Shown here: positions 1-64,000 of the stretch, piece by piece
How the letters are laid out: each line of letters opens with the position of its first letter
Position numbering within the stretch: position 1 is the stretch's first letter
Assembly (NCBI GenBank): GCA_913056235.1
Contig: CAJXMW010000001.1
Coordinates: forward strand, 372,001-436,000
Source: an uncultured Fodinibius sp.
GTDB taxonomy: Bacteria; Bacteroidota; Rhodothermia; Balneolales; Balneolaceae
Length of the DNA: 64,000 nucleotides
Direction of reading: 5' to 3'
The notes under the pieces: generated by a model
Told to the model about the DNA's origin: nothing
Databases searched by the model: none
The model's input: only the letters and a program-made list of their open reading frames with translations
Position numbers and translations under genes: made by a program

Positions 1-819
1 AAGTCCTATATCAGTAAAGTGCAATACCTGTTCATAGGTACTGTAAAATGGTGTCGACCCCTGGGGAATTGACGTATCCGAATCCCGTTGCAATGTATAT
101 CCCCATTGGTTACTGCCAACACTAAAGGTATCGGCTTCAGGGTTTTGAATCACAAAACTACTGGCTTGAATATCAATGGGGACAATCTTATTACTATTTT
201 CTGGTACCAAAGCCAATCCAGACATGCCATACTTATATGTCGAATCAGCATTGGTCGTATCAGTATATTGGCGATACCGGTTTACCCAGTCAGGTGCCAT
301 TCCAGAAAGATTGACGTCCAGCGAGTCGGTAAATCCAACCGTAAATTCTCCCAACTTCTTATTCTGGTCGATTGCCAGATCATCATTAACCTTTAGTGCC
401 CGGCCACGCCATAAATCCTTGACCTCATAAATGCTAAACTGCTGATCGGCAGTACTGTCGCCATAAACCTGCTCGTTATCCAATTTTATGCGCATCAACA
501 TGGTAGCATTTTCCTGCATAACCTTAGCCGTATCATTCGGAGCAAGCAATCCCGGCTTAACAAATCCCGTGGCCAGCAAATTACCAAAAAGCGGATCATC
601 AAACTGGCCCGCGGAGTAGTAATTTTGGGCGCCGGAGTAGGAGGGAGTACTAATCGACTCTACACCGTCAAGGAAGAGAGTGTCCGTTTCGACCTCCCCT
701 CCCGGACCAGAAAGTCCACTACCTACCGAACCGGGATTTTCGCAACCAGTGATCCCGACAATAAGAATGCAAAGGAAAACAATGCCAAAAGAGCCAACGC
801 TCTGAAAGGAATGATTCAT
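1..819 (-). CDS. DUF4270-like outer-membrane lipoprotein (partial, 3' end outside window)
   Basis: An open frame of 273 codons reads leftward from ATG at 817-819 and runs off the window edge without a stop. The N-terminus has a hydrophobic stretch ending in a lipobox (VGITGCEN, Cys about residue 26), so a lipid-anchored exported protein is expected. The rest is rich in beta-type, Asp/Asn/Thr-rich segments. In Bacteroidota, DUF4270 lipoproteins are often encoded next to a short glycogen-synthase-like gene, and that is the gene just upstream here (849-1670, same strand). The family assignment rests on this context plus the lipobox and general composition, not on a diagnostic motif. The molecular role is unknown. 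Confidence 0.75.
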   Translation of the reverse strand, partial: MNHSFQSVGSFGIVFLCILIVGITGCENPGSVGSGLSGPGGEVETDTLFLDGVESISTPSYSGAQNYYSAGQFDDPLFGNLLATGFVKPGLLAPNDTAKVMQENATMLMRIKLDNEQVYGDSTADQQFSIYEVKDLWRGRALKVNDDLAIDQNKKLGEFTVGFTDSLDVNLSGMAPDWVNRYRQYTDTTNADSTYKYGMSGLALVPENSNKIVPIDIQASSFVIQNPEADTFSVGSNQWGYTLQRDSDTSIPQGSTPFYSTYEQVLHFTDIGL

Positions 820-848
820 CAATTTTTGTAAAGAAATTCTACTCAATA

Positions 849-1670
849 TTACGATTCTTCAGTTTCTTCTTCGTCGGTTCCAGCAATCTCATCGTAATAA
901 GCGGCAAACTGATCAGAGACAGACTCTGGTGAACCTTGAATCTTCTTTGCTGAAATATCCAGCTTGTCAAGAAGATCATCGAGCTGATCAGTAATATGAT
1001 TGCCGGTTACAACATGATCGCTGTATTTAAGACCGATTGTGCGTAGGTCAACGTTATCACCATCGGTAAGATTGTCCACATTTACAGATTCGGGTAATCC
1101 CACCAAATCCAGCAGCTTTTTATTGAACACTCCATTGTTCTCGGGATGATGGATATTGTAAATAACCTTGGTGTCTTTAAAAAGATCCAGGTCATTGTAT
1201 TTCTCTTTGGCCAACAGTGGTATAAGACCAGCTGCCCAGTCGTGACAGTGAATAATATCGGGTTCCCAACCCAGCTTGGCTACCGTCTCGAGCACACCCT
1301 TGCTATAGAACACAATACGCTCGTCATTGTCGTCGTAGTGTTCATTGGTTTCGGGATTCATGAACATGGCCTTGCGATTGAAATAGGTGTCGTTATCCAA
1401 GAAGTACACCTGCAACTTTGCATTGGGAATGCTGGCCACCTTAATACGCATGCTTTCGATCTTGTCTCCAACCTCAACCTCGATACCAGAGAGGCGAATA
1501 ACCTCGTGCAAACGGTTTCTTCGATCGTTGATCGTACCATACTTAGGCAGCAGAATACGAATCTCGTACCCTTTGTCTTGTAGTGAAGCCGGAAGGAACC
1601 GCAGCAGGTCCGCGGTGTGTGTCATCCGGGCAAAAGGAGAAATCTCAGCAGCAGCGTATAAAACTTTCAT
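849..1670 (-). CDS. Glycogen/starch synthase-like protein, GT5 catalytic-domain half only
   Basis: 273 aa. It begins with the starch-synthase-type start MKVLYAAAEISPFA and carries the HCHDW motif at about 141-145 and YNIHHPENNG at about 170-180, both typical of the N-terminal Rossmann domain of GT5 glucosyltransferases that use ADP/UDP-glucose. Full-length GlgA has about 480 residues. This protein lacks the whole C-terminal nucleotide-sugar domain, and the usual N-terminal K-x-G-G loop is replaced by RMTHT. Short forms like this are common in Bacteroidota. The tail is acidic (TDEEETEES). It may therefore be a non-catalytic or partner-dependent protein in glycogen metabolism, which fits glgB nearby on the same strand. 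Confidence 0.85.
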   Translation of the reverse strand: MKVLYAAAEISPFARMTHTADLLRFLPASLQDKGYEIRILLPKYGTINDRRNRLHEVIRLSGIEVEVGDKIESMRIKVASIPNAKLQVYFLDNDTYFNRKAMFMNPETNEHYDDNDERIVFYSKGVLETVAKLGWEPDIIHCHDWAAGLIPLLAKEKYNDLDLFKDTKVIYNIHHPENNGVFNKKLLDLVGLPESVNVDNLTDGDNVDLRTIGLKYSDHVVTGNHITDQLDDLLDKLDISAKKIQGSPESVSDQFAAYYDEIAGTDEEETEES

Positions 1671-1708
1671 AGATTAAATAGACTAAAAAATTCGTTGATG
1701 TTAATTTT

Positions 1709-2527
1709 TTATTCGTCGGATTCGCTATCTTCCTGATCCAAATAGAGTTGATTCATTTCTTCATCATCAAGAGAATAGAAATCGAAAAGGGTGTCACTCC
1801 GCAGTCCAAGGCGCAACGTCTCAACAGGAATCACCTCTGAAGGTTGTACATTCCCGAGATTTACATTGCTGCCGAACTTGCGAATAAACCATACATGTTG
1901 TTCTTTTTGAGGAGCTTCAAAAATAAGATTTTCAACAGGAACTTGATCTGCGATTTCATCGATAAGTCCGGACCGAACCTCTCCATTGGGACGAAATACT
2001 CCGACGGTACCACTTTCTCGGGCCTCACAAATTATTTTCCAAGCCCCGGCATCGAGTTCGCGCTCAATCATTTTCACCCATTTGTAAGGAGGGATAATGT
2101 CATTGGGATTTTTGCTTCCGATCTCGGATAAAATGGTGAAATGTTTACTCATCCGCTGGATGATTTCCACCTTCCGCTGGTCGGAAAGCCAAATGGTACC
2201 ATTTGATACCTCAGCATGTTCAATATTAAACCGGTCCAGCAGCTCCATATAGGCATCCAGCTGATCGCGAAGCACATAGGCCTCAAAAAGGGTACCCCCA
2301 AAATAAACTGGAATATCAGCATTGGAATAAACCGCAAGCTTCTCTTCCAGATTTTGAGTTACGTAACTGGTACCCCACCCGAGCTTAACAATGTCGATGT
2401 AATTAGAACAGGATTTGCAAAAGTCTTCGACTTGCCTGACGCTTAACCCTTTATCCAGGACAAGCGTCATTCCTTTTTCTCGAGGTTTTTCGGTACGCTT
2501 AGGGAGATGATTGAGCTTAAAAGCCAT
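1709..2527 (-). CDS. comA: Phosphosulfolactate synthase (ComA) family protein
   Basis: 272 aa, a TIM-barrel enzyme family that adds sulfite to phosphoenolpyruvate to give (R)-phosphosulfolactate, the first step towards coenzyme M or sulfolactate. Recognisable segments are MTLVLDKGLS near residue 20, KLGWGTSYV near 50, the FGGTLFEAY loop near 77, EVSNGTIW near 106 and FEAPQKEQHVWFI near 205, all in family order. Length matches the family (about 250-290 aa). In bacteria without coenzyme M the product may feed sulfolactate formation; no later pathway genes are seen here. It lies between glgB and the GT5-like gene, all on the minus strand. Confidence 0.85.
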   Translation of the reverse strand: MAFKLNHLPKRTEKPREKGMTLVLDKGLSVRQVEDFCKSCSNYIDIVKLGWGTSYVTQNLEEKLAVYSNADIPVYFGGTLFEAYVLRDQLDAYMELLDRFNIEHAEVSNGTIWLSDQRKVEIIQRMSKHFTILSEIGSKNPNDIIPPYKWVKMIERELDAGAWKIICEARESGTVGVFRPNGEVRSGLIDEIADQVPVENLIFEAPQKEQHVWFIRKFGSNVNLGNVQPSEVIPVETLRLGLRSDTLFDFYSLDDEEMNQLYLDQEDSESDE

Positions 2528-2577
2528 TGAGGATTATAATTTTGACAAATTAAACGGACAAATATACTAAAATGCTG

Positions 2578-2614
2578 CTTTGGAATAAAGCCTATAGCCA
2601 TCTTTATTCCAAAG
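2578..2614 (-). terminator. Inverted repeat downstream of glgB, likely terminator
   Basis: A perfect 13-bp inverted repeat (CTTTGGAATAAAG / CTTTATTCCAAAG) with an 11-base loop lies 40 bases past the glgB stop codon, in the direction of glgB transcription. On the minus strand it is followed by a short T-rich stretch (CATTTTAG), so termination is likely but the U-tract is weak. It also lies just upstream of the comA start. Confidence 0.6.
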
Positions 2615-2653
2615 TAGCGTAATAATTAACACTCTGCATGGGCACATCCTATT

Positions 2654-4525
2654 CTAATCCCCTGATATTTGATCCTCAGGCTTAAGAATAAGCGCCGAAT
2701 ACGGATTCATCCAAATATGCTGCTCTTCCATCTTGCCAAAGTGTCCTCCTTCGTTGGCTCCGTCATAATGTTCCGAATCGCTGTTAAATACAATACGATA
2801 CTGCACGCCGTCGAAGGGACCCAGATGGTAATCATTCACCTGTTTATCGGAAAAATTTAGCACAACTAACAAATGATTTGCGGGATCCTCGGCCTTACGC
2901 AGAAAGGCAAATAACGACGGCGTCCGCTTTCCTAACTCTATCCACTCAAATCCCTCTTCTTCTTTATCCATTTGATGCAACGCAGGCTCGTTGCGATACA
3001 AGCTGTTCAAATCATCGACCAGCTTTTTGATTCCCTGGTGACGATCGTGATCAAGCAAATGCCAGTGCAACGCCCGATCCTCTGCCCACTCGCTTGTTTC
3101 GGCAAATTCGCCGCCCATAAACAGCAGTTTCTTGCCGGGATGGCAAAACATATATGTAAACAACAGGCGTAGGTTGGCAAACTGCTCGCTTTCGGTACCC
3201 GTGCTTTTCCACACTAGCGGCTTTTTAAGATGAACGACCTCGTCATGTGAAAGTGGCAACACAAAATTTTCCGAATAATTATACATCATCGGAAAGGTAA
3301 TCTTATTTGGATCCTGTTCGCGCTGCCCGGGATCTTTTTCCAGAAACTCCAGCGTATCATTCATCCAACCCATATTCCACTTGTAGTCGAAACCCAATCC
3401 ACCGTGATGCACCGGCGTTGTAACTCCCGGCCACGAGGTCGACTCTTCGGCAAACGTAAGAATACCGGGATATTCACGATGAATGATGGTATTGAAATCC
3501 TTTATAAACCTGATCGCTTCCAAATGCTCATTGCCGCCATATTTGTTGGGCGTCCATTCGCCCGGCCCTTTGGAGTAATCCAAGTAAAGCATCGAAGCAA
3601 CCGCATCAACACGCAGTCCATCGATATGAAATTTGTCGCACCAAAACCGAGCATTAGAAAGCAAAAAGTTCCGAACACCATCCTTTCCATAATCAAAAAT
3701 GTAAGTACCCCAATCTTTCTGTTCCCGCTTTTTGGGATCTTCATATTCGTAAAGCGGTGTACTATCAAACATCTGCAATCCCTGCTCATCTTTTGGAAAA
3801 TGGCCGGGCACCCAGTCCATAATCACGCCAATACCATTTTTGTGACACTCCTCAACGAAGTACATAAAATCCTTGGGATCCCCCAGCCGACTTGTCGGCG
3901 CATAATAACCGGTAATCTGGTATCCCCACGAAGGATCATAGGGATGTTCCGCGATAGGCATCAATTCAATATGGGTAAAGCCACTATCTCTCACATAGGG
4001 TATTAATTCATTCGCCAGATCACGATAACTCAAGAACTCGTTGTTATTTTCTCCTTTCCTTCGCCAAGAAGCTAAATGGACTTCATATATTGATATAGGC
4101 GATCGAAATGACTGTCGTTCTTCCCGGCTATCCATCCACTCTTGGTCCGACCAGTCGAAACTATCCAGATCATAGACCAGCGAAGCCGTCTTTGGACGCA
4201 ATTCCATCACATGAGCATATGGATCCGACTTGAGAAATGGGGGGCTGTCTTCGGCCGTTTTAAGTTCGTACTTATATAGTGTCCATTGGTCAATACCTGG
4301 TACAAACGTCGTCCAGATACCCGTCTCATCGTCCTTATCCATGGGATGCTCGCGGCCGTCCCAGTTGTTAAACTCACCGACCACACTTACACTGTATGCA
4401 TGTGGGGCCCAAACCGAAAACCAAACCCCATCTTCCGTGAGGTGCGCGCCCATATGTTCATATGCAGTATGATGAGATCCCGATTTCCATTTTTTAATAT
4501 CCGATTCTGTCAGAATAGCGGCCAC
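2654..4525 (-). CDS. glgB: 1,4-alpha-glucan branching enzyme
   Basis: 623 aa, normal length for GlgB, which forms alpha-1,6 branches in glycogen. Residues about 20-110 are a CBM48-type domain (WFSVWAPHA, GEFNNWDG). The GH13 barrel follows with all signatures visible: DWVPGHFP near 237, nucleophile Asp307 in GLRVDAV, acid/base Glu360 in FAEES, and the SHDEVVH motif at 426-432. A C-terminal all-beta domain ends in SALILKPEDQ. The ATG at 4525 is used because the family N-terminus begins just after it. It is in the same orientation as comA and the GT5-like gene and is separated from them by an inverted repeat. Confidence 0.97.
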   Translation of the reverse strand: MAAILTESDIKKWKSGSHHTAYEHMGAHLTEDGVWFSVWAPHAYSVSVVGEFNNWDGREHPMDKDDETGIWTTFVPGIDQWTLYKYELKTAEDSPPFLKSDPYAHVMELRPKTASLVYDLDSFDWSDQEWMDSREERQSFRSPISIYEVHLASWRRKGENNNEFLSYRDLANELIPYVRDSGFTHIELMPIAEHPYDPSWGYQITGYYAPTSRLGDPKDFMYFVEECHKNGIGVIMDWVPGHFPKDEQGLQMFDSTPLYEYEDPKKREQKDWGTYIFDYGKDGVRNFLLSNARFWCDKFHIDGLRVDAVASMLYLDYSKGPGEWTPNKYGGNEHLEAIRFIKDFNTIIHREYPGILTFAEESTSWPGVTTPVHHGGLGFDYKWNMGWMNDTLEFLEKDPGQREQDPNKITFPMMYNYSENFVLPLSHDEVVHLKKPLVWKSTGTESEQFANLRLLFTYMFCHPGKKLLFMGGEFAETSEWAEDRALHWHLLDHDRHQGIKKLVDDLNSLYRNEPALHQMDKEEEGFEWIELGKRTPSLFAFLRKAEDPANHLLVVLNFSDKQVNDYHLGPFDGVQYRIVFNSDSEHYDGANEGGHFGKMEEQHIWMNPYSALILKPEDQISGD

Positions 4526-4765
4526 GACTGTAGATTTTATAGAAATGAAGCATTAGTTAAACAGATGATTATAGTTAACGCAAATGCATTGAAATAACAA
4601 TGTCCATTTGCTATTAATCCCCTATGGGCTCACTTCTTTTCAAATTGGGGTTGTAGCAACAAATATATAGTTTGTCATTTCAAAGTATGCGGGTGCAAAT
4701 CATGCGATATACAACATATAGCACCCTGTTCTGCGAGATTACCAATAACTACTTTTATCAAGACT

Positions 4766-5518
4766 ATGAGATATTACCGGCTGCCCATCTTCCTGGCTGT
4801 GTTCCTGGGATTTTTCTTTTCAGGGCATGGACAAGCACCTTCAAAAGAGACACCACAGCAATGGATTTTTGATGGTTATTCTGAGGGCATCAAAGGGATT
4901 GGGATTGCTACCTACTCAAGCTTTAATCCCGAAAAAGCGTGGAAAGAGGCCATAAAAAATGCCACCAATGATCTCAACGCCAACCATTCGCTGATCGTCT
5001 ACTCATATGGCCATCAAGTTGGACGGGGGCCGTTGCGTACAGATTCGGAATATGCCATTCGCAGCATCCTGGATACCACACAGGTTACAGTAGTCGACTC
5101 TGCCCGCTGGAAAGGAAAAGCATTTGTTTTAGTGGAGCCTACGGTTTCCGTTGCTGACTCGATTATTTACCCGCAAGGAAAGTTTAGAACTCCCGAAGAT
5201 AGCACAATCAGCTCGCTCGACAGCATAAATAGCAATCAGTGGCTGGAAACTACGGGCACTACACAGCGGATAGACAGCAACTGGTACATGAGCATCACCA
5301 AAGCCAAACAAGATGCGCTACGAAAGCTGGCCGAAGATCTGGCTGTGCAAGTATCTACAAAAACGTACTCCAAAGGAACTACCTCGCGGCGATACTACAG
5401 CTTTTCTTCTATGATCGCCTTTCAGCGTATACGGGTAGTGAAACGCTCATTTGGAAATGACAGCGTGAAAGTAACCGTAGCCGTAAATCCCCGAGAAGTT
5501 AAGATGCTTATGAAGTAA
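4766..5518 (+). CDS. Secreted LPP20-like protein
   Basis: 250 aa with a clear signal peptide (hydrophobic residues 5-20, cleavage expected after SGHGQA) and no lipobox. The mature part contains a GIKGIGIATYSSFNPEKAW segment and a later KAKQDALRKLAEDLAVQV helix, the pattern of LPP20-type proteins, in which an Ala/Lys-rich helix of the form AxxxAxxxLA follows a short beta region. Residues 210-250 give a C-terminal strand pair (RIRVVKRSF, SVKVTVAVNP). It is encoded convergently with the MltC-like gene and begins a long run of envelope genes, so a periplasmic or outer-membrane role is likely. The exact function is unknown. Confidence 0.65.
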   Translation: MRYYRLPIFLAVFLGFFFSGHGQAPSKETPQQWIFDGYSEGIKGIGIATYSSFNPEKAWKEAIKNATNDLNANHSLIVYSYGHQVGRGPLRTDSEYAIRSILDTTQVTVVDSARWKGKAFVLVEPTVSVADSIIYPQGKFRTPEDSTISSLDSINSNQWLETTGTTQRIDSNWYMSITKAKQDALRKLAEDLAVQVSTKTYSKGTTSRRYYSFSSMIAFQRIRVVKRSFGNDSVKVTVAVNPREVKMLMK

Positions 5519-5525
5519 GTGGAAA

Positions 5526-6749
5526 CTAATTCGTTTTATTCTCCTTAATTTTCCGCTTCCACTTGCTGTACTGTTTGCGCCGATCGGTCACCTTCTTCAG
5601 GTAGTTGCGGGCCTCGGCGTACTCAAGATTCTTTCGCAGGTGTTTATAATTCTCTTCTGGCGACATATTGTTAATCTTTGAAAATGCCTCTGACAAGTTT
5701 GTATCGTCAGTATAAGCCACAGAAACATTACCAGCACCCGTATTATAAGCACAGATCATTAGGTATTGACGAGTCTTGGCATCTTTTACCTCTTTAAAAT
5801 ACCTTGTGGTAAGCAAATCAATGTAGGTAGTTCCCATCTGAATATTATTGTTGGGCTTAAACAGAAACTCTTTCGTTGGGACTCCATCCTTATTGAATAC
5901 CCTACGGTAAGCGTCCCGCCCCCCAGTACTTGGCACCAGCTGCATCAACCCAAATGCATTGGCGTGCGAGGCTGCCGTCGGATTGAAATACGACTCCACA
6001 TGAATAATTGCAAATACCAGTGCCGGATCAAGATCATGTTCATCGGCAAATTTGTATACCGCATCCTCAACTTTGCGTGCTCGTTTTTGCAAGTGATCGT
6101 CAGCTAAAGAAAGATCAACATAGACGACATACCTCGTTTCTCCGTCATCGCCCTCTACTTTTTTTGTTTTTGTCTTCTTCTCGGCAACTTCCTCGGCATA
6201 TTCATCGACTGATTCATCTTCCGATTTTTTTAGCTGATCATTTAATACCAGCTCATCAGTCACTTCTTTATTGGGAAGTTTTTCTGTTTCAAATCCTTCG
6301 CGAGTACCTTTTGATTTTAAAGCTTTAGCCGTTTTTTCCGGCATCTCTTCTTTGACTTGCTCTGCCTCTTCCTTGCTTTCAGCTACTACTTCTACTTTAG
6401 CCGTTCCATTTTCCATGTCGGCCGAAACTCTCAGGTTGCCATCCTCTTTATATTCCACCCACTGTTTTTTTGAGCGCTCCTTAAAATCGCCCCACTTTTG
6501 CTTCATTTCCTTCTTAAACTTTTTAAACTCCTCCATGTAAGCATCATGATAATCTTGATAAGCCTCTTTGGACGAGGCAACCCCATTTTCAATATTTTCG
6601 AGGAATGTGGCATAACCTTCTTGATGCTCCTTTTTAAATTCTTGAAAGCTATCCTGTGCCTGTAGCGAGAACGGTGTTGCCAGCAAATAAACAAGGAAGC
6701 TTAATGCTAGCCAACTTCTCAATCGATAAATATTATTAATGTTTCCCAT
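5526..6749 (-). CDS. MltC-like membrane-bound lytic murein transglycosylase
   Basis: 407 aa when started at ATG 6749, which places a signal peptide (ending near PFSLQAQ) at the N-terminus; the upstream in-frame extension to 6830 lacks a signal sequence. Residues about 30-95 are charged helices with repeated EFKKFKKEMK-type units, as in the DUF3393 part of MltC. A Lys/Glu-rich middle follows, then an SLT domain with catalytic Glu about 252 (HVES), AFGLMQLVP and AYNTGAGNV. The enzyme cuts peptidoglycan between MurNAc and GlcNAc to give 1,6-anhydro ends. There is no lipobox, so it may be periplasmic rather than lipid anchored. The helical N-terminal region resembles that of the transglutaminase-like protein at 12548. 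Confidence 0.88.
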   Translation of the reverse strand: MGNINNIYRLRSWLALSFLVYLLATPFSLQAQDSFQEFKKEHQEGYATFLENIENGVASSKEAYQDYHDAYMEEFKKFKKEMKQKWGDFKERSKKQWVEYKEDGNLRVSADMENGTAKVEVVAESKEEAEQVKEEMPEKTAKALKSKGTREGFETEKLPNKEVTDELVLNDQLKKSEDESVDEYAEEVAEKKTKTKKVEGDDGETRYVVYVDLSLADDHLQKRARKVEDAVYKFADEHDLDPALVFAIIHVESYFNPTAASHANAFGLMQLVPSTGGRDAYRRVFNKDGVPTKEFLFKPNNNIQMGTTYIDLLTTRYFKEVKDAKTRQYLMICAYNTGAGNVSVAYTDDTNLSEAFSKINNMSPEENYKHLRKNLEYAEARNYLKKVTDRRKQYSKWKRKIKENKTN

Positions 6750-6893
6750 AGTACTCTCGTTGATTTTGTAATTGAAAGGCCCCTGCATACACCCAAACGC
6801 TTTTAAGCTCAGAAATGCCGGGATTAGCAAAGTATCCCGACCCGGGAAACCGGGCCGAGCAACTCTGCTTTGTGAAAATACCGTGCTAACTGC

Positions 6894-7487
6894 TTAGTTT
6901 TCTGACGGCATGTCGCCATTTTTCATGCTTTCAATTGACTCCTTCATATCCTCAAACGCCTTAGAAGACTTGAACTTAGTATAAAGCTCCTCATCTTTAT
7001 TCATCGTATTTTTCAACGCTTGATTCAACGCATTAGCAGCTTCGCCAACGGGCAGCCGTACCAACAATAAAACATTGTGCTTGGTATTATTATCCATTTT
7101 ACCAAATCTGCTTTTGGTAACCTCAACTCCGCGTAGCGTTTGCTGGGCTACCGACTTTGATACATCAGTAAAAACCTCTCGGTAATTGCTGTTATCACCA
7201 GAAGTAGTCTCTTCGGTATAATTTTTCTGCATAGCACTTACCTCAGCTTCCAGCTTCGTAGCCAGTGCGGCACGACCATTTTGCATAGCCTGTCGTCGGG
7301 CAACACTTCGGCGCGAAGAGGTGGCTTCAGCAACAGCATACATATATTCGCTGTCACTTGTTGGAGGACTGGTATACCAGCTTGGTAAATTTGAATTGTT
7401 ACTGTTGTCCACGGCTTGCTCGGAGCTGCTGCAGCCTACAAACAACATGCCTGATAGAATTACTGCGAGTAGTATGCGTAACTTCAT
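6894..7487 (-). CDS. LPP20 family lipoprotein
   Basis: 197 aa. It has a signal peptide with lipobox LFVGCSSS (Cys about residue 19), followed by LPSWYTSPP, the entry segment of LPP20 lipoproteins, and a long helix (VARRQAMQNGRAALATKL) with the A-x-x-x-L pattern of the family. The middle VTKSRFGK and LLLVRLPVG strands close the fold. It is encoded in a minus-strand series of envelope lipoprotein genes ending with the MltC-like transglycosylase, so a role around peptidoglycan or the outer membrane is plausible but unproven. Residues 150-197 are Lys/Glu/Met-rich and probably extended. Confidence 0.8.
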   Translation of the reverse strand: MKLRILLAVILSGMLFVGCSSSEQAVDNSNNSNLPSWYTSPPTSDSEYMYAVAEATSSRRSVARRQAMQNGRAALATKLEAEVSAMQKNYTEETTSGDNSNYREVFTDVSKSVAQQTLRGVEVTKSRFGKMDNNTKHNVLLLVRLPVGEAANALNQALKNTMNKDEELYTKFKSSKAFEDMKESIESMKNGDMPSEN

Positions 7488-7642
7488 AATGTATCCCTTT
7501 TTGATTTGGATGATTGATTTAATCTTGGTCCATAGTTGATGAACTTTCTTTCACGTTAAATGGCCTAAAATGGCATTTCGTGAAGTTTTATAAAAAATTG
7601 TCCCAAATTCATATACGTTATAACAAAATATCAGTTCTCTGT

Positions 7643-8692
7643 TTATTGAACCGAAAGCAACTCAGTATTAATAAATTCAGAAAACCCCTTATCGATTGTT
7701 TCCATCACTTTTTTTCTCGCAAGTCTGCGCGCCTTTGCCTTGCTAATACTTCCATTACGACCTTCTTCGGCAAAAGTACTAAACCACTTTCCTGTTTCCT
7801 GGTTTTGGGCTTCTACTTGAAACGTCCACTCCATAAATTCAACGTTCTCTCGGCCCATGTCTAAGGGTCGCATTGTGAAATTAATATTCATTTTAACAAC
7901 GGGGGCTTCACTTCCACTCGAAATCGTAAAACCTTCATTTTGAAGTTTGCGGTTTATAGCTGACTTAATATCCCTCGGGATATCCTTTCCACTAATACTA
8001 ACCGTACACTCTTGCTTGGCCGCTCGGTAATTTTGCGAAATCTCCGCAACTGTCGCTCCCTTATCCTGCGTAGTATGCCCTGTCAGTATGCCCCGCTGAT
8101 TCTTCAGCATTTCATTCATTCGGGCCTTTGTTATTGCTTGCTTCATATAAATGAGACGTTCAAGCTTGCTATTAGTCTGACTGGCCTTTTGGCGCAGAGT
8201 GCTTATAGCCTCGGTGTTTCTATTTATTTCCTCTGTGTAAAGTTGTGATGTCTTACTCCGGTTCATCGCGGCAAGAGCATAAAAAGTACCATTCTCTGCC
8301 TGATAAACCTTTTTAATCTGCACATTCCTCATCTGTTGGTTCGATTCGACCTCGGACTGTGTAATAATATTCGTCTGTTCCTGTGTTTGCGTCCCCCCGT
8401 CCGAAGAACTTGTCTCCTCATACTGCTGGACATATTCTTCCTCTACTTCTACCTTCGATACAAAGATTTTAGCTAAATTAGATTGTGCATTATTTTTTGC
8501 GCCTTGACGGGATGGTGCAGAACCCACAGCCATCAAATAACGATCATTGCTAAACTGCTCCGAGGGATTATTGACCCAAGAAGGGAGATCCCCGCCCTGG
8601 GCTGTCCCTTTTAGTGGGCTACATGATACTGCTATAAAAGCAGCAACAATTACTAGAAAAACATCTGAAAATCGATTCTGGATAGTTAACAT
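7643..8692 (-). CDS. LPP20 family lipoprotein, long form
   Basis: 349 aa. The lipobox IAVSCSPL (Cys about residue 24) is followed by LPSWVNNPSEQF and YLMAVGSAPSRQGAKNNA, the same entry and helix pattern as the 6894 gene. Residues about 85-110 are Ser/Thr/Gln-rich. The C-terminal half (about 215-349) adds a domain not in the short LPP20 protein, with alternating strands (VVKMNINFTMRPL, FMEWTFQVEAQN) and an Ala/Arg/Lys-rich final helix (KAKARRLARKKVME). It sits between the COG3014-like genes and the short LPP20 gene, all co-directional, so a shared operon is likely. Confidence 0.75.
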   Translation of the reverse strand: MLTIQNRFSDVFLVIVAAFIAVSCSPLKGTAQGGDLPSWVNNPSEQFSNDRYLMAVGSAPSRQGAKNNAQSNLAKIFVSKVEVEEEYVQQYEETSSSDGGTQTQEQTNIITQSEVESNQQMRNVQIKKVYQAENGTFYALAAMNRSKTSQLYTEEINRNTEAISTLRQKASQTNSKLERLIYMKQAITKARMNEMLKNQRGILTGHTTQDKGATVAEISQNYRAAKQECTVSISGKDIPRDIKSAINRKLQNEGFTISSGSEAPVVKMNINFTMRPLDMGRENVEFMEWTFQVEAQNQETGKWFSTFAEEGRNGSISKAKARRLARKKVMETIDKGFSEFINTELLSVQ

Positions 8693-8702
8693 AGACTAAG
8701 CT

Positions 8703-10031
8703 TTAGTTCGTGTATATTGATGCAATAGGCTCCAGACTTTCATGTTGTTCCATATCTACCTGATGCTCATCAGTAAATAGCAGTTGGTCGTCGTTCCCAT
8801 AGTACTTAAAAGCTACTCGGTGCGTCCCAGCCGGCAACTTCACAATATTACTATACACTTTACCAGGCATGGTTTGCCAGCCACGGAGATCTGCTCGTTC
8901 TGAAGCTTTTCGCGCCGCACCAGCAATCATATTTACAGCATCTCCCATAAGTTCACTACCTTCTTCTTCCACAGCATCAGCGGCAGCATCCTGTCCAACC
9001 GATTTTAAAATGCCACGTACCGTCGCCCGGGCAATAATAATGGGTTTTTTAATCTGAAATGTCTCACGTGCAACCTTATCCATTTCTTCAATAATAGGTA
9101 AGCGTTTGGTCATCGTATCGTTAACCACCGCTTCCACATAGGCTACTTTCGAAGGACGCATTACTAATTTGGGGATGGCAATTTTAAGACCTGTATTATC
9201 TCCGACATCTTCTAATTCAATATTGTCTTCTACTTTATCCGGAGCACTACCGCAAAAAGCGGTCAGCATGGCATTGTATTCGTGTGGATCGTCGAGCTTC
9301 GCAAATGTTGAGTCAAATTCAAGTTTAGAATCAGGTAGCGCCTGGTGATTGTCGATAGCAGTCTGCAATTTCTCCAGCTCGATTTCAGAATTTCTCGGTT
9401 CCCCGGACTTAGCATATAGTGCACTGGACAGATACCGACCGAAGGGACTATCATGGATTTGGGCGGTACCTGCTTTCCACTCAACATTATCATTTTCTGT
9501 AGTATCGACCTTGCTTAACGAAGAAGCCAGACCTGAGTATTTTTGTTCAGCCTGTCCCAACTTCTGAACAATACGCCGAGCCTCAACCAACGCTTTGTCC
9601 ATTTCATCCATCTCAAGATAACTCAGGCTTTTAAACCCATTCAGATAAACATCCTCATAAACTTCACCATTATATGCCAGTTGTGTATCATTAGTCATAA
9701 AAGCTTTGATACCCACCTTGGTGCTCTTGGTAAAAAACTGGTCAATATAATCTTCGGCATTTGTGAACGACCGCACACTCTCGTCATAATCACCTTGAAA
9801 ATAATCGATAGTCCCCGTCTCCAAAGCATACAAGACTCGATCTTTGGCCTTATAGGCTTCAGTCTCTTTCAAGCTGTCGGCGATGCGTTCGGCCTTTTGA
9901 AAATCACCAGCCTTAAAAGATGAACGCATTTGCTTTTGCCCATTCATCAATTTCTGAGAGCCACAGCCAGAAGCAATGACGATAGTGACTACAGCCAATA
10001 GAATTTTAAAATATCCCTTCAAAACCTTCAT
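8703..10031 (-). CDS. COG3014-like lipoprotein (paralogue 1)
   Basis: 442 aa with lipobox IASGCGSQ (Cys about 23). Residues about 35-170 form a TPR-like helical region (FKAGDFQKAERIADSL, YFQGDYDESVRSF, LSYLEMDEMDKALVEARRI). The C-terminal half is mixed, ending with a strand-rich part containing LPAGTHRVAFKYY, a segment typical of COG3014 lipoproteins. It is a close paralogue of the next gene (10087-11562): both share YNGEVYEDVYLNGF-like, ADLRGWxTMPGKVYSN and VKLPAGTH segments at matching positions. Neighbouring LPP20 and LpoB-like genes suggest a cell-wall synthesis accessory role; this is inference from context. Confidence 0.75.
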   Translation of the reverse strand: MKVLKGYFKILLAVVTIVIASGCGSQKLMNGQKQMRSSFKAGDFQKAERIADSLKETEAYKAKDRVLYALETGTIDYFQGDYDESVRSFTNAEDYIDQFFTKSTKVGIKAFMTNDTQLAYNGEVYEDVYLNGFKSLSYLEMDEMDKALVEARRIVQKLGQAEQKYSGLASSLSKVDTTENDNVEWKAGTAQIHDSPFGRYLSSALYAKSGEPRNSEIELEKLQTAIDNHQALPDSKLEFDSTFAKLDDPHEYNAMLTAFCGSAPDKVEDNIELEDVGDNTGLKIAIPKLVMRPSKVAYVEAVVNDTMTKRLPIIEEMDKVARETFQIKKPIIIARATVRGILKSVGQDAAADAVEEEGSELMGDAVNMIAGAARKASERADLRGWQTMPGKVYSNIVKLPAGTHRVAFKYYGNDDQLLFTDEHQVDMEQHESLEPIASIYTN

Positions 10032-10086
10032 GACTCACTCTTGATTTTATTGATGTTAACTCTTGATGATATATACTCTCATAAAA

Positions 10087-11562
10087 TTAATTGGTATAAA
10101 AAGATGACACAGGTTCCAGCTTCTTATTCTCTGCAATCATGACTTCCTTTTTTTCGGTATGGAGCAGTTCACCGTCAGCCGAATAATACTCAAATGCAAT
10201 GGTATGAGTCCCCGCTGGCAGCTTAACAACATTAGAGTACACCTTGCCCGGCATGGTATTCCAGCCTCGCAGATCAGCCTGGTCCGAAACTTTTTGCATG
10301 TTGGTAGACAGTTTGGCAAGTCCTTCGCGCAGATTACTATCTAATGAACCCTCTTTATCCTGCTCTCTCACTTTTTGGGCCTTCTTTGTCTGCGGTAAAA
10401 ATGCAATAAATTCACTAAAGAAAGCCCGAGTCACGATAATGGGCTCTTTAGCCTCAAAAATCTCTTTTGCCACCTTGTCCATCTCTTCCACCAGCGGCAA
10501 AGCAGCCACCAAGGTATCATGGGCCGTAGCTTTTACCTTTGCCACCTTTGACGGATTCATTTTCAACCGGGGAACGGCAATCTCGAAGGTCGCCCCTTCT
10601 GCATCTTGGATCAGCTTTTTAGTAGAATCATCAAGTCCAATAGCCTGATTTATTTCTCCAACATGCATCCTTTTCTCCACTTTTTCGGGGGCCAATCCAC
10701 TAAAAGCGGTAATGAGGGTATTGTAGGTTTTCGGTTTTGTAACTTGATCGAATGCCGAAACATATGAGATCTGAGAATTGGACAAGAGCTGCTGATTTTT
10801 AACGGCCGTCTTCATGTTTTTCAACTCTATTTGAGCGTCATCTTCAGCCCCCGACTTTGCATACAACACACTTGACAGGTAGTGACTAAATGGGCTGTCC
10901 TGTATCCTGTTTCTACCGGAATCCCATGGCATATCTTTCTCAGAAGAATCAGCGCGATCTACCGCCCTAGCACTTTTCCGATAAGAATCAGCCAACTTTT
11001 TGTATTTAGCTTCCACCTGCTCAAGCTGTTGCACAATTTGACGCGCCTCGACCAAGGCTTTATCAAATTCGCCCATATTTAAATAGCTGAGGCTTGAAAA
11101 CCCATTTAAATAAATACCCTCATATACTTCTCCATTGTAGGCCAGATGCGTATCGTTGGTGAAAAATGCACTAACTCCACGTTGGGCATCCTTAGTAAAC
11201 AGCTGATCAATGTATCTTTCAGCGTCTTGAAACAATCGTACACTATTTTGATAATCGCTGCGAAAATAGCTAATAGTGCCCTTATCCAAGGCATACAACA
11301 CCCGATCTTTACGCTGATAAATATCATTCTGTCGAAGGCTATCTACTATATTGGATGCCTGCTCATAATCACCTGATTGGAATTTTAGCTGTACTTGTTT
11401 TTGCCCTTCCATCAATTGGGCTGTTTTGTCACCCGTAGAACGAGAAAACATTGAGCTATCAGAAAGGCTACCTCCTTGATACTCTTTAATGCTACATCCC
11501 ATTATCAGAACTGAAAAGAAAACAATAGTTATTATCCCCTTAAACGCCTTGAAAGTACTCAT
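10087..11562 (-). CDS. COG3014-like lipoprotein (paralogue 2)
   Basis: 491 aa with lipobox LIMGCSIK (Cys about 23). It has the same layout as its neighbour at 8703: helical repeats (FQSGDYEQASNIVDSLR, YFRSDYQNSVRLFQDAERY), the YNGEVYEGIYLNGF segment, then AVPRLKMNPSKVAKV and the ADLRGWNTMPGKVYSN / LPAGTHTIAFEYY C-terminal part. About 50 residues are extra, mostly after the lipobox and in a Lys/Glu-rich insert near 400. The tandem layout indicates duplication followed by divergence. It is transcribed in the same direction as the LpoB-like gene upstream. Confidence 0.75.
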   Translation of the reverse strand: MSTFKAFKGIITIVFFSVLIMGCSIKEYQGGSLSDSSMFSRSTGDKTAQLMEGQKQVQLKFQSGDYEQASNIVDSLRQNDIYQRKDRVLYALDKGTISYFRSDYQNSVRLFQDAERYIDQLFTKDAQRGVSAFFTNDTHLAYNGEVYEGIYLNGFSSLSYLNMGEFDKALVEARQIVQQLEQVEAKYKKLADSYRKSARAVDRADSSEKDMPWDSGRNRIQDSPFSHYLSSVLYAKSGAEDDAQIELKNMKTAVKNQQLLSNSQISYVSAFDQVTKPKTYNTLITAFSGLAPEKVEKRMHVGEINQAIGLDDSTKKLIQDAEGATFEIAVPRLKMNPSKVAKVKATAHDTLVAALPLVEEMDKVAKEIFEAKEPIIVTRAFFSEFIAFLPQTKKAQKVREQDKEGSLDSNLREGLAKLSTNMQKVSDQADLRGWNTMPGKVYSNVVKLPAGTHTIAFEYYSADGELLHTEKKEVMIAENKKLEPVSSFYTN

Positions 11563-11673
11563 TTTATCCCTTGACTTATTTTAAGAAATACTGTTCGGAG
11601 CCCTATCCCCGATTCCCTGGTACCCTAAATTATATGAACACACTTTGCCTGATAGGCAACTACTGAAATTTGT

Positions 11674-12267
11674 TTACCACTTAACCTTACTGCGTGAAAT
11701 TAATTTTTTAATTTCCTTATCCTCAATCCAGACCTTTCGATTTCTCTCGACATCTATCAATTCCAGCGTTACATCATAAAACTTGGCGGCCTCCGTGCCG
11801 TCCATATTTTTTTCAACATTAGCATCAATATTCCCAACAAGCATATAATCGGCTCCCAGTTCCTTGGCCAGTGCAGCTGGATTTTCTGCATACTTGTGTG
11901 AATCAAGTCGTTCTTTGCGAATTTGCTCTCGCTGTTCTGCATCCGCAACCATTTGAGCCTTTGGACTATTGACGACAGCTTTTTCAATTTCACGGATGAA
12001 AAGCCCTGTGTTAATATGCTCCATCGTATTGTTGTTAATGTTACCCACGATAAGAACTGGATCAGAACCTGCATCCTTGAGCCATCCTCCAGACAGGATG
12101 TTACTTGTCATTTTTTCAGCGACTCGCTTTGCATCGGTGTCATTCCATTTTCCTGATAAATCGGTTTGAGTATCAGATTCTACTCTTTTTACTTGGTTGG
12201 AAGAACCACAACTAAACGTAAGGAAAGCGGTGATGAACAGAATACATAGTATTTGCAGACGATACAT
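11674..12267 (-). CDS. lpoB: LpoB-like penicillin-binding-protein activator lipoprotein
   Basis: 197 aa with lipobox LTFSCGSS (Cys about 20). The mature domain has DLSGKWNDTDAKRVAEKM, PVLIVGNINNNTMEHINTGLF, the NPAALAKELGADYMLVGNI segment and a final beta hairpin (VTLELIDVERNRKVW, EIKKLISRS), in the order found in LpoB proteins. In Escherichia coli LpoB is an outer-membrane lipoprotein that reaches through the periplasm and stimulates PBP1b. Here the neighbouring COG3014-like and LPP20-like lipoprotein genes strengthen the family call. It is probably the first gene of the minus-strand lipoprotein cluster. Whether the PBP partner is conserved cannot be judged here. Confidence 0.8.
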   Translation of the reverse strand: MYRLQILCILFITAFLTFSCGSSNQVKRVESDTQTDLSGKWNDTDAKRVAEKMTSNILSGGWLKDAGSDPVLIVGNINNNTMEHINTGLFIREIEKAVVNSPKAQMVADAEQREQIRKERLDSHKYAENPAALAKELGADYMLVGNIDANVEKNMDGTEAAKFYDVTLELIDVERNRKVWIEDKEIKKLISRSKVKW

Positions 12268-12547
12268 TTATTGCCTCTCTTAAGTTTATATTTTATAACT
12301 GGTTACCCTCTTAATGTATACGGCAAGAACATGCTATTTTTCATCTAATAATTCAAATAAAATTATATTTGAGGCCTTAATCCTTTCCTCAAGTGCAAAT
12401 ACTTTCATCTTGAGAGCTCAGACACTATTATAATCACACCTTAATTGCTGGCAGTTTAATTTTTGTGCCACATTTTGGATACTCTACTAATTGAATAGTA
12501 GCATACGTAGTCTAAAGAATTCATCATAAGTTGAGAGGTAGACCATT

Positions 12548-14107
12548 ATGAAAAAAGTAAAATGGGCACTGATTGCATTTCTTTTCACATTTCTGCTGGG
12601 AGCTTTCACAAACCCGGCGATAGCACAGGAAGAGTTTGAGGAATGGAAAGAAAACTATCTTGACGAATTCAAAAAATTTCAAAACGAATATGACAAGCAG
12701 TTCCACAAGATGCTGCAAAAAGAGTGGAAAGAATTTGCCACTGAACAGAGCCCCGATTTCTATGATACACCTAAACCAGACGTCATACCAAAAGCCGATA
12801 AGGATGAGTCGCCCAGACCTGAAACTAAGGTTAAGCTAAAGAACAAAACGAAAGAACAGGCACCTGAACCTCAAAAAAAGGAACAACCACAAAAGATAGA
12901 TCAGCAGACCGAAAGAACTAAAACAGCCAAGCCAGCTCTGGCTACATCCGGGCTTACAGCCACCTTCACTCCAAGTGTTAAAAAGGCGAAGGTAGAGAAT
13001 AACAGTCTCACCTACTTTGATATTCCCATTCGCTATAAATACTACACCGCATATAAAGCAAAAGTCAAGCATCCTATTAACCAAAAATCTATTTCCAGCT
13101 TTTGGAAACACCTCAGCACTAAAGATTATCCCTCGTTCCTCAAGCAGATACAAGAAGTACGACAACGGCTTTCGCTCAATGATTTTGGCTATGCCCAACT
13201 ACTGCACGACATCGGGGAACAGATTTATGGAGCAGAAAGTCCTGAATCAACTTTGTTCACTTGGTTTATGCTGACCCAGTCGGGCTTTGGCACGCGGGTA
13301 GCCTATAACAATCACAATGTGTACCTGCTCCTCAAAACGGATCCCGGGGTTTTTAAAACCAGCTATTTTACAATGAGTGGATCCAAATATTATGCCCTCA
13401 ACCTCAGCGGTTCTTCCTCCGAATTACCCTCAAAGATTTATACTTACGAAGGCGACTATCCAAAATCCCAAGAAAAGTCACTGAACCTTTTGTTCTCAGG
13501 ATTACCCACCCTGCCGGAAAAGCGCGAAAACCGCACCTTTAGCTTTTCATATCACGATACGTCCTACACTTTTGAATTACCTGTAGATCAACAAGTCGTC
13601 AATTATTTTAAAAACTATCCCAAGGCACAGCTGGATCTGTATTTCAACAGCAAAATGGACGGGGAGATGCATCAAGAACTAATCAGCTCGCTGCGCCCTC
13701 TTGTGGAAGGAAAATCCAATGTCGAAAAAGCCAACATTCTGCTTCGGTTCGTCCAAAACGCTTTTGAGTATAAGACCGATCAGGAACAGTTCAACACAGA
13801 AAAGAAAATGTTTCCGGCCGAAATGCTCTACTATCCAGCCAGTGACTGCGATGATCGCTCGATCCTCTTTGCTTATCTGATTGAGCATCTGACGGATCTG
13901 GAATATATCGTATTGCGCTATCCCGGTCACTTGACCCCCGCACTGCATTTTCCATCCAATCCCCCGGAAGGACCGCGCGTCAGCCCACCGATCCGTCATA
14001 ATGGGAAAGATTTTTACGTTTCCGATCCCACGTATTTTAATGCAGATGCAGGGATGGTTATGTCGAAGTACAAGGGGAGTAAACCGTCCGAAATTTTTGA
14101 CCTGTAA
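12548..14107 (+). CDS. Secreted transglutaminase-fold protein
   Basis: 519 aa. A signal peptide (hydrophobic residues 6-25, cleavage near NPAIAQ) leads into a charged helical region (residues 28-65, LDEFKKFQNEYDKQF and KEWKEF) similar to the N-terminal helices of the MltC-like protein at 5526. Residues 70-140 are a Pro/Lys/Glu linker. The C-terminal part carries a transglutaminase-like core with candidate Cys434 in ASDCDDRS, a His in the GHLTPALHF segment and an Asp in VSDPTYF. In bacteria such domains often act as proteases or cross-linking enzymes in the envelope. It lies divergent from the lipoprotein cluster and convergent with the symporter. Confidence 0.72.
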   Translation: MKKVKWALIAFLFTFLLGAFTNPAIAQEEFEEWKENYLDEFKKFQNEYDKQFHKMLQKEWKEFATEQSPDFYDTPKPDVIPKADKDESPRPETKVKLKNKTKEQAPEPQKKEQPQKIDQQTERTKTAKPALATSGLTATFTPSVKKAKVENNSLTYFDIPIRYKYYTAYKAKVKHPINQKSISSFWKHLSTKDYPSFLKQIQEVRQRLSLNDFGYAQLLHDIGEQIYGAESPESTLFTWFMLTQSGFGTRVAYNNHNVYLLLKTDPGVFKTSYFTMSGSKYYALNLSGSSSELPSKIYTYEGDYPKSQEKSLNLLFSGLPTLPEKRENRTFSFSYHDTSYTFELPVDQQVVNYFKNYPKAQLDLYFNSKMDGEMHQELISSLRPLVEGKSNVEKANILLRFVQNAFEYKTDQEQFNTEKKMFPAEMLYYPASDCDDRSILFAYLIEHLTDLEYIVLRYPGHLTPALHFPSNPPEGPRVSPPIRHNGKDFYVSDPTYFNADAGMVMSKYKGSKPSEIFDL

Positions 14108-14112
14108 ACAGC

Positions 14113-15609
14113 TTATTTCTCAAACTCCAGGAAGGCCTTTTCAATTTCCGGCGGCTTCTCTGTGTATAAGCTCACCAGCCAGGTGACCAGCAGGCTAAGC
14201 CCAAAAGCCGGGATGAGTTCATACAAGTTATTTTTAAGCACGGGAATATAATACCATGCAATGGTAACCACGGTTCCCGTAATCAAACCGGCAAAAATGC
14301 CTTTGCGCGTGGTCCCTTTCCAGTAGAGCGCCAAAATAGAGGTAGGACCAATGGATGCCCCTAATCCAGCCCATGCAAACAGCACCAGCCAAAAAACGAG
14401 CTCCTGCGCCACTAGGCTAAACACCAGTGCCACTGCAACTAGCAAAACGGCGACCAGTCGACTGTAACGTACCAATTTTTTCTGTGGAATTTGCTTGCCT
14501 TTTTTGAGAATCCGGTCGTAGATATCGCGCACAACCGCCGAAGCAGCGACCAACAACTGGGAATCAGCCGTAGACATAATTGCGGCAAAAATAGATGCCA
14601 CAACTACCCCAAAAATCACAGGGTGCAGATGCTGACGGGCCAAGGCAGGATAGAGATTTTCAGTATCGGCGGCCGGAAGCATATCAGCTTCGGGGAAATA
14701 AACACGTCCCGCCAAACCGATAAAAATGGCGCCCCATCCCATGATTACATTCCAGATAGTTCCCACCACCGCCGACCATCGCAGTTGCTTGGGATCGTCG
14801 ATCGACATGTATCGCGACAGAATATGCGGGTTGCCCGGCGAACCCAGACCAATGCCCAAAAAGCCCAGCAAGCCACCAAAGCTGATAGCCAGCGGATTCA
14901 CGAGCCCCATTTCCATGCCCCTGAGTTGGGATAGCACCTTGGACAGGCCCCCGGCCTCCCAAATTGCAAGAAAGGGAAGCACCACAAGGGCAAAAATCAT
15001 AAAAATCGCCTGGAACATATCGGTCAGACTGACGGCCAGAAATCCACCCAGTACTGTATAGGCCATAATTATAACCGCCGTGATAAGAATCCCATTGGTT
15101 TGGGTGAGCCCGAAACTGGAGGCAAACGCCTTGCCGCCGGCGACAAATTGCGCGGAAACATAACTCACCATAAAGATGAGAAATACCACCACGAGGGCCA
15201 TCCGCAGGTACCCGTTTGTATCGTTGAAGCGCTCGGCAAAAAAGTCTGGTACCGTAATACATTCATAAGTCTCCGAAAAGTTTCGCAGGCGGCGGGCGTA
15301 GTAGAGAAACAGAAAAAGCTCGACGGTTACATATCCTACTACTGCCCAGATAGCTGATGCGCCCTGCGAATAAGCCATACCGGTAACTCCCACCAGCAGC
15401 CAGGCGCTGCGTCCCGATACCACTGCCGACAATGCCACTACAAACCGGTTAATCTGCCGGCCGCCGATAAAAAACTCACTAATACCTTCCGACGAAAAAC
15501 GGGAAGAGTAGATACCAATTCCAACCAGAAGCAGCAGGTATCCAACAAAAGCCCCTATCGCATACTCATTGACAGCAATAGAAACGACTTGCGTTTCATC
15601 CATTGTCAC
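14113..15609 (-). CDS. Sodium/solute symporter (SSS family, PutP-like)
   Basis: 498 aa with about 13 hydrophobic segments, as expected for the sodium:solute symporter family of the inner membrane. Family segments include FFIGGRQINRFVVALSA near residue 45, SAWLLVGVTGMAY near 65, GSPGNPHILSRYMS near 257 and ASIFAAIMSTADSQLLVAAS near 340, the last matching the Na+-binding region of PutP-like carriers. This is the pattern of proline or related amino-acid carriers, but the substrate is not certain. The first codon is GTG at 15609; ATG at 15603 is an alternative. The gene overlaps the end of a tiny membrane-peptide frame upstream. Confidence 0.9.
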   Translation of the reverse strand: MTMDETQVVSIAVNEYAIGAFVGYLLLLVGIGIYSSRFSSEGISEFFIGGRQINRFVVALSAVVSGRSAWLLVGVTGMAYSQGASAIWAVVGYVTVELFLFLYYARRLRNFSETYECITVPDFFAERFNDTNGYLRMALVVVFLIFMVSYVSAQFVAGGKAFASSFGLTQTNGILITAVIIMAYTVLGGFLAVSLTDMFQAIFMIFALVVLPFLAIWEAGGLSKVLSQLRGMEMGLVNPLAISFGGLLGFLGIGLGSPGNPHILSRYMSIDDPKQLRWSAVVGTIWNVIMGWGAIFIGLAGRVYFPEADMLPAADTENLYPALARQHLHPVIFGVVVASIFAAIMSTADSQLLVAASAVVRDIYDRILKKGKQIPQKKLVRYSRLVAVLLVAVALVFSLVAQELVFWLVLFAWAGLGASIGPTSILALYWKGTTRKGIFAGLITGTVVTIAWYYIPVLKNNLYELIPAFGLSLLVTWLVSLYTEKPPEIEKAFLEFEK

Positions 15610-15694
15610 GGAACTTTATCCGATAGGATAGAAACAAAGCCAGCCCGATAATAGCCACCGGCAACGCAAACATAATCACGTAAAAAGCAGTCAT
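15596..15694 (-). CDS. Small single-span membrane peptide upstream of symporter
   Basis: A 32-codon frame (start ATG at 15692-15694, stop overlapping the symporter start). It encodes one hydrophobic segment (FALPVAIIGLALFLSY) followed by a basic end (RIKFRD), the layout of small inner-membrane peptides coupled to secondary transporters. Translational overlap with the symporter gene supports co-expression. No database family is recognised, and the frame may be fortuitous. Confidence 0.4.
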   Translation of the reverse strand: MTAFYVIMFALPVAIIGLALFLSYRIKFRDNG

Positions 15695-15725
15695 AGCAGC
15701 CGATTTTGATATCGTTCGTTAGATA

Positions 15726-17129
15726 TCAGGGGAAAATTCCCATCTGCTTGTACATGATACCAACCTTATTAATTGCACTTAAAAATGCAGCTGTGCGAAG
15801 ATCGATATCATGTGTTTTCCGTAATTCATTCAGCTGGTTATAGGAGTTGATCATTGTTTCCTCAAGCCCGGAATCGACTAAATCTTTCTCATCTGCCCCT
15901 TGAGCCAGCACCTCCATTTCTGCTTCCGAAAATGTATGATCAGAAACATTTTCGATAACATTTAATATTTTGCGATAACTACTTTCCTCAAACCGCTTCT
16001 CCATGCGTCCAAACCGGACGTGCGACAGATTCTTAAGCCACTCAAAATAGGAAACTGTCACTCCACCGGCATTCAAATAACTGTCGGGGATGATAAGCGC
16101 TCCTTTTTCTTTGAGAATACTATGAGCCTTGGCAGTTGTGGGTCCGTTAGCCGCCTCACCAATTATTTTTGCTTTTATTTTAGAGGCATTTTCTTCATTA
16201 ATCTGATTTTCGAGTGCAGCCGGTATCAGAATATCACACTCAGCCTCCAAAACTGCGATATTACTTTCAAGCTCTTTGGTATCGCCAAAACCTACTATTG
16301 ATCCAGTATCCTCACGATATTCCATTAATCGTTCAAGATCAATTCCTTCAGAATCATAAATGGAGCCTTCAATTTCAGCTACACCGACCAATATGGCACC
16401 ACCCTGAATCATATTTTGGGCCGCATGATAGCCCACATTTCCAAGCCCCTGAATAACAAAGGTTTTACCCTCAATTCCAGGTTCCAGTCCGAGGTCTTCC
16501 ATATCTTCTTTATTTTTACAAGCCTCCCGGATCCCAAAATATACTCCTCGGCCAGTTGCTTCGGTACGCCCACGTACTCCGCCCTGAGGAATGGGTTTTC
16601 CCGTTACACATGCTTCAGCATTAATATCAGACTTTAATTGACGGTAAGTATCTAAAATCCAGCCCATCTCACGAGCCCCGGTGCCATAGTCGGGGGCGGG
16701 CACATCGGAACCCGGACCGAGAAAGTCTTTTTTGATCAGCTCGTAGGTGTATCGACGGGTAATCCGCTCAATTTCATCATCCGAAAAACGAGACTTATCA
16801 ATCTTTATTCCACCTTTAGCCCCTCCAAACGGCACATCAACCACAGCACACTTGTAGGTCATCAGTGCAGCCAAGGCCATTGTCTCATCTTCGTTAACCG
16901 TGGTGCTAAACCGAATACCCCCTTTAGTGGGCAACTTGTGATGACTGTGTTCTACCCGCCAACCGTGAATAACCTCGATGGATCCGTCATCACGCTCGAG
17001 CGGAAAGGTAATGTGATAAACGTTATTGCAATTTTTTATCTGAACGAGAAGGCCCTTATCATATTCAGAATACTTTGATGCGTAATCAAAAGCCTTGTTT
17101 ACCTGATCAAAAAACTTATAGTCCGACAT
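15726..17129 (-). CDS. gdhA: Glutamate dehydrogenase (Glu/Leu/Phe/Val dehydrogenase family)
   Basis: 467 aa. The enzyme interconverts glutamate and 2-oxoglutarate plus ammonia with NAD(P). The substrate domain shows HHKLPTKGGIRFS near 82-94, YKCAVVDVPFGGAKGGIKID near 111-130 (with the catalytic Lys in the GGAKGGI loop) and the PAPDYGTGAREMGWI segment with the catalytic Asp near 165. The cofactor domain has a GLGNVGYHAA Rossmann loop near 240. Glutamate specificity is inferred from overall resemblance. It is monocistronic as far as can be seen. Confidence 0.93.
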   Translation of the reverse strand: MSDYKFFDQVNKAFDYASKYSEYDKGLLVQIKNCNNVYHITFPLERDDGSIEVIHGWRVEHSHHKLPTKGGIRFSTTVNEDETMALAALMTYKCAVVDVPFGGAKGGIKIDKSRFSDDEIERITRRYTYELIKKDFLGPGSDVPAPDYGTGAREMGWILDTYRQLKSDINAEACVTGKPIPQGGVRGRTEATGRGVYFGIREACKNKEDMEDLGLEPGIEGKTFVIQGLGNVGYHAAQNMIQGGAILVGVAEIEGSIYDSEGIDLERLMEYREDTGSIVGFGDTKELESNIAVLEAECDILIPAALENQINEENASKIKAKIIGEAANGPTTAKAHSILKEKGALIIPDSYLNAGGVTVSYFEWLKNLSHVRFGRMEKRFEESSYRKILNVIENVSDHTFSEAEMEVLAQGADEKDLVDSGLEETMINSYNQLNELRKTHDIDLRTAAFLSAINKVGIMYKQMGIFP

Positions 17130-17225
17130 AGGAAAGCATTTTCTTAAGAGATTTATCGCTACTAGCTAATCATAGAAAAATCAATAGATGACAATCGCAA
17201 TATTATCCGAGAGTGTCAACATCTT

Positions 17226-17747
17226 TTAGTTAGATTTGAACATAGCGGCATGTACTTTTTGCCACTGATCGGGCTTGCCGTCGGTCTGCATTAATACAAT
17301 ATTTTTGACCGGAAAATGTATATAAAACTCACGTCCAATAAGGTTCAGAATACGCTCTTTCTCTTTTTGCGATAAGTCGCCATACAGCAAACTCAGGTGA
17401 GGCATGTAGTCATTCTTTTCGCCACAATCGAATAGCCGACAAGCATTTTTCCGCAGCTCTTGCAACTGGCTGTTTTCTTCCACATGAATAAAAAGCGCCT
17501 GATAAAAAGTATCGAGATAACCCGCCTTGGTCAGCTGTAATTCAAACGGGGCTACCGACGATGCCAGGGTATTCGCCAGCGGTATAAGCTCAGTCTCTGA
17601 TGAGTTAAGTCCTCCCAATAATGTAACATGGGGCGAAAAAAGCGGGGTATCCTTTTCTTTGCTCAACTTTTTAATACGTTCCTGCAGTTTATATGCAACG
17701 TTACCACTTGGTTCTAACCAGAGCGAATAGGTAGCTGATTCGTTCAT
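17226..17747 (-). CDS. 2H phosphoesterase (2'-5' RNA ligase / cyclic phosphodiesterase-like)
   Basis: 173 aa with the two diagnostic H-x-T/S-x motifs of the 2H superfamily: HVTL near residue 40 and HLSL near 117, spaced as usual. The family hydrolyses 2',3'-cyclic or 1'',2''-cyclic phosphates, or joins or opens 2'-5' RNA links. The segment FSPHVTLLGGL and the YMPHLSLLYGDL segment resemble plant/bacterial cyclic phosphodiesterases more than ThpR. It is a standalone cytoplasmic protein. The substrate is unknown. Confidence 0.82.
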   Translation of the reverse strand: MNESATYSLWLEPSGNVAYKLQERIKKLSKEKDTPLFSPHVTLLGGLNSSETELIPLANTLASSVAPFELQLTKAGYLDTFYQALFIHVEENSQLQELRKNACRLFDCGEKNDYMPHLSLLYGDLSQKEKERILNLIGREFYIHFPVKNIVLMQTDGKPDQWQKVHAAMFKSN

Positions 17748-17861
17748 ATTGATTCCCTTATTTTTTATTCCAATGCCAATTGTACGCTAATTATATGGTT
17801 ACATAAATATACACCGTACCAACATTTTTTGCTCCCTGAACTGCAATTTAACGTAGTAATT

Positions 17862-18626
17862 TTACTCATTCAACGGCAGGTACACATGCAGATGATCGGC
17901 TGTACCCACATGGCGGATGCTTTGCAAGCCCACTGCATAAAAGGCTAGTCGAGTCAGCCCATTCTTCCATTCCGCTCGGCCGCGCGTGCGCAGATCCACG
18001 GCATGAACATACCCATTAGGCTGCACGTAATGCAGTGACTGCTGATTTTTGGGCAGCCCCATTTGAGCATAATCTTCAGGCTGGCGCTTGATGTCTGTAA
18101 CAAGTAAGTCGCTGTCGGCCAAAGTGATGGTGGTAAGTGCTACACGCATAATCGGATGCAGCGAACGGTAGTACGAGTTAATTTGATCAGTCTTGGTATT
18201 AAGGCTTGAATAATACAGCACGCCATACAGCGTATAGGCCGTTACCAGAATCAAGACTCCACGTACCAGGTAGCGATGAATACCCAAGCTTTTGCGATAC
18301 ATAAAACTAATAACCAAACCGCATATAAGCAGGAGCCCAACAGTGGCGCCAATACCTGTGAGTAGGGCTAGCCAGCCATTAAATCCATAGCCTAGATACA
18401 TAAATACCGAGGTTCGAACCAGCACTATAAAAGGAATAGTAAGGCTTACCATCAATAAAACAAGTGTAAGCAGTACTTTCTGCCAGGAAAACCTTTTCTT
18501 CGACTGGGCCTTGGAGGTCGATGATTGGGAGCTCTTACCAAGATCAGCAAGCTGTTGGTCGAATTGGTTGTTTAGCTCTACAAGCTGGTCCAGATCTTTC
18601 TGGGATGGTCCTCCACGGTCCGACAT
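17862..18626 (-). CDS. Membrane protein with M15-like C-terminal domain (tentative)
   Basis: 254 aa. A charged N-terminal region with a Ser-rich linker is followed by three hydrophobic segments (about 50-72, 84-108, 120-140). The remaining ~110 residues are predicted outside the membrane and contain GYVHAVDLRTRG and, near the end, HVGTADHLHVYLPL. The His/Asp followed by an H-L-H-V element is reminiscent of Zn D,D-peptidases of the M15 type, which trim peptidoglycan peptides; I place it there only tentatively. It is encoded alone between two minus-strand genes. Confidence 0.55.
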   Translation of the reverse strand: MSDRGGPSQKDLDQLVELNNQFDQQLADLGKSSQSSTSKAQSKKRFSWQKVLLTLVLLMVSLTIPFIVLVRTSVFMYLGYGFNGWLALLTGIGATVGLLLICGLVISFMYRKSLGIHRYLVRGVLILVTAYTLYGVLYYSSLNTKTDQINSYYRSLHPIMRVALTTITLADSDLLVTDIKRQPEDYAQMGLPKNQQSLHYVQPNGYVHAVDLRTRGRAEWKNGLTRLAFYAVGLQSIRHVGTADHLHVYLPLNE

Positions 18627-18711
18627 AATGGATATCTGTAACTATGATTGGGTATCACATTTTTAGACGTCAGATTCTGGACGGTGTTTCAAAGAAAAGC
18701 ATAAATAAAAT

Positions 18712-18736
18712 AGGGCTCTGGCAGAACCAGAGCCCT
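18712..18736 (-). terminator. Rho-independent terminator for the 18898 gene
   Basis: A perfect 10-bp stem (AGGGCTCTGG / CCAGAGCCCT) with a 5-base loop. Read on the minus strand it is followed by ATTTTATTT, a U-rich tail. It lies about 160 bases beyond the stop codon of the small membrane protein gene, in its direction of transcription. Confidence 0.75.
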
Positions 18737-18897
18737 AGTACATCTCATCACAATCCCTAGCCCTAATTTAAAAAAAATGAATTAAGATGCCACTTTTTCC
18801 AAAAGTATTGTCCACAGGCAGTTATAACAAAGGAATAGTGATTATTTTCCCACTTTTCGCAGATACACTTGCAGGATGAAAATTCCTACCATATCAG

Positions 18898-19158
18898 TTA
18901 GTGATTGACGTCGGGCTGCAGGTGAAATACATTTGTAATAAACAAGATGGCCAGGCTACCAAGAAATCCAAATAGCAGTCCTGCGGGAAAATTCAAAAAC
19001 ATGCTGATGCTTCCCACGACCACCGAACCGAACACACCGGTAACAAGATTAGTGATAAAGCTAACGCCTTTGTTCCAGATAAACAGCTGTACGATGGTGC
19101 CAGCTATCAAACCAATAGCGATAAGGAAAAAAATTGCTGTGCCGTCTAAAACTTCCAT
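18898..19158 (-). CDS. Small membrane protein, GlsB/YeaQ-like
   Basis: 86 aa from ATG 19158 (MEVLDGTAIFF). The longer frame from 19245 adds 29 residues that look untranslated and overlap the likely dinB promoter, so the shorter start is preferred. Three hydrophobic segments with glycines (IGLIAGTIVQLF, VTGVFGSVVVGSI, GLLFGFLGSLAILFI) match the transglycosylase-associated or GlsB/YeaQ/YmgE small stress membrane proteins in size and layout. The function of this family is poorly known. It is divergent from dinB. Confidence 0.6.
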   Translation of the reverse strand: MEVLDGTAIFFLIAIGLIAGTIVQLFIWNKGVSFITNLVTGVFGSVVVGSISMFLNFPAGLLFGFLGSLAILFITNVFHLQPDVNH

Positions 19159-19289
19159 TCCAAAAATATTGTTTTGGGTTTTCAATGATTCGTCCAAAAA
19201 ATATACTTTTTTAAGTGATTTTGGAACCGCATTCTTACACGGCACTAAATATCGTATATTTTCCTGTTTGAGATCAATATTAATTGCCG

Positions 19290-20387
19290 ATGGACGAGCC
19301 CGATATCCGCAAAATCATCCACATTGACATGGACGCTTTTTATGCGTCGGTGGAGCAGCGTGACTTCCCCGAATATCGCGGCAAGCCCTTGATTGTGGGC
19401 GGATCTCCGGAGGGACGTGGCGTGGTGGCAGCCGCCAGCTACGAGGTTCGCAAGTTTGGAGTACACTCGGCCATGCCGGCAGCCAAAGCCGTGCGACTGT
19501 GTCCCCACGCCATTTTTGTGAAACCACGCTTTGAAGTGTACCGCAAAGTGTCGAAGCAGATCCGTGAAATCTTCTACAAGTTTACGGATCTCGTTGAGCC
19601 CCTTTCGCTTGACGAAGCCTACCTGGATGTGACCGAGAATCATATTAACCTGCCGTCGGCCACGCTCATTGCCAAAAAGATTCGCCAGCTCATAAAAAAA
19701 GAAACACGGCTTACCGCCTCGGCGGGTGTAGCTCACAATAAGTTTCTGGCAAAAATTGCTTCGGATTTAAACAAACCAGATGGCATGGCTGTGATTCTGC
19801 CTGAAGAAGCCGACGAGTTCCTGGAACAACTTGAAATTGGGACCTTCCACGGCATCGGCGATGCCACCGAATCGAAGATGAAATCCCTCGGTATCCACAC
19901 GGGTAAAGACCTAAAACAATGGTCGGAGATTGAGCTGGTAGAGCAATTTGGCAAAACGGGGCGCTACTACTACAACATTGTGCGCGGCATCGACCACCGT
20001 AAAGTGAAGCCAGATCGCATCCCCAAATCCATCGGCAAGGAGCGCACCTTCACCGAAGATGTGGACGACATTAGCTGGATTCACAACTTCCTGCGCGAGC
20101 TGGCCGGCAAGATTGCTGACCGACTGCATCAAAAAAATGCGGGCGGGAAAACGGTGACCCTCAAAGTACGTTACGATGATTTCAAGACTATCACACGCAG
20201 TAATTCTTTTAGTCACTATATTGATGAGGCATCTGACATTGCAGATACCGCCATTGCGCTGCTCGACGAGACGAAGGTGGGCGATCAGAAAGTTCGGCTG
20301 CTGGGTATTACGATGTCAAATTTAAACCTTAGCAAGAAGGGACATTTTAAGCAGCTCGAGATTCCGTTTGATAGTAGTCATGAGTAG
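19290..20387 (+). CDS. dinB: DNA polymerase IV (Y-family)
   Basis: 365 aa starting at ATG 19290; a TTG two codons earlier is less likely. The translesion polymerase shows its catalytic acidic motifs HIDMDAFYASVE (near residue 12) and SLDEAYLDVT (near 110), then SAGVAHNKFLAKIASDLNKP, and two HhH-type regions (FHGIGDAT). The C-terminal little-finger domain (FSHYID, KVRLLGITMSNL) is complete, but the extreme C-terminal clamp motif is weak (KQLEIPF). It copies past lesions and is usually damage-inducible; no LexA box was identified. Confidence 0.95.
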   Translation: MDEPDIRKIIHIDMDAFYASVEQRDFPEYRGKPLIVGGSPEGRGVVAAASYEVRKFGVHSAMPAAKAVRLCPHAIFVKPRFEVYRKVSKQIREIFYKFTDLVEPLSLDEAYLDVTENHINLPSATLIAKKIRQLIKKETRLTASAGVAHNKFLAKIASDLNKPDGMAVILPEEADEFLEQLEIGTFHGIGDATESKMKSLGIHTGKDLKQWSEIELVEQFGKTGRYYYNIVRGIDHRKVKPDRIPKSIGKERTFTEDVDDISWIHNFLRELAGKIADRLHQKNAGGKTVTLKVRYDDFKTITRSNSFSHYIDEASDIADTAIALLDETKVGDQKVRLLGITMSNLNLSKKGHFKQLEIPFDSSHE

Positions 20388-20588
20388 TGGGTAATGAGTA
20401 GTTGAGTAGAATCTGGTTCCCTGTTCTGCCCTTCTATCTGATTCCACTGCTTTGCGGTAGAACTGGATACCAGATAGCTCAAAACATTACATTCGTCCTA
20501 AGAATTAACTTATTCCCAACAACTGTTTATCTTCGGGTGCCCGTAAAATTGAATTTTAATTAACTCTGTGTAAATCTGCGGTCAACTA

Positions 20589-21590
20589 ATGAGCTATACC
20601 CTTTCCGATTTTGATTACGACCTGCCTGATGACTTTATCGCCCAGGAACCGGCGCACCCGCGTGACCATGCCCGGCTGCTGATCTACAACCGTGCCACAG
20701 GCAAAATCAGCGATGACTATTTCTACAACCTGCTGGAATATCTACCAGAAGAAACCACGCTGGTCGTCAACAACAGCAAAGTCGAAAAGTGTCGGCTACT
20801 CTTTGACGACGGTGACAAAGAGGTCTTCATCCTGGAGGCAGTCAACAACCGCACCGTGCGGGCGATGATACGTCCTGGCAAAAAATTCAAAAAGGGGCGA
20901 ACGGTACAGCTCAGCGATGAGATTTCGGCGGAAGTGCTGGATATAGACGAGGAGGGCATCCGGACGCTAGAGATGAATCCGGTGCTCAACGATCCCGTCT
21001 ATGATAAGTACAAACACACGCCTTTCCCTCCTTACATCGAACAAAACGAGGAACTGTCCGAGGAATACCAAACCATTTACGCTAAGGACATGGGTAGCAA
21101 GGCAGCACCCACAGCGGGACTCCATTTTACCGATGAGCTGTGGGACAAGATTACTGGCACCAACATCCAACAAGCCGAAGTGACACTACATGTGGGTTTG
21201 GGGACCTTCGCGCCGGTCAAAGCCGACAAGATCGAAAATCACACCATGCACTCGGAGTGGTTTGAGATCGAGGAAGGAGTAGCTAATCAACTTAACCAGG
21301 CCGAGCATATTACAGCAGTGGGCACGACCAGCGTGCGCGTGCTGGAAACAAGTCTAGAACGGCACGGGGCGTTTACATCCACCAAAACCGAAACGGACAT
21401 ATTTATTAGACCGGGTTTCGAATTTCAGGGCACCGATGCACTAATCACCAACTTTCACCTGCCGAAGAGCACGCTGCTGATGCTGGTGGCTGCCTTTACC
21501 GGCTTTGAAGAGATGAAAAAAATATATCAGCACGCCATCGACGAGGGATACCGCTTCTACTCCTTCGGCGACGCCATGCTGATATTATAG
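20589..21590 (+). CDS. queA: S-adenosylmethionine:tRNA ribosyltransferase-isomerase
   Basis: 333 aa, the usual QueA length. It moves the ribosyl group of SAM to 7-aminomethyl-7-deazaguanine in tRNA, making epoxyqueuosine. Family segments: FDYDLPDDFIAQEPAHPRD at the N-terminus, VVNNSKV near 58, PTAGLHFT near 174, HVGLGTFAPVKADKIENHTMHSE split across about 200-222, and FHLPKSTLLMLVAAF near 296. No queuosine genes lie alongside. Confidence 0.96.
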   Translation: MSYTLSDFDYDLPDDFIAQEPAHPRDHARLLIYNRATGKISDDYFYNLLEYLPEETTLVVNNSKVEKCRLLFDDGDKEVFILEAVNNRTVRAMIRPGKKFKKGRTVQLSDEISAEVLDIDEEGIRTLEMNPVLNDPVYDKYKHTPFPPYIEQNEELSEEYQTIYAKDMGSKAAPTAGLHFTDELWDKITGTNIQQAEVTLHVGLGTFAPVKADKIENHTMHSEWFEIEEGVANQLNQAEHITAVGTTSVRVLETSLERHGAFTSTKTETDIFIRPGFEFQGTDALITNFHLPKSTLLMLVAAFTGFEEMKKIYQHAIDEGYRFYSFGDAMLIL

Positions 21591-21691
21591 ACTCGAACTC
21601 ATCCGGGTTCTGAATTTGAAGCCGGATGAATCATAGAGCAAATCGAAGACGCATCAGATGACAAATGCAGTCATCAGATGAAGTCAGCAAC

Positions 21692-22105
21692 TTAGTTATC
21701 TTTGTTCTGCTGTTGCTGCTTTTTCATTTCTTCCATCTTCTGCTTCATCTGCTGCTGGGCATTTTGTTGGCCCTCTTCGCCATCTACCATTTTAACCTGG
21801 TTTTTCAGCGAAGTGGACAGTTCTTCAACATCATCTTCGGATAGTACTTCGTCGAGATCTTCAATGCCTACTTTTTGCAACAGATTGTACACCATGCGAT
21901 TGAACAACATTTGCTGGGCCGCAGAACTTACCTGCATCAGCTGCTGCTGGGGAACCTGCGCGCCGGATAGCTTAATCTTATTCATTACCGGCTCAAGCAG
22001 AGCTTCAATCTTCTTCGACATCTGCTCTTCCAGTTCCTTGGCATCTGTGTTCTCTTTGCTGGTCACTTCATTTCCGTTTGGATCAACTAACTTCATAGGA
22101 ATCAA
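21692..22105 (-). CDS. Gln-rich coiled-coil protein, unknown function
   Basis: 137 aa, or 134 aa from the in-frame ATG at 22096 (MKLVDPNG). There is no signal peptide or membrane segment. The middle is helical with a long acidic/Gln heptad-like run, and residues 110-137 are nearly all Q, K, M, E and N. I do not recognise the family. It is a cytoplasmic conserved-looking frame between queA and the nitroreductase, transcribed towards queA. A scaffold or chaperone-like role cannot be excluded. Confidence 0.6.
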   Translation of the reverse strand: MIPMKLVDPNGNEVTSKENTDAKELEEQMSKKIEALLEPVMNKIKLSGAQVPQQQLMQVSSAAQQMLFNRMVYNLLQKVGIEDLDEVLSEDDVEELSTSLKNQVKMVDGEEGQQNAQQQMKQKMEEMKKQQQQNKDN

Positions 22106-22328
22106 TAATTTGTTTGGAATTACTTCACGTGCTTAACAATGATCGTAAGGATATCGTTTATCTGGACAGAAGTCAAAACTGAGAGGTAAAAGAGCAGAAG
22201 TCTGGTAATTTATAACTATATCTTACTAACTCTCACTTCTAACTTTTGCCATTGGAACTAAACAGAATGTAGATCCGTTAAATAGTTCAACATTAAAATA
22301 AATACCAAACGGCAATCATTTATCTTTC

Positions 22329-22922
22329 ATGGCAACTACTACAAAACAAAACATTAAACAGGCAAATGCTGATTATCCAATCCACAAACTCATTCAGAAG
22401 CGATGGAGTCCACGGTCATTTTCGGATGAATCGGTAGATCCGGAACTGTTGAATCAGCTTTTTGAAGCAGCACGTTGGGCGCCCTCATCCTACAACGAAC
22501 AGCCCTGGCGTTTTATCGTAGCACGGAAAGAAGATTCTGAAGCTTTTGAAAAACTTTCGCAGGTGATGAACGACTTTAACAAAGGATGGGCCAAGGACGC
22601 GCCGGTGCTTGTACTGGGATTGGCCAAAACAACCTTCGATCTGGATGGACGAAAAAACAAGCATGCCGGGCACGATCTTGGTCAGGCTATTGCTCATCTG
22701 ACATTTGAGGCCACCCGCCACGAGCTGTATGTGCATCAGATGGCCGGCATCCTACCCCAAAAAGCCGAGCAACTTTACAAGATCCCGGAAGATTACGAGC
22801 CGATGACGATGTTTACCATCGGCTACAAAGGTCGGCCCGAGACGCTGGGCGAAAAGCTGCAGAAGCAGGAAACCTCAGCACGCAGCCGCAAACCATTGGA
22901 TGAAATTATTATCAATAGCTAG
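22329..22922 (+). CDS. Nitroreductase family oxidoreductase
   Basis: 197 aa FMN-dependent NAD(P)H oxidoreductase. The start region RWSPRSFSDESVDPELL and AARWAPSSYNEQPWRFIV match the FMN-phosphate and ring-binding parts of the NfsB/Frp superfamily; HDLGQAIAHLTFEA and MTMFTIGYKGRPETL follow in the usual positions. It probably works as a homodimer. The substrate (nitro compounds, quinones or flavins) is not predictable. It is convergent with the flavin reductase gene, with a shared terminator between. Confidence 0.88.
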   Translation: MATTTKQNIKQANADYPIHKLIQKRWSPRSFSDESVDPELLNQLFEAARWAPSSYNEQPWRFIVARKEDSEAFEKLSQVMNDFNKGWAKDAPVLVLGLAKTTFDLDGRKNKHAGHDLGQAIAHLTFEATRHELYVHQMAGILPQKAEQLYKIPEDYEPMTMFTIGYKGRPETLGEKLQKQETSARSRKPLDEIIINS

Positions 22923-22942
22923 CATATAATACCCCAAAAGAC

Positions 22943-22980
22943 AAACGGGATTACCTGGTTATCAAGGTAATCCCGTTTTT
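22943..22980. terminator. Bidirectional terminator
   Basis: A stem of about 14 bp (AAACGGGATTACCT pairing with AGGTAATCCCGTTT, loop GGTTATCA) with T-runs on both sides, between the convergent nitroreductase and reductase genes. Both orientations are served. Confidence 0.85.
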
Positions 22981-22995
22981 TAATGGATTATCACT

Positions 22996-23667
22996 TTACT
23001 CCTCGAATACCAGCTCGTTGGGATCCGCACCGAGCTCTTTCAGATATTTCATCATCGCATCGTTAAAGGCCGGGGGACCGCAGACGTAAAACGGCTGATC
23101 AAAATCATCGATCTGCTCAGCTAAAAATTCCTTGTCGATAAAGCCATCGAGATTGATGTACTGGTCGGTATGTTCATCCGTAATAACATTGATAAAGTTA
23201 TCGCCCAGCATCTTGGAAAACTCATCTTTTAGGATGATATCTTGTTCGGTCTTGTTGGAAAATATCAGCTTGTTATCACCAATTTCACCCTTCTTATGCA
23301 GATCCCTGAAAATAGCAATAAACGGTGTTACGCCAGCACCACCAGCCAAGAAAACACCCGGTCCTTGGTACTGAATAGTGCCCCAAGGCTCGTCAATGAT
23401 AAACGCATCGCCTTCTTCGAGCTTGCTAACCTGCTCGGTTACGCCATTGTGGTCAGGGTAACTTTTGATCACAAACTGCAAGTGATCGCTCTTCTTCAGT
23501 GAGGTAAAAGTAAATGGACGCTTTTCATCCCGCCATCCTTTCTTGTCCACAGCTACCTCCGTGGCCTGTCCAGGCTCAAACGTATAGCCCACCGGCTTTT
23601 CAAACGTATATTTTCTTACGTCGTGTGTTACACGCTCAATATTTTCAATAATTACAGTGTGACTCAT
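22996..23667 (-). CDS. FAD-dependent NAD(P)H oxidoreductase (ferredoxin reductase-like)
   Basis: 223 aa, the two-domain FNR fold without extra domains. The flavin part shows EKRPFTFTSL near 49-58 (RxYS-type motif), and the NAD(P) part GGAGVTPFIAI near 112 and the YVCGPPAFNDAM segment near 194. The short form suggests a reductase that passes electrons to a separate partner. It lies 7 bases from the dienelactone-hydrolase gene upstream and is probably co-transcribed. Confidence 0.85.
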   Translation of the reverse strand: MSHTVIIENIERVTHDVRKYTFEKPVGYTFEPGQATEVAVDKKGWRDEKRPFTFTSLKKSDHLQFVIKSYPDHNGVTEQVSKLEEGDAFIIDEPWGTIQYQGPGVFLAGGAGVTPFIAIFRDLHKKGEIGDNKLIFSNKTEQDIILKDEFSKMLGDNFINVITDEHTDQYINLDGFIDKEFLAEQIDDFDQPFYVCGPPAFNDAMMKYLKELGADPNELVFEE

Positions 23668-23673
23668 AACAGT

Positions 23674-24528
23674 TTACTTATTTAGATTTTCATTTAGAAA
23701 GTTCAATGTCTTTTGCCAGGCATCCTCAGCCGCCTCTTTCACATAGCGCGAGCCGGAGGGGTTGGCAAAGGCGTGTCCCGCCCCGTCGTAGATATGGATA
23801 GAATTGCTGACCCCGGTCTTATTCAATGCGGACTCAAATTCATTGACCGTTTTAGGCGGAATGCCATCATCTTCGGCGCCAAAGATCCCCAACACCGGCA
23901 TCTGTAACTTCTCGAGCTGCGCCGCATCAGTCACTAATCGGCCGTAATAAATAACTGTGGCATCAATCTTTTGGGGATGAGCTAACGCTGTTTGTAACGA
24001 CCAGCTACCGCCAAAGCACCAGCCGATAACACCGATATTGCCTGCACTCTGCTGCCCGGAGAGGTAATTGTAGGCTTGCGTCAAGTTATCCAGTGCTTGT
24101 TGCTCTTTCACCGATCGGGCATAAGTCCCGGCACTGTCGGGCGACTCAGCCACCTTACCGTTATACAGGTCAACCGCAAGGGCGGTATAGCCTTCGCCGG
24201 CAAGCTTATCGGCCATCATCCTGATGTTGTCGTTCAGCCCCCACCATTCGTGGATCACGATAATGGCTGGACCTCCTGATTTCATATCAGATGGCTTGGC
24301 CAGGTAGCCGGTAATGTCATTGCCATTTACGGTGGCATAGGTCACATCCTCACCGGTCACCTTGCCCGTTTGACCTAACTCCGATGCTTCATTCTGCACC
24401 GGCTTATCTCCCTTGTGCTCCATCGACATCCGATCGATAAAATCTCCTTTCTCTTCGCCAGGCCCGCAAGCTGTTAACAACAACGCGAGGCTTACACTCA
24501 GTAATATCATCCATGAATACTTCATCAT
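23674..24528 (-). CDS. Dienelactone hydrolase family lipoprotein
   Basis: 284 aa from ATG 24528 (or 283 from 24525). The upstream in-frame extension to 24678 lacks a signal sequence, whereas this start gives a lipoprotein signal ending LLTACGPG. The alpha/beta-hydrolase core has the oxyanion segment IVIHEWWGLN, nucleophile Cys in GVIGWCFGGSW, Asp in FGAEDDGIP and His in GAGHAFANP, the Cys-Asp-His triad of dienelactone hydrolases. Here the enzyme is exported and membrane anchored. The substrate is unknown. Confidence 0.85.
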   Translation of the reverse strand: MMKYSWMILLSVSLALLLTACGPGEEKGDFIDRMSMEHKGDKPVQNEASELGQTGKVTGEDVTYATVNGNDITGYLAKPSDMKSGGPAIIVIHEWWGLNDNIRMMADKLAGEGYTALAVDLYNGKVAESPDSAGTYARSVKEQQALDNLTQAYNYLSGQQSAGNIGVIGWCFGGSWSLQTALAHPQKIDATVIYYGRLVTDAAQLEKLQMPVLGIFGAEDDGIPPKTVNEFESALNKTGVSNSIHIYDGAGHAFANPSGSRYVKEAAEDAWQKTLNFLNENLNK

Positions 24529-24544
24529 AATAAATAGCTTAGGT

Positions 24545-25681
24545 TTAATTGGTTGACTGTTCGTTGGCCGGCACAATTCGTACGATGCCGTTGTCACTTT
24601 CCGTAGCCACGTAAATATAACCATCGGGACCCTGCCTAATGTTCCTGACCCGTCCAATTCCCCGGAATAAAATTTCATCGCCAGTCACCGTGCTGCCCTC
24701 CACATTGACCCGTACCACGTAGCCAAACTTCAGAGATCCCACCAGCAGATCGCCCTTCCATTCAGGATATTTATCGCTGGTCACAAACGTCATCCCCGAC
24801 GGTGCGATTGACGGATCCCAATACCATTCGGGCTGCTCCATCCCTGCTTTTGCCGTATCCGGCGTTATCTCGGAGCCATCGTAGTCGATGCAAAAACAGA
24901 TCTCCGGCCAGCCGTAATTGTTGCCAGCCTCAATAATATTGATCTCGTCACCCCCTCGCGGCCCGTGCTCATGTTCCCAGAGCTGTCCCGTTTCGGGATG
25001 AATATCCATACCCTGTGGATTGCGGATGCCGTAGGCAAAAATGGCGTCGAGTCCCTTTCTCCCTACAAAAGGATTGTCCGCGGGGATACTCCCATCGTCA
25101 TTCAGCCGATAAATTTTTCCCATGTCGCGGGTAATATCCTGGGGATTCTCGTCGCGATTGCCGCGTTCCCCAATCCCAAAGAAAACATGGCCTTTACCGT
25201 CGAACTCAATCCGGCTTCCAAAATGTTGTCCGCGCTGGCTGTTGGGTTCAGCCTTGTAGAGCACTTCCTGATTGGTGAGACTCTTGCGATCATTGCTTAG
25301 CCGTGCCCGCATCAGCGCAGTGTTCGCACCACTGCCTCCTTTAGGACTTGAATAGGTCATATAGATCCAACCGTTTTGCTCGTAGTTAGGATGGACAGCA
25401 ATGTCGAGCAGGCCGCCCTGCCCACGTGACCACACTTCAGGAACGCCATCAATGGTCCCAACAATTTCACCTTCACTATAGTGATATAGCTCACCGCCGC
25501 GGTCGGTGATCAGCATATCGCCATCGGGCAGCCAGTCCATACCCCACGGCACACGGATCTCCGAAATAATCGTTTCCACCGTGTAGCTATCACTTCCTTG
25601 TGCGGTGGCTGACCCTGATGGAAGAGCTATTAAAACAATCGCTGCGATTAGCGTCCAGAGGGAAAACAAATATTTATTCAT
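24545..25681 (-). CDS. PQQ-dependent sugar dehydrogenase-like (soluble aldose dehydrogenase)
   Basis: 378 aa from ATG 25681 (MNKYLFSLW), which gives a signal peptide ending near SATAQG; the longer frame begins 20 codons earlier with no signal sequence. The six-bladed beta-propeller shows LRVPWGMDWLPDGDMLITDR-like blade 1, GNRDENPQ, IFAYGIRNPQGMDIHP, HEHGPRGGDEINI and NYGWPEICF blocks, standard for the YliI/GdhB family. The protein is expected in the periplasm, oxidising sugars with PQQ as cofactor. Two Cys lie close together in ICFCIDY. No PQQ synthesis genes are visible. Confidence 0.9.
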   Translation of the reverse strand: MNKYLFSLWTLIAAIVLIALPSGSATAQGSDSYTVETIISEIRVPWGMDWLPDGDMLITDRGGELYHYSEGEIVGTIDGVPEVWSRGQGGLLDIAVHPNYEQNGWIYMTYSSPKGGSGANTALMRARLSNDRKSLTNQEVLYKAEPNSQRGQHFGSRIEFDGKGHVFFGIGERGNRDENPQDITRDMGKIYRLNDDGSIPADNPFVGRKGLDAIFAYGIRNPQGMDIHPETGQLWEHEHGPRGGDEINIIEAGNNYGWPEICFCIDYDGSEITPDTAKAGMEQPEWYWDPSIAPSGMTFVTSDKYPEWKGDLLVGSLKFGYVVRVNVEGSTVTGDEILFRGIGRVRNIRQGPDGYIYVATESDNGIVRIVPANEQSTN

Positions 25682-25865
25682 GATACCAAAACGATAGTTG
25701 GGATTGAAAAACAAGGTACTAGTTGAATACATAATCTCCACCTTTCGTTCAGCCTGCTACACAAAAGAGAGGTACCCCCCCCATTAATTTTAAAAGAGAT
25801 GCTCTAAAATTGACGGTTGTTATTTAGCCAGCGAAGCGAGATATTTACCTTCCTTTCAAATATAT

Positions 25866-25939
25866 GCGCCCGTAGCTCAACTGGATAGAGCGTCTGACTT
25901 CGGATCAGAAGGTTGGGAGTTCGAATCTTCCCGGGCGTA
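25866..25939 (+). tRNA. tRNA-Arg (anticodon TCG)
   Basis: All four arms fold: acceptor stem GCGCCCG with CGGGCGT (first pair G.U), D arm GCTC/GAGC, anticodon stem TCTGA/TCAGA with loop CTTCGGA (anticodon TCG), T arm GGGAG-TTCGAAT-CTTCC with GTTCGA. No CCA is encoded. An integrase begins 181 bases downstream, so this gene is probably the attachment site. The 3' end is intact. Confidence 0.97.
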
Positions 25940-25956
25940 CTGCTTGAAACATTCCA

Positions 25957-25992
25957 AAAACCCCGCTTGTTTAATGATAGGCGGGGTTTTTT
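25957..25992 (+). terminator. Rho-independent terminator after tRNA-Arg
   Basis: Stem AAACCCCGC / GCGGGGTTT with a loop of about 14 bases, followed by TTTTTG on the plus strand, about 20 bases past the tRNA. Confidence 0.85.
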
Positions 25993-26064
25993 GTTAGTAT
26001 TAGCCCCATCTTCTGCCTCTTCCGTATGAAATATTTTCATAATTCATACATATTTTACTGGACT

Positions 26065-26086
26065 GATGTTACATATGATGTTACAT
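26065..26086 (+). repeat. Tandem 10-bp direct repeat upstream of integrase
   Basis: Two copies of GATGTTACAT at 26065-26074 and 26077-26086 (12-bp period), 35 bases before the integrase ATG. The core ATGTTACA also occurs inside the dyad upstream of the virion module (44427-44434). It may be an arm-type integrase site or an operator; both are inferences. Confidence 0.5.
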
Positions 26087-26120
26087 TACTCTCCAACCTT
26101 AACCACTCATATGAAAAACT

Positions 26121-27290
26121 ATGGCCAGTCTAAGAAAGCGCAATAACTACTACTCTATCGTTTTTGCCACGCGGGTTGATGGCAAACTCATTCAGAAAAC
26201 CTATGCTCTTGGTACCAAGTACAAAAAGATAGCCGAACAAAAGAAATACCAATACGAAAAATTACATGAAGCTGGTGAGATAAATCCATTTTCGGATGAC
26301 TGGAATCTGCAAGAGTACGAAAAGATGCAGGAGTTGAAAGGTACTTCCGTAGTAAGTCCCATCTTAAACGAGCTTCAAAAGAAATTTTTAAGAGAAAAGA
26401 CAAATGTTACTGCAAAAACCAAGAGAACTTACAAGTACATCATACGTCAATTTATGGAAGGAGTTGGCTATACAATGCCCGTTACAAGAATTGATGCTGA
26501 TGATATTCGCGCGTTTTGTCTTCGAGATGACTTAGCCAATGCATCAAAAAAGAATTACCTAAAACACTTGAAAGTATTCTTTAACTGGCTGGTAGCGGAA
26601 GAATACATAGAAACCAATCCCTGCGATAAAATTGCCTTGCCAAAGGTTCGAGATAATCTCGTAGATAAGATTATTGAAGAAGATGATCTTGACTTAATTT
26701 TCAAAAAATTCCGAGAGTATCAGTTAAAACACAAAAAGTCTGGCAACATACACTCCACCGATCAGATGCAGCTTTGGTTTAAACCCCTGATCACACTGGC
26801 TTTTTATACTGGAATGAGGCGTAAAGAAATCATCCAATTGCGGTGGGAGCATATCAACCTCAAAGAAGGATTTATTAGAGTTACTGATACTAAAAATGGT
26901 TCAGAACGAACAATACCAATTTTTGAAACTTTATATTGGCGTTTAGTTGCCTGGAAAAAACTTATGGGCAATCCTAAAAAAGGATTAATTTTCCCGAGTC
27001 CAAAATCAACGCCTAATCGAGAAATTGCAATGACGGGGGATAATGTCTCTAAACGTTTTAAATTTTACGCCACAGAGGAAGCTAAACTGAAAGACACTGT
27101 AAATTTTCATGGCCTCAGACATTCTTGCGCAACCTTCATGCTACGCATCGGCTTCAATGTAATTGAAGTTAAAAATATGCTTGGCCATAAAAGTCTTGAA
27201 GTAACCAATCGCTATGTTCACTTGGTTGCGAAAGATCTAATGCGTTCTGCTAACCGAAATGGTAAAATGAACTATCTGAATGAAGCATAA
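26121..27290 (+). CDS. int: Tyrosine-type integrase
   Basis: 389 aa. An N-terminal arm-binding region (RKRNNYYSIVFATRVDGK) and a SAM-like core-binding domain (about 85-180, RTYKYIIRQFM, NWLVAEEYIETNPCDKI) precede the catalytic domain. Catalytic residues are visible: Arg about 233 (TGMRRKEI), His-x-x-Arg about 330 (HGLRHS), GHKSLEVTNRY with the nucleophile Tyr about 364. It is oriented away from the adjacent tRNA-Arg gene, the usual layout at an attL end. It overlaps the next gene by 11 bases. It would catalyse integration and excision of the element. Confidence 0.95.
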   Translation: MASLRKRNNYYSIVFATRVDGKLIQKTYALGTKYKKIAEQKKYQYEKLHEAGEINPFSDDWNLQEYEKMQELKGTSVVSPILNELQKKFLREKTNVTAKTKRTYKYIIRQFMEGVGYTMPVTRIDADDIRAFCLRDDLANASKKNYLKHLKVFFNWLVAEEYIETNPCDKIALPKVRDNLVDKIIEEDDLDLIFKKFREYQLKHKKSGNIHSTDQMQLWFKPLITLAFYTGMRRKEIIQLRWEHINLKEGFIRVTDTKNGSERTIPIFETLYWRLVAWKKLMGNPKKGLIFPSPKSTPNREIAMTGDNVSKRFKFYATEEAKLKDTVNFHGLRHSCATFMLRIGFNVIEVKNMLGHKSLEVTNRYVHLVAKDLMRSANRNGKMNYLNEA

Positions 27291-28119
27291 TATTTCGGCT
27301 ACAAAATTTGACTCTTTATCAAAGAGAGATTTGTTACTTAAGCTTACGGCTGATCGATATTCCAAACTCTCCAATGATTTAAATTTTGAATCTGATATTA
27401 AACGATATCAGGCTACCAGTATCACAGCTATAGCATACCTGAAAGAGACCAATCAATATCGCAGGCAACTTCAGCTCTGCCTTAAAAATTTCGCCGGTAG
27501 AACAGCCGAGACTTTTCACCCGGAGTTTATTTCAGCCGTTAAAAAATTGTACCAGCAGCATTTAATAAATCTTGGCCGGGGCGTTATTGAATTCTCTGAG
27601 CAAAAAGTAAACCGAAAGAAATTCCTGGATTTAGATTTCAGTGGTGCTGAAATTAACAATGCCCACTTCTCCGGGATCCTGGAAAATCTTTTTAATGAGT
27701 ATGGGGAAGATGTTCTTAGTCTGGACCATGCTCCCTGGAGATGTAGAATGGCCCGCATCTATAATTGCTCAAAAGATAGCATGAACCGATTGGAAGGCAA
27801 GCTTCGGACCATTGGACAATTCGGTTGCCTCGATGATGCTATTTCATTTTTAGAGGTCCGCATAGGCTTGCACGGCAAATATACCTTTAAGGTGTTAGTT
27901 GATAATTTGGATGAACTAATCAATGATTTCCTTATTGACAGCTCCAACGGACATATCAATAAAGTGAAAGCTCAACAACCAATTGATGAACTTGTAAAAG
28001 AAGCAGCCAGGAAATATGAAATTCTAAACTCGCCTACCTATCTCGTTAATCCAGAAGCTTACAAGTCAATTCTCAAACACCGGATTAAATCTACCATGAA
28101 AAACAGAAAATTTTCTTAA
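27280..28119 (+). CDS. Hypothetical protein translationally coupled to the integrase
   Basis: 279 aa, starting inside the last codons of the integrase (11-base overlap), so co-translation is likely. The protein is mostly helical and basic, with no signal peptide or transmembrane segment. I do not recognise the family. A strong hairpin terminator follows. The position suggests a partner or accessory factor of the integrase, such as directionality or DNA binding, but nothing in the sequence proves this. Confidence 0.65.
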   Translation: MKHNISATKFDSLSKRDLLLKLTADRYSKLSNDLNFESDIKRYQATSITAIAYLKETNQYRRQLQLCLKNFAGRTAETFHPEFISAVKKLYQQHLINLGRGVIEFSEQKVNRKKFLDLDFSGAEINNAHFSGILENLFNEYGEDVLSLDHAPWRCRMARIYNCSKDSMNRLEGKLRTIGQFGCLDDAISFLEVRIGLHGKYTFKVLVDNLDELINDFLIDSSNGHINKVKAQQPIDELVKEAARKYEILNSPTYLVNPEAYKSILKHRIKSTMKNRKFS

Positions 28120-28188
28120 AACAGGTTGAAATCTGTATAAACATACCTATCCTTCTGTCAATTAGAGCCTTGTTTTTCATGAATAATT

Positions 28189-28245
28189 ACAGATTTTGAT
28201 TTTCAGTACTTAAATGCCCTGTTGATTTTCAAAATCTGTTTTTTT
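28189..28245 (+). terminator. Terminator of the integrase operon
   Basis: A perfect 11-bp inverted repeat (ACAGATTTTGA / TCAAAATCTGT) with a 29-base loop, ending in TTTTTTT, 70 bases past the 27280 gene. The rest of the 200-base gap up to 28320 is AT-rich and shows no other clear feature. Confidence 0.7.
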
Positions 28246-28319
28246 CTGGTAGTGTATTTTATTAGGGTTTGCCTTTTCTTTAGCGCCATAAAATTTTTGC
28301 AACCCCAAAGATATCATTT

Positions 28320-28595
28320 ATGAATTCTCCAGACCCCAAGGAAAATATCATGGCAACTATAGCCATTCTTGATGCCAAATTAGATACCATTCTTAATATG
28401 CTGAATGCAGAACCTGATAAATCAAAATTCATGACAGCGAAAGAAGTTGAAGCTCTAATTGGACTACATCATCGCAGTATACTCAATAGAAGCAACCTGC
28501 CTCCTGAAGACAAAAACTTTGTACCATTTCACCGGTTTGGAACACGCCGAAAATATTTTGAGCGTAAAGTCATAGAAAAAATATTTTTGCCATAA
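28320..28595 (+). CDS. Small helix-turn-helix protein, excisionase-like
   Basis: 91 aa, or 81 from the internal ATG at residue 11. A short N-terminal helix (AILDAKLDTILNML) is followed by FMTAKEVEALIGLHHRSIL, the pattern of a winged/MerR-like HTH as in helix_turn_helix_17 and Xis proteins, and RKYFERKVIEKIF as wing/helix. Such proteins in integrated elements act as excisionase or transcription factor. Its place close to the integrase supports a role in excision control. Confidence 0.6.
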   Translation: MNSPDPKENIMATIAILDAKLDTILNMLNAEPDKSKFMTAKEVEALIGLHHRSILNRSNLPPEDKNFVPFHRFGTRRKYFERKVIEKIFLP

Positions 28596-28673
28596 GTGTA
28601 ACAAATCACGACTAAAATACTCTTGTATTTATTTATTTTTGTAACTGAAAAATAAGTCAAGTAGGAGTGACCT

Positions 28674-28862
28674 ATGCTGAATACCAGTCAACAAACGCTA
28701 CAGGTACCCAATACAAAACAGATCAACAGTAAAAAGAAAGTGCTTACTCTTATCGAACAGCTTTCTTCAGTAGTTCAAGAAGTGCGCTCTGAACATCCGG
28801 ATCAAGCCGCAGGTGCGGTTGCTCGGATAGCTGATCTTCGATATCACCTACAAGCTTTTTAA
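28674..28862 (+). CDS. Possible small protein overlapping the repressor gene
   Basis: 62-codon frame with a good ribosome-binding site (AGGAG, 7 bases before ATG). Its last 113 bases are antisense to the end of the repressor gene, so it may be only a shadow frame. Residues 20-60 would form a helix with alternating Leu/Val. No family is recognised. Confidence 0.3.
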   Translation: MLNTSQQTLQVPNTKQINSKKKVLTLIEQLSSVVQEVRSEHPDQAAGAVARIADLRYHLQAF

Positions 28863-29163
28863 TCTCTTTCATGCGGTTATCAAGCAACTGCTTTTCTTTC
28901 AGCTCTTCGCTAATATCGGCCATTTCATTAACGGTAAATGGTGTGCCCTCTCCCGTTAATAGCCAATTAAGATTTATCCCTGATTGTGCAAACCGTATTA
29001 GCGTGGAGCTGTTTACTTCCGTCTTCCCTCCATTTTTTATCTCCGAAATCACAGACCGATTTACTCCCGTCTCCCGCTGCATTTCAGACACATTTCCATC
29101 GTAATACTCTTCCAGCAGATACCGGACATTATCTTGTAATATTTCGCCAGACTTTTTTTCCAA
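28750..29163 (-). CDS. XRE-family repressor-like protein
   Basis: 137 aa. An N-terminal HTH_3 domain (MQRETGVNRSVISEIKNGGK, with recognition helix around VISEIKNG) is followed by a segment ending in NLNWLLTGEGTPF, a phrase typical of phage CI/C2-type regulators, and by a charged coiled coil to the end. It is divergent from the 29360 gene across 196 bases, the classical lysogeny switch layout. The protease-like C-terminal domain of LexA/CI is missing, so control is probably by dimerisation or by an antirepressor. Confidence 0.85.
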   Translation of the reverse strand: MEKKSGEILQDNVRYLLEEYYDGNVSEMQRETGVNRSVISEIKNGGKTEVNSSTLIRFAQSGINLNWLLTGEGTPFTVNEMADISEELKEKQLLDNRMKEIKKLVGDIEDQLSEQPHLRLDPDVQSALLELLKKAVR

Positions 29164-29359
29164 AATTCCTCTTTTCCTATCCTATTGGTTTTGGTGCGGT
29201 TAACGTAATGTCCCTTTATTTTAAGTTACGTACACATCATTTTTAATTGTTTCGTTGTTATCACATCACTACTTTAGCCCTGTAGGTATCGGTAATGTTT
29301 ACGTGTAACCATCCGATTATACTACTTACCCTTTAATTTTAAAAGACAGAAGTACAATT
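29164..29359. promoter_or_regulatory. Divergent control region of the element
   Basis: 196-base gap between the repressor-like gene (minus) and the 29360 gene (plus). It contains three similar short sequences, GTTAACGTAA at 29199, GTTACGT at 29225 and GTTTACGT at 29297, plausible operator half-sites. Promoters for both directions are expected here, but I could not assign -35/-10 elements with confidence. Confidence 0.5.
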
Positions 29360-29659
29360 GTGAACGGACCAATTACAAAACATGAAATTAACCGGCTACG
29401 CCTAGCCGTCATAAAAGGCCAGATAATGGAGCAATATGATACCTATGATGATTTTCGCAAAATCCTGTTTCCTGATATCAAGCTAAACACCTTCCGACAG
29501 TGGTTCAAAAAACCATATTACATTTCAGATCATCGCTTGTGCAAAATGGAACGAGCATTAGGGATTTCGGAGCAGGTTCTTACCCTCATTCTCAACAAAA
29601 AATTTGATCTCCCCATGGGAGCTCTTTGTAAGATCAAAGGCATTCGACTAACCCTTTAA
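29360..29659 (+). CDS. Small Cro-like regulator (unclassified)
   Basis: 99 aa, GTG start. A helical protein with KLNTFRQWFKKPYYISDHRLCKMERALGI in two parts (about 46-75), which fits a helix-turn-helix used by phage-type regulators where the second helix starts around SDHRLCKM. It is the first gene of the rightward replication operon and faces the repressor-like gene. A role as antagonist or activator is inferred from position only. Confidence 0.55.
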   Translation: MNGPITKHEINRLRLAVIKGQIMEQYDTYDDFRKILFPDIKLNTFRQWFKKPYYISDHRLCKMERALGISEQVLTLILNKKFDLPMGALCKIKGIRLTL

Positions 29660-29672
29660 CCAATCGTAACCT

Positions 29673-29951
29673 ATGGCCAAAATACGTACTCGCTATACCC
29701 TTGGGGATACCATCCAGTTCATAGACAGCGATGGCAACAAACGTAAAGAAATCGTCCGCATGATCGAAACACAGATCGTAGAAGGTTACGACCTCTGGGT
29801 GATTTACGGATATGGTGACGACCTCTATAAGCTCAACCATGTGAGCGAACACAAAATTCTAATATCTCAACGACAAATAAATGAGCAGCAGCAACACCCG
29901 GGAAGAGTCCCTAACACTAGTATCGCCAAACAACCGGCAAGAACCCGATGA
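29673..29951 (+). CDS. Small beta-rich protein, unknown
   Basis: 92 aa, beginning 13 bases after the previous gene and overlapping the next by 71 bases in another frame. Residues 1-65 alternate strands (YTLGDTIQFIDSDGNKRKE, DLWVIYGYGDDLYKLN) resembling a small SH3-like or KOW-like barrel. The last 25 residues are Gln/Pro/Arg-rich and lie wholly within the overlap. No family is recognised. It may be a replication-operon accessory gene. Confidence 0.55.
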   Translation: MAKIRTRYTLGDTIQFIDSDGNKRKEIVRMIETQIVEGYDLWVIYGYGDDLYKLNHVSEHKILISQRQINEQQQHPGRVPNTSIAKQPARTR

Positions 29952-32010
29952 CTACGGGCCAGCAGTATCGAATTCTCAAAATGAACCTTTCGAATATGTC
30001 GACAGCTCCGATCCGTTGGACTTTGGTTGGTACCGCAATGAAACCGATGGTACCAGCCGACGAATCGGCACCTTCGATATTGAAATACATTCCAAGATCA
30101 TCCGCTATAATCCCGAAACACTAAAATGGGATTCAACGCTCTATGAATGCCAGGTGAGCTGGTTGAGCCCAGAAACCCGAACACTTACACAGAGCGAGCT
30201 CTTTGTCCTGGAACCGGAAGATCTGTTGTCCAAGAAAGCATTTCAGATTCAGATCTTTAAGCATTCCTATCAGTCGGCTCGCTTTAAATCGGATGATGAG
30301 ATCCTCTTCTTTATGAGCTTCCTATGCAACCGCTGGCAGCCGCAAACCGTGTATGAGTTCAATTACTACGGGTTTATTGAACATCACGGGTACACCTTTT
30401 ACCTGACCCGCAACGCCCTAATTAATATTCCCGAGGACCACCTTCGAGAACCCCAATACATGATAGCGCCCGACCGAGACTCTGGCCTGTTCCCCATGGT
30501 AGCTGCCGACACTACCTTTTATGTTAAACCCGGACGCATTGAACCCGCCCCATTGTTAGATCTTCCATCGCCAACAGATGGCTTTTACAGCGATGAGGAA
30601 CATCATCTATTTACCGGGAAAGAGCTCCAGTACTTTATCGATACCGTGCGAGATAAATTTGGAGAGCTTATCGCCGGACAACAACCCGAGAAAAAGGCGG
30701 AAGGATATCTCATTTTCTCCTATATGCTCTCCTTTCTGTTTTTCGACGAGACCTACGATGTATTTAAACATGTGGTCTTTTTGTACCTATTTGGAGAACC
30801 ATCAACCGGTAAGGGACAACTGTCACAAATTATGCTCAATTTCTTTGGCCAATCCTTTACGGACGTGGATTCCAATCCTACGCTTAAATCCGCCGAAAAC
30901 AAGCTGGCCAATCACAGCAAGATCCCCGTAATCATGGATGAGTTTGTCCCCGGAAAAGGCAAGATCACGCCACAGGTATTTAACATGTGGTACGAATTGC
31001 GACAACGTGGGGTAAGCGCCTCCCACGATCGGACCAAAAACGCCTGGAGTCCTGTTCGGTCACAATTGATGTTTATCTCCAACTATAAACCGACCGAAGA
31101 CCACTTTCGTTCGCGGTGTATTATGATCGAATATGCCAAAGACAAACGGGGTTCGGTGGATAATCTTTGGTGGTTTGAAAACCACAAAAAAGAGATGCAG
31201 CGACTTTTCCTGTCGCTGCTTTACAAGTTTAATGACTTTAATCGGGAGCTGTTCAAAAGTGAGCTACTCTGGACCAAGCGCCTGCTTACCGAAGCCGTTG
31301 AGGAAGAATTAGGGCGACGAAGTGACCAAGAAGGCGTTCGTTTTCAGATTAAAGACCGTCAAATCGAAAATATGGCAGCCCTTATTACGGTGGATCTATT
31401 TGTCTGTCGGCCCGGTGATGTCCAGTTCGCGGAATTGGTTGAACAGTCAGCTCAAGAAAGAGCCAAGGTAAGCGAAGAGGATCTACGGGAGATGCAGAAC
31501 CTGCTACGGGATTCACGCATATCCACCGAGATATTCCGCTATGGTGTGGAGTTTTTAGCCAATTCAGCAGAACGAGAAGTACACCAAACACCACTTCAGC
31601 AGTTCTTGGCCAGCATTGAGATCATGAACGATAACGGGGAGCTACCGAAACGATACTACGGCTGGAACAGCAAGGATGGACTGGTCATGTACTGGAGCGG
31701 CATTTGGGATGCCTACACCAACTATAACAAAGGCCGGGAGTATATCAGCCAAGATATTATCCGGGAAGAGATTGAGGCTCTTGATCAGCACGGGAAAGCC
31801 AAAACGAATTATTACAGTTATGAGGATCCGGTGAAGGGTACCGTTAAAGAAAGCCGACATGGCTATCATATTCCCCGCAAACATCTAACGCCAACCTGGC
31901 TACGTGCATTTGGCAAGCGGGAGGAGGCGAACATCATGTTGGAAGAGCAAGGTCGCCAGCCCTCCACCGAATACCAGACAAGCACCGGTGATAGCTCGCC
32001 ACCATTTTAG
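29881..32010 (+). CDS. SF3/AAA-like replication helicase
   Basis: 709 aa. The ATPase core spans about residues 255-450: Walker A GEPSTGKGQ (about 306), Walker B IPVIMDEF (about 349), and a sensor-type QLMFISNYKPT (about 395), the arrangement of superfamily 3 and related phage/plasmid helicases. The first 250 residues are beta-rich and may bind DNA or hold a degenerate primase; no catalytic primase residues were identified. The C-terminal 230 residues are helical. It sits just before an iteron array, so it probably initiates or drives element replication. The start codon is uncertain because the gene overlaps the previous frame. Confidence 0.75.
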   Translation: MSSSNTREESLTLVSPNNRQEPDDYGPAVSNSQNEPFEYVDSSDPLDFGWYRNETDGTSRRIGTFDIEIHSKIIRYNPETLKWDSTLYECQVSWLSPETRTLTQSELFVLEPEDLLSKKAFQIQIFKHSYQSARFKSDDEILFFMSFLCNRWQPQTVYEFNYYGFIEHHGYTFYLTRNALINIPEDHLREPQYMIAPDRDSGLFPMVAADTTFYVKPGRIEPAPLLDLPSPTDGFYSDEEHHLFTGKELQYFIDTVRDKFGELIAGQQPEKKAEGYLIFSYMLSFLFFDETYDVFKHVVFLYLFGEPSTGKGQLSQIMLNFFGQSFTDVDSNPTLKSAENKLANHSKIPVIMDEFVPGKGKITPQVFNMWYELRQRGVSASHDRTKNAWSPVRSQLMFISNYKPTEDHFRSRCIMIEYAKDKRGSVDNLWWFENHKKEMQRLFLSLLYKFNDFNRELFKSELLWTKRLLTEAVEEELGRRSDQEGVRFQIKDRQIENMAALITVDLFVCRPGDVQFAELVEQSAQERAKVSEEDLREMQNLLRDSRISTEIFRYGVEFLANSAEREVHQTPLQQFLASIEIMNDNGELPKRYYGWNSKDGLVMYWSGIWDAYTNYNKGREYISQDIIREEIEALDQHGKAKTNYYSYEDPVKGTVKESRHGYHIPRKHLTPTWLRAFGKREEANIMLEEQGRQPSTEYQTSTGDSSPPF

Positions 32011-32037
32011 GCGAAAATTGGAGAAATCCATGATTTT

Positions 32038-32269
32038 CTAAGAATTTGAAAACACCGTCTTATTTTCTTAGAAGTTCCATTTCTCCCCCAAACAACACCC
32101 TGTAAGTATAATAATAATAGTTAGTTAGTAAATAATAATATATCTAAGAAAACCACTAAGAAACGACTAAGAAGTCTAAGATCGGTCTAAGATATCTAAG
32201 ATGATTCTTTGCCAATTTCTTAGACACTTAACCTATAGTTTTTACTGCACTTAACCTTGGCCTCTAAGA
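32038..32269. repeat. CTAAGA iteron array, candidate replication origin or operator
   Basis: Ten copies of CTAAGA: direct at 32038, 32144, 32156, 32167, 32176, 32187, 32196 and 32264, and inverted (TCTTAG) at 32066 and 32218. Five central copies start at intervals of 11, 9, 11 and 9 bases, so pairs repeat every 20 bases and lie on one face of the helix. An AT-rich stretch (32101-32143) is adjacent. It lies between the replication ATPase and a small HTH gene, which is the usual layout of an iteron origin. Confidence 0.75.
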
Positions 32270-32283
32270 AAATAAGAAAGACT

Positions 32284-32571
32284 ATGTCTAATTTTGAAAA
32301 TCCTGAAAATACCACCAACCCGATGGGAAATATGCCCTCCAACAATGAAGATTTCATGACGATTGGAGAAGCGATCAGCTACATGTGTGAAAAACTGGGA
32401 CGCATCTCCCGGACCACCTTTTACCGATGCGGCTATCGTAAAATGATCACCGTGCGCAGTTACGGGCGGAATAAAAGTACTGGCCGTGAAGCCGTTAAGC
32501 TGTGTCGCAAATCAGAAGTGGATTATATCATTCAGACCATTCAGGAAAATCCCCATGCCGAAAACTTATAA
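32284..32571 (+). CDS. Small HTH-type DNA-binding protein
   Basis: 95 aa from ATG 32284; the frame could open earlier at a TTG (32257), but that would lie inside the iteron array. After an Asn/Pro-rich start, residues 25-85 read as FMTIGEAISYMCEKLGRISRTTFYRCGYRKMI, with TIGEAISYM and RTTFYR as the helices of a MerR/Xis-like HTH. It follows the CTAAGA repeats directly, so it is the natural candidate to bind them. Confidence 0.65.
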   Translation: MSNFENPENTTNPMGNMPSNNEDFMTIGEAISYMCEKLGRISRTTFYRCGYRKMITVRSYGRNKSTGREAVKLCRKSEVDYIIQTIQENPHAENL

Positions 32572-33106
32572 CCGCGTAGATGAAATGCCGATTACCCGAC
32601 AAAAGGTGGTAAAACCATCTATATCTACTGAGTATCTGACAGCAAAAGTAGATGAAATCAACCGCCAGTATCACGATTTCAACAGACTCCATCTATATGT
32701 AGATGAAATGAGGCAACGCATCCAGGTGAATTATATAAATGAGGATGGTTTTGATATTCCGCTGACAAGCTGGCTCGATATGGGACAAGTTGGGACGTAC
32801 CTCCACAATTACCAGCGTATGTTCTGCCTGGATCCCAATCGCCTAGATCGTTTCTTTAATATAGATGAAGCTACGGTGATTGTACCTAGCAGCTGGCTCC
32901 GCCCGACAAGAAAACGCTCGAAGGGCATTGCCAATGGGTTTATCTACATGAGACAAGCGTATAAGGGGATAATACCTAGACGAAAACCTATTTTTGTTAG
33001 ACCAAACGCAGAAGAAATAGGTCTTTTTGATATTGTGGATGGAAATTCGACCTACTTTGTGGCCAAAAAGATTGGGATGAAATCATTACCGATTGTTATA
33101 AAATAA
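32555..33106 (+). CDS. Hypothetical protein of the replication module
   Basis: 183 aa from ATG 32555, overlapping the previous gene by 17 bases; the longer frame starting at 32486 would be mostly antisense-like to gene 32284 and is not used. The protein is mixed alpha/beta, with no signal peptide or membrane segment and no motif that I recognise. Segments such as IPLTSWLDMGQVGTYL and NIDEATVIVPSSWL look like a globular domain. Its position suggests a role in replication or its control. Confidence 0.6.
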   Translation: MPKTYNRVDEMPITRQKVVKPSISTEYLTAKVDEINRQYHDFNRLHLYVDEMRQRIQVNYINEDGFDIPLTSWLDMGQVGTYLHNYQRMFCLDPNRLDRFFNIDEATVIVPSSWLRPTRKRSKGIANGFIYMRQAYKGIIPRRKPIFVRPNAEEIGLFDIVDGNSTYFVAKKIGMKSLPIVIK

Positions 33107-33189
33107 AAACTCTCTATTTCATCTATTTGTTCAATCGTATAACTGTTATCTTAACCCTCCATTAAACAAGTTTATTTGAACGAAACGCA

Positions 33190-34059
33190 ATGAGTTTACA
33201 TATAGGCGGTAGTTGGGATCCTTTAGAACGTATTAAGGAATTGGTAAACAACCTGAGAGCCCTTAGCTCCATTCCTGATGGCGGAACAACAAGTTTTTCT
33301 ACTATCGATTTTATTCGACCGGTTTCTATACTGCCCATTGCCAGCTATGCATTTGATCATAACATCACGATACAAAATGCCAATTCATACTTAGATAGTA
33401 TTGAATTTCCTGATGGAACGAATACTTCTGAATTCAACAAAATTGGGCAAACTTACTTCCCCATTACAAAAGCTGACCTAAAATCAGCCAGTAGAGACGG
33501 GCGGGAAGAAAAGCTGAGATTTTTATCTGACCAATACCCAAAACTTTTGCGGCGCAATATTGACGACCAAGAATTTCTTGACCGAGTTGGCAATAATGTA
33601 TTCTATCTTCTTATTTCCGAAATGGTTGATAATATTATGGAACATTCAGAAGCGGATTTAGCCTATATATTTTCCCAGTTTTGGCCAGCCAATAACTCCT
33701 GTGAAATCTGTCTTCTGGATAACGGGATAGGAATTTACCAATCCTTAAAAAATGCGGGCAGAAGTGTTACCGATGATATGGATGCCCTAGAAAAAGTAAT
33801 TCGTCAGCATTTATCTGCCAAAGACGAATTTGGCTCACAGAAAAGAGGTACCGGAATTAAAAACACCATTAATTTGCTATCTAATAATGAACTAAATGGC
33901 TATTTTTGCGTTATAAGTGGTAATGCCGGCTATTTTATTGACAATAATGGGCGGAATCACTTTATTAATTTGACACAGGTTAGTTGGAATGGCACCATTA
34001 TTTGTATGGGATTCCAAAAACCACCTAAACACGTCGACATATATGAGTATATTCGATAA
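33190..34059 (+). CDS. GHKL ATPase (histidine-kinase-like ATP-binding) protein
   Basis: 289 aa. Residues about 135-260 contain an N-box-like EMVDNIMEHSE near 150, a G1 box LLDNGIGIYQ near 178 and a G2-like GTGIKNTIN near 222, which together mark the HATPase_c fold of anti-sigma/histidine-kinase proteins. No phospho-acceptor His domain or receiver is present. It overlaps the next gene, a STAS-like protein, by 17 bases, the typical layout of an ATPase/STAS pair. The N-terminal 130 residues are a separate domain that I do not recognise. Confidence 0.8.
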   Translation: MSLHIGGSWDPLERIKELVNNLRALSSIPDGGTTSFSTIDFIRPVSILPIASYAFDHNITIQNANSYLDSIEFPDGTNTSEFNKIGQTYFPITKADLKSASRDGREEKLRFLSDQYPKLLRRNIDDQEFLDRVGNNVFYLLISEMVDNIMEHSEADLAYIFSQFWPANNSCEICLLDNGIGIYQSLKNAGRSVTDDMDALEKVIRQHLSAKDEFGSQKRGTGIKNTINLLSNNELNGYFCVISGNAGYFIDNNGRNHFINLTQVSWNGTIICMGFQKPPKHVDIYEYIR

Positions 34060-34375
34060 ACATATCAATCTCCAAAAAGAGTTTGATGTAAGTGCCTTAA
34101 ATAATAGGGCTACTGCTAAAAAATTGGTCAAGAGTATTCAAAGCTCATGGGTTAATACTGTTGTTTTAGACTTTTCCGATATAGAGTTCGCTTCTCGTTC
34201 TTTTTTAGATGAGCTGAATTCACATCTACCTCATATCGAAAAAGAAGTTAAAAAGACAAATATGAATGCTTCTGTGAGAGAAATGGATGAATTGGTGCAG
34301 CAGCCAAATCGTCAAGCTCATTCACCTTTAAATAACTCCGAAAGTTACTCTGAATCTGAGTTACTGACTTTTTAA
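34043..34375 (+). CDS. STAS-like (DUF4325-type) protein
   Basis: 110 aa from ATG 34043, inside the end of the ATPase gene. Core residues 20-60 (ATAKKLVKSIQSSW, TVVLDFSDIEFASRSFLDEL) give the beta-alpha pattern of STAS/DUF4325 domains, in which the Ser/Arg in the ASRSF loop lies where SpoIIAA is phosphorylated. The C-terminal 30 residues are Ser/Asn/Glu-rich and probably disordered. Together with the ATPase it forms a predicted two-gene switch. The target protein is unknown; no sigma factor lies within the pair. Confidence 0.7.
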   Translation: MSIFDKHINLQKEFDVSALNNRATAKKLVKSIQSSWVNTVVLDFSDIEFASRSFLDELNSHLPHIEKEVKKTNMNASVREMDELVQQPNRQAHSPLNNSESYSESELLTF

Positions 34376-34573
34376 TTATCTTTTACATCGATACAAGCTG
34401 CCTAATATATAACTACTCTTCTTCAGAGCGGCCCTCCCTATAATACCTCAATCTTGTTTTATCTCTTCACTTTTGAAATAGCTCATAAGCAGTACCCGAT
34501 TCAAGATCGAAGTCTATTCATTTAAAGACAGTAGTCCATTGTGAGTTTCACTTGAATATTTATAGACCTTTTA

Positions 34574-34588
34574 GTAAGATTATCTTAC
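34574..34588. promoter_or_regulatory. 15-bp perfect palindrome, likely operator
   Basis: GTAAGAT-T-ATCTTAC, arms 7 bp around one central base, 25 bases before the ATG of the six-gene operon that contains an XRE regulator (34889). The spacing fits autorepression. The remaining 34376-34573 stretch is AT-rich with no other clear element. Confidence 0.65.
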
Positions 34589-34613
34589 AATATGTAATAA
34601 AATTATACGACTT

Positions 34614-34889
34614 ATGAATAAAGAAGAAGTAAAAAATGCACTAATTAAACAGATTCAAGCTAACCATCAATTAACTACTGGTGAAGAAATCGAGATTGAT
34701 GAAAATACTGTGCCCTTCGAAGAATTGGATTTTTTTGATAGTTTATTAGCATCTGAAGTAGGCATAGACCTCCAAGATAAACTAGATTGTGATTTTGAGA
34801 AGATAAAAGAAGCTTTCGAAAAAGCTGAAATAGAAGGTAAATCAATTGATGAGATGGCTAAAATAATTTTAAGTGTTGAGGAGGAATAA
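34614..34889 (+). CDS. Small acidic protein, first gene of nucleotide-modification operon
   Basis: 91 aa, strongly acidic (many Glu/Asp, ILSVEEE end). Residues 30-70 (FEELDFFDSLLASEVGIDLQDKL) could form helices. No family is recognised. The stop codon of this gene overlaps the start of the XRE gene (TAATG), so the two are translated together. It may be an antitoxin-like or Ocr/DNA-mimic-like protein; the acidity allows either, but this is speculation. Confidence 0.55.
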   Translation: MNKEEVKNALIKQIQANHQLTTGEEIEIDENTVPFEELDFFDSLLASEVGIDLQDKLDCDFEKIKEAFEKAEIEGKSIDEMAKIILSVEEE

Positions 34890-35218
34890 TGACAAATTTA
34901 AAACAATCTATAGCTAATCGATTAAAGGAAGCACGTGTAAATGCTGGCCTTTCCCAAAATCAGGTAGCTCAAATAATAGGACTAAATAGGCCATCAATTT
35001 CTGAAATTGAAGCAGGTAGAAGAAAGGTAAGCGCAGAAGAGTTAGTTAAATTTTCAGAAATATATAAAGTGAAATTGGATTGGCTTACTTGTAAAGAATC
35101 AGAATCAAACGACGATATCAAAGATAAGCTAGAATTTGCAGCTCGTGAATTATCTGATGTAAAGGGAGAAGATCTCGATAAGGTAATAAAAATTTTAACT
35201 GCTTTTAAAAGTTCGTAG
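34889..35218 (+). CDS. XRE-family transcription regulator
   Basis: 109 aa. Residues about 5-70 are a typical HTH_3 domain (RLKEARVNAGLSQNQVAQIIG and RPSISEIEAGRRKVSAEEL in succession). The rest is a short charged helical tail. It starts on the stop of the 34614 gene and ends 2 bases before the ImmA/IrrE gene, the usual regulator plus protease pairing in which the protease removes the regulator. A perfect palindrome before the operon is the likely binding site. Confidence 0.88.
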   Translation: MTNLKQSIANRLKEARVNAGLSQNQVAQIIGLNRPSISEIEAGRRKVSAEELVKFSEIYKVKLDWLTCKESESNDDIKDKLEFAARELSDVKGEDLDKVIKILTAFKSS

Positions 35219-35220
35219 AA

Positions 35221-36075
35221 GTGTCCAACTCTAAAAAAAAGCTAATAGAAAAAGCCTTAATAACCGCTTTAAGAGAAAGAAAAAAAATTAGCAACCACCC
35301 ATATAAGCCCTTCTGTTTGTACGACTTTATTGAAAAACAAGAGGTCGAAATTAAATTTGTAAATATTTCTAGTTTAGAAGGTATTTATAGCAAAGAGCCG
35401 GGGCCACTAATTCTATTAAGTTCGCTAAGACCACATGGGAGACAATATTATAATTGTGCGCATGAATATGGTCATCATGTATTTGAACATGGAATGGAAT
35501 TAGATGAGATTACAAATAATCATGATACTAGTAGCTACAATCCTAATGAATTTTTAGTAGATGCTTTTGCTGGTTTCTTGTTAATGCCGAAGTCAACTGT
35601 TAAAAGAGCTTTTAATATAAGGGACGTTGGGTTGAAGAAAGTTAAGCCTATAGATGTTTATCGGGTTGCATCAAATATTGGTGTAGGTTATAAGACACTG
35701 GCGTTCCATCTATACAGATCATTACGGATGATTGATAGATCAGTTTATCGGAAATTATCGAAAGTAAAGGTAAGTAGCATCAAAGAAGAGATATTGGGCC
35801 AACGGTTTCCTGGAGAATTAATTTTCGTGGATAAGCAATGGGAGGGTAGGCCGATTGATCTTCAAGTTAATGATTTGATTGCTGTTAGTGATGATTATGA
35901 GATTGAAGAAAGTTATCTAAAAAAAATAGACCAGATAGATAATAATTTGATTTTAAAAGGTCATAAAACTGGAATTGGTAGAATTAAACTTAATTCATCT
36001 AAAGAAGCTCACTTCGTAAGAGTCTCTCGGGATAAATACAATGGCTTTAATAAGTATAAGCACTTAGAGGAGTAG
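35221..36075 (+). CDS. ImmA/IrrE family metallopeptidase
   Basis: 284 aa, GTG start. Zn-protease motif HEYGHH at about residue 81, then a downstream conserved FLVDAFAGFLLMPKS, in which the acidic residue near 116 is the expected third ligand. This is the ImmA/IrrE arrangement. The last ~110 residues form an extra C-terminal domain. In ICEBs1, ImmA cleaves its partner repressor; the gene just before this one is such a repressor, so it probably acts as the induction switch of this cargo operon. Confidence 0.85.
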   Translation: MSNSKKKLIEKALITALRERKKISNHPYKPFCLYDFIEKQEVEIKFVNISSLEGIYSKEPGPLILLSSLRPHGRQYYNCAHEYGHHVFEHGMELDEITNNHDTSSYNPNEFLVDAFAGFLLMPKSTVKRAFNIRDVGLKKVKPIDVYRVASNIGVGYKTLAFHLYRSLRMIDRSVYRKLSKVKVSSIKEEILGQRFPGELIFVDKQWEGRPIDLQVNDLIAVSDDYEIEESYLKKIDQIDNNLILKGHKTGIGRIKLNSSKEAHFVRVSRDKYNGFNKYKHLEE

Positions 36076-36080
36076 TTACT

Positions 36081-36848
36081 ATGTCAGAATTAACTGTAGT
36101 TGAAAGTTCTAAAAGCATTTCAGATGCATGGGCACAATCCTTTAAAAAGATTTATGATGATGGAGATATATCACCGTTAGTTATATCCGTTACAGGTTTC
36201 TCTGGAGATATGAAAACTCCAGAAGATACGGATATACGAATTGCTCTTGACATATCACTCAAAGAACTTAATGAAAGCAGTGTCCAAACAGTTGCCAATA
36301 CTATATTCCCATGGTCGCTATGGAACAAAGATAAGCCTAGAGAGGAATTATATGAACGTCATGACAAAATATTGCCATCCATCAGAAGTTGTGACGCTAA
36401 TAAAAGAGGGCACTATTTTAGAAGAATGATCTCATTTGATAAACCGGTAGGTGGTATTAATCAACTTGAAAAAGTATTTGATGTTTGGGATAGCTCACAT
36501 CGTCATTCTGGTTTACAAGTCGCTTTTTTTGATCCTAATAGAGATCATATTCGAAGTCCATACTTAGGATTTCCTTGCTTACATCAAATATCTTTTGACT
36601 GCTATGGTGCAAATGGTGCCGATGGGATGGGCATCACAGCTTTTTATGGAACTCAACATAACCACCGGAAGGCGTATGGTAATTTACTAGGTTTGTCAAG
36701 GCTTGGAATGTTTATGGCCCATGAGATGGATTTAGAATTCGTGCGATTAAACTGTGTTTCTGGGCTTGCAAAATTCAGTGGTAGTTTTAGGAAAACAAAT
36801 GAGTACGTTGAAGAATTGGTTGAACTAATTGAAAGTAAAATAGACTAA
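36081..36848 (+). CDS. Thymidylate-synthase-like protein
   Basis: 255 aa. The region about 160-215 reads FPCLHQISFDCY (Cys about 165), then TAFYGTQ, RKAYGNLLGLSRLGMFMAHEM, following the order PC(H)-Q-F-y, QRS-x-D, PFNI-x-S-Y-A-L-L in the thymidylate synthase/dCMP hydroxymethylase superfamily. The Cys-Pro pair is kept, but the usual QRSxD phosphate-binding motif is altered to GTQHN. It may methylate or hydroxymethylate a non-standard pyrimidine nucleotide. The link to nucleotide modification is strengthened by the next two genes. Superfamily membership is my reading and needs structural confirmation. Confidence 0.55.
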   Translation: MSELTVVESSKSISDAWAQSFKKIYDDGDISPLVISVTGFSGDMKTPEDTDIRIALDISLKELNESSVQTVANTIFPWSLWNKDKPREELYERHDKILPSIRSCDANKRGHYFRRMISFDKPVGGINQLEKVFDVWDSSHRHSGLQVAFFDPNRDHIRSPYLGFPCLHQISFDCYGANGADGMGITAFYGTQHNHRKAYGNLLGLSRLGMFMAHEMDLEFVRLNCVSGLAKFSGSFRKTNEYVEELVELIESKID

Positions 36849-36893
36849 AAATCTTCTTAGAATTACCAGTAATCCGAAAAGGATTCATATATT

Positions 36894-37481
36894 ATGGATA
36901 ATAAATTTATCGTTTTTGAAGGTCCCGATAACATTGGAAAAACAACATTGTGCAACAAAGTTTCAGAAATATTAACCCAAAAAAATAAAACCTGCGAAGT
37001 ACACTCCTTTCCTGGTAACCAAAAAGGGACATTAGGAAAATTTGTACATAACTTTCATCACAACCATCAAAAATATGGGGTTACCAATATTCCAAATATA
37101 AGCTTACAGCTTTTTCATGTTGCTGCACATTTTGATACCATTGAAAAGAATATTAAACCCGCTATTGCAAATAATGAGTACCTCTTGTTAGATCGTTATT
37201 GGTGGTCAACCTACGTGTATGGAAAGGTTAACAATATTAAGCAATCTCTATTAGATAAACTTCTCGAGATAGAAAAACTAGCCTGGAAAGAACTTTTGCC
37301 AGATACTATAGTATTATTGACTAATGACTCACCTTTTGAAGGAGCAGCAAGTGAGGAATGGCTCCAACTTCGAAAAGAATATCTAAAAATAGCTGAAAAT
37401 AGTACAACCCCAGAGGTGATCCAGTTTAGTAATGTTGGTGATATTGAAGACAATGCACAAAAACTAATTAAGCTATTTTAA
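36894..37481 (+). CDS. Thymidylate-kinase-like nucleotide kinase
   Basis: 195 aa. P-loop FEGPDNIGKTTL at residues 8-19, DRYWWSTYVYGK near 100 (the DRY-type nucleotide-binding motif), and a lid-like region thereafter. This is the dTMP kinase fold (about 200 aa). It is smaller and more divergent than the cellular Tmk. In phage-like base-modification operons such kinases phosphorylate modified dNMPs; here it follows the TS-like gene, so a two-step route to an unusual dNTP is plausible. Confidence 0.75.
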   Translation: MDNKFIVFEGPDNIGKTTLCNKVSEILTQKNKTCEVHSFPGNQKGTLGKFVHNFHHNHQKYGVTNIPNISLQLFHVAAHFDTIEKNIKPAIANNEYLLLDRYWWSTYVYGKVNNIKQSLLDKLLEIEKLAWKELLPDTIVLLTNDSPFEGAASEEWLQLRKEYLKIAENSTTPEVIQFSNVGDIEDNAQKLIKLF

Positions 37482-37495
37482 ATCCAAAATTATTC

Positions 37496-38563
37496 ATGTC
37501 AGATCTTCGACAAAATATTTTAGAGTTAAAAACAGATGATCATGCAACTAACAAAGGATTTTATTCGGAATTATTATCAGAACTAGCACCTGCTAAACCT
37601 ACCGAAGTTTATAATACATATTGGTATTTTGCGGCAGAACGGCAGAATGTTTTTTTCAACAAAATAAAGAAAAAACACCCGCCTTGGTCTAAAGATAGGA
37701 TACTCAGAAAATATAAGTTTACAAATGCATATCGAGCAGCCGACCGAGTAAGCCAGTACTTAATTCAAAATGTTATTTATGATGATGATCATGATTTAGA
37801 GGATTTATTTTTCAGAATTATTCTATTCAAAATTTTTAATAAGATTGAAACATGGGAATTACTAAAATCCAAATTAGGTGAAATAAATTACAAAACATTT
37901 GATTTCTCGACTTATAATGAAGTTTTAACTGAGGCACAAGATTCTGGTAAAGCTATCTATTCAGGTGCTTATATAATGGCATCTGGCAAGAGTGCATTTG
38001 GATATTCAAAAAAACATAGGAATCACCTTGCTTTAGTTTCTAAAATGATGGAAGAGAACCTACCATTAAAAATTGCTACTGCTGAATCAATGCAGGAGGC
38101 TTTCACATTGATTAAATCTTATCCATCGATCGGTGATTTTTTAGCATATCAATATGTAACAGATATTAACTATAGTAAAATTACTGATTTTTCAGAGACT
38201 GAATTCGTTGTACCAGGACCTGGAGCAATCGATGGCATTCATAAATGTTTCTCTGATTTAGGTGGGCTAAGTGAAACAGAGATCATTAAAATGATGTATG
38301 AAAGGCAAAGTCTTGAATTTGAAAGATTGGGCATAAAGTTTAAAACCTTATGGGGTAGGCCCCTTAAGCTGATAGATTGTCAAAATCTATTTTGTGAAGT
38401 GGATAAATATTCACGAGTAGCTCACCCAAATATAAAAGGGAAGAGTGATAGGAAAAGAATCAAACAAAAATACTCACCTACAAATAGATCTTTACACTAT
38501 TGGTTCCCACCGAAATGGGGAATAAATGATAGAGTGCAAAAATTTTATGAGGAGTTGAGTTAA
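37496..38563 (+). CDS. HMU-DNA-kinase-helical / aGPT-pyrophosphorylase-like protein
   Basis: 355 aa. Residues 40-95 carry the block YWYFAAERQNVFF, PPWSKDRIL and KFTNAYRAADRVSQYL, which I recognise from the glycosylase-fold helical proteins called 5-hmdU DNA kinase helical domain, or alpha-glutamyl/putrescinyl thymine pyrophosphorylase. Later segments are TDINYSKITDFSE and PGPGAIDGIHKCF. The family is predicted to act on hypermodified thymine or uracil bases in DNA. It closes the rightward operon; its stop is 14 bases from the end of a facing NTP-pyrophosphohydrolase gene. Confidence 0.72.
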   Translation: MSDLRQNILELKTDDHATNKGFYSELLSELAPAKPTEVYNTYWYFAAERQNVFFNKIKKKHPPWSKDRILRKYKFTNAYRAADRVSQYLIQNVIYDDDHDLEDLFFRIILFKIFNKIETWELLKSKLGEINYKTFDFSTYNEVLTEAQDSGKAIYSGAYIMASGKSAFGYSKKHRNHLALVSKMMEENLPLKIATAESMQEAFTLIKSYPSIGDFLAYQYVTDINYSKITDFSETEFVVPGPGAIDGIHKCFSDLGGLSETEIIKMMYERQSLEFERLGIKFKTLWGRPLKLIDCQNLFCEVDKYSRVAHPNIKGKSDRKRIKQKYSPTNRSLHYWFPPKWGINDRVQKFYEELS

Positions 38564-38577
38564 TATGTAATAGCTTC

Positions 38578-39465
38578 TCAGTCTTTATCAATTATTTCAA
38601 TTTTGCGTTTAGTTAAGTCAACTGACATTTTGCCTCCTTTGTTTTTGCGTAAGTGTCTATACACTTCGTACGAATTTAGAATAGCATTTTCCCACTCTTT
38701 AAGTGACCTTTCACTGACTTCAAAGGGATCAACTAAAACCTCTATAGTTTTCAAAATTTCATAGTCAAGTGTTTCAACCCCTTGAAAGAAATTATTTTGT
38801 TCGGCAAATGGATAAATATAGGCAGATATTGCTTCCTCAATTATAGCCGCTCGAGCTCCGTCTTCAACTTCATCGATACTTGGAACACTTTTTCTTTTAA
38901 CGTTTAAAAGTTTTCTAAGGACTGGTGACCATCCTAAGTATGCCGCAAACCCATAGTGAAAAATATCGTGAAATCTATAACCATCATCTTCATAAGAGTT
39001 GTCTGTTATTGGATCCCCAACCTGGTCGCCATCTATGAATACAGTGACTAATGTATCATCACCTTTCGTGGTCTCTTCAAACTCCAACTCAAAATTTCTT
39101 GGCAGTTGCTCGCCTTCAGGGAAATCATCATCAAATAAATGATATTGAGCGTTGTCTATTGACTTCCACCGGTTTTGTGTTTTCTCAAGATTTTTTTGGG
39201 CAATCTTCTCCAAATCAAGATTTGCTTTGGTGGCAACATTAGATAAATACCACAAAACATCACCGAGTTCTTCTTCTAAATGGGGTTTAAACTCAACATA
39301 AGCATCTCCATCTCGCAATCTTTTCTTAAATTCAGAAATGGTTGACCCAATCTCTCCCACTAATCCTAAAATTGGGACCAAATAATTGATCAATTTATTT
39401 TCGTCTTCTCCTTTTGGGTTTTGATCGGTCTCTTTTGACTTTATTTGGTACTCTCGTAGATCCAT
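38578..39465 (-). CDS. MazG-type (all-alpha) nucleoside triphosphate pyrophosphohydrolase
   Basis: 295 aa. Residues 25-105 are an all-alpha NTP-PPase domain: LGLVGEIGSTISEF, the EEELGDVLWYLSNVA metal-binding helix (about 63-78), and LEKIAQKNLEKTQNRW. Residues about 150-220 hold a second helical block (HDIFHYGFAAYLGWSP, VEDGARAAIIEEAIS) that recurs in this long subfamily. Such enzymes remove unwanted (d)NTPs by cutting to NMP plus PPi. It is encoded opposite the end of the TS/TMPK/HMUDK-like operon and probably belongs to the same functional unit. Confidence 0.75.
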   Translation of the reverse strand: MDLREYQIKSKETDQNPKGEDENKLINYLVPILGLVGEIGSTISEFKKRLRDGDAYVEFKPHLEEELGDVLWYLSNVATKANLDLEKIAQKNLEKTQNRWKSIDNAQYHLFDDDFPEGEQLPRNFELEFEETTKGDDTLVTVFIDGDQVGDPITDNSYEDDGYRFHDIFHYGFAAYLGWSPVLRKLLNVKRKSVPSIDEVEDGARAAIIEEAISAYIYPFAEQNNFFQGVETLDYEILKTIEVLVDPFEVSERSLKEWENAILNSYEVYRHLRKNKGGKMSVDLTKRKIEIIDKD

Positions 39466-39560
39466 AATAGGAATACTGGATTAATAAATGGCTTCTAACA
39501 CGTCTTATTAAAAATAAAAATAGAGCAAAATGAAAGAATAGAGAATACATATATACAAAA

Positions 39561-40163
39561 ATGCTACCTATAGTATACCAAACCTATGGTCAAGTTCGTG
39601 ATAAAATTATTGTTGTAATATCACGGCTGGGACATTTCGAGCCTCATGAACAAGTAGCGGTTCATTCCCTCATTGCCGACATGATGAAAGCGAGAGGCCA
39701 AGAAGAGCTCATTGAAGAATATGGATTAGCTCCCTTCCCCTAGAAAGTACTAACTATAGAACGGACCTTTTGCGAAAAAATAATGTCCCTGGTTCGCTTC
39801 TCTCATGCCGAAGATCCCTATGAGGATCACGGAAATAAGGTCCGGCATACCTACGACATTCACATGCTGCTAAAGCAACCGTCAATTCAAGACTTTGTTG
39901 AAAGCGATAAGCTGGATGAAATGCTGCTTCAAGTCGGAGCCGATGATATTGAAAGCTATGGCGACAAATACGATTGGCTGTACGATCATCCTGCCTCGGC
40001 CCTGCTTTTTGACAAACCCGAAGAAACCTGGGATAAGATCAAGCCTGTTTATAGCGGTACTTTTAAAGAGTTGGTAATTGGCGATCTTCCGGAAGCTGAT
40101 GCTGTACTCAGTGATATTAAGAGGGTCGCCGAGCGTCTTAAAGCTATCGATTGGGAGATTTAA
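39561..40163 (+). pseudogene. Remnant of an AbiEii-type nucleotidyltransferase toxin gene
   Basis: Two frames, 39561-39743 (60 aa) and 39783-40163 (126 aa), are in the same phase and separated by a single in-frame TAG at 39741. Read through the stop, they give EYGLAPFP-stop-KVLTIERTFCEKIMSLVRF, continuing to NKVRHTYDIHMLL and DLPEADAVLSDIKRV. This matches the C-terminal half of AbiEii/AbiGii toxins (RTF-x-EKI, RH-x-YDIH). The N-terminal nucleotidyltransferase half is missing and no AbiEi antitoxin is seen. It appears to be a dead gene; suppression of the amber codon is the only other reading. Confidence 0.72.
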
Positions 40164-40275
40164 ATCCCGGAAATTTAATTTCTTGGTATATTAAAACCCG
40201 AAAGTTTAATTCCATTCATTTGCCTCATCCCTTAAAACCTGATTATTAATTTTTATTGTGTAAAAGAAAAGTCAC

Positions 40276-41061
40276 TCAGTCATAATCTTCGCAAATCCAC
40301 AATAACGTAATCACAGAAGAATAACTATCTAAATAAATTGACTCTTCATTCAGCAATAACCCATCCTCTTCTAGTTTAGGGAACCAATCTATTGCATCAC
40401 AAACCTCTTTCTTTCTCTTTTCTCCATTGTCAAAAAATACTTTTGGCGTTGAATTAATTGGCAGAGCATCTTCCTCTAAATACCCCAGATAGAAATCATC
40501 TGTACTGGCAACCCATTGAATTTGACCCTCTTCAGAAAAAACTACATAACAAGGAATATCCCCATATTTCGTATATTGAATGCAGGCAGATGTAATACTA
40601 GAACCCAGTTCTTCAGAAAGGTTTTCCAAAAGGCTGACACTCAATTCTTTGCTACTTGTTATATCTCGAACTAAATACTTTGGCATCAATAACTCTGCTG
40701 CAAAGTTGTTCGCCTCGTATTCCCGGTAATCTGTTTGGCTTGATTTTTTATTCCATTTGTTGAAATCATACTCTTGACAAACGAAGTTCATCAGTTGTTT
40801 ATGTAACAGATGATGACCGAATTCGTGTGCTAATACGAACTTTTTCTTAGGTAGATAATCAATACAATCATCTATGGTAATCATAGATTTATCAGACGCT
40901 CTCGAAAATAGAATTCTTCCTTGCGCCCCATCTATCTGTTCATATTTGACAAAAGCATTTCTAACTGCACAAAGGTCTTCTATTTCTCCTAGATCTATGC
41001 TTCCATCGATAAAAAATTCTTTTCTTATTTGATTAGCGACTCTTGCAGCCCTATTCCTCAT
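40276..41061 (-). CDS. ImmA/IrrE family metallopeptidase, part of sigma-like operon
   Basis: 261 aa. Zn-binding HEFGHH near residue 79 and the EANNFAAELLMP stretch near 120 with the third ligand, as in ImmA/IrrE. The protein has a C-terminal half of unknown fold (QIQWVAST, FFDNGEKRKK). The start overlaps the end of the 41051 gene by 11 bases, and the whole set (41451, 41051, 40276) reads leftward from the control region shared with the ubiquitin-like cassette. Cleavage of a regulator such as the sigma-like protein is the natural hypothesis. Confidence 0.82.
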   Translation of the reverse strand: MRNRAARVANQIRKEFFIDGSIDLGEIEDLCAVRNAFVKYEQIDGAQGRILFSRASDKSMITIDDCIDYLPKKKFVLAHEFGHHLLHKQLMNFVCQEYDFNKWNKKSSQTDYREYEANNFAAELLMPKYLVRDITSSKELSVSLLENLSEELGSSITSACIQYTKYGDIPCYVVFSEEGQIQWVASTDDFYLGYLEEDALPINSTPKVFFDNGEKRKKEVCDAIDWFPKLEEDGLLLNEESIYLDSYSSVITLLWICEDYD

Positions 41062-41437
41062 CTTCTTTTTCTAGCTTTTCAATAAGTTGTAAAAGCTGTT
41101 CATCATTGAACATTTTTAATGCATCTTCATCGCTTATATCATCTAATTTGGAGAATTGAAAGGCAAACTTAGACTCAGGTGACTCCATATTTGAAAGAAT
41201 AGATTTTAGAGAAATGTCCTGGCTTTGTGATTTAAGCAGTTCTTGTGCTCTTTTTAGGAGACTTTTCTTTTCTCGTGCTTTTTTAAGTTTATTCTCAGCT
41301 AAAGCTTTTTTAAATGTATTTACTCCCTCCTCCTCAAGCTTATCCAAATCATAGCCTTTACTTTTCAAGTATTCATCTCTAGCCGTTTTATCTTCAAACT
41401 CACCTAACCACGATAGTATTTTGGCTAATTTCTTCAT
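41051..41437 (-). CDS. Charged helical protein coupled to the ImmA-like gene
   Basis: 128 aa, very Lys/Glu-rich with nearly continuous helix potential (KKALAENKLKKAREKKSLLKR) and no membrane segment. I do not recognise a family. It lies between the sigma-like and ImmA-like genes (overlap 11 bases with the latter), so it could be an inhibitor of the sigma-like protein or a cleavage target of the peptidase. Neither is shown by the sequence. Confidence 0.55.
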   Translation of the reverse strand: MKKLAKILSWLGEFEDKTARDEYLKSKGYDLDKLEEEGVNTFKKALAENKLKKAREKKSLLKRAQELLKSQSQDISLKSILSNMESPESKFAFQFSKLDDISDEDALKMFNDEQLLQLIEKLEKEDEE

Positions 41438-41450
41438 ATTAGTTCTACCA

Positions 41451-42023
41451 TCAATTTTTCAGATTATCGAGAAATTTTTCACAAGCTCTTCGAAGCCTTT
41501 TTTTAGCATTATATACCTTTTGTCGTGAGTCATAGTTTAATTTATCCGCTATTTCATCTGCTGAATAACCTTCTTCTTCGAAAAAAAGCAATTCTGCAAG
41601 TTCTTCATCAATTTCTACTAGGTGATCAAACAATTGGTCCCTTAAATCTTCTCCATGTACCTCTTCAAGTACACTCACCTCACTTTCCAACAAATCGAAA
41701 AAACTATCAGCAGATTGATCATTACTTGCATGATGAGTGGTTGACGTACTTTTTAAATTAAAGTGATTGCTGATTTCACTGGAAATACAACCTTTTAGAA
41801 AATTCTTGAAACTCGGGTTTGTATCAGGATCCCAAGATCTATGATCATCACTATTCTCATCTAATACCTTTCTTATTGCCCTGCCAACAAAATCTTTGGC
41901 ACTCATTCCTTGTGTGGTAATAAAATTAAGTCTGTAGTCAGCAAAACTGATTAAATCTTTATACAGATCATCAAGTTCGTCATCCGTCAAATCATCAATG
42001 TATTCAAAAGCTCTTGAACTCAT
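41451..42023 (-). CDS. Sigma-70-like DNA-binding protein
   Basis: 190 aa. A region-2-like helix set (LYKDLISFADYRLNFI, FVGRAIRKVL, SFKNFLKGCISSEISNHF) is followed by an acidic linker and a region-4-type HTH (EEEGYSADEIADKLNYDSR, VYNAKKRLRRACEKF). This matches the layout of ECF sigma factors or sigma-like HTH proteins. It is the first gene of the leftward operon starting beside the concentric inverted repeat at 42045-42107, so it may direct the promoters of both divergent operons. Confidence 0.72.
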   Translation of the reverse strand: MSSRAFEYIDDLTDDELDDLYKDLISFADYRLNFITTQGMSAKDFVGRAIRKVLDENSDDHRSWDPDTNPSFKNFLKGCISSEISNHFNLKSTSTTHHASNDQSADSFFDLLESEVSVLEEVHGEDLRDQLFDHLVEIDEELAELLFFEEEGYSADEIADKLNYDSRQKVYNAKKRLRRACEKFLDNLKN

Positions 42024-42044
42024 AAATCATAACCCTCTATAGAC

Positions 42045-42107
42045 TATAGCTGTTTTCTCATATTAATTTTCCACGGGATGGAAAATCCGGTCAACTTTTC
42101 AGCTATA
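42045..42107. promoter_or_regulatory. Concentric inverted repeats between divergent operons
   Basis: Inner dyad ATTTTCCA-CGGGA-TGGAAAAT at 42066-42086 and outer dyad TATAGCTG (42045-42052) with CAGCTATA (42100-42107). Both are centred on base 42076. They lie between the leftward sigma-like operon (starts 42023) and the rightward DUF2188/Ubl operon (starts 42149). It probably controls both. Confidence 0.7.
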
Positions 42108-42148
42108 TATAATAGAAGGCTAACAAAAACCAAAATATCACTACAGCT

Positions 42149-42394
42149 ATGAGTAACAATGATAGATCAGTTTATCGAAGAAGCGATGGTAAATGGGCAA
42201 ACAAAAAAGATTCTGCTTCAAAAGCATCCTCCGTACATGATACGCAAAAAGATGCTGCTAAAGCGGCGAAGAAGAATTTAAATAACCAAGGTGGTGGTGA
42301 GCTCAAAATAATGGGAAGAGACGGTAAAATTCGAAGTAAGGATACCATCTCTCCCGGTAACGACCCATTTCCGCCACGTGACAAGGAACATTAA
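42149..42394 (+). CDS. DUF2188-like small protein
   Basis: 81 aa. SVYRRSDGKWANKKDSASKAS near the start and the following TQKDAAKAAKKNLNNQGGGELKIMGRDGKI block give the DUF2188 pattern (strand, Lys-rich helix, strand). The protein is basic, with no signal peptide. It is the first rightward gene from the shared control region and precedes the ubiquitin-like gene by 36 bases. DUF2188 proteins have no assigned function; association with conjugation cassettes is suggested only by position. Confidence 0.7.
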   Translation: MSNNDRSVYRRSDGKWANKKDSASKASSVHDTQKDAAKAAKKNLNNQGGGELKIMGRDGKIRSKDTISPGNDPFPPRDKEH

Positions 42395-42430
42395 CAAACA
42401 GTCAAATTTCAAACCAATAATCTCAATATT

Positions 42431-42715
42431 ATGAGTAATTCAGATAAAGGAAAAGGTAAGGAAGATGCCCCAGGTCAGAATAAAGAGTTTACAATATATG
42501 TAAACGCAACCCCAGAAACCTGGACCGGAAAAGAAATATCATTTAGTGAAGTCACTAAGTTAGCTTTCGAAAATCCTCCATACGGAGAATACACAGAGTA
42601 CCAAGTAGTATACTCAGAAGCCCGGGGAAATAAAGAAGGGACTTTAGCTGAAGGACAAACCATAAAGATAAAAGAAGGTACAGAGTTTGATGTCAGCGCA
42701 ACTGATAGATCATAA
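42431..42715 (+). CDS. Bacterial ubiquitin-like protein (multiubiquitin-domain type, single domain)
   Basis: 94 aa. A disordered charged start (residues 1-17) is followed by one beta-grasp domain: KEFTIYVNATPETWTGKEIS, the helix FSEVTKLAFENP, YTEYQVVYSEARGN, LAEGQTIKIKEGTEFDVSATDRS. This is the consensus of the multiubiquitin domain (PF14452), which usually occurs in several copies; here only one is present. The C-terminus ends TDRS, with no Gly-Gly. It overlaps the E1-like gene by 29 bases, so coupling is tight. It is the expected conjugated modifier of this cassette. Confidence 0.82.
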   Translation: MSNSDKGKGKEDAPGQNKEFTIYVNATPETWTGKEISFSEVTKLAFENPPYGEYTEYQVVYSEARGNKEGTLAEGQTIKIKEGTEFDVSATDRS

Positions 42716-43874
42716 TGAAGATCTCAAAAAGTTAGTAGAGAGTGGGTTAGTTCTAGAAATCAAAAATAACTTCCTCCTGATTCACAGGATACCATATTTA
42801 AACTCTATTAGTGAAATTAAATATGGGACATTGGTTTCCAAGCTACAACTGTCAGGTAACAAAACGAGAAAGAACCCTGAACACACTGTTTATTGGTCCG
42901 GCGAAATGCCATGCAGGTTAGATGGTACCAAATTTAATTCGATCCTAAACAATAGTAATACTCAACAAATTGCTGATAGCTTTGAGGTAAACTTTAGATT
43001 TTCCAGCAAGCCCAAACCCAATGGGTACTCGGATTATCATCATAAGATGACTACCTATATCAAGATGATTACAGCGCCAGCCAAAGCAAAAGATAAATCA
43101 GTGACTGAAAAAGGAAAGGCGCAAATAACCCAAAGCAAAGATGAATATGTATTTAACTATTTAAATACTAATTCTAGCAAGCCTGAATTGAGTACTTTAG
43201 AAGATGAGCTCAAAGAACAAAAAATTGCAATCATTGGTCTGGGGGGCACTGGGTCATATATTTTAGATTTGGTTGCCAAGGTGCCAGTGAAAGAAATTCA
43301 TATCTATGATGGAGACTGGTTTTACAATAATAATGCATTCCGAGCTCCGGGCGCACCCTCAATAGATGACCTCACTGTACCCAAGAAAAAAGTAGTATAT
43401 CTTCAGAACATATACTCCAAGATGCATAAAGGGATTAAGGCTCATCCTTTATATCTAAAATCAGAAAACGTTACGACGTTAGATAAGTTTGATTTTGTCT
43501 TCCTATCTCTAGACTCAGCTGACATTAAAAAGGATATAATCAAGTTTTTAGAAAAAGAAGGTATCCCATTTATTGATGTCGGGATTGGGGTAAATAACAA
43601 TCAGGGTGCACTTACTGGTTTAGTAAGGACAACAACAGGAACACCTTCAAAAACAGATCATATCTGGGATAAAAATTATATTCCTTTTACCAAAGATCCG
43701 GATAATGATTATGATTCTAACATTCAAATAGCTGAGCTAAATTCACTCAATGCGACCCTTGCTGTTATAAAATGGAAAAAGCTGTTTGGTTTTTACCATG
43801 ACCGAAATAATGAGCATACTAGTTTTTATCGGATTAATTCAAACAAAATGTTGAATGAAGAAACTGAATCATAG
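42687..43874 (+). CDS. E1-like ThiF adenylyltransferase with fused N-terminal domain
   Basis: 395 aa (394 from the second Met). Residues about 180-345 are a ThiF/E1-type Rossmann domain with IIGLGGTGSYILDLVAK, YDGDWFYNNNAFRAPGAP and FDFVFLSLDSADIK, enough for ATP binding and adenylation of a ubiquitin-like C-terminus. The first ~165 residues are a separate domain (HTVYWSGEMPCRLDG, FSSKPKPNGYSDYHHKM) of the kind described as DUF6791. The single Cys of the whole protein is Cys76 in this N-terminal domain. A role as fused E2-like conjugation site is inferred. It overlaps both neighbours. Confidence 0.85.
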   Translation: MMSAQLIDHNEDLKKLVESGLVLEIKNNFLLIHRIPYLNSISEIKYGTLVSKLQLSGNKTRKNPEHTVYWSGEMPCRLDGTKFNSILNNSNTQQIADSFEVNFRFSSKPKPNGYSDYHHKMTTYIKMITAPAKAKDKSVTEKGKAQITQSKDEYVFNYLNTNSSKPELSTLEDELKEQKIAIIGLGGTGSYILDLVAKVPVKEIHIYDGDWFYNNNAFRAPGAPSIDDLTVPKKKVVYLQNIYSKMHKGIKAHPLYLKSENVTTLDKFDFVFLSLDSADIKKDIIKFLEKEGIPFIDVGIGVNNNQGALTGLVRTTTGTPSKTDHIWDKNYIPFTKDPDNDYDSNIQIAELNSLNATLAVIKWKKLFGFYHDRNNEHTSFYRINSNKMLNEETES

Positions 43875-44277
43875 ATTTGTAGAATACATACCAAAAGATC
43901 TTGAAGAAGGCGTTCTTTATATCTCGATAAGATTTGGCACAGCAGTTCATAAATGTGCTTGTGGTTGTGGCAATAAAACTGTTACTCCACTTTCACCAAC
44001 AGATTGGGAATTAAAATATAATGGAGAATCTGTATCCCTAAGCCCATCAATTGGCAATTGGAGCTTTCCATGCCAATCTCATTACTGGATTATTAATGAT
44101 GAGATCAGATGGGCAGATAAATGGACTAAAGAAAAAATTCAGGCAAATAGAGTAAGACAGCAGATAAATAAAAAACGCTACTTCAACTCTTTAAAAACAA
44201 ATTCTAAAGAGCCAGAATCTAAGGAGCAAAGCTTATGGAATAAGTTTAAACATTGGATTTCAAACCTCATGAAATAA
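43855..44277 (+). CDS. DUF6527-type zinc-binding protein of the ubiquitin-like cassette
   Basis: 140 aa, starting 20 bases before the end of the E1-like gene. Residues about 30-80 show HKCACGCGNKT, TPLSPTDWEL, SLSPSIGNW, and FPCQSHYWI. The Cys at 34, 36, 38 and 73 with His 76 form a likely metal site and are characteristic of DUF6527. The C-terminus is Lys-rich and ends in a short amphipathic helix. In ubiquitin-like cassettes of bacteria a DUF6527 gene follows the E1-like gene; its reaction is unproven (protease or structural Zn protein are both possible). Confidence 0.78.
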   Translation: MKKLNHRFVEYIPKDLEEGVLYISIRFGTAVHKCACGCGNKTVTPLSPTDWELKYNGESVSLSPSIGNWSFPCQSHYWIINDEIRWADKWTKEKIQANRVRQQINKKRYFNSLKTNSKEPESKEQSLWNKFKHWISNLMK

Positions 44278-44413
44278 AACTGCTCTTTATTTTTCCTATT
44301 CCTTTTATCTCATTCAATCCCAATCTGTCCCATCCGTTAACAGCTCATTGCACCCTATTCCAGCCCATCCCGGGGTATTTCCCTTGATTTAAAATAGTGT
44401 TACGTTGACATCG

Positions 44414-44439
44414 GTGATTGTGTAAAATGTTACAATCAC
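44414..44439 (+). promoter_or_regulatory. Perfect dyad upstream of virion module
   Basis: GTGATTGT at 44414-44421 and ACAATCAC at 44432-44439, arms perfect, 10-base centre. A TTGACA-like hexamer lies just before it (44405-44410), so the dyad overlaps a probable promoter of the first virion-module gene (ATG 44464). Within the right arm lies ATGTTACA, also present upstream of the integrase. The rest of 44278-44413 is AT-rich and unassigned. Confidence 0.65.
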
Positions 44440-44463
44440 GACATATTAACCAAGCCTGGCCCG

Positions 44464-45459
44464 ATGCCTGAACCTTTGTCAAACCACATAGATACCCAGC
44501 AGCGCGACTACGCCACCACCCTCCAGGAACTGCGAGAGGGCAAGCCTATTTTCGGCAGCATTACCGGCCGGACCGATGATCACATCGACGTCGAAAAGGA
44601 TATTCCATTCAACATTCGTTCTCCTTTTAACGTAGCCAAGGCTATGTGTCGCCTGGAGCCCGGGATCTATACGCTGCATACCGGGGATGACCATGATATT
44701 GAAATCAATTTCCGGATTGACGATCCCAGCAAGCAGGCCGAAGCCGCCACTGACTTCGTCGGGCAACCAACAGGCTCCAGCCAATCAAACGACGAAGGTT
44801 ATTACAGCAATCGCATTCTGCGACTGGAAGGGGAGCTCCATGACGCCGACCGCAAGATTCGCCAGCAGGTTGACGAGATCATGACCCTCAAACGGGAGCT
44901 GGCCGAAGATAAGACCACCACCCTGCTCACCCACCAGAAAGAGCTGGCCGACCTGAAAGAATCCCACCGTAACGAAATCGACCGCCTCAAAGAAATTCAG
45001 CGTAGCAACCTTAAAGCCCTCGAAAAGGAGCTCGGCGAACTGGAAAAAGTAAAATTCCGCATGGAAATGGAACAGCGAGCGGGCGGCAGAGACGCCGGAA
45101 GCCGCATGCTTGATATGCTGGAAGAAAATGCGCCCCTGTTTTTTAGTGTCATCTCAGGGCTCTTTGCCCAACGGGGTGGCCAAGGCCAACTAACCCCCGA
45201 GCAAGCCGAGGCTTTTAAAGCCGCAGTAGCCCAAAAGGTACAACCACAGAACAATTCCGACCTACCCCAACAAGATGCCCACCTCAACGAAGAAGCCGAA
45301 CAACCCAAAGGTGCCGGGGAGGAGACTCCTCGGCACCTTCCCGCCGACGAGGGTGATCTTCCAGAGTCCTTGTTAAACAAAACCGATGGACTAACGCTGA
45401 ACGGTAGCTTTATTTCGCCCGATGCAGGTGGCCATCCCGAATCAACCATGACCATATAA
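44464..45459 (+). CDS. Coiled-coil protein, first gene of virion module
   Basis: 331 aa. A globular N-terminal part (residues 1-95: PFNIRSPFNVAKAM, PGIYTLHTGDDHDIEI) is followed by a long coiled coil (about 115-210, LEGELHDADRKIRQQ, LKALEKELGELEKVK), a short hydrophobic helix region (ENAPLFFSVISGLFA) and a Gln/Glu/Pro-rich tail. I do not recognise the family. A scaffold or assembly role is possible from position and shape. It begins the rightward, visibly more GC-rich block and follows the dyad. Confidence 0.6.
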   Translation: MPEPLSNHIDTQQRDYATTLQELREGKPIFGSITGRTDDHIDVEKDIPFNIRSPFNVAKAMCRLEPGIYTLHTGDDHDIEINFRIDDPSKQAEAATDFVGQPTGSSQSNDEGYYSNRILRLEGELHDADRKIRQQVDEIMTLKRELAEDKTTTLLTHQKELADLKESHRNEIDRLKEIQRSNLKALEKELGELEKVKFRMEMEQRAGGRDAGSRMLDMLEENAPLFFSVISGLFAQRGGQGQLTPEQAEAFKAAVAQKVQPQNNSDLPQQDAHLNEEAEQPKGAGEETPRHLPADEGDLPESLLNKTDGLTLNGSFISPDAGGHPESTMTI

Positions 45460-45480
45460 CCGACTTTGAATAACCCCGCC

Positions 45481-45885
45481 ATGAATCCCGATCATATTAC
45501 GCTGCTCAAAATGGCGCTCGAATACCTGGGCGACCGGCCCGAATCTTACGCTCGTTATGCCAAACGCATAAAATCGCAGTTGGCACTGCTGCAGTCCTGC
45601 GGGCGCCCCATTACGATCAACGACTGGACACGCATGGCCAAATTACTTTCCGAAGAAGCGATAAGCAGGGATATAGGAGCCGAACGCATTGCAAAAACGA
45701 TATATCCCCTTGTGGATGGATTAGGGCAACACGCCAGGACGCTTGCCTATATCCCTGCCCCTTTCGCTTGCCAACAGCTGCTGCGACTTACCCGCATCAA
45801 CGCGAGCACCCAAATTAGACAACTGCTGACCCAGGTCATCATCCAGCTACAAAAACTGGTCACATCCAACGGATCTAAAACTTAG
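45481..45885 (+). CDS. Small helical protein, unknown
   Basis: 134 aa from ATG 45481 (MNPDHITLLKM); a TTG five codons upstream is less likely. The sequence is almost wholly helical (KMALEYLGDRPESYARYAKRIK, RMAKLLSEEAISRD) with no membrane segment or signal. No family is recognised. It lies 21 bases after the previous gene and 9 bases before the next, within the one-direction block. Confidence 0.6.
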   Translation: MNPDHITLLKMALEYLGDRPESYARYAKRIKSQLALLQSCGRPITINDWTRMAKLLSEEAISRDIGAERIAKTIYPLVDGLGQHARTLAYIPAPFACQQLLRLTRINASTQIRQLLTQVIIQLQKLVTSNGSKT

Positions 45886-45894
45886 ACAATTCTC

Positions 45895-46122
45895 ATGCCG
45901 ACCATTACTCAACAACCCGTTACCAATCTGCGAGACAACATCTACGATACCCTGGATTGCCCCGGCATAACGACCATCTCACGCTCGGGGCAATTTACGG
46001 GCGTGCTGATCAGCCTGGGTGACCTCGACCCGAAATTAGCCAAACGCCTGCAAGATGTCACAACGCGCAACCCCGAGCACGGGCTACAGCTACTGCTCGA
46101 CTATATCACCTACCGCTCTTGA
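45895..46122 (+). CDS. Small protein, unknown
   Basis: 75 aa. ISRSGQFTGVLISLGDLDP in the middle and a helical C-terminus (GLQLLLDYITYR). The stop codon (TGA at 46120-46122) overlaps the TTG start of the next gene. No family is recognised. Its tight packing in the block supports its being real. Confidence 0.55.
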   Translation: MPTITQQPVTNLRDNIYDTLDCPGITTISRSGQFTGVLISLGDLDPKLAKRLQDVTTRNPEHGLQLLLDYITYRS

Positions 46123-47150
46123 GCAGCCACTATCCCCATATAATTCCTTCCCGACAAGCAGTCACTACTGACGATTCAGTGACGAGCAAAAAGGCGGCAG
46201 CACCCTCTCCCCAAAGAGGTGTTGCCGACCCTATTATTACCCACCGGCGACCATACCCTGGTATTGAAAGCGTCTTGGGACTAGCTTCCCAGCTGGTCAC
46301 CAAGTACACTGGGCGCGAGGACATCCGCGAGCTAGCGCTAAAAATCACTCGTAGGGTTCCCAGGAATATAAGCACAGGCCTGCCTGACCTACGAAATATA
46401 GATCAGATTGCAGGTGCCATTTACAAGTGGATGACGAGCAACATCAACTACGTCCGCGACCCCTGGAATATCGAACGCATTCAGTCCCCGGATGTCACCT
46501 TACGGCAAAAAGCCGGAGACTGCGACGACCACGCAATCCTGTCGGCGGCCCTGCTACAAAGCTTAGGGATCCAAACAGGTTTTCGCATTGTCAGCCGAAC
46601 GGGGCGAACCTACGACCATATTTATACCGTCCTTCGCTCCCCACAAGGATGGAAATCCTTTGATACTACCGTAGCTAAATATCCCGGATTTACTTTTGAC
46701 GAACGACTGATTAAAAAGTCCAAACACCTTCCCAACCGGATGCCGGAAGGATTAGGTATTGACCCGATTACCCTGACGGCTGCGGCCACGATGGCTCTGC
46801 AAACCGGCGTTACCATGAAGAGCATGTTTTCCAAATGGTTTGGCGCGAAGGATAAAGACGAGCGTATCCAACGCGGGCAATGGCGAGACTATCTGATGGC
46901 CCGAGGGGTCCGCTCGGATGTCATTTCGTTTTCTCAAAAGGATAACGCGATCCTCAGGAAGTACGCTCAGGTTATCCAAGAGTACGGCCAACCGGCCGTT
47001 GATCATCTAAACCGGTTCGGTAGTCTGGACAATAGTTTTTACGCGAATCAACAGAAAATCCAACACAAGAAATGGCTCCTCTACGGCGGACTCTCGGCCG
47101 GGCTTCTCACGCTGGGCGGGATGAGCTATTGGGCCCTAAACCACTCCTGA
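46119..47150 (+). CDS. Transglutaminase-like protein with C-terminal membrane anchor
   Basis: 343 aa. The start is a TTG overlapping the previous stop; no nearby ATG fits, and no strong ribosome-binding site is seen, so translation may be coupled. Residues about 85-205 form a transglutaminase-type core with Cys135 in KAGDCDDHAI, a His in TYDHIYTVL and an Asp in FDTTV. The C-terminus is one membrane span (WLLYGGLSAGLLTLGGMSYWAL). It may be a peptidoglycan or protein-processing enzyme of the virion membrane. It is one of nine anchored proteins in this block. Confidence 0.75.
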   Translation: MSSHYPHIIPSRQAVTTDDSVTSKKAAAPSPQRGVADPIITHRRPYPGIESVLGLASQLVTKYTGREDIRELALKITRRVPRNISTGLPDLRNIDQIAGAIYKWMTSNINYVRDPWNIERIQSPDVTLRQKAGDCDDHAILSAALLQSLGIQTGFRIVSRTGRTYDHIYTVLRSPQGWKSFDTTVAKYPGFTFDERLIKKSKHLPNRMPEGLGIDPITLTAAATMALQTGVTMKSMFSKWFGAKDKDERIQRGQWRDYLMARGVRSDVISFSQKDNAILRKYAQVIQEYGQPAVDHLNRFGSLDNSFYANQQKIQHKKWLLYGGLSAGLLTLGGMSYWALNHS

Positions 47151-47154
47151 CCTT

Positions 47155-47565
47155 ATGAGTAGTGCTTACTTACAACCTATAGCGATAACAAACGACGATG
47201 ATCAGTTGATCATACCTAATAGCCTACGTAGTGGCTTAGACGGCTGGGAAGAAGATGATCCCTGCCGGTATGCCAACCAAAGCTGTAAGGGAAAAATGTT
47301 CGGCAAGCTCAAAAGCTGTCGGCGCAAGCGCGAAAAATCGCAGGCCCTCTGCAAGGCCCACGAGCGCAAGCTGGCTGAAAAAAAGAAAATAGAACAGGAG
47401 AAACAGCAGCTCATGACGGCGCTTCAGCATAATGTTACTGATACTGCTGCCAAGCAAGAGACGGCCAGCACCGCCATGATTGCCGGGGCCGCTGTCGGAG
47501 GGGTAGCCATCCTGGGAGCTGTGGTCTTCCTGATTGCCAAAAAGAAAAAATCTAAACCGCAATAA
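47155..47565 (+). CDS. Tail-anchored small membrane protein
   Basis: 136 aa. A soluble part with a Cys pair region (DPCRYANQSCKGKMFGKLKSCRRKR) and a basic coiled coil precedes a single C-terminal hydrophobic helix (AMIAGAAVGGVAILGAVVFLIA) and a basic tail (KKKKSKPQ). No signal peptide is present, so it is inserted by its C-terminus. This organisation is typical of small virion membrane proteins. No family is recognised. Confidence 0.65.
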   Translation: MSSAYLQPIAITNDDDQLIIPNSLRSGLDGWEEDDPCRYANQSCKGKMFGKLKSCRRKREKSQALCKAHERKLAEKKKIEQEKQQLMTALQHNVTDTAAKQETASTAMIAGAAVGGVAILGAVVFLIAKKKKSKPQ

Positions 47566-47580
47566 CCTATCCCTACTCCT

Positions 47581-47946
47581 ATGAACAGCAGCTCTTTCGA
47601 TCAAATCGATTTTTTGCAAACCACTCGTCCATTCAGTTATAGCCTTACCAATAGCACACTCCCACCCGTGCAATCCACCACCACGAAGAAAACCAAGTTT
47701 GGCAGCATTCTGAATGACTTGTCAAGCTTTTTGACTACGGCAGCTGATACGGCAGTAACCGTGGACGGGGTTATCAATCGCGGAAAAAACAACCCGTCAG
47801 GCAATGGCCTGACCCCCCAGCAACAAATGGCGCTCCTGCAAGCCCAAAAATCGAGCGGCCCCAATATGACAAGCATGTTGCTTATTGGCGGTGTGATCGC
47901 CGTCGGTGGGGGTATTATGTATTCGATGTTAAAAAAGAAGGCCTAA
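47581..47946 (+). CDS. Tail-anchored small membrane protein
   Basis: 121 aa with a Ser/Thr-rich soluble part (residues 1-95) and a C-terminal span (MLLIGGVIAVGGGIMYSML) ending KKKA. The Gln-rich part QQQMALLQAQK precedes the span. No family is recognised. It is separated from its neighbours by only 15 and 1 bases, so it is co-transcribed with them. Confidence 0.62.
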   Translation: MNSSSFDQIDFLQTTRPFSYSLTNSTLPPVQSTTTKKTKFGSILNDLSSFLTTAADTAVTVDGVINRGKNNPSGNGLTPQQQMALLQAQKSSGPNMTSMLLIGGVIAVGGGIMYSMLKKKA

Positions 47947-47947
47947 T

Positions 47948-48265
47948 ATGATAGAAGCTATTCAGACAACAAGTCATCCTGTAGGTATTTCCCACTACAC
48001 AGACGGGCATATTCCTAGCGGGCGCTATCCAAATCCCTCTCAATCGGAGGAAAAAGTTTACCTGCAACCGGCCATCGAGCTGCAAGATGTGGCCAAGGGA
48101 GCCGTGGTGAAACCTTCCGACAAAAAATCTCTCTGCCAGCAAATGGCTGAAGAACACCCAGGCGAAGCCCTCCGGGATTGGCTGATCCGCAATAAAAAGA
48201 CCCTGGGATGGATCGCCGGGGGATACCTCGTATTTCGAATCATAACCAGACGAAAACAGCAATGA
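47948..48265 (+). CDS. Tail-anchored small membrane protein
   Basis: 105 aa; ATG 47948. A soluble part with a helical middle (DKKSLCQQMAEEHPGEAL) is followed by a C-terminal hydrophobic helix (LGWIAGGYLVFRII) and a basic end (TRRKQQ). The stop codon overlaps the next start by four bases (ATGA). No family is recognised. Confidence 0.62.
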   Translation: MIEAIQTTSHPVGISHYTDGHIPSGRYPNPSQSEEKVYLQPAIELQDVAKGAVVKPSDKKSLCQQMAEEHPGEALRDWLIRNKKTLGWIAGGYLVFRIITRRKQQ

Positions 48266-48948
48266 CCCAGACCCAATCTGCATATAGCGACAACGGGCTA
48301 GGGGCCACCCCTATATCCGGCAATATTATAAGCTCGGAGGCGGGAGAACTTCGCATTATCGGTCGGCATCCCGAGCGCGGGCTGCCCAAATCCGGTGTTC
48401 CTTTCTCTATCGATATCGAGATTGACCGCTACCGCAACTTCTGGAACTCGTTTCTGCTGATCTCCTGTCCGGACGCGGTTGTGGCAGCCCTGGATCCCCA
48501 AAGCCGAAAGGTACTGGCTATATCCCGCATCCTCACAAGCATGTGGGATGGGTGTCGGGGGCAAACGCGGCTGGTCTTCGGGCGCTCCTTCAGGCCCGAC
48601 CGCAATCATCCGGTTATATTTGAACTGCACCCCGGTAATGTAACGGAGGCTACGATATCGGGGGCCAAACCCTTGGCAACGTCGAAGGTGATGACGCTGG
48701 ATCTGGATATCGAGGAAGGCCAACAAAGCGGGGTGTATGCTCCGCCGACTGAGCCGTGGTACGAAATTAGCTTGCCGAACCCGCAAAGCGCATTCAGTGG
48801 CGTCAACAGCACGCTCACCAAAGCATTATGGCTGGTGGGCATCGGCGCCGGAGCGTACTTTCTCGGCCCTCTGATGCCCGGCCTGCGAGACAGTCTGAAA
48901 CAGATCACCCAGCCAGGCAACAACGACGAGGATCAAAAGAATGCGTGA
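48262..48948 (+). CDS. Beta-rich protein with C-terminal membrane helix
   Basis: 228 aa from ATG 48262 (overlap ATGA with the previous gene); the longer frame from 48208 is discarded because it overlaps the previous gene. Residues 20-170 alternate strands (GELRIIGRHPERG, FSIDIEIDRYRN, VIFELHPGNV) and look like a jelly-roll or Ig-like fold, but I cannot assign it. One hydrophobic helix near 190-210 (LWLVGIGAGAYFLGPLM) is followed by a short polar tail. It may be a virion membrane-associated protein. Confidence 0.6.
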   Translation: MTQTQSAYSDNGLGATPISGNIISSEAGELRIIGRHPERGLPKSGVPFSIDIEIDRYRNFWNSFLLISCPDAVVAALDPQSRKVLAISRILTSMWDGCRGQTRLVFGRSFRPDRNHPVIFELHPGNVTEATISGAKPLATSKVMTLDLDIEEGQQSGVYAPPTEPWYEISLPNPQSAFSGVNSTLTKALWLVGIGAGAYFLGPLMPGLRDSLKQITQPGNNDEDQKNA

Positions 48949-49345
48949 GCTAATCGAAGGCCTTGATTATCAGATTGTCGATGACGGGATGGGCGACCTC
49001 AACAGTTATCTCCGCCAGACAAGTCGAAACGCATTCAAAAAAGCCATTGGCCTTGCCGATCGCGCTCTGAGTGGTCGGAAAGGACAAGCCGCTACCACGG
49101 CCCTTGTCCTGGCTGATCTGACCAAAGATAAGCGGTCCTTCCAACAGGTTTTCAACCAAAACGCCGATGTCATTAACCGTTATTTCGAACACGTAGATCT
49201 GCAGGCGGTAAGCGATATGATCGGAATCCAAAATGCAGTCACTAAAAGTAAACCTGTATCTATAATCAAACAGACCGGTATTTTTTCCGTTGGTATCGCC
49301 CTTGGCATTGCCGGACTCACCTTATATAACCGAAAACGATCTTAA
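48941..49345 (+). CDS. Helical protein with C-terminal membrane anchor
   Basis: 134 aa; overlaps the previous gene by 8 bases. A helical soluble part (FKKAIGLADRALSGRKGQAATTALV) ends in a membrane span (VGIALGIAGLTLY) and basic tail (NRKRS). Same architecture as its neighbours. No family is recognised. Confidence 0.6.
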   Translation: MRELIEGLDYQIVDDGMGDLNSYLRQTSRNAFKKAIGLADRALSGRKGQAATTALVLADLTKDKRSFQQVFNQNADVINRYFEHVDLQAVSDMIGIQNAVTKSKPVSIIKQTGIFSVGIALGIAGLTLYNRKRS

Positions 49346-49348
49346 TCA

Positions 49349-49672
49349 ATGACACTCAACATAGGCGACAAAGGTCCCCAGGTCATGCACCTGCAGTCAG
49401 CTTTAAAGGCTATTGAAATTGAGCTCCCCAAATATGGCGTCGATGGCATCTTTGGCCCCGAAACCCAGGCGGCCGTCCGACAGGCACAACAAAAACTGGG
49501 ATTGCCTGCCAGCGGCGTAGCTGACCAGCCTCTATTAAACAGGCTCGGCATTAACCGGCAAGCTTTACAAGTACCGCTAAGCACTCCCACAGCAAAACCA
49601 GCTCTCCTTGCCATAGGGGCCATCGCCATTATTGGAATTGGAATCGCAATTAAACAAACCAAACGGAAGTAA
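49349..49672 (+). CDS. Peptidoglycan-binding domain protein with C-terminal anchor
   Basis: 107 aa. Residues 5-60 are a PG_binding_1 domain (GDKGPQVMHLQSALKAIEIELPKYGVDGIFG in two parts, ETQAAVRQAQQKLGLPASG), which holds on to murein. A Pro/Ala linker leads to a membrane helix (LLAIGAIAIIGIGIAI) and a basic tail (KQTKRK). In a virion this could attach an entry enzyme or spike to the cell wall during infection. It starts 3 bases after the previous gene. Confidence 0.82.
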   Translation: MTLNIGDKGPQVMHLQSALKAIEIELPKYGVDGIFGPETQAAVRQAQQKLGLPASGVADQPLLNRLGINRQALQVPLSTPTAKPALLAIGAIAIIGIGIAIKQTKRK

Positions 49673-49673
49673 T

Positions 49674-50933
49674 ATGGAATCTATGACTGCCCAGCAGCTT
49701 GCTAAACTTAATATCAAAGGCATTAAAATTGCCCCACCCTATGGAAGACTTCTGGGCGAACCCGAGAAAAATGCCGTGATTTTTATTTGGGGCGAAAAAG
49801 GAGCCGGTAAATCTACCATGAGTCTGGGACTAGCAGACGCGCTGGCCGCCCACGGACGCATCGAGTACATTCCCGCCGAGGAGCACTTTGGTAAAACCCT
49901 GGTCGATCGCGTCAAGCGCCTGGGAGCTACCCACCGGAACCTGAATTTTACCAAATGGAAATCGATTCAGTCCCTCAAAGAAGTTCTGCTTAAGAATCAG
50001 TCCTTCGCCTGTATCCTAGATTCCATTTCGGTGATTGATGCCAACGCGAAAGAAACAGTGGAGTTGGCCCAGTGGTGCCGCGAAAACGGGATTATGTTCG
50101 TCATGGTCTCGCATGCCACCAAAGACGGCCAGTACAAAGGCAACACCAGTATCGCCCACGAGTGTGATATCGAGATCAAGGTCACCAAAGAAGGCGGGGC
50201 CGAAACCGAGAAAAACCGATACCGAGAACTTACGTCCATTGCCGTACCATTTACAGCGGATGATCGACAGGTACCCACCAACACATCAGTAGAAGATAAC
50301 TCCGACGACAACCGAGAAAATCCTGTGGATACGCCTTTTAAAATTACGCTAAAGGAGCTCGACAAACTTCACAAAATCCGATCCTGGAAACGCATCAACT
50401 CCATGTTTGGAAGCAAGATGCCGTGTTACGCCCCGAAGCATTCCGGGGAATCTGAAAATGCCCACCTGTCCATCCGGTACACGGCCGATTACCCGAAAAA
50501 GCGGTATATCATGGACTTACTTCTGGACGGGCACTTGGAGTACCAAGCCTGCACAGAAGGCAAAGGAGGTGGGCTAAAAGCGTGCTGGAAAAAGTTAGTC
50601 AACAAGTATGGAGATTTGGAGATCCGAATTTACAAGCAGGACCACGCCAAAGTCGTGCTGGGCGCCAAAGAGTACAAGCGCCAGGAACGTGCGCTGGGCA
50701 AACAGGACATGAAATCCACTCCGGCCAGCTCACCAGCCCCAAAGACCAAGAAGAAACCAGTGACTGAGCCAAAGCCCGCTTCTACCAAGCAGCAAGAAAA
50801 AACTTCGTCGAACAAACAACCAACGACGAAGGATATTTCATCTGGCCAAAAACCAGAGCAGCAGATAGACCTCAAAGCCGCCAAACAAAGCCAGGCTAAA
50901 CTGGATGCTTTCCTAACCAAAGTTTTAGGCTAA
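49674..50933 (+). CDS. RecA-superfamily ATPase (RadA-like core)
   Basis: 419 aa from ATG 49674, 1 base after the previous stop. Residues 30-200 hold the RecA/RadA-like core: Walker A WGEKGAGKSTM near 40, the EEHFG helix, a Walker B-like ACILDSISVID near 115, and the FVMVSHATKDGQYKGNTSIAHECD segment near 145, the K-x-G-x-x-G-N signature of RadA-like enzymes. The C-terminal 130 residues are Lys/Pro/Thr-rich and disordered. In this setting it could be a recombination or DNA-packaging ATPase; it does not look like an FtsK/HerA-type packaging motor. Confidence 0.75.
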   Translation: MESMTAQQLAKLNIKGIKIAPPYGRLLGEPEKNAVIFIWGEKGAGKSTMSLGLADALAAHGRIEYIPAEEHFGKTLVDRVKRLGATHRNLNFTKWKSIQSLKEVLLKNQSFACILDSISVIDANAKETVELAQWCRENGIMFVMVSHATKDGQYKGNTSIAHECDIEIKVTKEGGAETEKNRYRELTSIAVPFTADDRQVPTNTSVEDNSDDNRENPVDTPFKITLKELDKLHKIRSWKRINSMFGSKMPCYAPKHSGESENAHLSIRYTADYPKKRYIMDLLLDGHLEYQACTEGKGGGLKACWKKLVNKYGDLEIRIYKQDHAKVVLGAKEYKRQERALGKQDMKSTPASSPAPKTKKKPVTEPKPASTKQQEKTSSNKQPTTKDISSGQKPEQQIDLKAAKQSQAKLDAFLTKVLG

Positions 50934-50938
50934 CCCCC

Positions 50939-53900
50939 ATGCGAGACAACCCAACTGTAACTCCTTTTGAAGATATTACAACCGATGACTATCCCGGTAT
51001 TTTCGGGGATTTTGACGGCGACGGCATTCCCAACGTCGACGATCCCAACCCACAGAGGGCTGGTGACACCGATACCGTCGAAGAGACCAAACTCACTGAC
51101 GAAATCAAGCAACTAATAGATCTGCGCGGTGATTATCAGCAAGCTCTCGATGAAGTAATCGGGAAGCTCCAAGCCCTGCAACCAGCCGCCACGATTAAGG
51201 GACGCGTGAAGTCTCCGTACTCAGTCATCAACAAACTACGTCGCAAACGGATTAAGACAGAAATTAAAACAACCAGTCCTGGCGAAAATTACATCCAAGG
51301 GCTGACCGATATGGCCGGATGCATGATTGTTTTGCCGGGTCAAGCTGTGCTGGATCGGGTAGTCCAGCAAATAGCAACAGGGGTAATCGGAGAAGTGTTT
51401 GAGCATGAAGATAAATACACCAATCCGGTCGGCGGTTATCGGGCCCACCACTTTATTGTAATGGCTGGTCAAGGGGGAGACATCCCAGTAGAGGTTCAGG
51501 TAAAGACCAAGCGCATGGCCCAAATAGCCAGCGCAGCTCACACCCCGTACAAAAATGGCACCCTTAATATCCAGCGAATGAACCAGCTCTCTGATCTGGC
51601 CTGGCAAGCTGACCAAGGTGGTAAGCAGGCAGCCACTATTATCGACAACCTTCTTGAAGAACCAAGAAAGCTGGCTGAAGAATTATCTTTCCGAGAAAAT
51701 CCTTCCAGCAAGCTGCAACAGCTCCAGGATTCCTTCACCGAAACCGTCAAGAAACTGGCCCTGGCATTTTCGCTCGATAAGTTTCCCAAGGAACACCGAA
51801 AAGAGGCCTTAAAGCTTTTTCGTAGCCACGGGCAAGTCATCGGCGTCGATTTCGACGAGGTATTTGCTGCAGCCCAAAAGACTACGAAAACTCCGAAAAA
51901 AGAAGACGACCGATCATATGGGCCCGCCGGGGATCGCGCGGGAGAAGCGAAATATGGAAGCGATTTTTCTGGCCTCCAGCTTGCAAATTTTGCTCCTATA
52001 AAACTCTCCAAATCCGAGCGACGACGGGCCAACGAAGCGGCCTTGGCGGTCTTGGAAAAAGAGGATCGGGCGATAACCGAATCCGACCTGGACACCCTTC
52101 GCTGGTACACCGGGGCGGGCGGACTTGGATACGGAGAGAATCGCACCGGCACCGAGCGCGGGCTGCTCAACGAGCATTATACCTCCTACCCCTTGATACA
52201 GCTGATCTGGGATAAACTCCAAGCTATGGGCGTGGACGGGGGCAACATATTAGAGCCCGGGGCGGGCATTGGCAACTTTGCGGGATTTCTGCCCAATACT
52301 GATAGCTACCGTATGCTGATGGTTGAACGGTCTGCGGTAAGCGCGCGCATCGCCAGACTTTTATATCCTAATCAGTTAGTTAAACACCAAAACTTTGCTG
52401 ATACCGATCTATCGCTATATAATCTTACCGGCGCCATAGGCAATGTCCCCTTTGGCGATATAAAGATCCATACCCAGCGCGACCCGCTGGCCCACCTGAA
52501 TCCCCGTATTCACGACTACTTTATTCTAAAGTCCCTGGACGCCCTCCAACCGGGCGGTTTTATGGCCGTCATCACCTCGGTCGGTACGATGGACAAAAAG
52601 GATCCGGCCATCCGACAGGCCATGGTCCAGCACGCCCGATTTGTAGGCGCATACCGGTTGCCCTCGACTGCGTTTAAAGATAATGCCGATACGCTGGTTA
52701 CGACCGATCTTATTTTGTTTCAGAAGTATCCTGACGTTGACGGGGAAACCCACCCCGATATTAACAGTGAATTAAACCAGTTGTTTGCTTACGAGGAACT
52801 GGCCGTCAGCATCACTGAACATAACGGAGAATCCTACGGTGCTTACTACAATCCCTACTTCCAAAAGTATCCCGAGCAAGTATTAGGCGAACATATCCAG
52901 GGCCACGACATGCAGTTTTTGACACGCATGGGCGTAAAAGGCCAAGTGGACCAAGCGATGATTACCCGCGTGCTGGAAGATAATCTGGAGTTCCCCTATC
53001 CGCTTCCGGAGTCAGCACCGTTTTACCGGATCCCCGATGAAGGAGTGCGACTGAATACCGGCCGGGAGTACCATGCTGGGAACATCATTTTCCACGAAGA
53101 CAAATTCTATGAAAAACAGCGCCACTATTTTAAGCCTCTTGCCGTAGGCGGCAAGGAGAAGGCGGGAGAAGGACTTCGGGAGAAAATAGCCTCGGCCTGC
53201 CAGATGCTCGACACCTACGATGATTTCGTGACCGCACTGGCCCAGGATACGGGGCAAAAAGAGCCGCTCCGCGAGGAATTCAAGGGGCTGCTTCAGACCC
53301 ATATCGACACCTACGGCATCCCCGATGAAGACGAAGACATCCGCCAGGTATTCCGCTACGACAACCGCCTGTATAAACTCACGACCTTTGTAAAGCGCGA
53401 TCCCATTAGCGGGGAGCTAGTCTACGCGGATATTATTGATGCCGATTCGATGTTCAACAACAACTACGTGCCCGCGGTATCGGACTCCGACGACCTGGCC
53501 GAAATTGCCATGTACGGTCGCTCTATAGGCGAAGACCTTACGCTGGATTTCTACCAGTCCACCTACAAAGGAGGCACAGCCAGCCGGAATGAACTCACTA
53601 AAGCAATCGAGAATCACCCTGACTTCTTCTACAATCCGGAGTCCAATGGTTACGAGTTCCGCTACCAGTACCTGGCCGGTAATGTCCGCCGCAAACTGGA
53701 AGTAGCCGAAGACAATCAGTTGGAGAAAAACATCGAGGCGCTCCGGACAGTCCTCCCAGAATGGATTGATGCCTACTCGATTACCGTGGATCCCCGCCAC
53801 ATTTTCACCTATCTGCCCACGAAAGTACTTACTCAATGGATAAAAGATGAACTCGGCTATCGGGACGTCCACATCGGACTCGTCAAAGATAAAGCCGACC

Positions 53901-56900
53901 TAGGCAATCGTTTCTACATGAAACTCCGCAAAGGCGGGCGATATATTAAAAATGGTGAAGAGACGGCTGACGACTGGAACCAGGGTTGGGGCGAGACACC
54001 CTTCAGCAAAATAATTAACAACTATATCCAGGATTCCAGTTTCCCGCTGGTCTTCTACGATGAGGACGACAACGTTCTCCCGAACATGACCCTAAAACGA
54101 GCCGAGCAAACCGGCCAGCAGGCACTGATCGAGCGAGCCCGCGCCAAACAGCGCACCCACAACGATCAGATGCTCACGCGCGTGCCTCAAAAGTTCAACC
54201 AATGGATACGCACCAAAGCGCCCGGCGAGGTTCGCGAGCTCATCGAGCAGGCGTACAACCACGAATACAACGCCCATATTAATCCCCAGTTTGACGGAAA
54301 CACGCTCCGCGTGCGCGGTATGTCCGACACCTTCTACGGGGTCAAGGATTTTACCGTGTACAAACACAACCGGGCGGTCGCCGAAAAGCTGGTTTGGAAC
54401 GGGCGGGGTGCTAATTGCCACGATGTGGGCGCTGGTAAGACGCTCTCCTCAATTATTACTTCCCAGGTTCTGTTGCAGCAGGGCGCCTGCCGAAAACCCA
54501 TGTTTGTAGTGCCAGGTAAAGTCCAGGAGAAATGGGTGGAAGAATACTCCATGCTATTCCCCGATGCGAAGATCCTAAATATGAAGATGGCAGGGGAAGA
54601 CCGCCATAAGGAGCTAACCATGGCCCAACTCTACAACTGGGATGCGATCTTTATTGCTGACCACGCCTTCAAGAGCCTGCCGCTCTCTCCATCGGTGCAG
54701 CAGGATATGTACAGCGAGCGCGTAGAGTATTTTGATCAGATGATTGATAGCTTTGACGAGCTCATCGAAGAAGATGACGCGCTAAGCTCCACGGCCAAAA
54801 AGTCGATGGTGACGCGGCTGGAGAAAATGAAGGAGGAATGGGATGCGAAGCTCCGTAATGTGTCCAATGCCAAGCGACTCGACACCGATATCTTTTTTGA
54901 TGAACTCGGCGTGGACGCCCTCTTCTTTGATGAGGCCCACTTCTACAAAAATGCCCTCGGCAGCGCGAAAGCCGTTAAGCTGGGCATCGCAGCTAATAAG
55001 CCTTCCCAACGAGCCGAAGACGCCCTTCAAAAAACGAAGTGGCTGTTTTCGAAAATAGGTTTTAAAAACGTTTTTGTCCTGACTGCTACCCCAGTCGTCA
55101 ATTCTCCGGCCGAAGTATGGCACATGCTCAACCTCTGTGCCCCGGACCTGTTGGAGAAATACCAAATTGCCAACCTCGACAACTTCATCAACCAATTCGT
55201 CCGCGAGGAGGAGAAGATCGTCAAAAAGACCAACGGTGAATATCGCACCGAGCGCGTGGTGGCCGGGTATTACAACCTGCCGGAGATGCGGGCCATCATC
55301 GATGAGGTCATGGACATCAAAAGTTATGATCAGCTGATGGGGTTCTACCAGAAGTATCCCGATTATCTTAAAGACGTGTCCGGCAACGTAGTCACCGACG
55401 AGCAAGGAGAGCCAAAAGCCCTAAAGCCGAAATTCAAGCGACCCGAAGCCGAAACCAAACAGCAGGTCATCGAACCCAGCGAGATTCACAAATTGTTATT
55501 CGATGATATTATCCTCCGGGCCGACAGTATCCTGGACTGCATGCGCCAGCGCGGATGCCAGACCAAAGATAATTTCCTGGTGATCACTGGCGATGGCAGC
55601 AAAATTGCGACCGACCTTCGCGTCTATGACAACAGTTTTAAGGGCGTCGATGGCAAATTCCTGAAGCTGGGTGCCCTAGTCGATAACGTAGCGGAAAGTT
55701 ACGCTACCCGCGAAAATCCCGCCCCAAACAGAATACCGGAAAGCATTTATGGCGACTTCTTTTCGAAGAGTATCCATCACATGCGAGAAAATCCGAACCT
55801 ATACAAAGGCCGGTCCCGACACAAACTTATTAAAGAGCTCAAATCCCTTGGCCACTTTGAGGAGGTTGCCCAAGAAATTCAGGCCACCGAAGGTGACCTT
55901 CACGAAGTCCCGGTAGGCAAGCAATTCTTGCTTAAGAAGATTGAGAAACAACGCGAAAAACACTCCGATGGCAGCGACCAGATGGAGGAAACTTTCGACC
56001 GGGCGATGATGATTGTCGAGGCGCTATATAGCGACCGGGAGAATCCAGCGCCTCCCACCTTCCGCAACCAGATTATCTTCTGCGACTGGATCTCCGTGGA
56101 AGGCCAAAAAGGGGGAAGTTATCATCAGCTGATCAAAGAGGAACTGTCGAAAACTAGGATCCCAAAAGATCAAATCGCCATTATCAACGGCTCTATCATT
56201 GGCACCGACAGTAAGGGCAATGATTACTTTATTTCATCCTCTGATGATAAAGAAGCCCTCAAAAAACAGGTCCAGGATGATTTCAACCTAGGCAAATACC
56301 GCGTGCTTATCGGCAACCAGTCTATCGCCGAAGGGATGAACCTGCAGAAATGGACCACCGATCTGCATCACATGGATGTGCCGTACACCCCCTCGCAGAT
56401 CCAGCAGCGCAACGGGCGTGGGCTCCGCCAGGGCAACCAGCACGGCAAGGTCAATATTCATTTTTACCTGATGAAGGATTCCTTCGATCAGTACCGCCTG
56501 GAGCTGGTCAGCAAGAAACAAAGCTGGATTGATGAGCTATTTTTCGGAGACGGCCGGGAAACCTCGGCTGATTCTGAGGGAGAGTCCCTGGAGTACGAAC
56601 AGATGGTCGCCGCCACAAACTCCGACCCCAGAGTCAAAGAGTTCTTCCAGTCCAAGGCCCAAACCAAAGTGCTAAAGGCTCGCATCGAGTCGCTGCTCAG
56701 CGAATCCCAGCGCCTGGAATCCTCGCTCGCGCAGGCCAGTCAGGATGTAACCAAACGCTCTGAGCGCATGGAGGCGGCTATCGGTCGCGAACAAGCCCTT
56801 ATTGATTCGGAGCTGCCGAACTCGGGGGCAGAAGCCCTAAATAACGGACTCATTCGCATCGGCTGGCTAGACTACAGCGGAGAAATTGGATCCATTGAAA

Positions 56901-58204
56901 ACAACCTGTCTTCCGACGGCAAACGCGTGCCGCGTTTCCGCCACGAGCTGGCCCTCGAAGTCCCAAAAAACAACGCCAACGGGCGGGTGCTGTTTAACCT
57001 TATTCCTGACCCCAACGCGCCCAACCGAAGTTTCTATAACAAGATCAAATGGAGCTCGATCAAGCAGATGGCGGGCCAGCAGCTAACCGCAGCCTTCGGC
57101 TGGTCTATGGACGAACCTGTCCAATCCGGGCGAAGTCTGGCGGGCAACAAAGGCAATATTATTGCCGATGAGTCCGACTTTTACCATCATTACCAGGTGG
57201 ATATCGATGCTGAGAAACGGAAAACCAATCCGGACGGCACCGAAGTCACTTATGACCAAATCAAGCAGCGAATCGGCATGTACAAAACCCAACAGTGGCT
57301 GCCGATCATTAAAGCTAAATTGGCCGCGCTCTTCCTGGCCTTAGAAAAAGGATGGCAACAGTCCGCCCAAGCCCGCATCCAGCAGATCACCGCCGAGCTG
57401 GACCGCTCGAAGAAAACCCTGAAGGAATTGGAAATTACCCACGAGCAAACGCGGAAAGAATTAGAGCAAGCTCAGGCCAACCTGAAAACCAACCAGGACA
57501 CCGTAACCAAGCTCCAGGATGTGGTCAACGAGTTGGTAAAAACCAAATTTTCCGACCGATCGGAGCTCTACGAAGAGCTCAACCGCATTGCGCCCACCTA
57601 TGGCGTAAAAGGAACCGTGCGCGTCCGGGAGGTTGGCATCTATCGCGACAGTACCACGCCAGCAGATGATATACGTCCCAACCGTTCAGACAGCCAGAAA
57701 AAAGAACAAAACTTAGAAAGTCTTCCCACGCCCCTGAAAACATTATATGGCGAACCCCTGGTATATGCGGGAACCGTAGGCGAGCTGGAATTCATCGATG
57801 CCAAAGGTTTCATGCAGCGCATCCTTTCGGATGATCAGGATATGGCGATGATTATTGACGGGGAGGGAACGACATTGTTCGCTTTCCCCACCCATCGCAT
57901 GAAGCTGCTCAAAGGCGCGGTTGACAGCGACGAAGCCACCCAAATGTACGAGGAGTTTCACCATTTCCCTCCGGATGAGTACGACTATGAGCTGTTTCCA
58001 CCAGCTGACGCCGAATTAGTTTCGGTCGGCCACGCCGAACGTATTATGTACGGCAGCGACAAGGTTATATATCCGGGCGACAAGAAAGGTGAGAACCACC
58101 AGTACTATCACTACTTCGACGACGGCAAGCGACCCATCTTCCAGTACGGAGACGTGTATATCATTACCAACCTGAACATCGACGGACGCGGTATTCTCAA
58201 CTGA
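50939..58204 (+). CDS. Giant polyvalent protein: RelA/SpoT-like, N6-methyltransferase and SNF2-type helicase
   Basis: 2421 aa. Order: a Ca-binding-like start (DFDGDGIPNVDD, about 22-33); a RelA/SpoT-type domain at about 85-203 (KGRVKSPYSVINKL, TDMAGCMIV, GGYRAHHF, VEVQVKTKRM); an N6-adenine methyltransferase at about 430-580 (EPGAGIGNF, GNVPFGD); an SF2/SNF2 helicase with DVGAGKT (1162), FDEAHF (about 1330), LTATP (about 1382) and QRNGRGLRQG (about 1822); a coiled coil (about 2140-2210); and a C-terminal globular part. Methylase-helicase fusions such as P1 DarB are antirestriction proteins carried in virions. The RelA/SpoT domain keeps Asp and Glu at active-site positions, so it may be catalytic. 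The gene lies among virion-module genes. Confidence 0.85.
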   Translation: MRDNPTVTPFEDITTDDYPGIFGDFDGDGIPNVDDPNPQRAGDTDTVEETKLTDEIKQLIDLRGDYQQALDEVIGKLQALQPAATIKGRVKSPYSVINKLRRKRIKTEIKTTSPGENYIQGLTDMAGCMIVLPGQAVLDRVVQQIATGVIGEVFEHEDKYTNPVGGYRAHHFIVMAGQGGDIPVEVQVKTKRMAQIASAAHTPYKNGTLNIQRMNQLSDLAWQADQGGKQAATIIDNLLEEPRKLAEELSFRENPSSKLQQLQDSFTETVKKLALAFSLDKFPKEHRKEALKLFRSHGQVIGVDFDEVFAAAQKTTKTPKKEDDRSYGPAGDRAGEAKYGSDFSGLQLANFAPIKLSKSERRRANEAALAVLEKEDRAITESDLDTLRWYTGAGGLGYGENRTGTERGLLNEHYTSYPLIQLIWDKLQAMGVDGGNILEPGAGIGNFAGFLPNTDSYRMLMVERSAVSARIARLLYPNQLVKHQNFADTDLSLYNLTGAIGNVPFGDIKIHTQRDPLAHLNPRIHDYFILKSLDALQPGGFMAVITSVGTMDKKDPAIRQAMVQHARFVGAYRLPSTAFKDNADTLVTTDLILFQKYPDVDGETHPDINSELNQLFAYEELAVSITEHNGESYGAYYNPYFQKYPEQVLGEHIQGHDMQFLTRMGVKGQVDQAMITRVLEDNLEFPYPLPESAPFYRIPDEGVRLNTGREYHAGNIIFHEDKFYEKQRHYFKPLAVGGKEKAGEGLREKIASACQMLDTYDDFVTALAQDTGQKEPLREEFKGLLQTHIDTYGIPDEDEDIRQVFRYDNRLYKLTTFVKRDPISGELVYADIIDADSMFNNNYVPAVSDSDDLAEIAMYGRSIGEDLTLDFYQSTYKGGTASRNELTKAIENHPDFFYNPESNGYEFRYQYLAGNVRRKLEVAEDNQLEKNIEALRTVLPEWIDAYSITVDPRHIFTYLPTKVLTQWIKDELGYRDVHIGLVKDKADLGNRFYMKLRKGGRYIKNGEETADDWNQGWGETPFSKIINNYIQDSSFPLVFYDEDDNVLPNMTLKRAEQTGQQALIERARAKQRTHNDQMLTRVPQKFNQWIRTKAPGEVRELIEQAYNHEYNAHINPQFDGNTLRVRGMSDTFYGVKDFTVYKHNRAVAEKLVWNGRGANCHDVGAGKTLSSIITSQVLLQQGACRKPMFVVPGKVQEKWVEEYSMLFPDAKILNMKMAGEDRHKELTMAQLYNWDAIFIADHAFKSLPLSPSVQQDMYSERVEYFDQMIDSFDELIEEDDALSSTAKKSMVTRLEKMKEEWDAKLRNVSNAKRLDTDIFFDELGVDALFFDEAHFYKNALGSAKAVKLGIAANKPSQRAEDALQKTKWLFSKIGFKNVFVLTATPVVNSPAEVWHMLNLCAPDLLEKYQIANLDNFINQFVREEEKIVKKTNGEYRTERVVAGYYNLPEMRAIIDEVMDIKSYDQLMGFYQKYPDYLKDVSGNVVTDEQGEPKALKPKFKRPEAETKQQVIEPSEIHKLLFDDIILRADSILDCMRQRGCQTKDNFLVITGDGSKIATDLRVYDNSFKGVDGKFLKLGALVDNVAESYATRENPAPNRIPESIYGDFFSKSIHHMRENPNLYKGRSRHKLIKELKSLGHFEEVAQEIQATEGDLHEVPVGKQFLLKKIEKQREKHSDGSDQMEETFDRAMMIVEALYSDRENPAPPTFRNQIIFCDWISVEGQKGGSYHQLIKEELSKTRIPKDQIAIINGSIIGTDSKGNDYFISSSDDKEALKKQVQDDFNLGKYRVLIGNQSIAEGMNLQKWTTDLHHMDVPYTPSQIQQRNGRGLRQGNQHGKVNIHFYLMKDSFDQYRLELVSKKQSWIDELFFGDGRETSADSEGESLEYEQMVAATNSDPRVKEFFQSKAQTKVLKARIESLLSESQRLESSLAQASQDVTKRSERMEAAIGREQALIDSELPNSGAEALNNGLIRIGWLDYSGEIGSIENNLSSDGKRVPRFRHELALEVPKNNANGRVLFNLIPDPNAPNRSFYNKIKWSSIKQMAGQQLTAAFGWSMDEPVQSGRSLAGNKGNIIADESDFYHHYQVDIDAEKRKTNPDGTEVTYDQIKQRIGMYKTQQWLPIIKAKLAALFLALEKGWQQSAQARIQQITAELDRSKKTLKELEITHEQTRKELEQAQANLKTNQDTVTKLQDVVNELVKTKFSDRSELYEELNRIAPTYGVKGTVRVREVGIYRDSTTPADDIRPNRSDSQKKEQNLESLPTPLKTLYGEPLVYAGTVGELEFIDAKGFMQRILSDDQDMAMIIDGEGTTLFAFPTHRMKLLKGAVDSDEATQMYEEFHHFPPDEYDYELFPPADAELVSVGHAERIMYGSDKVIYPGDKKGENHQYYHYFDDGKRPIFQYGDVYIITNLNIDGRGILN

Positions 58205-58224
58205 CCCCCATAAACCACCATCCT

Positions 58225-58746
58225 ATGACCCAACGAGTATTTGCAAAAAATCCAACCCACTTGGATGTAATCGAAAACCCAACAACCCCAAAACCTGCAA
58301 CTATGGCAAAACAACTAACAACCGAAAAAGCGGTAAGCGAATTTAAGCAACAGCTTATCACTGCCGGATACATTGTGGGCGGCCAGGCAATTGGTGCGCA
58401 GCTGAATGGGCTGGCCGTTCCCGCTATTTTAGGCGGCACCTCGGCTACCGTCCAGCAAGCGGCCCGCGTCGGCCTGCCCCTCACCTTAGGCATGGTCTTC
58501 ACCATGTTTTCCAAAAACTCACACCTTCGCGGTCTCGCAATGGGACTAGGCGTACAAGGCGTCATGGAACTGATCAAGTTCATTATGCCCGACTGGACCC
58601 CCTCGCAAGGACTCATGGAAGGAAGTGAATATCTGTGGAACGAGGAGGACCTACCGGCTACCGTTGCGCCCCAGATTCCAATGCCCGACGGAACAGGACA
58701 TGTTTCTCAACTTGAAACCGCATTTGAGGAGACCGTGGAAGTCTAA
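58225..58746 (+). CDS. Hydrophobic membrane protein, unknown
   Basis: 173 aa. An N-terminal polar part with two Asn-Pro motifs (KNPTHL, ENPTTP) is followed by several hydrophobic stretches (YIVGGQAIGAQLNGLAVPAILG, LPLTLGMVFTMF, MGLGVQGVMELIKFIM) and an acidic tail. It probably spans the membrane two to three times. No family is recognised. It precedes the candidate capsid genes. Confidence 0.55.
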   Translation: MTQRVFAKNPTHLDVIENPTTPKPATMAKQLTTEKAVSEFKQQLITAGYIVGGQAIGAQLNGLAVPAILGGTSATVQQAARVGLPLTLGMVFTMFSKNSHLRGLAMGLGVQGVMELIKFIMPDWTPSQGLMEGSEYLWNEEDLPATVAPQIPMPDGTGHVSQLETAFEETVEV

Positions 58747-58853
58747 CTACGAGTTTCTCTACTCATAGCTCACGCTGAACAGGGGACTGCTTACGGGAAT
58801 AAGCTAACGGCCTAATGGCCCTACCTAAAAACCCCTATAAACATTTACGACCT

Positions 58854-59474
58854 ATGAGTACCCAAATTTCAAAAAAAGCAATTGTACCCGCCAGCGCCCG
58901 CATCAAAACCTATTTTGATACGCAGAAAGTAGAACAAAACGGGGCGGTTCTAAATTTCTTTCCGCCGAATTCCACCCGGAAAATTACCCGCAACAATTAC
59001 GTGGGCAATCCTTTTCCCGGTGAACTGAAACGACGTATTCTGGCGTTGTCGTTCGAAGTGACCAAGCAGTTTATCGAGGATGACGAGGCTAATGGTATCG
59101 ACGCCCAGGCCATTGTCAACTCCCTAAAAGATGCCGGTGTGATCTTGCAGGCTGACAACGACAATAAGGAGTTCCTGCGCGTGCCCATCGCCAAGCACTC
59201 CAACTTTTCGGGCACCGATATCCAAACAGTAGCCGGAACGGCCAACACAGTCGATGCTCCTGTCATATACAAAGATGTTGCCTGCCTGCGATCGGCCGCC
59301 GAATACCGCTTGGCGGATCCTTTTGATCTTGCCGTCAACCAGACCCTCTCGCTCTCGGTTCATTTCGAGGATTCCTCGGTATTCCCGAGTGAGGAGAACT
59401 GGACAACTTCCGCCCAAGGCCTGCTCTACCTGCAAGCCAGCATTGTCGTCGCTGAAATGAAACCCGAGAAGTAA
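58854..59474 (+). CDS. Candidate small major capsid protein (single jelly roll)
   Basis: 206 aa from ATG 58854 (MSTQISKK); an ATG at 58815 would add 13 residues (with KNPYKHLRP) and cannot be excluded. The sequence is beta-strand-rich throughout (VLNFFPPNSTRKI, QTLSLSVHFEDSSVFP, LLYLQASIVVAEM) with no signal or membrane segment. The FPPNSTRKITRNNYVGNPFPG start and the LSVHFEDSSVFPS hairpin resemble strand pairs of jelly-roll capsid proteins. The gene sits next to a second all-beta protein, a pairing known from phages with two single-jelly-roll capsid proteins. Assignment is inference. Confidence 0.5.
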   Translation: MSTQISKKAIVPASARIKTYFDTQKVEQNGAVLNFFPPNSTRKITRNNYVGNPFPGELKRRILALSFEVTKQFIEDDEANGIDAQAIVNSLKDAGVILQADNDNKEFLRVPIAKHSNFSGTDIQTVAGTANTVDAPVIYKDVACLRSAAEYRLADPFDLAVNQTLSLSVHFEDSSVFPSEENWTTSAQGLLYLQASIVVAEMKPEK

Positions 59475-59546
59475 CCCCACCCAACCGGCAGCGGCTCCTG
59501 GCCGTTGCCGGCTTTATTAATTGCTCAAACGCTTGCCTACATCATT

Positions 59547-60326
59547 ATGAAAATAGTAAAGAATTTTATTCCTCCAACCGAGTCTTCGCCTTTTAATCCG
59601 GCCAAATCGATTGACATTCCTGCCGGTGCCAGCGGCCACCTTTCGATGAATGGCATGGGCGGAGAAAGTTTCGGCGTCCGAAAAATACTACCCTACAGCT
59701 CCCACATGGACAAGGTACTCGTTTCCGCTCGGTTAAATGAAGACTTGTACCTGTTTCGCGACCTGCAGATTTCCGCAGTACACCGACTTTTCCAACAGAT
59801 CGATGGACTACTTGCCCCATTCATCATACAAAAAAGTAATAGCTTGGTATTCGAGCTGACCAATACCCACAACGCAGCTCAGACCGTAAATATCCAACTC
59901 ATCGGTTATGATCACTATAGCATGGCCAAACTGTTAAGCATTTACTCCGACATTGGAAGCCCAATGCCTCAGCCGCGCTTTCTCTACGGGCAGGCTACCA
60001 TAAATCCGGGCGCTGTCAATATCGATATGGGCGTCAAAGCGAAAAGCACTGACGTGGAAGCCCGCCGATTGGCCATGACCAGCGACCGTCCGGGCGATAT
60101 CACCGCTAGCCTGAAGATCTATAATACGACTATCCGCAATGAGGTTTATCTGGAGCAACTTAACGACGAGTTCGGCCAGTTCTATGCCAACGTCCCATTT
60201 ATCATTGGCTCGAATATGCCGTTCCAGGTCTATGCCACTAATAAAGGTTCTTCCCAGGCTAACGTGAGTTTTCTGTGTGAAGCTTATGTGGTTGAAACAT
60301 CCGACGCTAATCCACTGGAGGTATAG
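59547..60326 (+). CDS. Candidate large major capsid protein
   Basis: 259 aa from ATG 59547 (MKIVKNFIPPTE), as the longer frame from 59505 starts with an unsupported hydrophobic leader. All-beta composition without signal or membrane segment: SLVFELTNTHNAAQTVNIQL, ASLKIYNTTIRNEVYL, PFQVYATNKGSSQANVSFL are typical exposed strands and loops. Its length and beta content fit a single or double jelly roll of tailless phages. No HK97-type motif was noticed. It lies 72 bases after the other candidate. Confidence 0.5.
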   Translation: MKIVKNFIPPTESSPFNPAKSIDIPAGASGHLSMNGMGGESFGVRKILPYSSHMDKVLVSARLNEDLYLFRDLQISAVHRLFQQIDGLLAPFIIQKSNSLVFELTNTHNAAQTVNIQLIGYDHYSMAKLLSIYSDIGSPMPQPRFLYGQATINPGAVNIDMGVKAKSTDVEARRLAMTSDRPGDITASLKIYNTTIRNEVYLEQLNDEFGQFYANVPFIIGSNMPFQVYATNKGSSQANVSFLCEAYVVETSDANPLEV

Positions 60327-60330
60327 CCCC

Positions 60331-60750
60331 ATGTGGAACAGCCTCATTCAATCGCTTTGCGAGCTTACCGGGAAAATGGATGCGCTGCTGGAGCAACTAC
60401 AGGCTCCCTCTACATCCATTGGCATCGGCCCAGCCGGTCGCATTGGGACCTCCATATCACCCGTCCTCAAGCAGGGGACCCAGCCGGTAAAACTGGTAAA
60501 TGGAAACCCCACGCGGCTGGGCGTCATCATCCATAACAGCAGTGACGGGGAATTTATGATCGCACTGGACGAGGCTCGCATCGACGGGCGGTATTACACC
60601 TTTAAGCTCAAACCCGGCGAAACCCTACATATGGATGAGCGCCAGTTTAAGGAACTCTATAAAGGCGGGATGATGGGCCTGTGGGATGAGGAGTCGGGAG
60701 CCTTGGAAACCTCAAAAGCCCTCGTAACCGAAATCTTCTGGACCACCTAG
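60331..60750 (+). CDS. Beta-rich small structural protein, unknown
   Basis: 139 aa from ATG 60331. The N-terminal 30 residues are helical (LIQSLCELTGKMDALLEQLQ), then beta-rich (RLGVIIHNSSDGEFMIALDEAR, YYTFKLKPGETLHM). The overall shape resembles small decoration or vertex proteins of virions. No family is recognised. Spacing to both neighbours is only 1-4 bases. Confidence 0.55.
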   Translation: MWNSLIQSLCELTGKMDALLEQLQAPSTSIGIGPAGRIGTSISPVLKQGTQPVKLVNGNPTRLGVIIHNSSDGEFMIALDEARIDGRYYTFKLKPGETLHMDERQFKELYKGGMMGLWDEESGALETSKALVTEIFWTT

Positions 60751-60751
60751 C

Positions 60752-61303
60752 ATGAGCGAAATCACCGGCAAGGAGTTTTCTGAAGGGTTTAACATGAGGG
60801 TCGTCAGTGGCATGCTGGTCGACGGCTCCATCCAGGTGTCATGGGCCACCGGCAGGAAGGCCTCTTCCCAGATGGATTGGGGACTGGATCCAGATAACCT
60901 GGCCACGACTCCCGAGTACCACCGCGAGCCTTCGGAGATGGTGCGTTACCATACGCTGTATTTCCCCATTACCTACCTGGATGCCCGACACTATTTTCGC
61001 GTGCGTTCAAAGACGGCGGGTGGACAGATCGGCCAATCACGCATTTACTCGGTTATTACGCCCGATGATGTCCAACGGACTACGCAGTCTCCAACTGGTC
61101 AGGTTATCTTGGAACTGCAACCCATCGACGACCAAGACGGGCATCTGTCCTGCACCCCAGCAACGGATATCCGTGCTGACCACCAGCCGGAAGCTATCTC
61201 TCAACCCATAACGAGTGGACTGTCTGCTGACGAAAATCTCTCGGAGCTGACGGGAGCCACCAGTAGCAATGCCACCACTAACCCCATTACCATTATCTCT
61301 TGA
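60752..61303 (+). CDS. Fibronectin-type-III-like structural protein
   Basis: 183 aa. Residues 15-105 resemble an Ig/FN3 fold (GSIQVSWATGRKASSQMDW, VRYHTLYFPITYLDARHYFRVRS, GQIGQSRIYSVITPDD), with W and aromatic residues in the expected places. The last ~75 residues are Ser/Thr/Asn/Gln-rich and flexible. Such domains are common in spikes and fibres of virions. It is 1 base from the previous gene. Confidence 0.6.
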   Translation: MSEITGKEFSEGFNMRVVSGMLVDGSIQVSWATGRKASSQMDWGLDPDNLATTPEYHREPSEMVRYHTLYFPITYLDARHYFRVRSKTAGGQIGQSRIYSVITPDDVQRTTQSPTGQVILELQPIDDQDGHLSCTPATDIRADHQPEAISQPITSGLSADENLSELTGATSSNATTNPITIIS

Positions 61304-61307
61304 CCGT

Positions 61308-62759
61308 ATGAATACCATCAATCAAACTCTTTCTATTGGCACCCCGAAATCAGGGATGGATCTGTTTTGCAACGTCAGCATCGACGGGAAACACCTGTTT
61401 CGGATGCACTGCGAGTCCTTCGTAGGCAACCTGCTGCGCGACGTCCAGGGGATGATGCACGGCGGTAAAACGGATCGGCTGATTAGCCCCGGTGACGATT
61501 ACGTGCAGGATGGCAAAATAACGTCTATGCAAATTGTTAATGGGGCCCTAGAAATCTACAGCCAATACTATCTTCAGTATATATTTAGTGGTATGCACGG
61601 CGTAAACCCCAATGGGGAAAAGCCCGTTTGGGTACACATCTGGGGATGTAGCTCGGTCCCGCAAATCAACGGCACCTGGCAGGTCGAAAGCACCCATGGC
61701 GACTATTATATCCGCCTGAAAGACGGGCCAACCAATTTTGACCCGGCAACTTACGTGGCCGACCAGGCGAAGGTTATTGCCAAGCACTATCATCCCATTA
61801 CGACTACTGAAAGTTACTGCCCACCTTTCCGCGTCATTTTGCCCACCATTGGGCAAGGCAGCCGGCCGGTTAGCATCTCCGATGTGGGCCTGCACAATCC
61901 CATTGACGCTCTGCTGGCTCGGGGAGCTCGATCGGTTTCAGGCGTGGTCACCGATCAGCAAAAAAGCGTCTTTACCGTTTCAGCCCCGTTTACCAACGGT
62001 TCCGGGGGCGATCTGGCTATCACCGAAATGGGCCTCATGACCCACATTAATGTGGGCCGCCATGAAATTAACACCATTGCCACCCTGTATGCCCGCGATG
62101 TGCTACCGGCAGCCCTGAACCTGCCCAATGGTAAAACGCTGACGTTAGACTACGAGTGCCGGTTTGAGCTTGAAAACTTTAACCAGGATACAGACCTCAA
62201 CGGTTCCAACGGCGGGTTCACCGCCGAATTTGTAGGCGCCTTGCGTCGACAAGCGGTCGAAAATACCAATACCAACTGGCGGGACCTGATGTGTATCGCT
62301 GGCGGAGGGACTTCGATGACCTCGCTAGAGCGCCGGGCCTCGGAGATCAACAAAGGGTGGCATCTGGGACTCCGATTGGGCCAAAGTAACAAATTCGTTT
62401 CCATGACGGACACGGACCTGTCCCCCGATGCTACCCAAGAAACGGCCTACAGCCTCGGAGGCATCAGCCATGGCAGCGGAGACGGCCAGCTCATCCATCA
62501 CGGGATGATTATCGATGACCAAGTAACCATTGATGAGGCAAATAATGAAGCCTACTTCAACCTAGATCGCGTATTTGAAAACCGGGGTGCTACCGACATC
62601 ACCATTAAAGAAGTCGGGATATACGCCAACCGGGGGAATGATTATGATGAATGGGTGCCCAAGCTGATAGCTCGCCAGGCCCTGGCCCCGGCCGACCAGT
62701 TTACCATTATGGCCGGACAAATGCGCAAGGTGGGCTACAAGATCAAGATGGTGGTCTAA
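61308..62759 (+). CDS. Large structural or spike-like protein
   Basis: 483 aa from ATG 61308; the longer frame from 61269 overlaps the previous gene and is not used. Beta-rich throughout with repeating NGTWQVESTHGDYYI-like and FTVSAPFTNGSGGDLAITEMGLMTHI segments, the latter resembling parts of tail-spike or receptor-binding proteins. A related ATDITIKEVGIYA motif recurs near residue 435, so the protein may contain two similar domains (MGLMTH / EVGIYA). The stop codon overlaps the lysozyme start (TAATG). Confidence 0.58.
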   Translation: MNTINQTLSIGTPKSGMDLFCNVSIDGKHLFRMHCESFVGNLLRDVQGMMHGGKTDRLISPGDDYVQDGKITSMQIVNGALEIYSQYYLQYIFSGMHGVNPNGEKPVWVHIWGCSSVPQINGTWQVESTHGDYYIRLKDGPTNFDPATYVADQAKVIAKHYHPITTTESYCPPFRVILPTIGQGSRPVSISDVGLHNPIDALLARGARSVSGVVTDQQKSVFTVSAPFTNGSGGDLAITEMGLMTHINVGRHEINTIATLYARDVLPAALNLPNGKTLTLDYECRFELENFNQDTDLNGSNGGFTAEFVGALRRQAVENTNTNWRDLMCIAGGGTSMTSLERRASEINKGWHLGLRLGQSNKFVSMTDTDLSPDATQETAYSLGGISHGSGDGQLIHHGMIIDDQVTIDEANNEAYFNLDRVFENRGATDITIKEVGIYANRGNDYDEWVPKLIARQALAPADQFTIMAGQMRKVGYKIKMVV

Positions 62760-63319
62760 TGGTCAGCTCATTTTCGGTATCAGCAGAACTTACGTACATC
62801 CGGATCCGTGGCCTGATGGGACATTTCACCGAGGCATCCAAACGGTATGGGATTCCCCTTGCCCTGTTGCTGGCAGTCGCCTCCCGCGAGAGTCGCATGG
62901 GACTGGCCCTTTCGGCCGACGGCACCGGTGATCACGGTAACGGGATAGGAATCATGCAGATTGACCGGCGATATCATCCCGGTTTTACTGGGAGCCACAG
63001 CCCCTTTAATCACCGGGCTAACATTGACTATGGCACCGAGTATCTCGCTAAACTGCTCAGACAATTCAATGGAAATACCACCCGGGCCGTAGCCGCCTAT
63101 AATGCTGGTCCCAATAAAGTGCAGACCGCCATATACGCGGGCTTGCCCCCTGATTCCGTCACCACCGGTGGGGATTACAGCCAGGATGTGATGGGGCGAA
63201 AACAGCTAATTGACCAGCTACTCGGCCTCTCCAAGGCAACCAGTTTGTCCATATACGTCCTACCTATGGCCGCTATAGCATTTACAACCTATAACTATAT
63301 GACCTCCGAAAGCCCATGA
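62759..63319 (+). CDS. Lytic transglycosylase (SLT/lysozyme-like) with C-terminal anchor
   Basis: 186 aa from ATG 62759. Residues 20-150 are a goose-type/SLT lysozyme-like domain: AVASRESRMG with catalytic Glu about 43, GNGIGIMQIDRR, TRAVAAYNAGPNKVQ, in family order. The C-terminal hydrophobic segment (IYVLPMAAIAFTTYNYM) is an anchor, so the enzyme likely sits in a membrane and opens the peptidoglycan during infection. It overlaps the previous stop and the next start by single codons. In a lysis-only role, an anchored form would be unusual. Confidence 0.85.
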   Translation: MVSSFSVSAELTYIRIRGLMGHFTEASKRYGIPLALLLAVASRESRMGLALSADGTGDHGNGIGIMQIDRRYHPGFTGSHSPFNHRANIDYGTEYLAKLLRQFNGNTTRAVAAYNAGPNKVQTAIYAGLPPDSVTTGGDYSQDVMGRKQLIDQLLGLSKATSLSIYVLPMAAIAFTTYNYMTSESP

Positions 63320-63768
63320 ACACCGAATCATGTTATGTAAACGACCAGTCCAATGAAGCACAAGGATTGGGGCGGATGCCTACCCGACCGGCAATGCTTC
63401 TTCCCATTCCGGATGAACCTGTCTCGATCATTCGAAATCAACCAATAAGACCACGAATACGGCCACGCCCTATTCCAAAACTCAAGCCCGTGCTTAAACC
63501 TCGGCCAGTTATTGACAAGAATCCCGTCCGACCACCTAAACTAATTGTAAATGCTGCTAAAAAAGCTTCAAAGCCCAAACCCAATAAAGCAACAAAATCT
63601 ACGAAAACCAAGGCTCCCCAAAAAACAACTAACAATGGTCCAATAAAAGATAGCAAAGACATCCTATCAGGCACTTTTAACATTGGTGGGTTAGAGATCA
63701 AGAAAACCCATGCCGTTGCGGGTGGTGCGACCATATCCGGGCTGCTGCTCTGGAAACTCCTTTTTTAA
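63316..63768 (+). CDS. Pro/Lys-rich protein with C-terminal membrane helix
   Basis: 150 aa, beginning on the previous stop (ATGA). Residues 30-110 are dominated by Pro, Lys, Arg and Ala repeats (RPRIRPRPIPKLKP, KPKPNKATKSTK), followed by a C-terminal membrane helix (HAVAGGATISGLLLWKLLF) with almost no tail. The basic extended part could bind DNA or membrane lipid head groups. No family is recognised. Confidence 0.6.
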   Translation: MNTESCYVNDQSNEAQGLGRMPTRPAMLLPIPDEPVSIIRNQPIRPRIRPRPIPKLKPVLKPRPVIDKNPVRPPKLIVNAAKKASKPKPNKATKSTKTKAPQKTTNNGPIKDSKDILSGTFNIGGLEIKKTHAVAGGATISGLLLWKLLF

Positions 63769-63794
63769 TGCTAACCAACTAAGTACAAAACATT

Positions 63795-64000
63795 ATGAAA
63801 CATACTTTACACGCCTCCGACCAGCCCTGCAGTTGTGGCTGCCACGACCACTCCTTAGGAAACGGTTCTGATTATCTTCAAAGCGATTGCGGCTGCCAAG
63901 GAGGACTTGGAGAAGCCGACCCAAAAGGCACTGAGACCGAAAAAGACCTTATTACCGAAGCCAAAAAGTATATCAACGCGGAAGTACCAAACCATATAAA
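63795..64000 (+). CDS. Cys-rich protein, partial (runs off the window)
   Basis: Frame opens at ATG 63795 and continues to the window edge with 68 codons. The visible part has closely spaced Cys (CSCGCHDH, CGCQGG) within the first 40 residues, suggesting a metal or disulfide cluster, then a charged helix (TEKDLITEAKKYI). No stop is seen. No family is recognised. Confidence 0.5.
   Translation, partial: MKHTLHASDQPCSCGCHDHSLGNGSDYLQSDCGCQGGLGEADPKGTETEKDLITEAKKYINAEVPNHI

Follow-up and report, generated by a model that had tools for sequence, protein, structure and literature searches.

Positions 34614-39465 of the window (the whole 64-kb stretch of DNA analysed) hold seven open reading frames, all intact and lying where a first-pass annotation had placed them. 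These genes and the features that accompany them are as follows:

25866..25940, + strand: tRNA-Arg, at the left edge of a low-GC island
26121..27290, + strand: tyrosine integrase of the island (PF00589, 9.7e-31), adjoining the tRNA-Arg gene
34574..34588, no strand: operator candidate GTAAGATTATCTTAC, palindromic, overlapping a promoter-like -10, 25 nt 5' of the ACP start
34614..34889, + strand: ACP-like carrier protein, 91 aa, net charge -17, Ser43 in DSL
34889..35218, + strand: XRE repressor, CapH-like (HTH_3, 7e-16)
35221..36075, + strand: ImmA/IrrE (M78) protease, CapP-like (Peptidase_M78, 9e-10), HEYGH at residue 81, GTG start
36081..36848, + strand: TS-fold enzyme (TS1), Cys166 and Asn201 invariant
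36894..37481, + strand: TMK-family P-loop kinase (Thymidylate_kin, 2.5e-14)
37496..38563, + strand: HMUDK_hel protein (PF18723, 3.2e-114), glycosylase-like predicted fold, Asp223 invariant
38578..39465, - strand: MazG + MazG_C NTP pyrophosphohydrolase (MazG 5e-8, MazG_C 4.5e-76), convergent

The description of these genes as a tightly spaced series running in one direction towards a facing MazG gene was borne out by the intact reading frames, the family matches and the gaps: spacing within the forward block was -1, 2, 5, 45 and 14 nt, and the end of the convergent MazG gene lay 14 nt further on. A promoter/terminator scan found no terminator-like site, and its 20 promoter-like sites were not above shuffles (mean 22.3). 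No att repeat of the tRNA was found at the right end of the island, the right edge of which is putative. The host genome encodes a ThyA of its own (2.9e-106) as well as another TMK (2.5e-43), to which the window TMK is additional, and no ThyX was found in it; a housekeeping role in thymidylate supply was rejected because of the host's own ThyA and TMK. The first-pass annotation had overlooked both the ACP-like nature of the acidic protein and the palindromic operator upstream of its gene, and had not foreseen the phosphopantetheinyl transferase or the variability of the MazG and dTMP-kinase genes.

We compared the operon with the best 80 of 442 relatives, ranked by how closely they resembled a query alignment (A3). 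Two loci (L019 and L030), being copies of L015 and L016, were not counted, leaving 78, while the near-duplicates L027/L028, L051/L052 and L008/L054 were kept. In this survey of gene co-occurrence, which had been proposed beforehand, the ACP, XRE, ImmA and TS genes were contiguous and in the same order in 60 of the 78 best-ranked loci, covering at least 8 phyla; since 6 of the 7 members of A3 lie in ACP-type operons, this and the other co-occurrence figures are valid for near relatives only. An identical arrangement of the forward block turns up in Cyanobacteriota, Pseudomonadota, Planctomycetota, Chloroflexota, Acidobacteriota, Bacteroidota and others, indicating that the block is not a product of chance. 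Its constant part is ACP-XRE-ImmA-TS-HMUDK_hel, with the MazG and dTMP-kinase genes variable, and fuller loci add a dCTP-deaminase-like gene (DCD) and a second TS-fold gene (TS2). Because MazG, TMK, DCD and TS2 are all variable, one linear pathway cannot account for every locus.

The distribution inside the phylum was patchy (5/394 and 6/394 genomes in two counts). Many copies of the operon reside on plasmids and many others are chromosomal, and a haloarchaeal plasmid carries a related version with a phosphopantetheinyl transferase and an ACP-like gene. The HMUDK tree was fairly clustered by phylum, requiring 14 changes for 9 groups where the least possible is 8. Wide recent transfer between phyla is thus not supported, and spread purely by phylum-hopping was rejected on the same count.

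Several observations indicate that the acidic protein is ACP-like and, judged from its sequence, a candidate phosphopantetheine carrier. The phosphopantetheine-type Ser (Ser43 in the window protein) was invariant in all 40 aligned homologues (alignment A6, comprising 39 of the 60 listed ACP ORFs plus the window), and the family profile matched ACP chains in the PDB, the best at 3.2e-6. Single-protein matches to PF00550 at E<0.01 were limited to 4 of the 40 ACPs, and the window protein scored 13.2 bits, under the 20.8-bit cut-off. Among the 78 best-ranked of the 442 relatives, phosphopantetheinyl-transferase genes occurred in 29 loci, and the ACP was present in 63 of the 70 loci bearing TS1 and in 0 of the 8 others. 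No ACP-loading enzyme was seen.

The identity of the 36081 product as a TS had been named in advance as one of two points on which the base-modification proposal could fall. Its model folds as a TS, with a Z of 17.7 to MilA and of 15.7 to ThyA (3ix6; rmsd 3.4, 198 aligned). TS1 matched no Pfam family and matched TIGR03283 at 2.4e-6, under that model's cut-off; MilA was also its nearest solved structure in profile comparison (8e-4). The catalytic Cys166 and uracil-type Asn201 were conserved in 37 of 37 aligned sequences (alignment A5, 36 of the 49 listed TS ORFs plus the window). Aligning TS1 with TS2 placed the phosphate Arg site, before the Asn, at position 191 of TS1 and R180 of TS2, the latter of which we take to correspond to E. 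coli R166. Position 191 was T in 20 and N in 8 of the 37 sequences, and Arg was absent from its five commonest residues. By model and alignment, TS1 is therefore predicted to fold as a TS but to be devoid of the canonical phosphate Arg, and its substrate may consequently not be a mononucleotide. The TS2 profile was likewise nearest to MilA (1e-43, compared to 2e-21 for ThyA), and TS2 bears the Arg/Ser/Asn trio typical of dUMP hydroxymethylases, which the MilA paper assigns to deoxyribo-uracil substrates.

The second such point was the relation of the 37496 product to glycosylase-like HMUDK/aGPT-PPlase proteins, and neither point turned out against the proposal. It matched PF18723 over its full length (381.5 bits against a cut-off of 25), and its model best resembled, to a moderate degree, queuosine nucleosidase, a phage 5-PmdU glycinyltransferase and HhH glycosylases. 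The helical model gave a Z of 10.0 to 8z2m (rmsd 4.2, 227 aligned) and of 8-9 to glycosylases, but its best Foldseek E was 0.35, and the HMUDK profile found nothing relevant among PDB sequences. The protein matched no P-loop family; the kinase is the adjacent TMK gene. Fusions of TMK to HMUDK_hel were present in 30, and of HMUDK_hel to MazG in 2, of the 78 best-ranked of 442 relatives.

With respect to control, the earlier suggestion of an inducible protease/regulator pair gained support from both CapH/CapP-like scores and a conserved operator. The XRE and ImmA proteins matched CapH and CapP models at 3e-13 and 2e-13, respectively, and display the corresponding layout of an HTH repressor adjoining an M78 protease with HExxH; a strong CapP match in the window (1.3e-53) belongs to a different gene, at 40276-41061. 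The HTH region was conserved in 66 aligned XRE sequences. Of 72 loci (best of 442 relatives), 64 had the sequence GTAAGANNNTCTTAC close to the start of the ACP gene, compared to a shuffle mean of 0.075, and two further sites in 1.27 Mb both fell within ACP loci. In the 64-kb window it was the sole site with up to 1 mismatch allowed, and the exact sequence occurred once in the 3.97 Mb genome, at this operon. One exact operator upstream of one gene across phyla is unusual, and it opens the induction step to direct test.

The 78 best-ranked of 442 relatives had TIR (13), Nmad2 (12), DUF1643 (6) and radical SAM (6) genes as neighbours, with a rough enrichment control drawn from relatives of the window's genome; 145 of 199 candidate flanking ORFs were scanned (a set of 150 less five from L052, L064 and L054). 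TIR-Nmad2 pairs and restriction-modification genes were among these neighbours, and no Nmad2 was found among the window ORFs scanned with Pfam. A phage origin was also considered. A scan of viral contigs with the TS protein alone yielded no relative, and one with the HMUDK alignment matched 8 contigs labelled viral, of which one (L099) holds the full ACP block; in another (L100) XRE-ImmA-TS lies on the opposite strand and no ACP was detected. An HMUDK homologue was present in 492 of 50,697 phage records, at 25-36% identity among the 25 matches listed. In phage LuckyBarnes (L128), a TS, two glycosyltransferases and an HMUDK homologue lie together.

Taken together, these findings suggest that the operon is probably an inducible pathway for a modified-uracil nucleotide, with a predicted antiphage role. 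We assign a probability of roughly 45% to the full reading, in which the pathway regulates itself and, once induced, produces a C5-modified uracil nucleotide for use against phages. The XRE protein would bind the GTAAGANNNTCTTAC site lying over the promoter and keep the operon off. On infection or DNA damage the ImmA/IrrE protease would become active and degrade XRE, in the way that CapP destroys CapH. The TS-fold enzyme, which has the residues for it, could then perform Cys-dependent one-carbon chemistry on a uracil base, and the TMK-like kinase and HMUDK_hel, found fused in some loci, may phosphorylate its product and substitute it further or cleave it. With its conserved Ser, the ACP would be primed by a phosphopantetheinyl transferase from either the operon or the host, its thiol holding a group or the pyrimidine. 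While infection proceeds, the product of the pathway may pass into the nucleotide pool or into DNA and poison or mark phage replication, and MazG would rid the host of nucleotides that are modified or in excess. At loci that have one, the TIR-Nmad2 pair may act as a reader or effector. Of the first-pass proposal, base or nucleotide modification is well supported, while defence is supported only moderately, by neighbours, mobility and DefensePredictor 2026.

Another view is that the product is not a DNA precursor but a nucleotide second messenger, the enzymes building a modified uridine derivative to turn on an effector, for instance a neighbouring TIR. ThsB-like TIR and Nmad2 genes directly adjoin TMK-HMUDK_hel-TS2 units lacking the ACP block (L044, L062 and L076), and a TS1 without the phosphate Arg fits an unusual nucleotide. 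Nevertheless, we consider this unlikely, as TIR genes are confined to those 13 of the 78 best-ranked loci, none was identified among the window ORFs scanned, and the block contains no polymerase or cyclase. It is also conceivable, if doubtful, that the pyrimidine reacts with the ACP thiol itself: either the TS-fold enzyme or a PUGT-like HMUDK_hel would move the uracil C5-methylene to phosphopantetheine, and infection would free the carrier-tethered nucleotide to serve as a signal or an antiviral nucleotide. Such tethering would explain why TS1 lost the phosphate Arg and travels with the ACP, why phosphopantetheinyl transferase is frequent and why an acyl-loading gene went unseen, and why the haloarchaeal version keeps the transferase and an ACP-like gene; it would bring carrier-protein-tethered nucleotide chemistry into immunity.

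The likeness of the gene set to phage thymine-hypermodification clusters such as that of LuckyBarnes, and the type I restriction-modification system adjoining the F. salsisoli copy, could instead point to self-marking, in which damage or infection leads to hypermodification of some thymines in host DNA, shielding it from phage nucleases while an unmarked genome is attacked. Tight conditional repression would be odd for constant marking and the constant block is without a nuclease, making this improbable. We regard as still less probable a nucleoside antibiotic-like small molecule directed at other cells or the host, with MazG for self-protection: MilA, from mildiomycin biosynthesis, is the nearest solved structure to TS1 and TS2, and an ACP with its transferase is usual in natural-product pathways, but adenylation, ketosynthase and peptide-ligase families were absent from the 25 most frequent Pfam families of the 145 flanking ORFs, and the CapH/CapP-like control and defence neighbours argue otherwise. 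A maintenance or transfer module, whose XRE/ImmA pair is an ICE-type switch and whose enzymes serve plasmid or island DNA, is very improbable, for although ImmR-like regulators switch ICEs (as described in PMC10233336), many copies are on plasmids and an integrase lies in the window, the genome has a single exact operator, the one at this operon, and many copies of the unit are chromosomal without obvious transfer genes in the stretch seen.

If the antiphage reading is correct, cells would have domesticated (or given to phages) a thymine-hypermodification pathway and would use it, under damage-triggered control, as immunity. The carrier protein would be new to defence, none being known from the defence systems that we could find. 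For the discovery of a new modified nucleotide, the constant block is a clean target for genetics.

Among known systems, MilA, the CMP 5-hydroxymethylase of mildiomycin biosynthesis, is the nearest solved relative of TS1 and TS2, yet in both of these Asn replaces its cytosine-type Asp, and TS1 also lacks the phosphate Arg. The window TMK matches the PADLOC models PDC-M51B and VakA at 1e-11 and 3.5e-6; in contrast to those systems, there is no viperin among the window operon genes. Radical SAM genes do adjoin certain of the other loci. Thymine hypermodification in phages such as M6, ViI and W-14 employs 5-HMUDK and aGPT-PPlase/PUGT. The window operon has in common with it a TS-family enzyme of the hydroxymethylase type, a kinase and an HMUDK_hel/PUGT-like protein, but sits in a cellular island, is predicted to be XRE/ImmA-repressed and includes an ACP. 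Burroughs 2015 and Iyer 2013 bear on these domains, and may include a prior prediction of parts of the operon.

The units closest to a defence precedent are those of PMC13092281 (Science 2026, DefensePredictor), validated in E. coli, which include TS, dNMPk, 5hmdUk and NMAD domains. Since 5-hydroxymethyluracil kinase and thymidylate synthase are named in its text as two of the new domains found in validated units, the first-pass description of an undescribed defence system holds only in part, namely in that no ACP-bearing version was found in print. A TS-family enzyme, a dNMP kinase and a 5-hmdU-kinase-type domain are common to both, in one operon here, whereas the text on Fig. 3C does not state which domains share one E. 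coli unit; Nmad2 in loci related to the window operon parallels NMAD there. The ACP, phosphopantetheinyl transferase, XRE/ImmA block and operator are on the window operon's side, none being seen in the text of that paper, in the main part of which 'acyl carrier' and 'carrier protein' have 0 occurrences. Finally, CapH/CapP control CBASS and Bub operons, as described in PMC13373217, and, like the window pair, consist of an HTH repressor and an M78 protease encoded next to the operon under control; relative to that description, the window pair differs in lying inside the operon, behind the ACP, with one operator sequence conserved across phyla.

All seven genes assigned by the first-pass annotation to the operon at 34614-39465 were present and intact. 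Its tightly spaced, one-direction block was borne out, with gaps of -1, 2, 5, 45 and 14 nt between the six forward genes (acyl carrier protein (ACP)-like, XRE, ImmA/IrrE, a thymidylate synthase (TS)-like gene termed TS1, TMK and HMUDK_hel), as was the facing MazG-type gene, which is convergent and 14 nt from that block. Family matches were HTH_3 for XRE (7e-16), M78 for ImmA/IrrE (9e-10, with a HEYGH motif), MazG_C for the MazG gene (4.5e-76), and the TMK (2.5e-14) and HMUDK_hel (3.2e-114) families. The operon lies within a low-GC island whose integrase adjoins tRNA-Arg.

A scan of genomes from 84,980 species gave 442 relatives, of which the best 80 were kept and 78 counted; co-occurrence figures thus describe near relatives. 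TS1 was present in 70 of the 78 loci, XRE in 68, ImmA in 67, ACP in 63, MazG in 52, TMK in 36, a dCTP-deaminase-like gene (DCD) in 30, a phosphopantetheinyl transferase in 29 (28 of these also with ACP) and a second TS-fold gene, TS2, in 19. ACP-XRE-ImmA-TS was unbroken on one strand in 60/78 loci, and ACP tracked TS1 (63 of 70 loci with TS1, 0 of 8 without). TMK was fused to the HMUDK_hel N-terminus in 30/78 loci, and MazG to HMUDK_hel in 2/78 (L071 and L081, planctomycetes). The Fodinibius salsisoli copy (L015/L019) carries DCD and TS2 in addition, and lies next to type I R-M genes. Within the window's phylum, the TS-like gene occurred in 5 and HMUDK_hel in 6 of 394 genomes.

A candidate operator was found upstream of the ACP gene:

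34574-34588: operator candidate GTAAGANNNTCTTAC, sole exact site in the genome

Of 72 ACP loci, 64 had this sequence close to the ACP start with up to one mismatch (48 exact), compared to a mean of 0.075 and a maximum of 2/72 in shuffled upstream stretches, a distribution that points to one putative repressor-operator pair kept across phyla; because the loci are related, the count does not equal independent events. A wider search window raised it to 66 loci. Elsewhere in 1.27 Mb only two sites occurred, in the related loci L023 and L074, where the assigned ORF start probably lies upstream of the true one. The left-hand columns are not conserved, and an additional GTAA half-site lies 3' of the operator.

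Judged from its sequence family, the acidic protein belongs with the carrier proteins. Across 40 homologues (mean column identity 30%) only Pro34 and Ser43 were invariant, the latter within a DSL-like motif. The family profile matched 118 PDB sequences at E up to 1 (best 3.2e-6), and the 60 listed of these consist of acyl carrier proteins and carrier subunits; the window protein alone was weak (13.2 bits vs a cut-off of 20.8), and 4/40 single homologues matched at E<0.01. On a haloarchaeal plasmid, genes for a TS-like protein, C1 protease, ImmA, XRE, transferase, HMUDK_hel and TMK occur together with one whose product weakly resembles ACPs (0.0011) and has its serine within a DS motif. In this haloarchaeal version (L127, 2216-3822) the papain-type C1 protease lies beside an ImmA that carries a fused chagasin-type inhibitor (I42), a pair that suggests a protease cascade. 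C1 peptidases were also found under TS matches of three alphaproteobacterial plasmids.

The TS-like call was upheld by an AlphaFold2 model of TS1 (mean pLDDT 92.9), which matched TS-fold structures (Z 17.7 to MilA, 17.7 to the phage dCMP hydroxylase AfhB and 15.7 to ThyA). Cys166 and Asn201 were invariant (37/37); in the available text of the MilA paper, Asn at the latter place denotes uracil and Asp cytosine. The position aligned to an invariant TS2 Arg (R180) was Thr in 20/37 and Asn in 8/37 sequences, and with these mostly in place of Arg, TS1 belongs, on this alignment, to the TS superfamily but has an altered sugar-phosphate site and is not a ThyA. The host genome has a ThyA of its own. 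TS2 was not found in the window operon; at related loci it always occurred with TMK (19 of 36 TMK loci, none of the 42 that lack TMK) and seldom with MazG (4/78). Its profile was closest to MilA (1e-43, vs 2e-21 for ThyA), Arg133 and Ser181 were present in 18/18 sequences, and Asn191 was nearly invariant. Since the MilA paper, in that same portion, ties the matching trio to deoxyribo and uracil substrates, TS2 is a predicted dUMP hydroxymethylase.

A glycosylase-like relation had been suggested for the HMUDK protein. Structural comparison of its model (pLDDT 88.9) gave Z 10.3 against queuosine nucleosidase, Z 10.0 against the 5-PmdU glycinyltransferase of phage PaMx11 (rmsd 4.2, 227 aligned) and Z 8-9 against HhH glycosylases. 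Foldseek alone was weak (best E 0.35), and we therefore regard the modelled likeness as moderate evidence.

The nearest flanking ORFs of related loci (145 scanned) matched 206 PADLOC families, ThsB-type TIR foremost; 114 control ORFs from 18 stretches of window-genome relatives matched 27, none in more than two members, a rough control in that its phylum make-up differs. Neighbours among the 78 loci included TIR (13), Nmad2 (12), DUF1643 (6) and radical SAM (6). TIR-Nmad2 lay directly beside TMK-HMUDK_hel-TS2 units without the ACP block in L044, L062 and L076; these three loci and L126, likewise lacking that block, share the TIR-Nmad2 pair, HMUDK_hel and TS2, likely a separate defence unit. 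A Parabacteroides plasmid (L013, 4868-7958) carries TIR-Nmad2-HMUDK_hel-radical SAM, and L053 (8547-10730) encodes a fusion of a calcineurin-like phosphoesterase with a weak TS-like domain, next to an ACP block, transferase and TIR-Nmad2. In the window, the stretch just upstream of the operon (33190-34375) is reminiscent of CapK/CapS regulators: it encodes a protein that weakly matches GHKL ATPases (E 0.03) and, after it, a STAS-like protein of family DUF4325 (4.6e-4). A short ORF at 39783-40163, possibly a remnant, weakly matched AbiEii (E 0.024). A Bub-type ubiquitin-like operon occupies 40276-44277:

40276-41061: strong CapP (1.3e-53)
42431-42715: Multi_ubiq
42687-43874: DUF6791-ThiF E1
43855-44277: DUF6527

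CapP cleaves CapH upon ssDNA activation, according to the available text on their control (PMC13373217).

Beyond the genes, residues, fold, order, operator and neighbours observed, we infer the operon's repression, induction, substrate, product, antiphage effect and ACP cargo. In the likeliest reading, with a probability of roughly 0.45, XRE would keep the operon repressed until the protease releases it, the pathway would then make a uracil nucleotide modified at C5, which would harm or mark phage DNA during replication, and MazG would act as cleaner. A version in which the pathway makes a second messenger is unlikely, and self-marking somewhat more so. An antibiotic-like product is improbable, and a role serving mobile elements is the least credible reading.

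DefensePredictor validated 42 E. coli units and, in the available text, counts 5-hydroxymethyluracil kinase and thymidylate synthase among new defence domains (PMC13092281). Its Fig. 3C legend names TS, dNMPk, 5hmdUk and NMAD; that text gives no gene order for the unit, and 'acyl carrier' and 'carrier protein' have zero occurrences in it. The first-pass view of an undescribed system thus holds in part. The operon's enzymatic core groups both with the thymine hypermodification pathways of phages and with the 2026 DefensePredictor units. Within the literature searched, the ACP/phosphopantetheinyl transferase/XRE/ImmA block and its operator appear to be a new variant.

Follow-up and report, generated by a model that had tools for sequence, protein, structure and literature searches.

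We found that the window, that is, the whole 64,000-nucleotide stretch of DNA analyzed here, carries an operon of the 6e/Bub class of bacterial ubiquitin-like (Ubl) operons, a known class represented here by a JAB-less single-Ubl subtype, together with a divergent trio of genes encoding a sigma-like protein, a 128-aa helical protein and a CapP-like M78 metallopeptidase. Drawing on gene content, sequence conservation, predicted folds and the recurrence of both modules, the best explanation as a whole, to which we assign somewhat better than an even chance, is a JAB-less Bub/6e conjugation system with the trio as its controller. The narrower claim, that the trio controls here a JAB-less E2–E1 fusion with a Ubl ending in Thr-x-x-Ser, not in Gly, falls just short of an even chance.

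The operon lies on the forward strand and opens with a gene for an 81-aa DUF2188 protein (42149..42394; PF09954, 8.6e-19; PADLOC defense candidate PDC-S16, 8.5e-22), followed by genes for a single-domain, BubA-like Ubl of 94 aa with the C-terminus FDVSATDRS (42431..42715; PF14452, 1.4e-14, one domain), a protein joining DUF6791 (residues 1–145; PF20590, 6.7e-51) to a ThiF E1 (residues 166–394; PF00899, 4.1e-14) at 42690..43874, and a 140-aa DUF6527 protein, the probable BubE, with a C-x-C-x-C ... PSxG ... CxSH pattern (43855..44277; PF20137, 3.3e-25). All four families clear their Pfam cut-offs comfortably, and DUF2188, the single Multi_ubiq Ubl, DUF6791-ThiF and DUF6527 are confirmed as one operon. 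An earlier note on this DNA had recognized a ubiquitin-like cassette here; the matches to PF14452, PF00899 and PF20137 confirm it, its ORFs are as given there and the genes are real. For the E1 gene, placed at 42687 in that note, the ATG at 42690 is more likely to be the start than the TTG at 42687, because the NCBIfam model PRK06153 begins at residue 2 of the TTG-initiated ORF and homologues have the same start. The Ubl, E1 and DUF6527 genes had also been described as overlapping, which holds for Ubl/E1 (26 nt) and E1/DUF6527 (20 nt); a 36-nt gap separates DUF2188 and Ubl. The 26-nt Ubl/E1 overlap is present in 30/30 aligned operons. The cassette is not a chance assembly, since it shows 92% nucleotide identity to that of Fodinibius roseus and the Ubl–E1 pair recurs with this overlap. 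The earlier description of the cassette as complete calls for qualification: Pfam detected no JAB peptidase among the four proteins, DUF6791 stands in its place, and E1 and the putative E2-like part form one polypeptide. The operon does not fit Bil (type 6d), in which E1, E2 and JAB are separate (BilA–BilD); the window E1 gave no PADLOC BilD match. The predicted co-occurrence of cassette genes was borne out, with DUF6527 adjoining 33 of the 34 DUF6791-E1 genes; the sole case in which it went undetected is a single-Ubl DUF6791 operon of Fictibacillus (L015).

The Ubl matches the multi-ubiquitin protein of PDB entry 9cd2 (2.6e-5), and its true end is ...DVSATDRS, in agreement with the TDRS terminus reported earlier. 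Its homologues share the tail motif F-[ND]-V-x-x-T-x-x-S, and no terminal Gly occurs in 28 distinct sequences. A comparison of the distinct overlaps gives a terminal Ser in 28/28, Thr at position −4 in 25/28 (Ser in 2/28) and Val at position −7 in 26/28. Conservation of the tail as a by-product of the gene overlap was ruled out; the tail is thus selected as Ubl sequence, because E1 residues 7–9, read off the same bases, vary while the Ser is invariant. Two features that had been singled out as unusual proved to be ordinary for the family. The absence of a Gly-Gly end is family-wide, and one to three Ubl repeats are on record (PMC1779556), with further single-Ubl operons found in Bacillales, Fictibacillus and Adhaeribacter, among others, as well as in Rhodobacterales and Croceicoccus. 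In the Citrobacter Bub system, the homologue residue corresponding to the end of crystallized BubA 155–229 (residue 229) is Gly, whereas the DUF6791 type ends in Ser; the JAB and DUF6791 types therefore seem to differ in their Ubl C-termini. The lack of a C-terminal Gly is evidence against the best explanation.

Structure prediction gives DUF6791, a domain without an assigned function, an E2-like fold. When the domain was modeled by itself (22 sequences, mean pLDDT 87.9), its best match was Citrobacter BubB (Z 9.1 over 120 residues, rmsd 3.6); the remaining listed structural matches were E2 or UEV proteins throughout, with Z up to 5.8 (VIA-align). The assignment rests on the model, because the Foldseek E-values for DUF6791 were not significant and a profile comparison with five Prok-E2_E proteins was not significant either (hhalign probability 2.6). 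His65 and Cys75 of DUF6791, a His-x9-Cys arrangement, are invariant in 21 sequences; the sole exception among 22 is a divergent relative (L071) with Phe in place of Cys75. E2 enzymes carry a His/Cys motif with this spacing. Cys75 is the only cysteine of the window DUF6791-E1 protein, and the ThiF domain has no conserved cysteine, which leads us to infer that Ubl is handed from the adenylation site to Cys75 of the same polypeptide. With DUF6791 modeled as E2-like, this Bub/6e subtype would be a JAB-less E2–E1 fusion.

In the E1 domain, the nucleotide-site residues GxGGTG, Asp207, Asp209 and Arg218 are invariant. Structurally the domain is closest to Citrobacter BubCD (Z 24.3, 219 residues), and MccB is among its best structural and sequence matches. 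The latter match, together with the 28 distinct Gly-less tails and their invariant C-terminal Ser, would suit a different chemistry, in which the Ubl stays unconjugated and the E1 adenylates its Ser-ended tail, either releasing a nucleotide or making a modified peptide in the way that MccB acts on MccA. We regard this as very unlikely: BubCD is the better E1 match, an E2-like domain with a conserved Cys is fused to the E1, and the tail could be trimmed by DUF6527. In the DUF6527 family, residues H32, C34, C36, C38, S65, C73, S75 and H76 are invariant, and no PDB sequence match was obtained, profile search included; the protein may be a protease or bind zinc. It is probably BubE, because a BubCD-like gene of Citrobacter braakii precedes DUF6527. 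Among the papers covered by our literature search, which did not extend to the Bub-defining ones (Ye 2026, Gong 2025), none named DUF6791, DUF6527 or BubCD.

Operon type 6e was described from sequence by Iyer, Burroughs and Aravind in 2006 as comprising one to three Ubl repeats, an E1 with either a JAB or an alternative, uncharacterized N-terminal domain, and a Cys/His metal-binding protein (PMC1779556). Bub operons, of which 544 have been counted (PMC13373217, citing Gong 2025 and Ye 2026), probably represent the same class, given the matches of the BubCD fold, the Ubl and DUF6527. The window operon has a Multi_ubiq Ubl, an adjacent Bub-type E1, DUF6527 downstream and an N-terminal domain replacing JAB. 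Type 6e has the same features: a Ubl count within one to three repeats, a distinct domain replacing JAB at the N-terminus of the E1, and a protein with a Cys/His metal site. The window operon differs in that this N-terminal domain, uncharacterized there, is modeled here as E2-like with a His-x9-Cys motif, and in having a single Ubl and DUF2188 as first gene. Citrobacter Bub (structures 9ea4, 9eae and 9eav) likewise shares the Multi_ubiq Ubl, the E1 fold and the downstream DUF6527, but there JAB is fused to E1 and the E2-like BubB is separate, whereas the window protein has no JAB and carries the modeled E2-like domain on the E1; by our own reading of the C. braakii homologue, no Cys occupies the matching BubB site. 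In C. braakii, a Ubl–E2 fusion (Multi_ubiq and Prok-E2_E) stands before the BubCD homologue and DUF6527 after it, and Asp104, the residue mutated in the BubCD structures, falls within the homologue's JAMM motif H91-S-H93 ... D104. Cassettes on alphaproteobacterial plasmids (L083 from Sulfitobacter, L086, L087 and L088), all four from Rhodobacterales and with DUF2188 as first gene, show the same DUF2188–single Ubl–ThiF–DUF6527 order and, as checked in L083, the same 26-nt Ubl/E1 overlap, but have an HTH (CapH-type) and M78 pair as controller in place of the trio. The new points are the reading of DUF6791 as E2-like and a sigma-like/128-aa/CapP controller common to several immune systems, either of which Ye 2026 or Gong 2025 may already cover.

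The window genome is Fodinibius-like, and the nearest of the loci compared is that of F. roseus (E1 identity 96%), with which it has the block 39574..44420 in common (92% nucleotide identity over 40191–44420 and 86% over 39574–40180). A tRNA-Arg gene (25866–25940) is followed by a tyrosine integrase gene at 26121, and the GC content is 0.33–0.40 over 33–44 kb, versus about 0.5 beyond 44.4 kb. To the right of the F. roseus block lies the same element gene start (64% identity, first 86 residues of the 44464 protein), which runs directly into the ends of window genes 62651 and 63316; the F. roseus element therefore appears to be a related one that carries an internal deletion and has its cassette in the corresponding position. 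The same element gene thus adjoins the cassette in two species, and an integrated element carries the cassette as cargo, as had been proposed. No copy of the tRNA-Arg end was found as an attachment site within the window; near copies with one mismatch each lie outside it at G000:C1:458140 and 473739. E1 relatives were sought in phage records and viral contigs, and none was found.

Several further features of the element were observed. An AbiEii toxin gene remnant lies at 39561–40163, where F. roseus keeps a longer AbiE-like pair (L002 3732–5486). Upstream of the cassette, 36894–39465 encodes a thymidylate/deoxynucleoside kinase, HMUDK_hel (5-hmdU DNA kinase helical domain, 3e-114) and MazG/MazG_C together, which suggests a role of the element in modified-nucleotide metabolism or DNA hypermodification. 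A second M78/ImmA-like peptidase is encoded at 35221–36075 (8.7e-10). The GC-rich block 44464–63768 encodes an ATPase (phrog_6891, 1e-28), a transglycosylase-like protein and a 2421-aa protein, along with numerous small proteins whose C-termini combine a hydrophobic stretch with a basic tail, and it resembles a membrane-containing or tailless virus-like element.

The trio is encoded on the reverse strand. It consists of a 190-aa sigma70/ECF-like protein (41451..42023), the 128-aa helical protein (41051..41437), a candidate CapP substrate or anti-sigma factor, and the 261-aa CapP-like M78 metallopeptidase (40276..41061; PF06114, 2.2e-13), whose HExxH motif is intact (HEFGH in the alignment) and whose best PADLOC model is capP (1.3e-53). 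The sigma-like protein covers nearly the full TIGR02937 model, region 2 included (residues 20–183 on model positions 10–163/165; 5.3e-8), at 32.7 bits versus the curated cut-off of 42.9; several relatives score lower on this model and some have no match. Iterative HMMs link the sigma-like proteins at E < 1e-3 within Bacteroidota/Rhodothermota but give only weak support for homology of those from Alphaproteobacteria. For the 128-aa protein, Pfam and PADLOC gave no match and NCBIfam none above its cut-off, and it shows no anti-sigma or HTH signature. A profile of this family alone, used as an independent test, matched in 14 of 394 genomes of the phylum, 11 of which were not seeds. The trio is present in all 11 new loci in the same order, with E-values of 4e-56 to 9e-6 for the sigma-like protein and 2e-70 to 9e-42 for CapP.

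Most of these 11 new trios face Bil, CBASS, 6A-MBL, Bub or DUF2188. Across the loci, the partners are Bil (L105; BilD 2.1e-134), a JAB-type Bub (L106), CBASS cyclases accompanied by a phospholipase effector (L107) or by HORMA and TRIP13 (L108), an MBL-fold-like protein next to an E2-E1-JAB fusion (L110, L112), which from its gene content is of the 6A-MBL type, DUF2188 (L104) and Tn7-like tnsA/tnsB (L109); no partner system was assigned in L032, L111 and L113. At the Tn7-like locus (G186:C2, 3633–8232), the trio is divergent from tnsA and tnsB and might also control transposition. The compact trio also precedes Ubl operons of other types (in Pontibacter, Spirosoma linguale, Paracoccus and Celeribacter) and DUF2188 combined with different partner genes (in G046, in Sagittula and on a Rhodobacteraceae plasmid). 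In G046 (L031, C5), a 301-aa protein with no Pfam match, a possible effector, is encoded between the trio and DUF2188 near an integrase-like gene (8562–9467). The trio thus appears to be a portable controller facing many different immune systems, and the divergent sigma-like/ImmA-like operon, flagged earlier as unusual, is truly notable, with a range wider than the earlier note supposed. Alternatively to a role in defense, the cassette could be a stress or housekeeping modification system and a passive passenger of the element, given that phage protection by Bub operons is undemonstrated (PMC13373217) and that UmuCD-type genes adjoin two relatives. However, the same controller faces the proven immune types CBASS and Bil, and the distribution is patchy (6/296 genomes of the phylum); we consider a non-defensive role unlikely.

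Controllers beside this operon subtype vary and include WYL proteins (CapW type), pairs of CapK and CapS-like proteins, HTH and M78 pairs, and the sigma-like/mid/M78 trio. In several proteobacterial relatives, a sigma-like gene is accompanied by a gene for a ~190-aa protein and by one whose product joins an M78 domain to UvrD helicase and PD-(D/E)XK nuclease domains; this fusion lies upstream of cassette relatives in L004 (3743–7198, where the domains were checked), L065 and L066. The described CapH+CapP pair (Lau 2022, cited in PMC13373217) shares with the trio a CapP-type M78 protease and divergence from the immune operon, but CapH is a short HTH protein of about 107 aa, whereas a sigma-like protein and a helical protein of 128–145 aa are found here; neither Pfam nor PADLOC detected an adjacent short HTH. 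The M78 relatives that accompany CBASS in Thauera and Proteus, in contrast, have an ordinary short HTH partner.

The two operons are separated by a 125-bp control region (42024..42148) containing a perfect 21-bp inverted repeat, ATTTTCCA-CGGGA-TGGAAAAT (42066–42086), which is also present in F. roseus (L002). Its 8-bp arms were matched in 10/500 shuffles, and a 26-bp perfect inverted repeat in the L034 control region had no equal in 500 shuffles. No significant promoter motif common to the control regions of the window and of L031 emerged (55/1000 shuffles equaled the best local alignment). The inverted repeats make a repressor role of the sigma-like protein conceivable. For the same Bub operon, that protein would then be a DNA-binding repressor, a split CapH, and CapP cleavage of it or of its 128-aa partner would derepress transcription. 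Perfect inverted repeats between divergent operons suit a dimeric DNA-binding protein, identical cassettes elsewhere are under an HTH (CapH-type) and M78 pair, and the controllers in PMC13373217 are repressor-based. Against this, the window protein aligns with nearly the whole sigma70-ECF model, region 2 among it, and the usual action of sigma domains is to recruit polymerase. On balance, we consider repression rather unlikely, if a serious candidate.

Based on these findings, we propose a plausible scheme for the Bub/6e system with the trio as controller. The ThiF E1 would activate the single Ubl at its C-terminus. DUF6791, as the fused E2-like domain, would then receive the Ubl, probably on its sole cysteine, Cys75, and pass it to targets, while the BubE-like DUF6527 would trim the Ubl tail, or reverse or direct conjugation. 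CapP, which cleaves CapH, is activated by single-stranded DNA (PMC13373217), and PprI, a related M78 protease, senses single-stranded DNA directly (PMC10904395). By inference, DNA damage or phage infection would lead the M78 protease to cut the 128-aa protein, and this cut may release the sigma-like protein, which would then drive transcription of the divergent immune operon. The trio may thus be a damage-induced switch, possibly an undescribed one.

Should the trio prove to be a controller, DNA damage would have a further route to immunity in Bacteroidota, Rhodothermota and Alphaproteobacteria. The 128-aa protein would then serve as a cheap search handle for new defense operons, since all 11 new matches lie in a trio and several of these have a known immune system as neighbor. 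Should DUF6791 be a cysteine-based E2 fused to an E1 that acts on a Gly-less Ubl, the operon would encode a compact pathway with a chemistry unlike that of the solved Citrobacter Bub.

Follow-up and report, generated by a model that had tools for sequence, protein, structure and literature searches.

The window analysed here is a stretch of 64,000 nucleotides from an uncultured Fodinibius sp., a salt-loving member of the Balneolaceae (Fodinibius group). It carries an element integrated in the chromosome. The left end of the element is a tRNA-Arg gene at 25866, an integrase gene follows at 26121-27290, and a conserved block extends past the window to about 65,750. The features are as follows.

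25866..25940, forward: tRNA-Arg(tcg) (ARAGORN), left end of the element and probable attachment site
26121..27290, forward: tyrosine integrase (Pfam Phage_integrase, E 1e-30; phrog_1 integrase)
28750..29163, reverse: Cro/C1-type HTH repressor-like gene (Pfam HTH_19, 3e-6; phrog_8 transcriptional regulator)
29881..32010, forward: conserved 709-aa protein with a possible role as primase or in replication (sole hit phrog_1829 DNA primase, E 0.0025; kept in related elements)
33110..44300, no strand: variable cargo slot with defence and nucleotide/DNA-modification genes (Pfam/PADLOC content)
44464..45459, forward: first virion-block gene, for a conserved protein rich in coiled coils (76% identity in copy B; homologue in the third element of the genome)
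45466..45885, forward: SSIP-1 gp33 homologue, matching the C-terminal part of gp33 (blastp E 9e-6)
46119..47150, forward: SSIP-1 structural gp34 homologue with a transglutaminase/cysteine-peptidase fold and a C-terminal helix (Pfam Transglut_core, 9e-10; blastp E 2e-32)
47155..47565, forward: tail-anchored protein (dN/dS 0.09)
47581..47946, forward: tail-anchored protein (dN/dS 0.08)
47948..48265, forward: small protein with a marginal C-terminal helix
48262..48948, forward: tail-anchored protein, SSIP-1 gp35 homologue (blastp E 3e-6)
48941..49345, forward: tail-anchored protein, SSIP-1 gp36 homologue (blastp E 0.002)
49349..49672, forward: tail-anchored peptidoglycan-binding protein (Pfam PG_binding_1, 2e-13)
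49674..50933, forward: SSIP-1 structural gp40 homologue, an ATPase of the packaging type (blastp E 6.5e-30; phrog_6891, 4e-28; hhalign)
50939..58204, forward: giant polyvalent protein, RelA/SpoT synthetase-like, N6-MTase-like, SF2 helicase and conserved C-terminal domain (CTD) (Pfam, PHROG, motifs)
57848..58204, forward: the CTD, ending RG(I/L)LN, proposed virion-docking module (alignment; blastp)
58225..58746, forward: SSIP-1 structural gp44 homologue (blastp E 1e-8)
58854..59474, forward: capsid protein 1, homologous to both gp45 and gp46, structural proteins of SSIP-1 (blastp E 5e-19 and 1e-6)
59547..60326, forward: capsid protein 2, SSIP-1 structural gp47 homologue with a predicted double-jelly-roll fold (blastp E 3e-8; AF2)
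60331..60750, forward: SSIP-1 structural gp48 homologue (blastp E 0.004; kept in relatives)
60752..61303, forward: conserved virion-block protein (46-92% identity across 13 named loci)
61299..62759 (start perhaps 61269), forward: fast-evolving protein, probably the spike or receptor-binding protein (phrog_4176 tail fiber, weak at 3.5e-4)
62759..63319, forward: tail-anchored lytic transglycosylase, SSIP-1 gp54 homologue (Pfam SLT, 5e-16; 44% to gp54)
63316..63768, forward: basic, proline-rich tail-anchored protein
63795..64000 in the window, ending at 64061, forward: tenth tail-anchored protein, 88 aa

Three starts were corrected from relatives: 58854 (not 58815), 59547 (not 59505) and 60331 (not 60277).

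Homology with the elements of two other genomes, G007 and G003, begins at 25865, and the B and G002 elements begin at this junction with a tRNA-Arg reduced to its 3' part. A repeat search found no right-end attachment site, and the right boundary is the end of the conserved block only; the element is 39.9 kb long to that point and 43.8 kb to the next tRNA-Arg. It is 88-92% identical to the G007 element, whereas the host flanks are only 67-79% identical, indicating recent horizontal movement between two species. In the same comparison 21,369 of 21,373 core bases align, versus none of the 11,191 bases of the cargo slot. Judged from these alignments, the 11-kb slot is swapped wholesale between close relatives.

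In gene content and order the element comes closest to SSIP-1, one of three phages that the preliminary description had named beforehand. Eleven genes of the window are homologous to SSIP-1 genes and keep their order (blastp; the homologue of 62759 by separate comparison). The collinear structural block includes homologues of gp34, gp35, gp36, gp40, gp44, gp45/46, gp47, gp48 and gp54. Both capsid families are present, gp45/46 (E 5e-19) and gp47 (3e-8). Eight of the 13 SSIP-1 proteins marked as structural in GenBank have homologues (gp34, gp40, gp43 in its C-terminus only, gp44, gp45, gp46, gp47 and gp48); for gp1, gp37, gp41, gp53 and gp57, none was detected in the element. In both genomes a giant protein with the same CTD follows the ATPase and many proteins are tail-anchored. 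The SSIP-1 genome, described as one that "hardly shares any similarity" with others in a passage of PMC6356626, is circular and 43.8 kb long, similar in size to the element if this extends from tRNA-Arg to tRNA-Arg (43.8 kb). Unlike SSIP-1, the element is integrated in a chromosome with a variable cargo slot. It has a single gp45/46-type capsid gene where SSIP-1 has two, its giant protein combines RelA/SpoT, methylase and helicase instead of methylase and ParB, and the two integrases are barely similar (E 0.013).

Nine genes had been described as encoding a single C-terminal hydrophobic helix. All nine reading frames exist, and the helix is clear in eight, with a 17-residue Kyte-Doolittle peak of at least 1.2 within the last 45 residues: 46119 (1.23), 47155 (2.59), 47581 (1.86), 48262 (1.58), 48941 (1.86), 49349 (2.76), 62759 (1.58) and 63316 (1.56). 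The helix of 47948 is marginal (0.98), and only one of its four homologues reaches 1.2. The tenth gene, at 63795-64061, has a peak of 2.29 and crosses the window end. The basic end, described as usual, is found in five of the nine (47155, 47581, 47948, 48941 and 49349) and not in the other four. A C-terminal helix as the sole helix was observed in 8 of 24 conserved-block proteins, versus none among 77 neighbouring genes outside the element and none among the 23 left-arm genes (threshold 1.3; Fisher p = 7e-7), indicating that these helices are beyond chance. A looser test, counting any C-terminal peak of at least 1.2, gave 9/24 versus 14/100 (p = 0.016). When homologues were searched without the C-terminal 40 residues of the query, the helix was kept in 25/25 homologues of 62759, 20/21 of 49349, 19/19 of 48941, 7/8 of 46119, 9/9 of 63316 and 4/4 of the tenth gene. 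The same single C-terminal helix is present in 11 of the 57 SSIP-1 proteins. Between two copies in the same genome, dN/dS is 0.05-0.23 for 16 of 18 gene pairs (unsaturated dS), indicating purifying selection on the reading frames.

The reported absence of terminase, portal, tape-measure and tail genes was borne out beyond base 64000. PHROG scans of 39 different proteins (36 to the end of the conserved block and three beyond, to extended coordinate 69239, with about 10 cargo genes omitted) revealed no large terminase, portal or tape measure. The large-terminase model PF03237 has no match in the whole genome, and the sole PF04860 portal lies ~0.95 Mb from the element. Membership in Caudoviricetes was rejected, as the large terminase, portal, tape-measure and tail genes of that class were not found among the 39 proteins. 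Some labels are misleading: 'tail fiber' (phrog_4176) on the spike candidate at 61269/61299, and 'lytic tail protein' on the transglycosylase domain of 62759. The cargo gene at 37496 matches phrog_800 'terminase small subunit' (E 3e-10), while in Pfam it is the helical domain of 5-hmdU DNA kinase (3e-114).

The element shares with P23-77 and other Sphaerolipoviridae-type viruses (Helvetiavirae) the tailless plan, two capsid genes near the packaging ATPase, and virion lytic enzymes. Its ATPase is related to that of P23-77 (hhalign 91% over residues 33-150 of the P23-77 protein), the best of 39 control proteins; PM2 P9 and PRD1 P9 follow at <10%, and the SH1 ATPase is at only 1%. P23-77 has a genome of 17 kb, less than half the length of this one. 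Profile comparison of both capsid proteins with P23-77, PM2, PRD1, FLiP and SH1 proteins showed no link, and hhalign values against VP16/VP17 or VP4/VP7 of Helvetiavirae are at most 0.3%. With PM2, PRD1, STIV and FLiP (Bamfordvirae) the predicted fold of capsid protein 2 is in common, although no capsid sequence similarity to PM2, PRD1 or FLiP is detectable and the element has an extra gp45/46-family capsid protein directly upstream. Going by the annotation of PM2 P5, a lytic enzyme of the virion that carries a predicted membrane helix is another feature in common.

The AF2 model of capsid protein 1 (pLDDT 79) is mostly beta and weakly jelly-roll-like (best Z 7.7). The model of capsid protein 2 (pLDDT 85.7, pTM 0.85) matched the major capsid proteins (MCPs) of STIV and PM2 in Foldseek/VIA-align. 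Its full-length matches (STIV, Z 10.5 over 231 residues; PM2, 8.5; PRD1, 8.2) have rmsd of 4-5 A and TM-scores to solved structures of at most 0.52, and cellular double jelly rolls match as well (PHM, Z 11.9; GH172/DUF2961, 9.0), an enzyme being top by Z. For capsid protein 2 a compact double jelly roll of the STIV/PM2 type is predicted, a fold that these enzymes also have. This prediction is a new point relative to reviews that place SSIP-1 among single-jelly-roll viruses; it is grouped with P23-77 and IN93 in PMC4958249. In a table of PMC6260650 its capsid fold bears a question mark. It is rather unlikely that capsid protein 2 is of the P23-77 VP17 kind, with stacked barrels, in an ordinary single-jelly-roll virus with two MCPs. 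The former grouping and the match of the HHIV-2 chain 6h82_b to residues 1-122 (Z 9.2) point that way, but the full-length matches are double-jelly-roll capsids and cellular double jelly rolls, and a helix comes right after a strand at the equivalent point of both halves (75-82 and 202-207), a feature named for the F and F' strands in PMC8812541.

The giant protein at 50939-58204 (2421 aa) is DarB-like (phrog_10089, E 1e-167) and contains Pfam RelA_SpoT, SNF2 and Helicase_C. It qualifies as a polyvalent protein: a single chain combines several effector and nucleic-acid domains, and its gene lies between the ATPase and capsid genes. RelA/SpoT domains are among those reported in such proteins (PMC5512222). 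With SSIP-1 gp43 it shares only the last ~120 residues in blastp, likewise with a third architecture in which the RG(I/L)LN-ending domain is fused to the ATPase. The CTD was found at 25 places in 20 genomes, every one MCP-positive, and it may dock a swappable payload in the virion. P1 DarB, which has the same methylase-helicase core, is packaged in the head, its signal being the N-terminal 30 residues according to PMC9024508; here, in contrast, it is the C-terminus that is conserved, and a probable tailless virus is the carrier.

SSIP-1-like elements were observed in 21 of 244 genomes of the host's class. The capsid genes are at 27 places in these 21 genomes, from cultured and uncultured Balneolota. 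The Fodinibius genome under study carries three elements, two related copies and a distant third. IMG/VR profile scans with the capsid proteins and the CTD matched SSIP-1 only, suggesting that virus catalogues miss such elements, and no other related environmental or viral contig was found.

Very probably the element is a mobile provirus, integrated in the chromosome, whose phage is tailless, icosahedral and SSIP-1-like. The membrane-containing virion proposed in the preliminary description is supported: from the relationship to SSIP-1 and the C-terminal helices, an inner membrane is likely. The integrase would insert the element beside tRNA-Arg, the repressor-like gene and cargo slot being next, and the 21-kb right half would make the virion. 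The small tail-anchored proteins would occupy a patch of the cell membrane that becomes the inner membrane, the two beta-sandwich capsid proteins would form the shell, and the ATPase would pack the DNA. At entry, the membrane-anchored peptidoglycan binder, the transglycosylase and the transglutaminase-fold peptidase may open the cell wall for membrane-borne genome delivery. The giant protein, loaded through its CTD, may enter with the DNA, weaken restriction and reset the host cell.

It is improbable that the element is decayed or domesticated, for instance a gene-transfer agent or satellite that kept the capsid block and is no longer a virus. The three elements in one genome, the host-useful defence genes in the cargo and the lack of contig relatives beyond SSIP-1 would fit it. 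However, the matched capsid frames have no internal stops (27 places each), dN/dS is low, the element's own integrase adjoins tRNA-Arg, its similarity between two species exceeds that of the flanks, and there are capsid, ATPase and lysis-type genes. DarB-like giants are found also on conjugative elements (PMC5512222), and the small proteins would then be parts of a transfer apparatus, but a conjugative or plasmid-like element is scarcely credible given SSIP-1 structural homology across the block, Pfam and PHROG scans of the element that detected neither a relaxase nor a T4SS family, and the absence of capsid protein 2 from 72,556 plasmids.

As proviruses, these elements give the so far solitary SSIP-1 a family, in which conserved parts become visible: core genes, a predicted double jelly roll, and the CTD with varied giant partners. 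The CTD may be a tag by which a membrane virus loads proteins, and the placement between single and double jelly rolls is now directly testable by one structure. Tentatively, and with somewhat less than even confidence, SSIP-1-like viruses may be a large overlooked Balneolota family with double- and single-jelly-roll-like capsid proteins in one virion, an ancient capsid branch between the two lineages. Their exchangeable giant payloads (RelA/SpoT-methylase-helicase, methylase-ParB or ATPase-ParB-like) would be loaded through one conserved docking domain; the virion would be a natural vehicle for delivering proteins, its docking site a plug-in port. Within the family, the spike candidate is 36-38% identical between genera, whereas capsid protein 2 is >60% identical.

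Element A, the provirus in the window, is related to SSIP-1, a tailless Salisaeta phage with an internal membrane. Among 50,697 phage records, tblastn with capsid protein 1 (58854; the query was first read from 58815) retrieved SSIP-1 alone (E 1e-13, in the two records that exist for this phage), and the packaging-type ATPase (49674) had SSIP-1 as its top match (E 1e-23). Protein-by-protein comparison showed that the homologues are in one shared order. Genes are named by their start base in the window and SSIP-1 proteins by gp numbers.

Genes of element A and their SSIP-1 homologues
45466: gp33
46119: gp34
48262: gp35
48941: gp36
49674, packaging-type ATPase: gp40
50939, giant protein of 2421 residues (50939-58204): gp43, C-terminus only
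58225: gp44
58854, capsid protein 1: gp45 and gp46
59547, capsid protein 2: gp47
60331: gp48
62759: gp54, 44% (counterpart in copy B on the same contig, E 9e-34)

GenBank notes mark 13 SSIP-1 proteins as structural. Homologues of eight of them are present in the element, and none was detected there for gp1, gp37, gp41, gp53 and gp57. The tailed-phage reading was rejected because PHROG scans of 39 different proteins of the element region gave no match to a large terminase, portal or tape-measure protein. The conjugative-element reading was also rejected, since homologues of SSIP-1 structural proteins lie across the block and capsid protein 2 has no relative among the plasmids scanned. Elsewhere on the same contig, a portal protein gene (G000:C1:1391129-1392184) suggests a tailed prophage. 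The phage kind is already known but almost solitary, and the two testable surprises are the capsid fold and the conserved end of the payload protein.

The preliminary description had listed nine genes for proteins with one C-terminal membrane helix and had deduced a membrane-containing virion. All nine ORFs are real, and the C-terminal hydrophobic segment is clear in eight and marginal in 47948. The basic end, said to be usual, is present in five of the nine, which makes "usually" slightly strong. A tenth gene of the set, 63795-64061, is cut by the window end. In the conserved block, 8 of 24 proteins have just one predicted helix and have it at the C-terminus; among neighbouring genes outside the element the count is 0 of 77, and in the element's left arm 0 of 23. 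Under a looser helix criterion the excess is smaller (9/24 vs 14/100, p = 0.016). The helix is retained in most homologues, which were found using queries without their last 40 residues. The observation is judged right, and the deduction of a membrane-containing virion is supported. SSIP-1 itself is described as a membrane-containing phage in passages of three papers (PMC4958249, PMC6356626, PMC6260650).

Three anchored proteins carry cell-wall-type domains: a transglutaminase fold in 46119, a peptidoglycan-binding domain in 49349 and a lytic transglycosylase in 62759. PRD1 P7 and PM2 P5 are virion enzymes acting on the wall at genome entry. By analogy, the three anchored products would open the cell wall as the genome enters. 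Weak Pfam matches of 44464 to FAM184 and FBF1, under the cut-offs, were dismissed as coiled-coil noise.

The AlphaFold2 model of capsid protein 2 (18 sequences; pLDDT 85.7, pTM 0.85) has two barrels, and in both the equivalent strand leads into a helix. In Foldseek the top match was the STIV capsid protein (E 7e-6); PM2 P2 came third (3e-5), and phiCjT23 scored 8e-4. In VIA-align, the viral matches were STIV (Z 10.5 over 231 residues), PM2 (8.5) and PRD1 (8.2), and the enzyme matches were PHM (11.9) and GH172 (9.0); P23-77 VP17 was not among the 50 matches listed. According to PMC8812541, PHM, PNGase F and DUF2961 are double jelly rolls of cellular origin, and viral and DUF2961 proteins have in common the helices that follow strands F and F'. 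In the fold library, the sole close viral model was I1ZBI0 (256 aa, TM 0.86), an entry without a name that is presumably SSIP-1 gp47, judging from its length and similarity. The link between capsid protein 2 and gp47 came via direct blastp, profile alignment and the fold library; tblastn with capsid protein 2 alone gave zero matches among phages even at E 1. A PDB sequence search with the capsid protein 2 profile and with the giant protein returned nothing useful, and when the two capsid profiles were compared by hhalign with 39 proteins from P23-77, PM2, FLiP, SH1 and PRD1, every probability was 1% or less. The best reading of the predicted structure, held with moderate confidence, is that capsid protein 2 is a compact double jelly roll.

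Passages on SSIP-1 point to another architecture. One groups it with the two-MCP single-beta-barrel viruses (PMC4958249) and another marks it "single jelly roll?" (PMC6260650); neither passage offers an SSIP-1 protein structure. In the open-access literature covered, 16 papers give the full name of SSIP-1, and SSIP-1-like proviruses are the subject of none of the titles and abstract starts found. The model of capsid protein 1 is mostly beta (pLDDT 79) with weak jelly-roll matches. It had no Foldseek match at 0.001, and its best VIA Z, 7.7 to SPV1, is under the safe level of the tool.

For the ATPase, hhalign against the same 39 control proteins gave 91% to the P23-77 packaging ATPase; the next-best controls, PM2 P9 and PRD1 P9, were both below 10%. 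Its best Pfam matches are to RecA-like families.

The giant protein has a RelA/SpoT region at residues 88-207 with GRVKSPYS and EVQVKT, followed by a methylase-type NVPFG motif at 502, GAGKT at 1164 and DEAH at 1331. A RelA/SpoT synthetase-like domain thus opens what is predicted to be the virion payload, and its motifs look conserved; they were not found in the relatives at loci L046 and L047 or in gp43. In SSIP-1, gp43 combines a methylase with a ParB_N domain and is marked structural. By blastp, the giant protein and gp43 match only in the C-terminal 110-126 residues; at the profile level, they match some common methylase families, such as phrog_9133 and phrog_3820. In a third architecture, seen in the C5 element of the window's genome, G007:C4 and G059, this C-terminal domain (57848-58204 in element A) ends a protein of 1017-1455 residues that opens with the ATPase. 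The C5 element (L050/L051/L052, G000:C5:215001-275000) is SSIP-1-like but differs strongly from the others; a ParB-like middle part joins its ATPase to the domain.

The last five residues of every listed protein with the C-terminal domain are RGILN or RGLLN. Among 244 genomes, 20 carry the domain, at 25 places in all, and each of the 20 is capsid-positive. G091 alone is capsid-positive and lacks the domain, and its two contigs start less than 1 kb before the capsid gene. Because the position and partners are the same, the payload varies and a fusion ties the domain to the ATPase, the simplest reading of these sequences is that it would serve as a docking or packaging module; the alternative is a structural or enzymatic role. 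Docking has a precedent in two virion proteins packaged via terminal regions: passages describe an N-terminal 30-residue packaging signal in P1 DarB (PMC9024508) and a C-terminal region of the N4 virion RNA polymerase needed for encapsidation (PMC5512222). The main text of the latter names neither Salisaeta nor "icosahedral".

The capsid protein 2 profile is positive in 21 of 244 genomes of the class, and the capsid protein 1 profile, among 195 relatives, marked the identical set of 21. When the phylum was sampled evenly, 15 of 394 genomes were positive for capsid protein 2, all 15 in the same taxonomic order. On named genomes, the capsid profile found 17 loci in Fodinibius/Aliifodinibius, Rhodohalobacter, Gracilimonas, Balneola and related MAGs, and the culturable carriers among them include Fodinibius salsisoli, F. 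sediminis and Gracilimonas amylolytica; the capsid protein alignments (A4, A5) took 16 of the 17 genome-contig loci, omitting L043. IMG/VR profile scans gave no relative apart from SSIP-1, scans of viral contigs with one query sequence, the window's ATPase or its capsid protein 2, gave none, and neither did the plasmid scan. The 3.97 Mb genome carrying the window (C1:372001-436000) has three such elements: A, B and the distant one on C5. A and B share 68-79% DNA identity across aligned blocks, with dN/dS of 0.05-0.23 in 16 computable pairs (18 of 23 orthologous pairs were run; dS was saturated in two). The capsid protein 2 tree has long branches and 5 of 20 forks well supported, and its usable result is the grouping of A with G007.

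Element DNA is 88-92% identical to that of G007, whereas the flanking host DNA is 67-79% identical. Because of this difference, the element appears from sequence identity to have moved between the two species after their split.

The left end of the element is tRNA-Arg 25866, with the integrase directly next, and homology to the G007 and G003 elements starts at 25865. In the B and G002 copies, the left end is the 3' part of tRNA-Arg only. The conserved block ends at ~65,750 (extended coordinate), and the next tRNA-Arg copy is at 69,623, 43.8 kb from the first; the SSIP-1 genome is 43.8 kb. An exact-repeat search near each end gave no convincing right-end att repeat in A, G007, G003, B or G002. 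The host DNA 3' of the A, G007 and G003 elements is preceded in other species by quite different DNA, so that no empty site could be read. Four full tRNA-Arg(tcg) genes lie within 76 kb of the chromosome (25866-25940; L003:6623-6697; L004:3087-3161; L004:18686-18760), the other three 87-92% identical to the first. They are probably leftovers of successive integrations at one hot spot. In copy B (G000:C1:1220001-1320000), a tRNA-Arg 3' fragment at the left end is followed by another 75.8 kb on. As this second fragment lies ~30 kb past the last viral gene, the stretch that integrated may far exceed the virus in length.

The cargo slot at 33.1-44.3 kb differs from the core: none of its 11,191 bases aligns to the G007 slot, against 21,369 of 21,373 core bases that align.

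Genes in the cargo slot
near capP: two M78-peptidase genes
AbiEii-like fragment
36894-39465: thymidylate-kinase-like gene, 5-hmdU DNA kinase helical domain gene, MazG_C gene
42431-44277: Multi_ubiq (bacterial ubiquitin-like), DUF6791-ThiF (E1-like) and DUF6527 genes

The genes at 36894-39465 suggest base hypermodification or its counter-measure, and the cluster at 42431-44277 is a candidate ubiquitin-like conjugation defence system.
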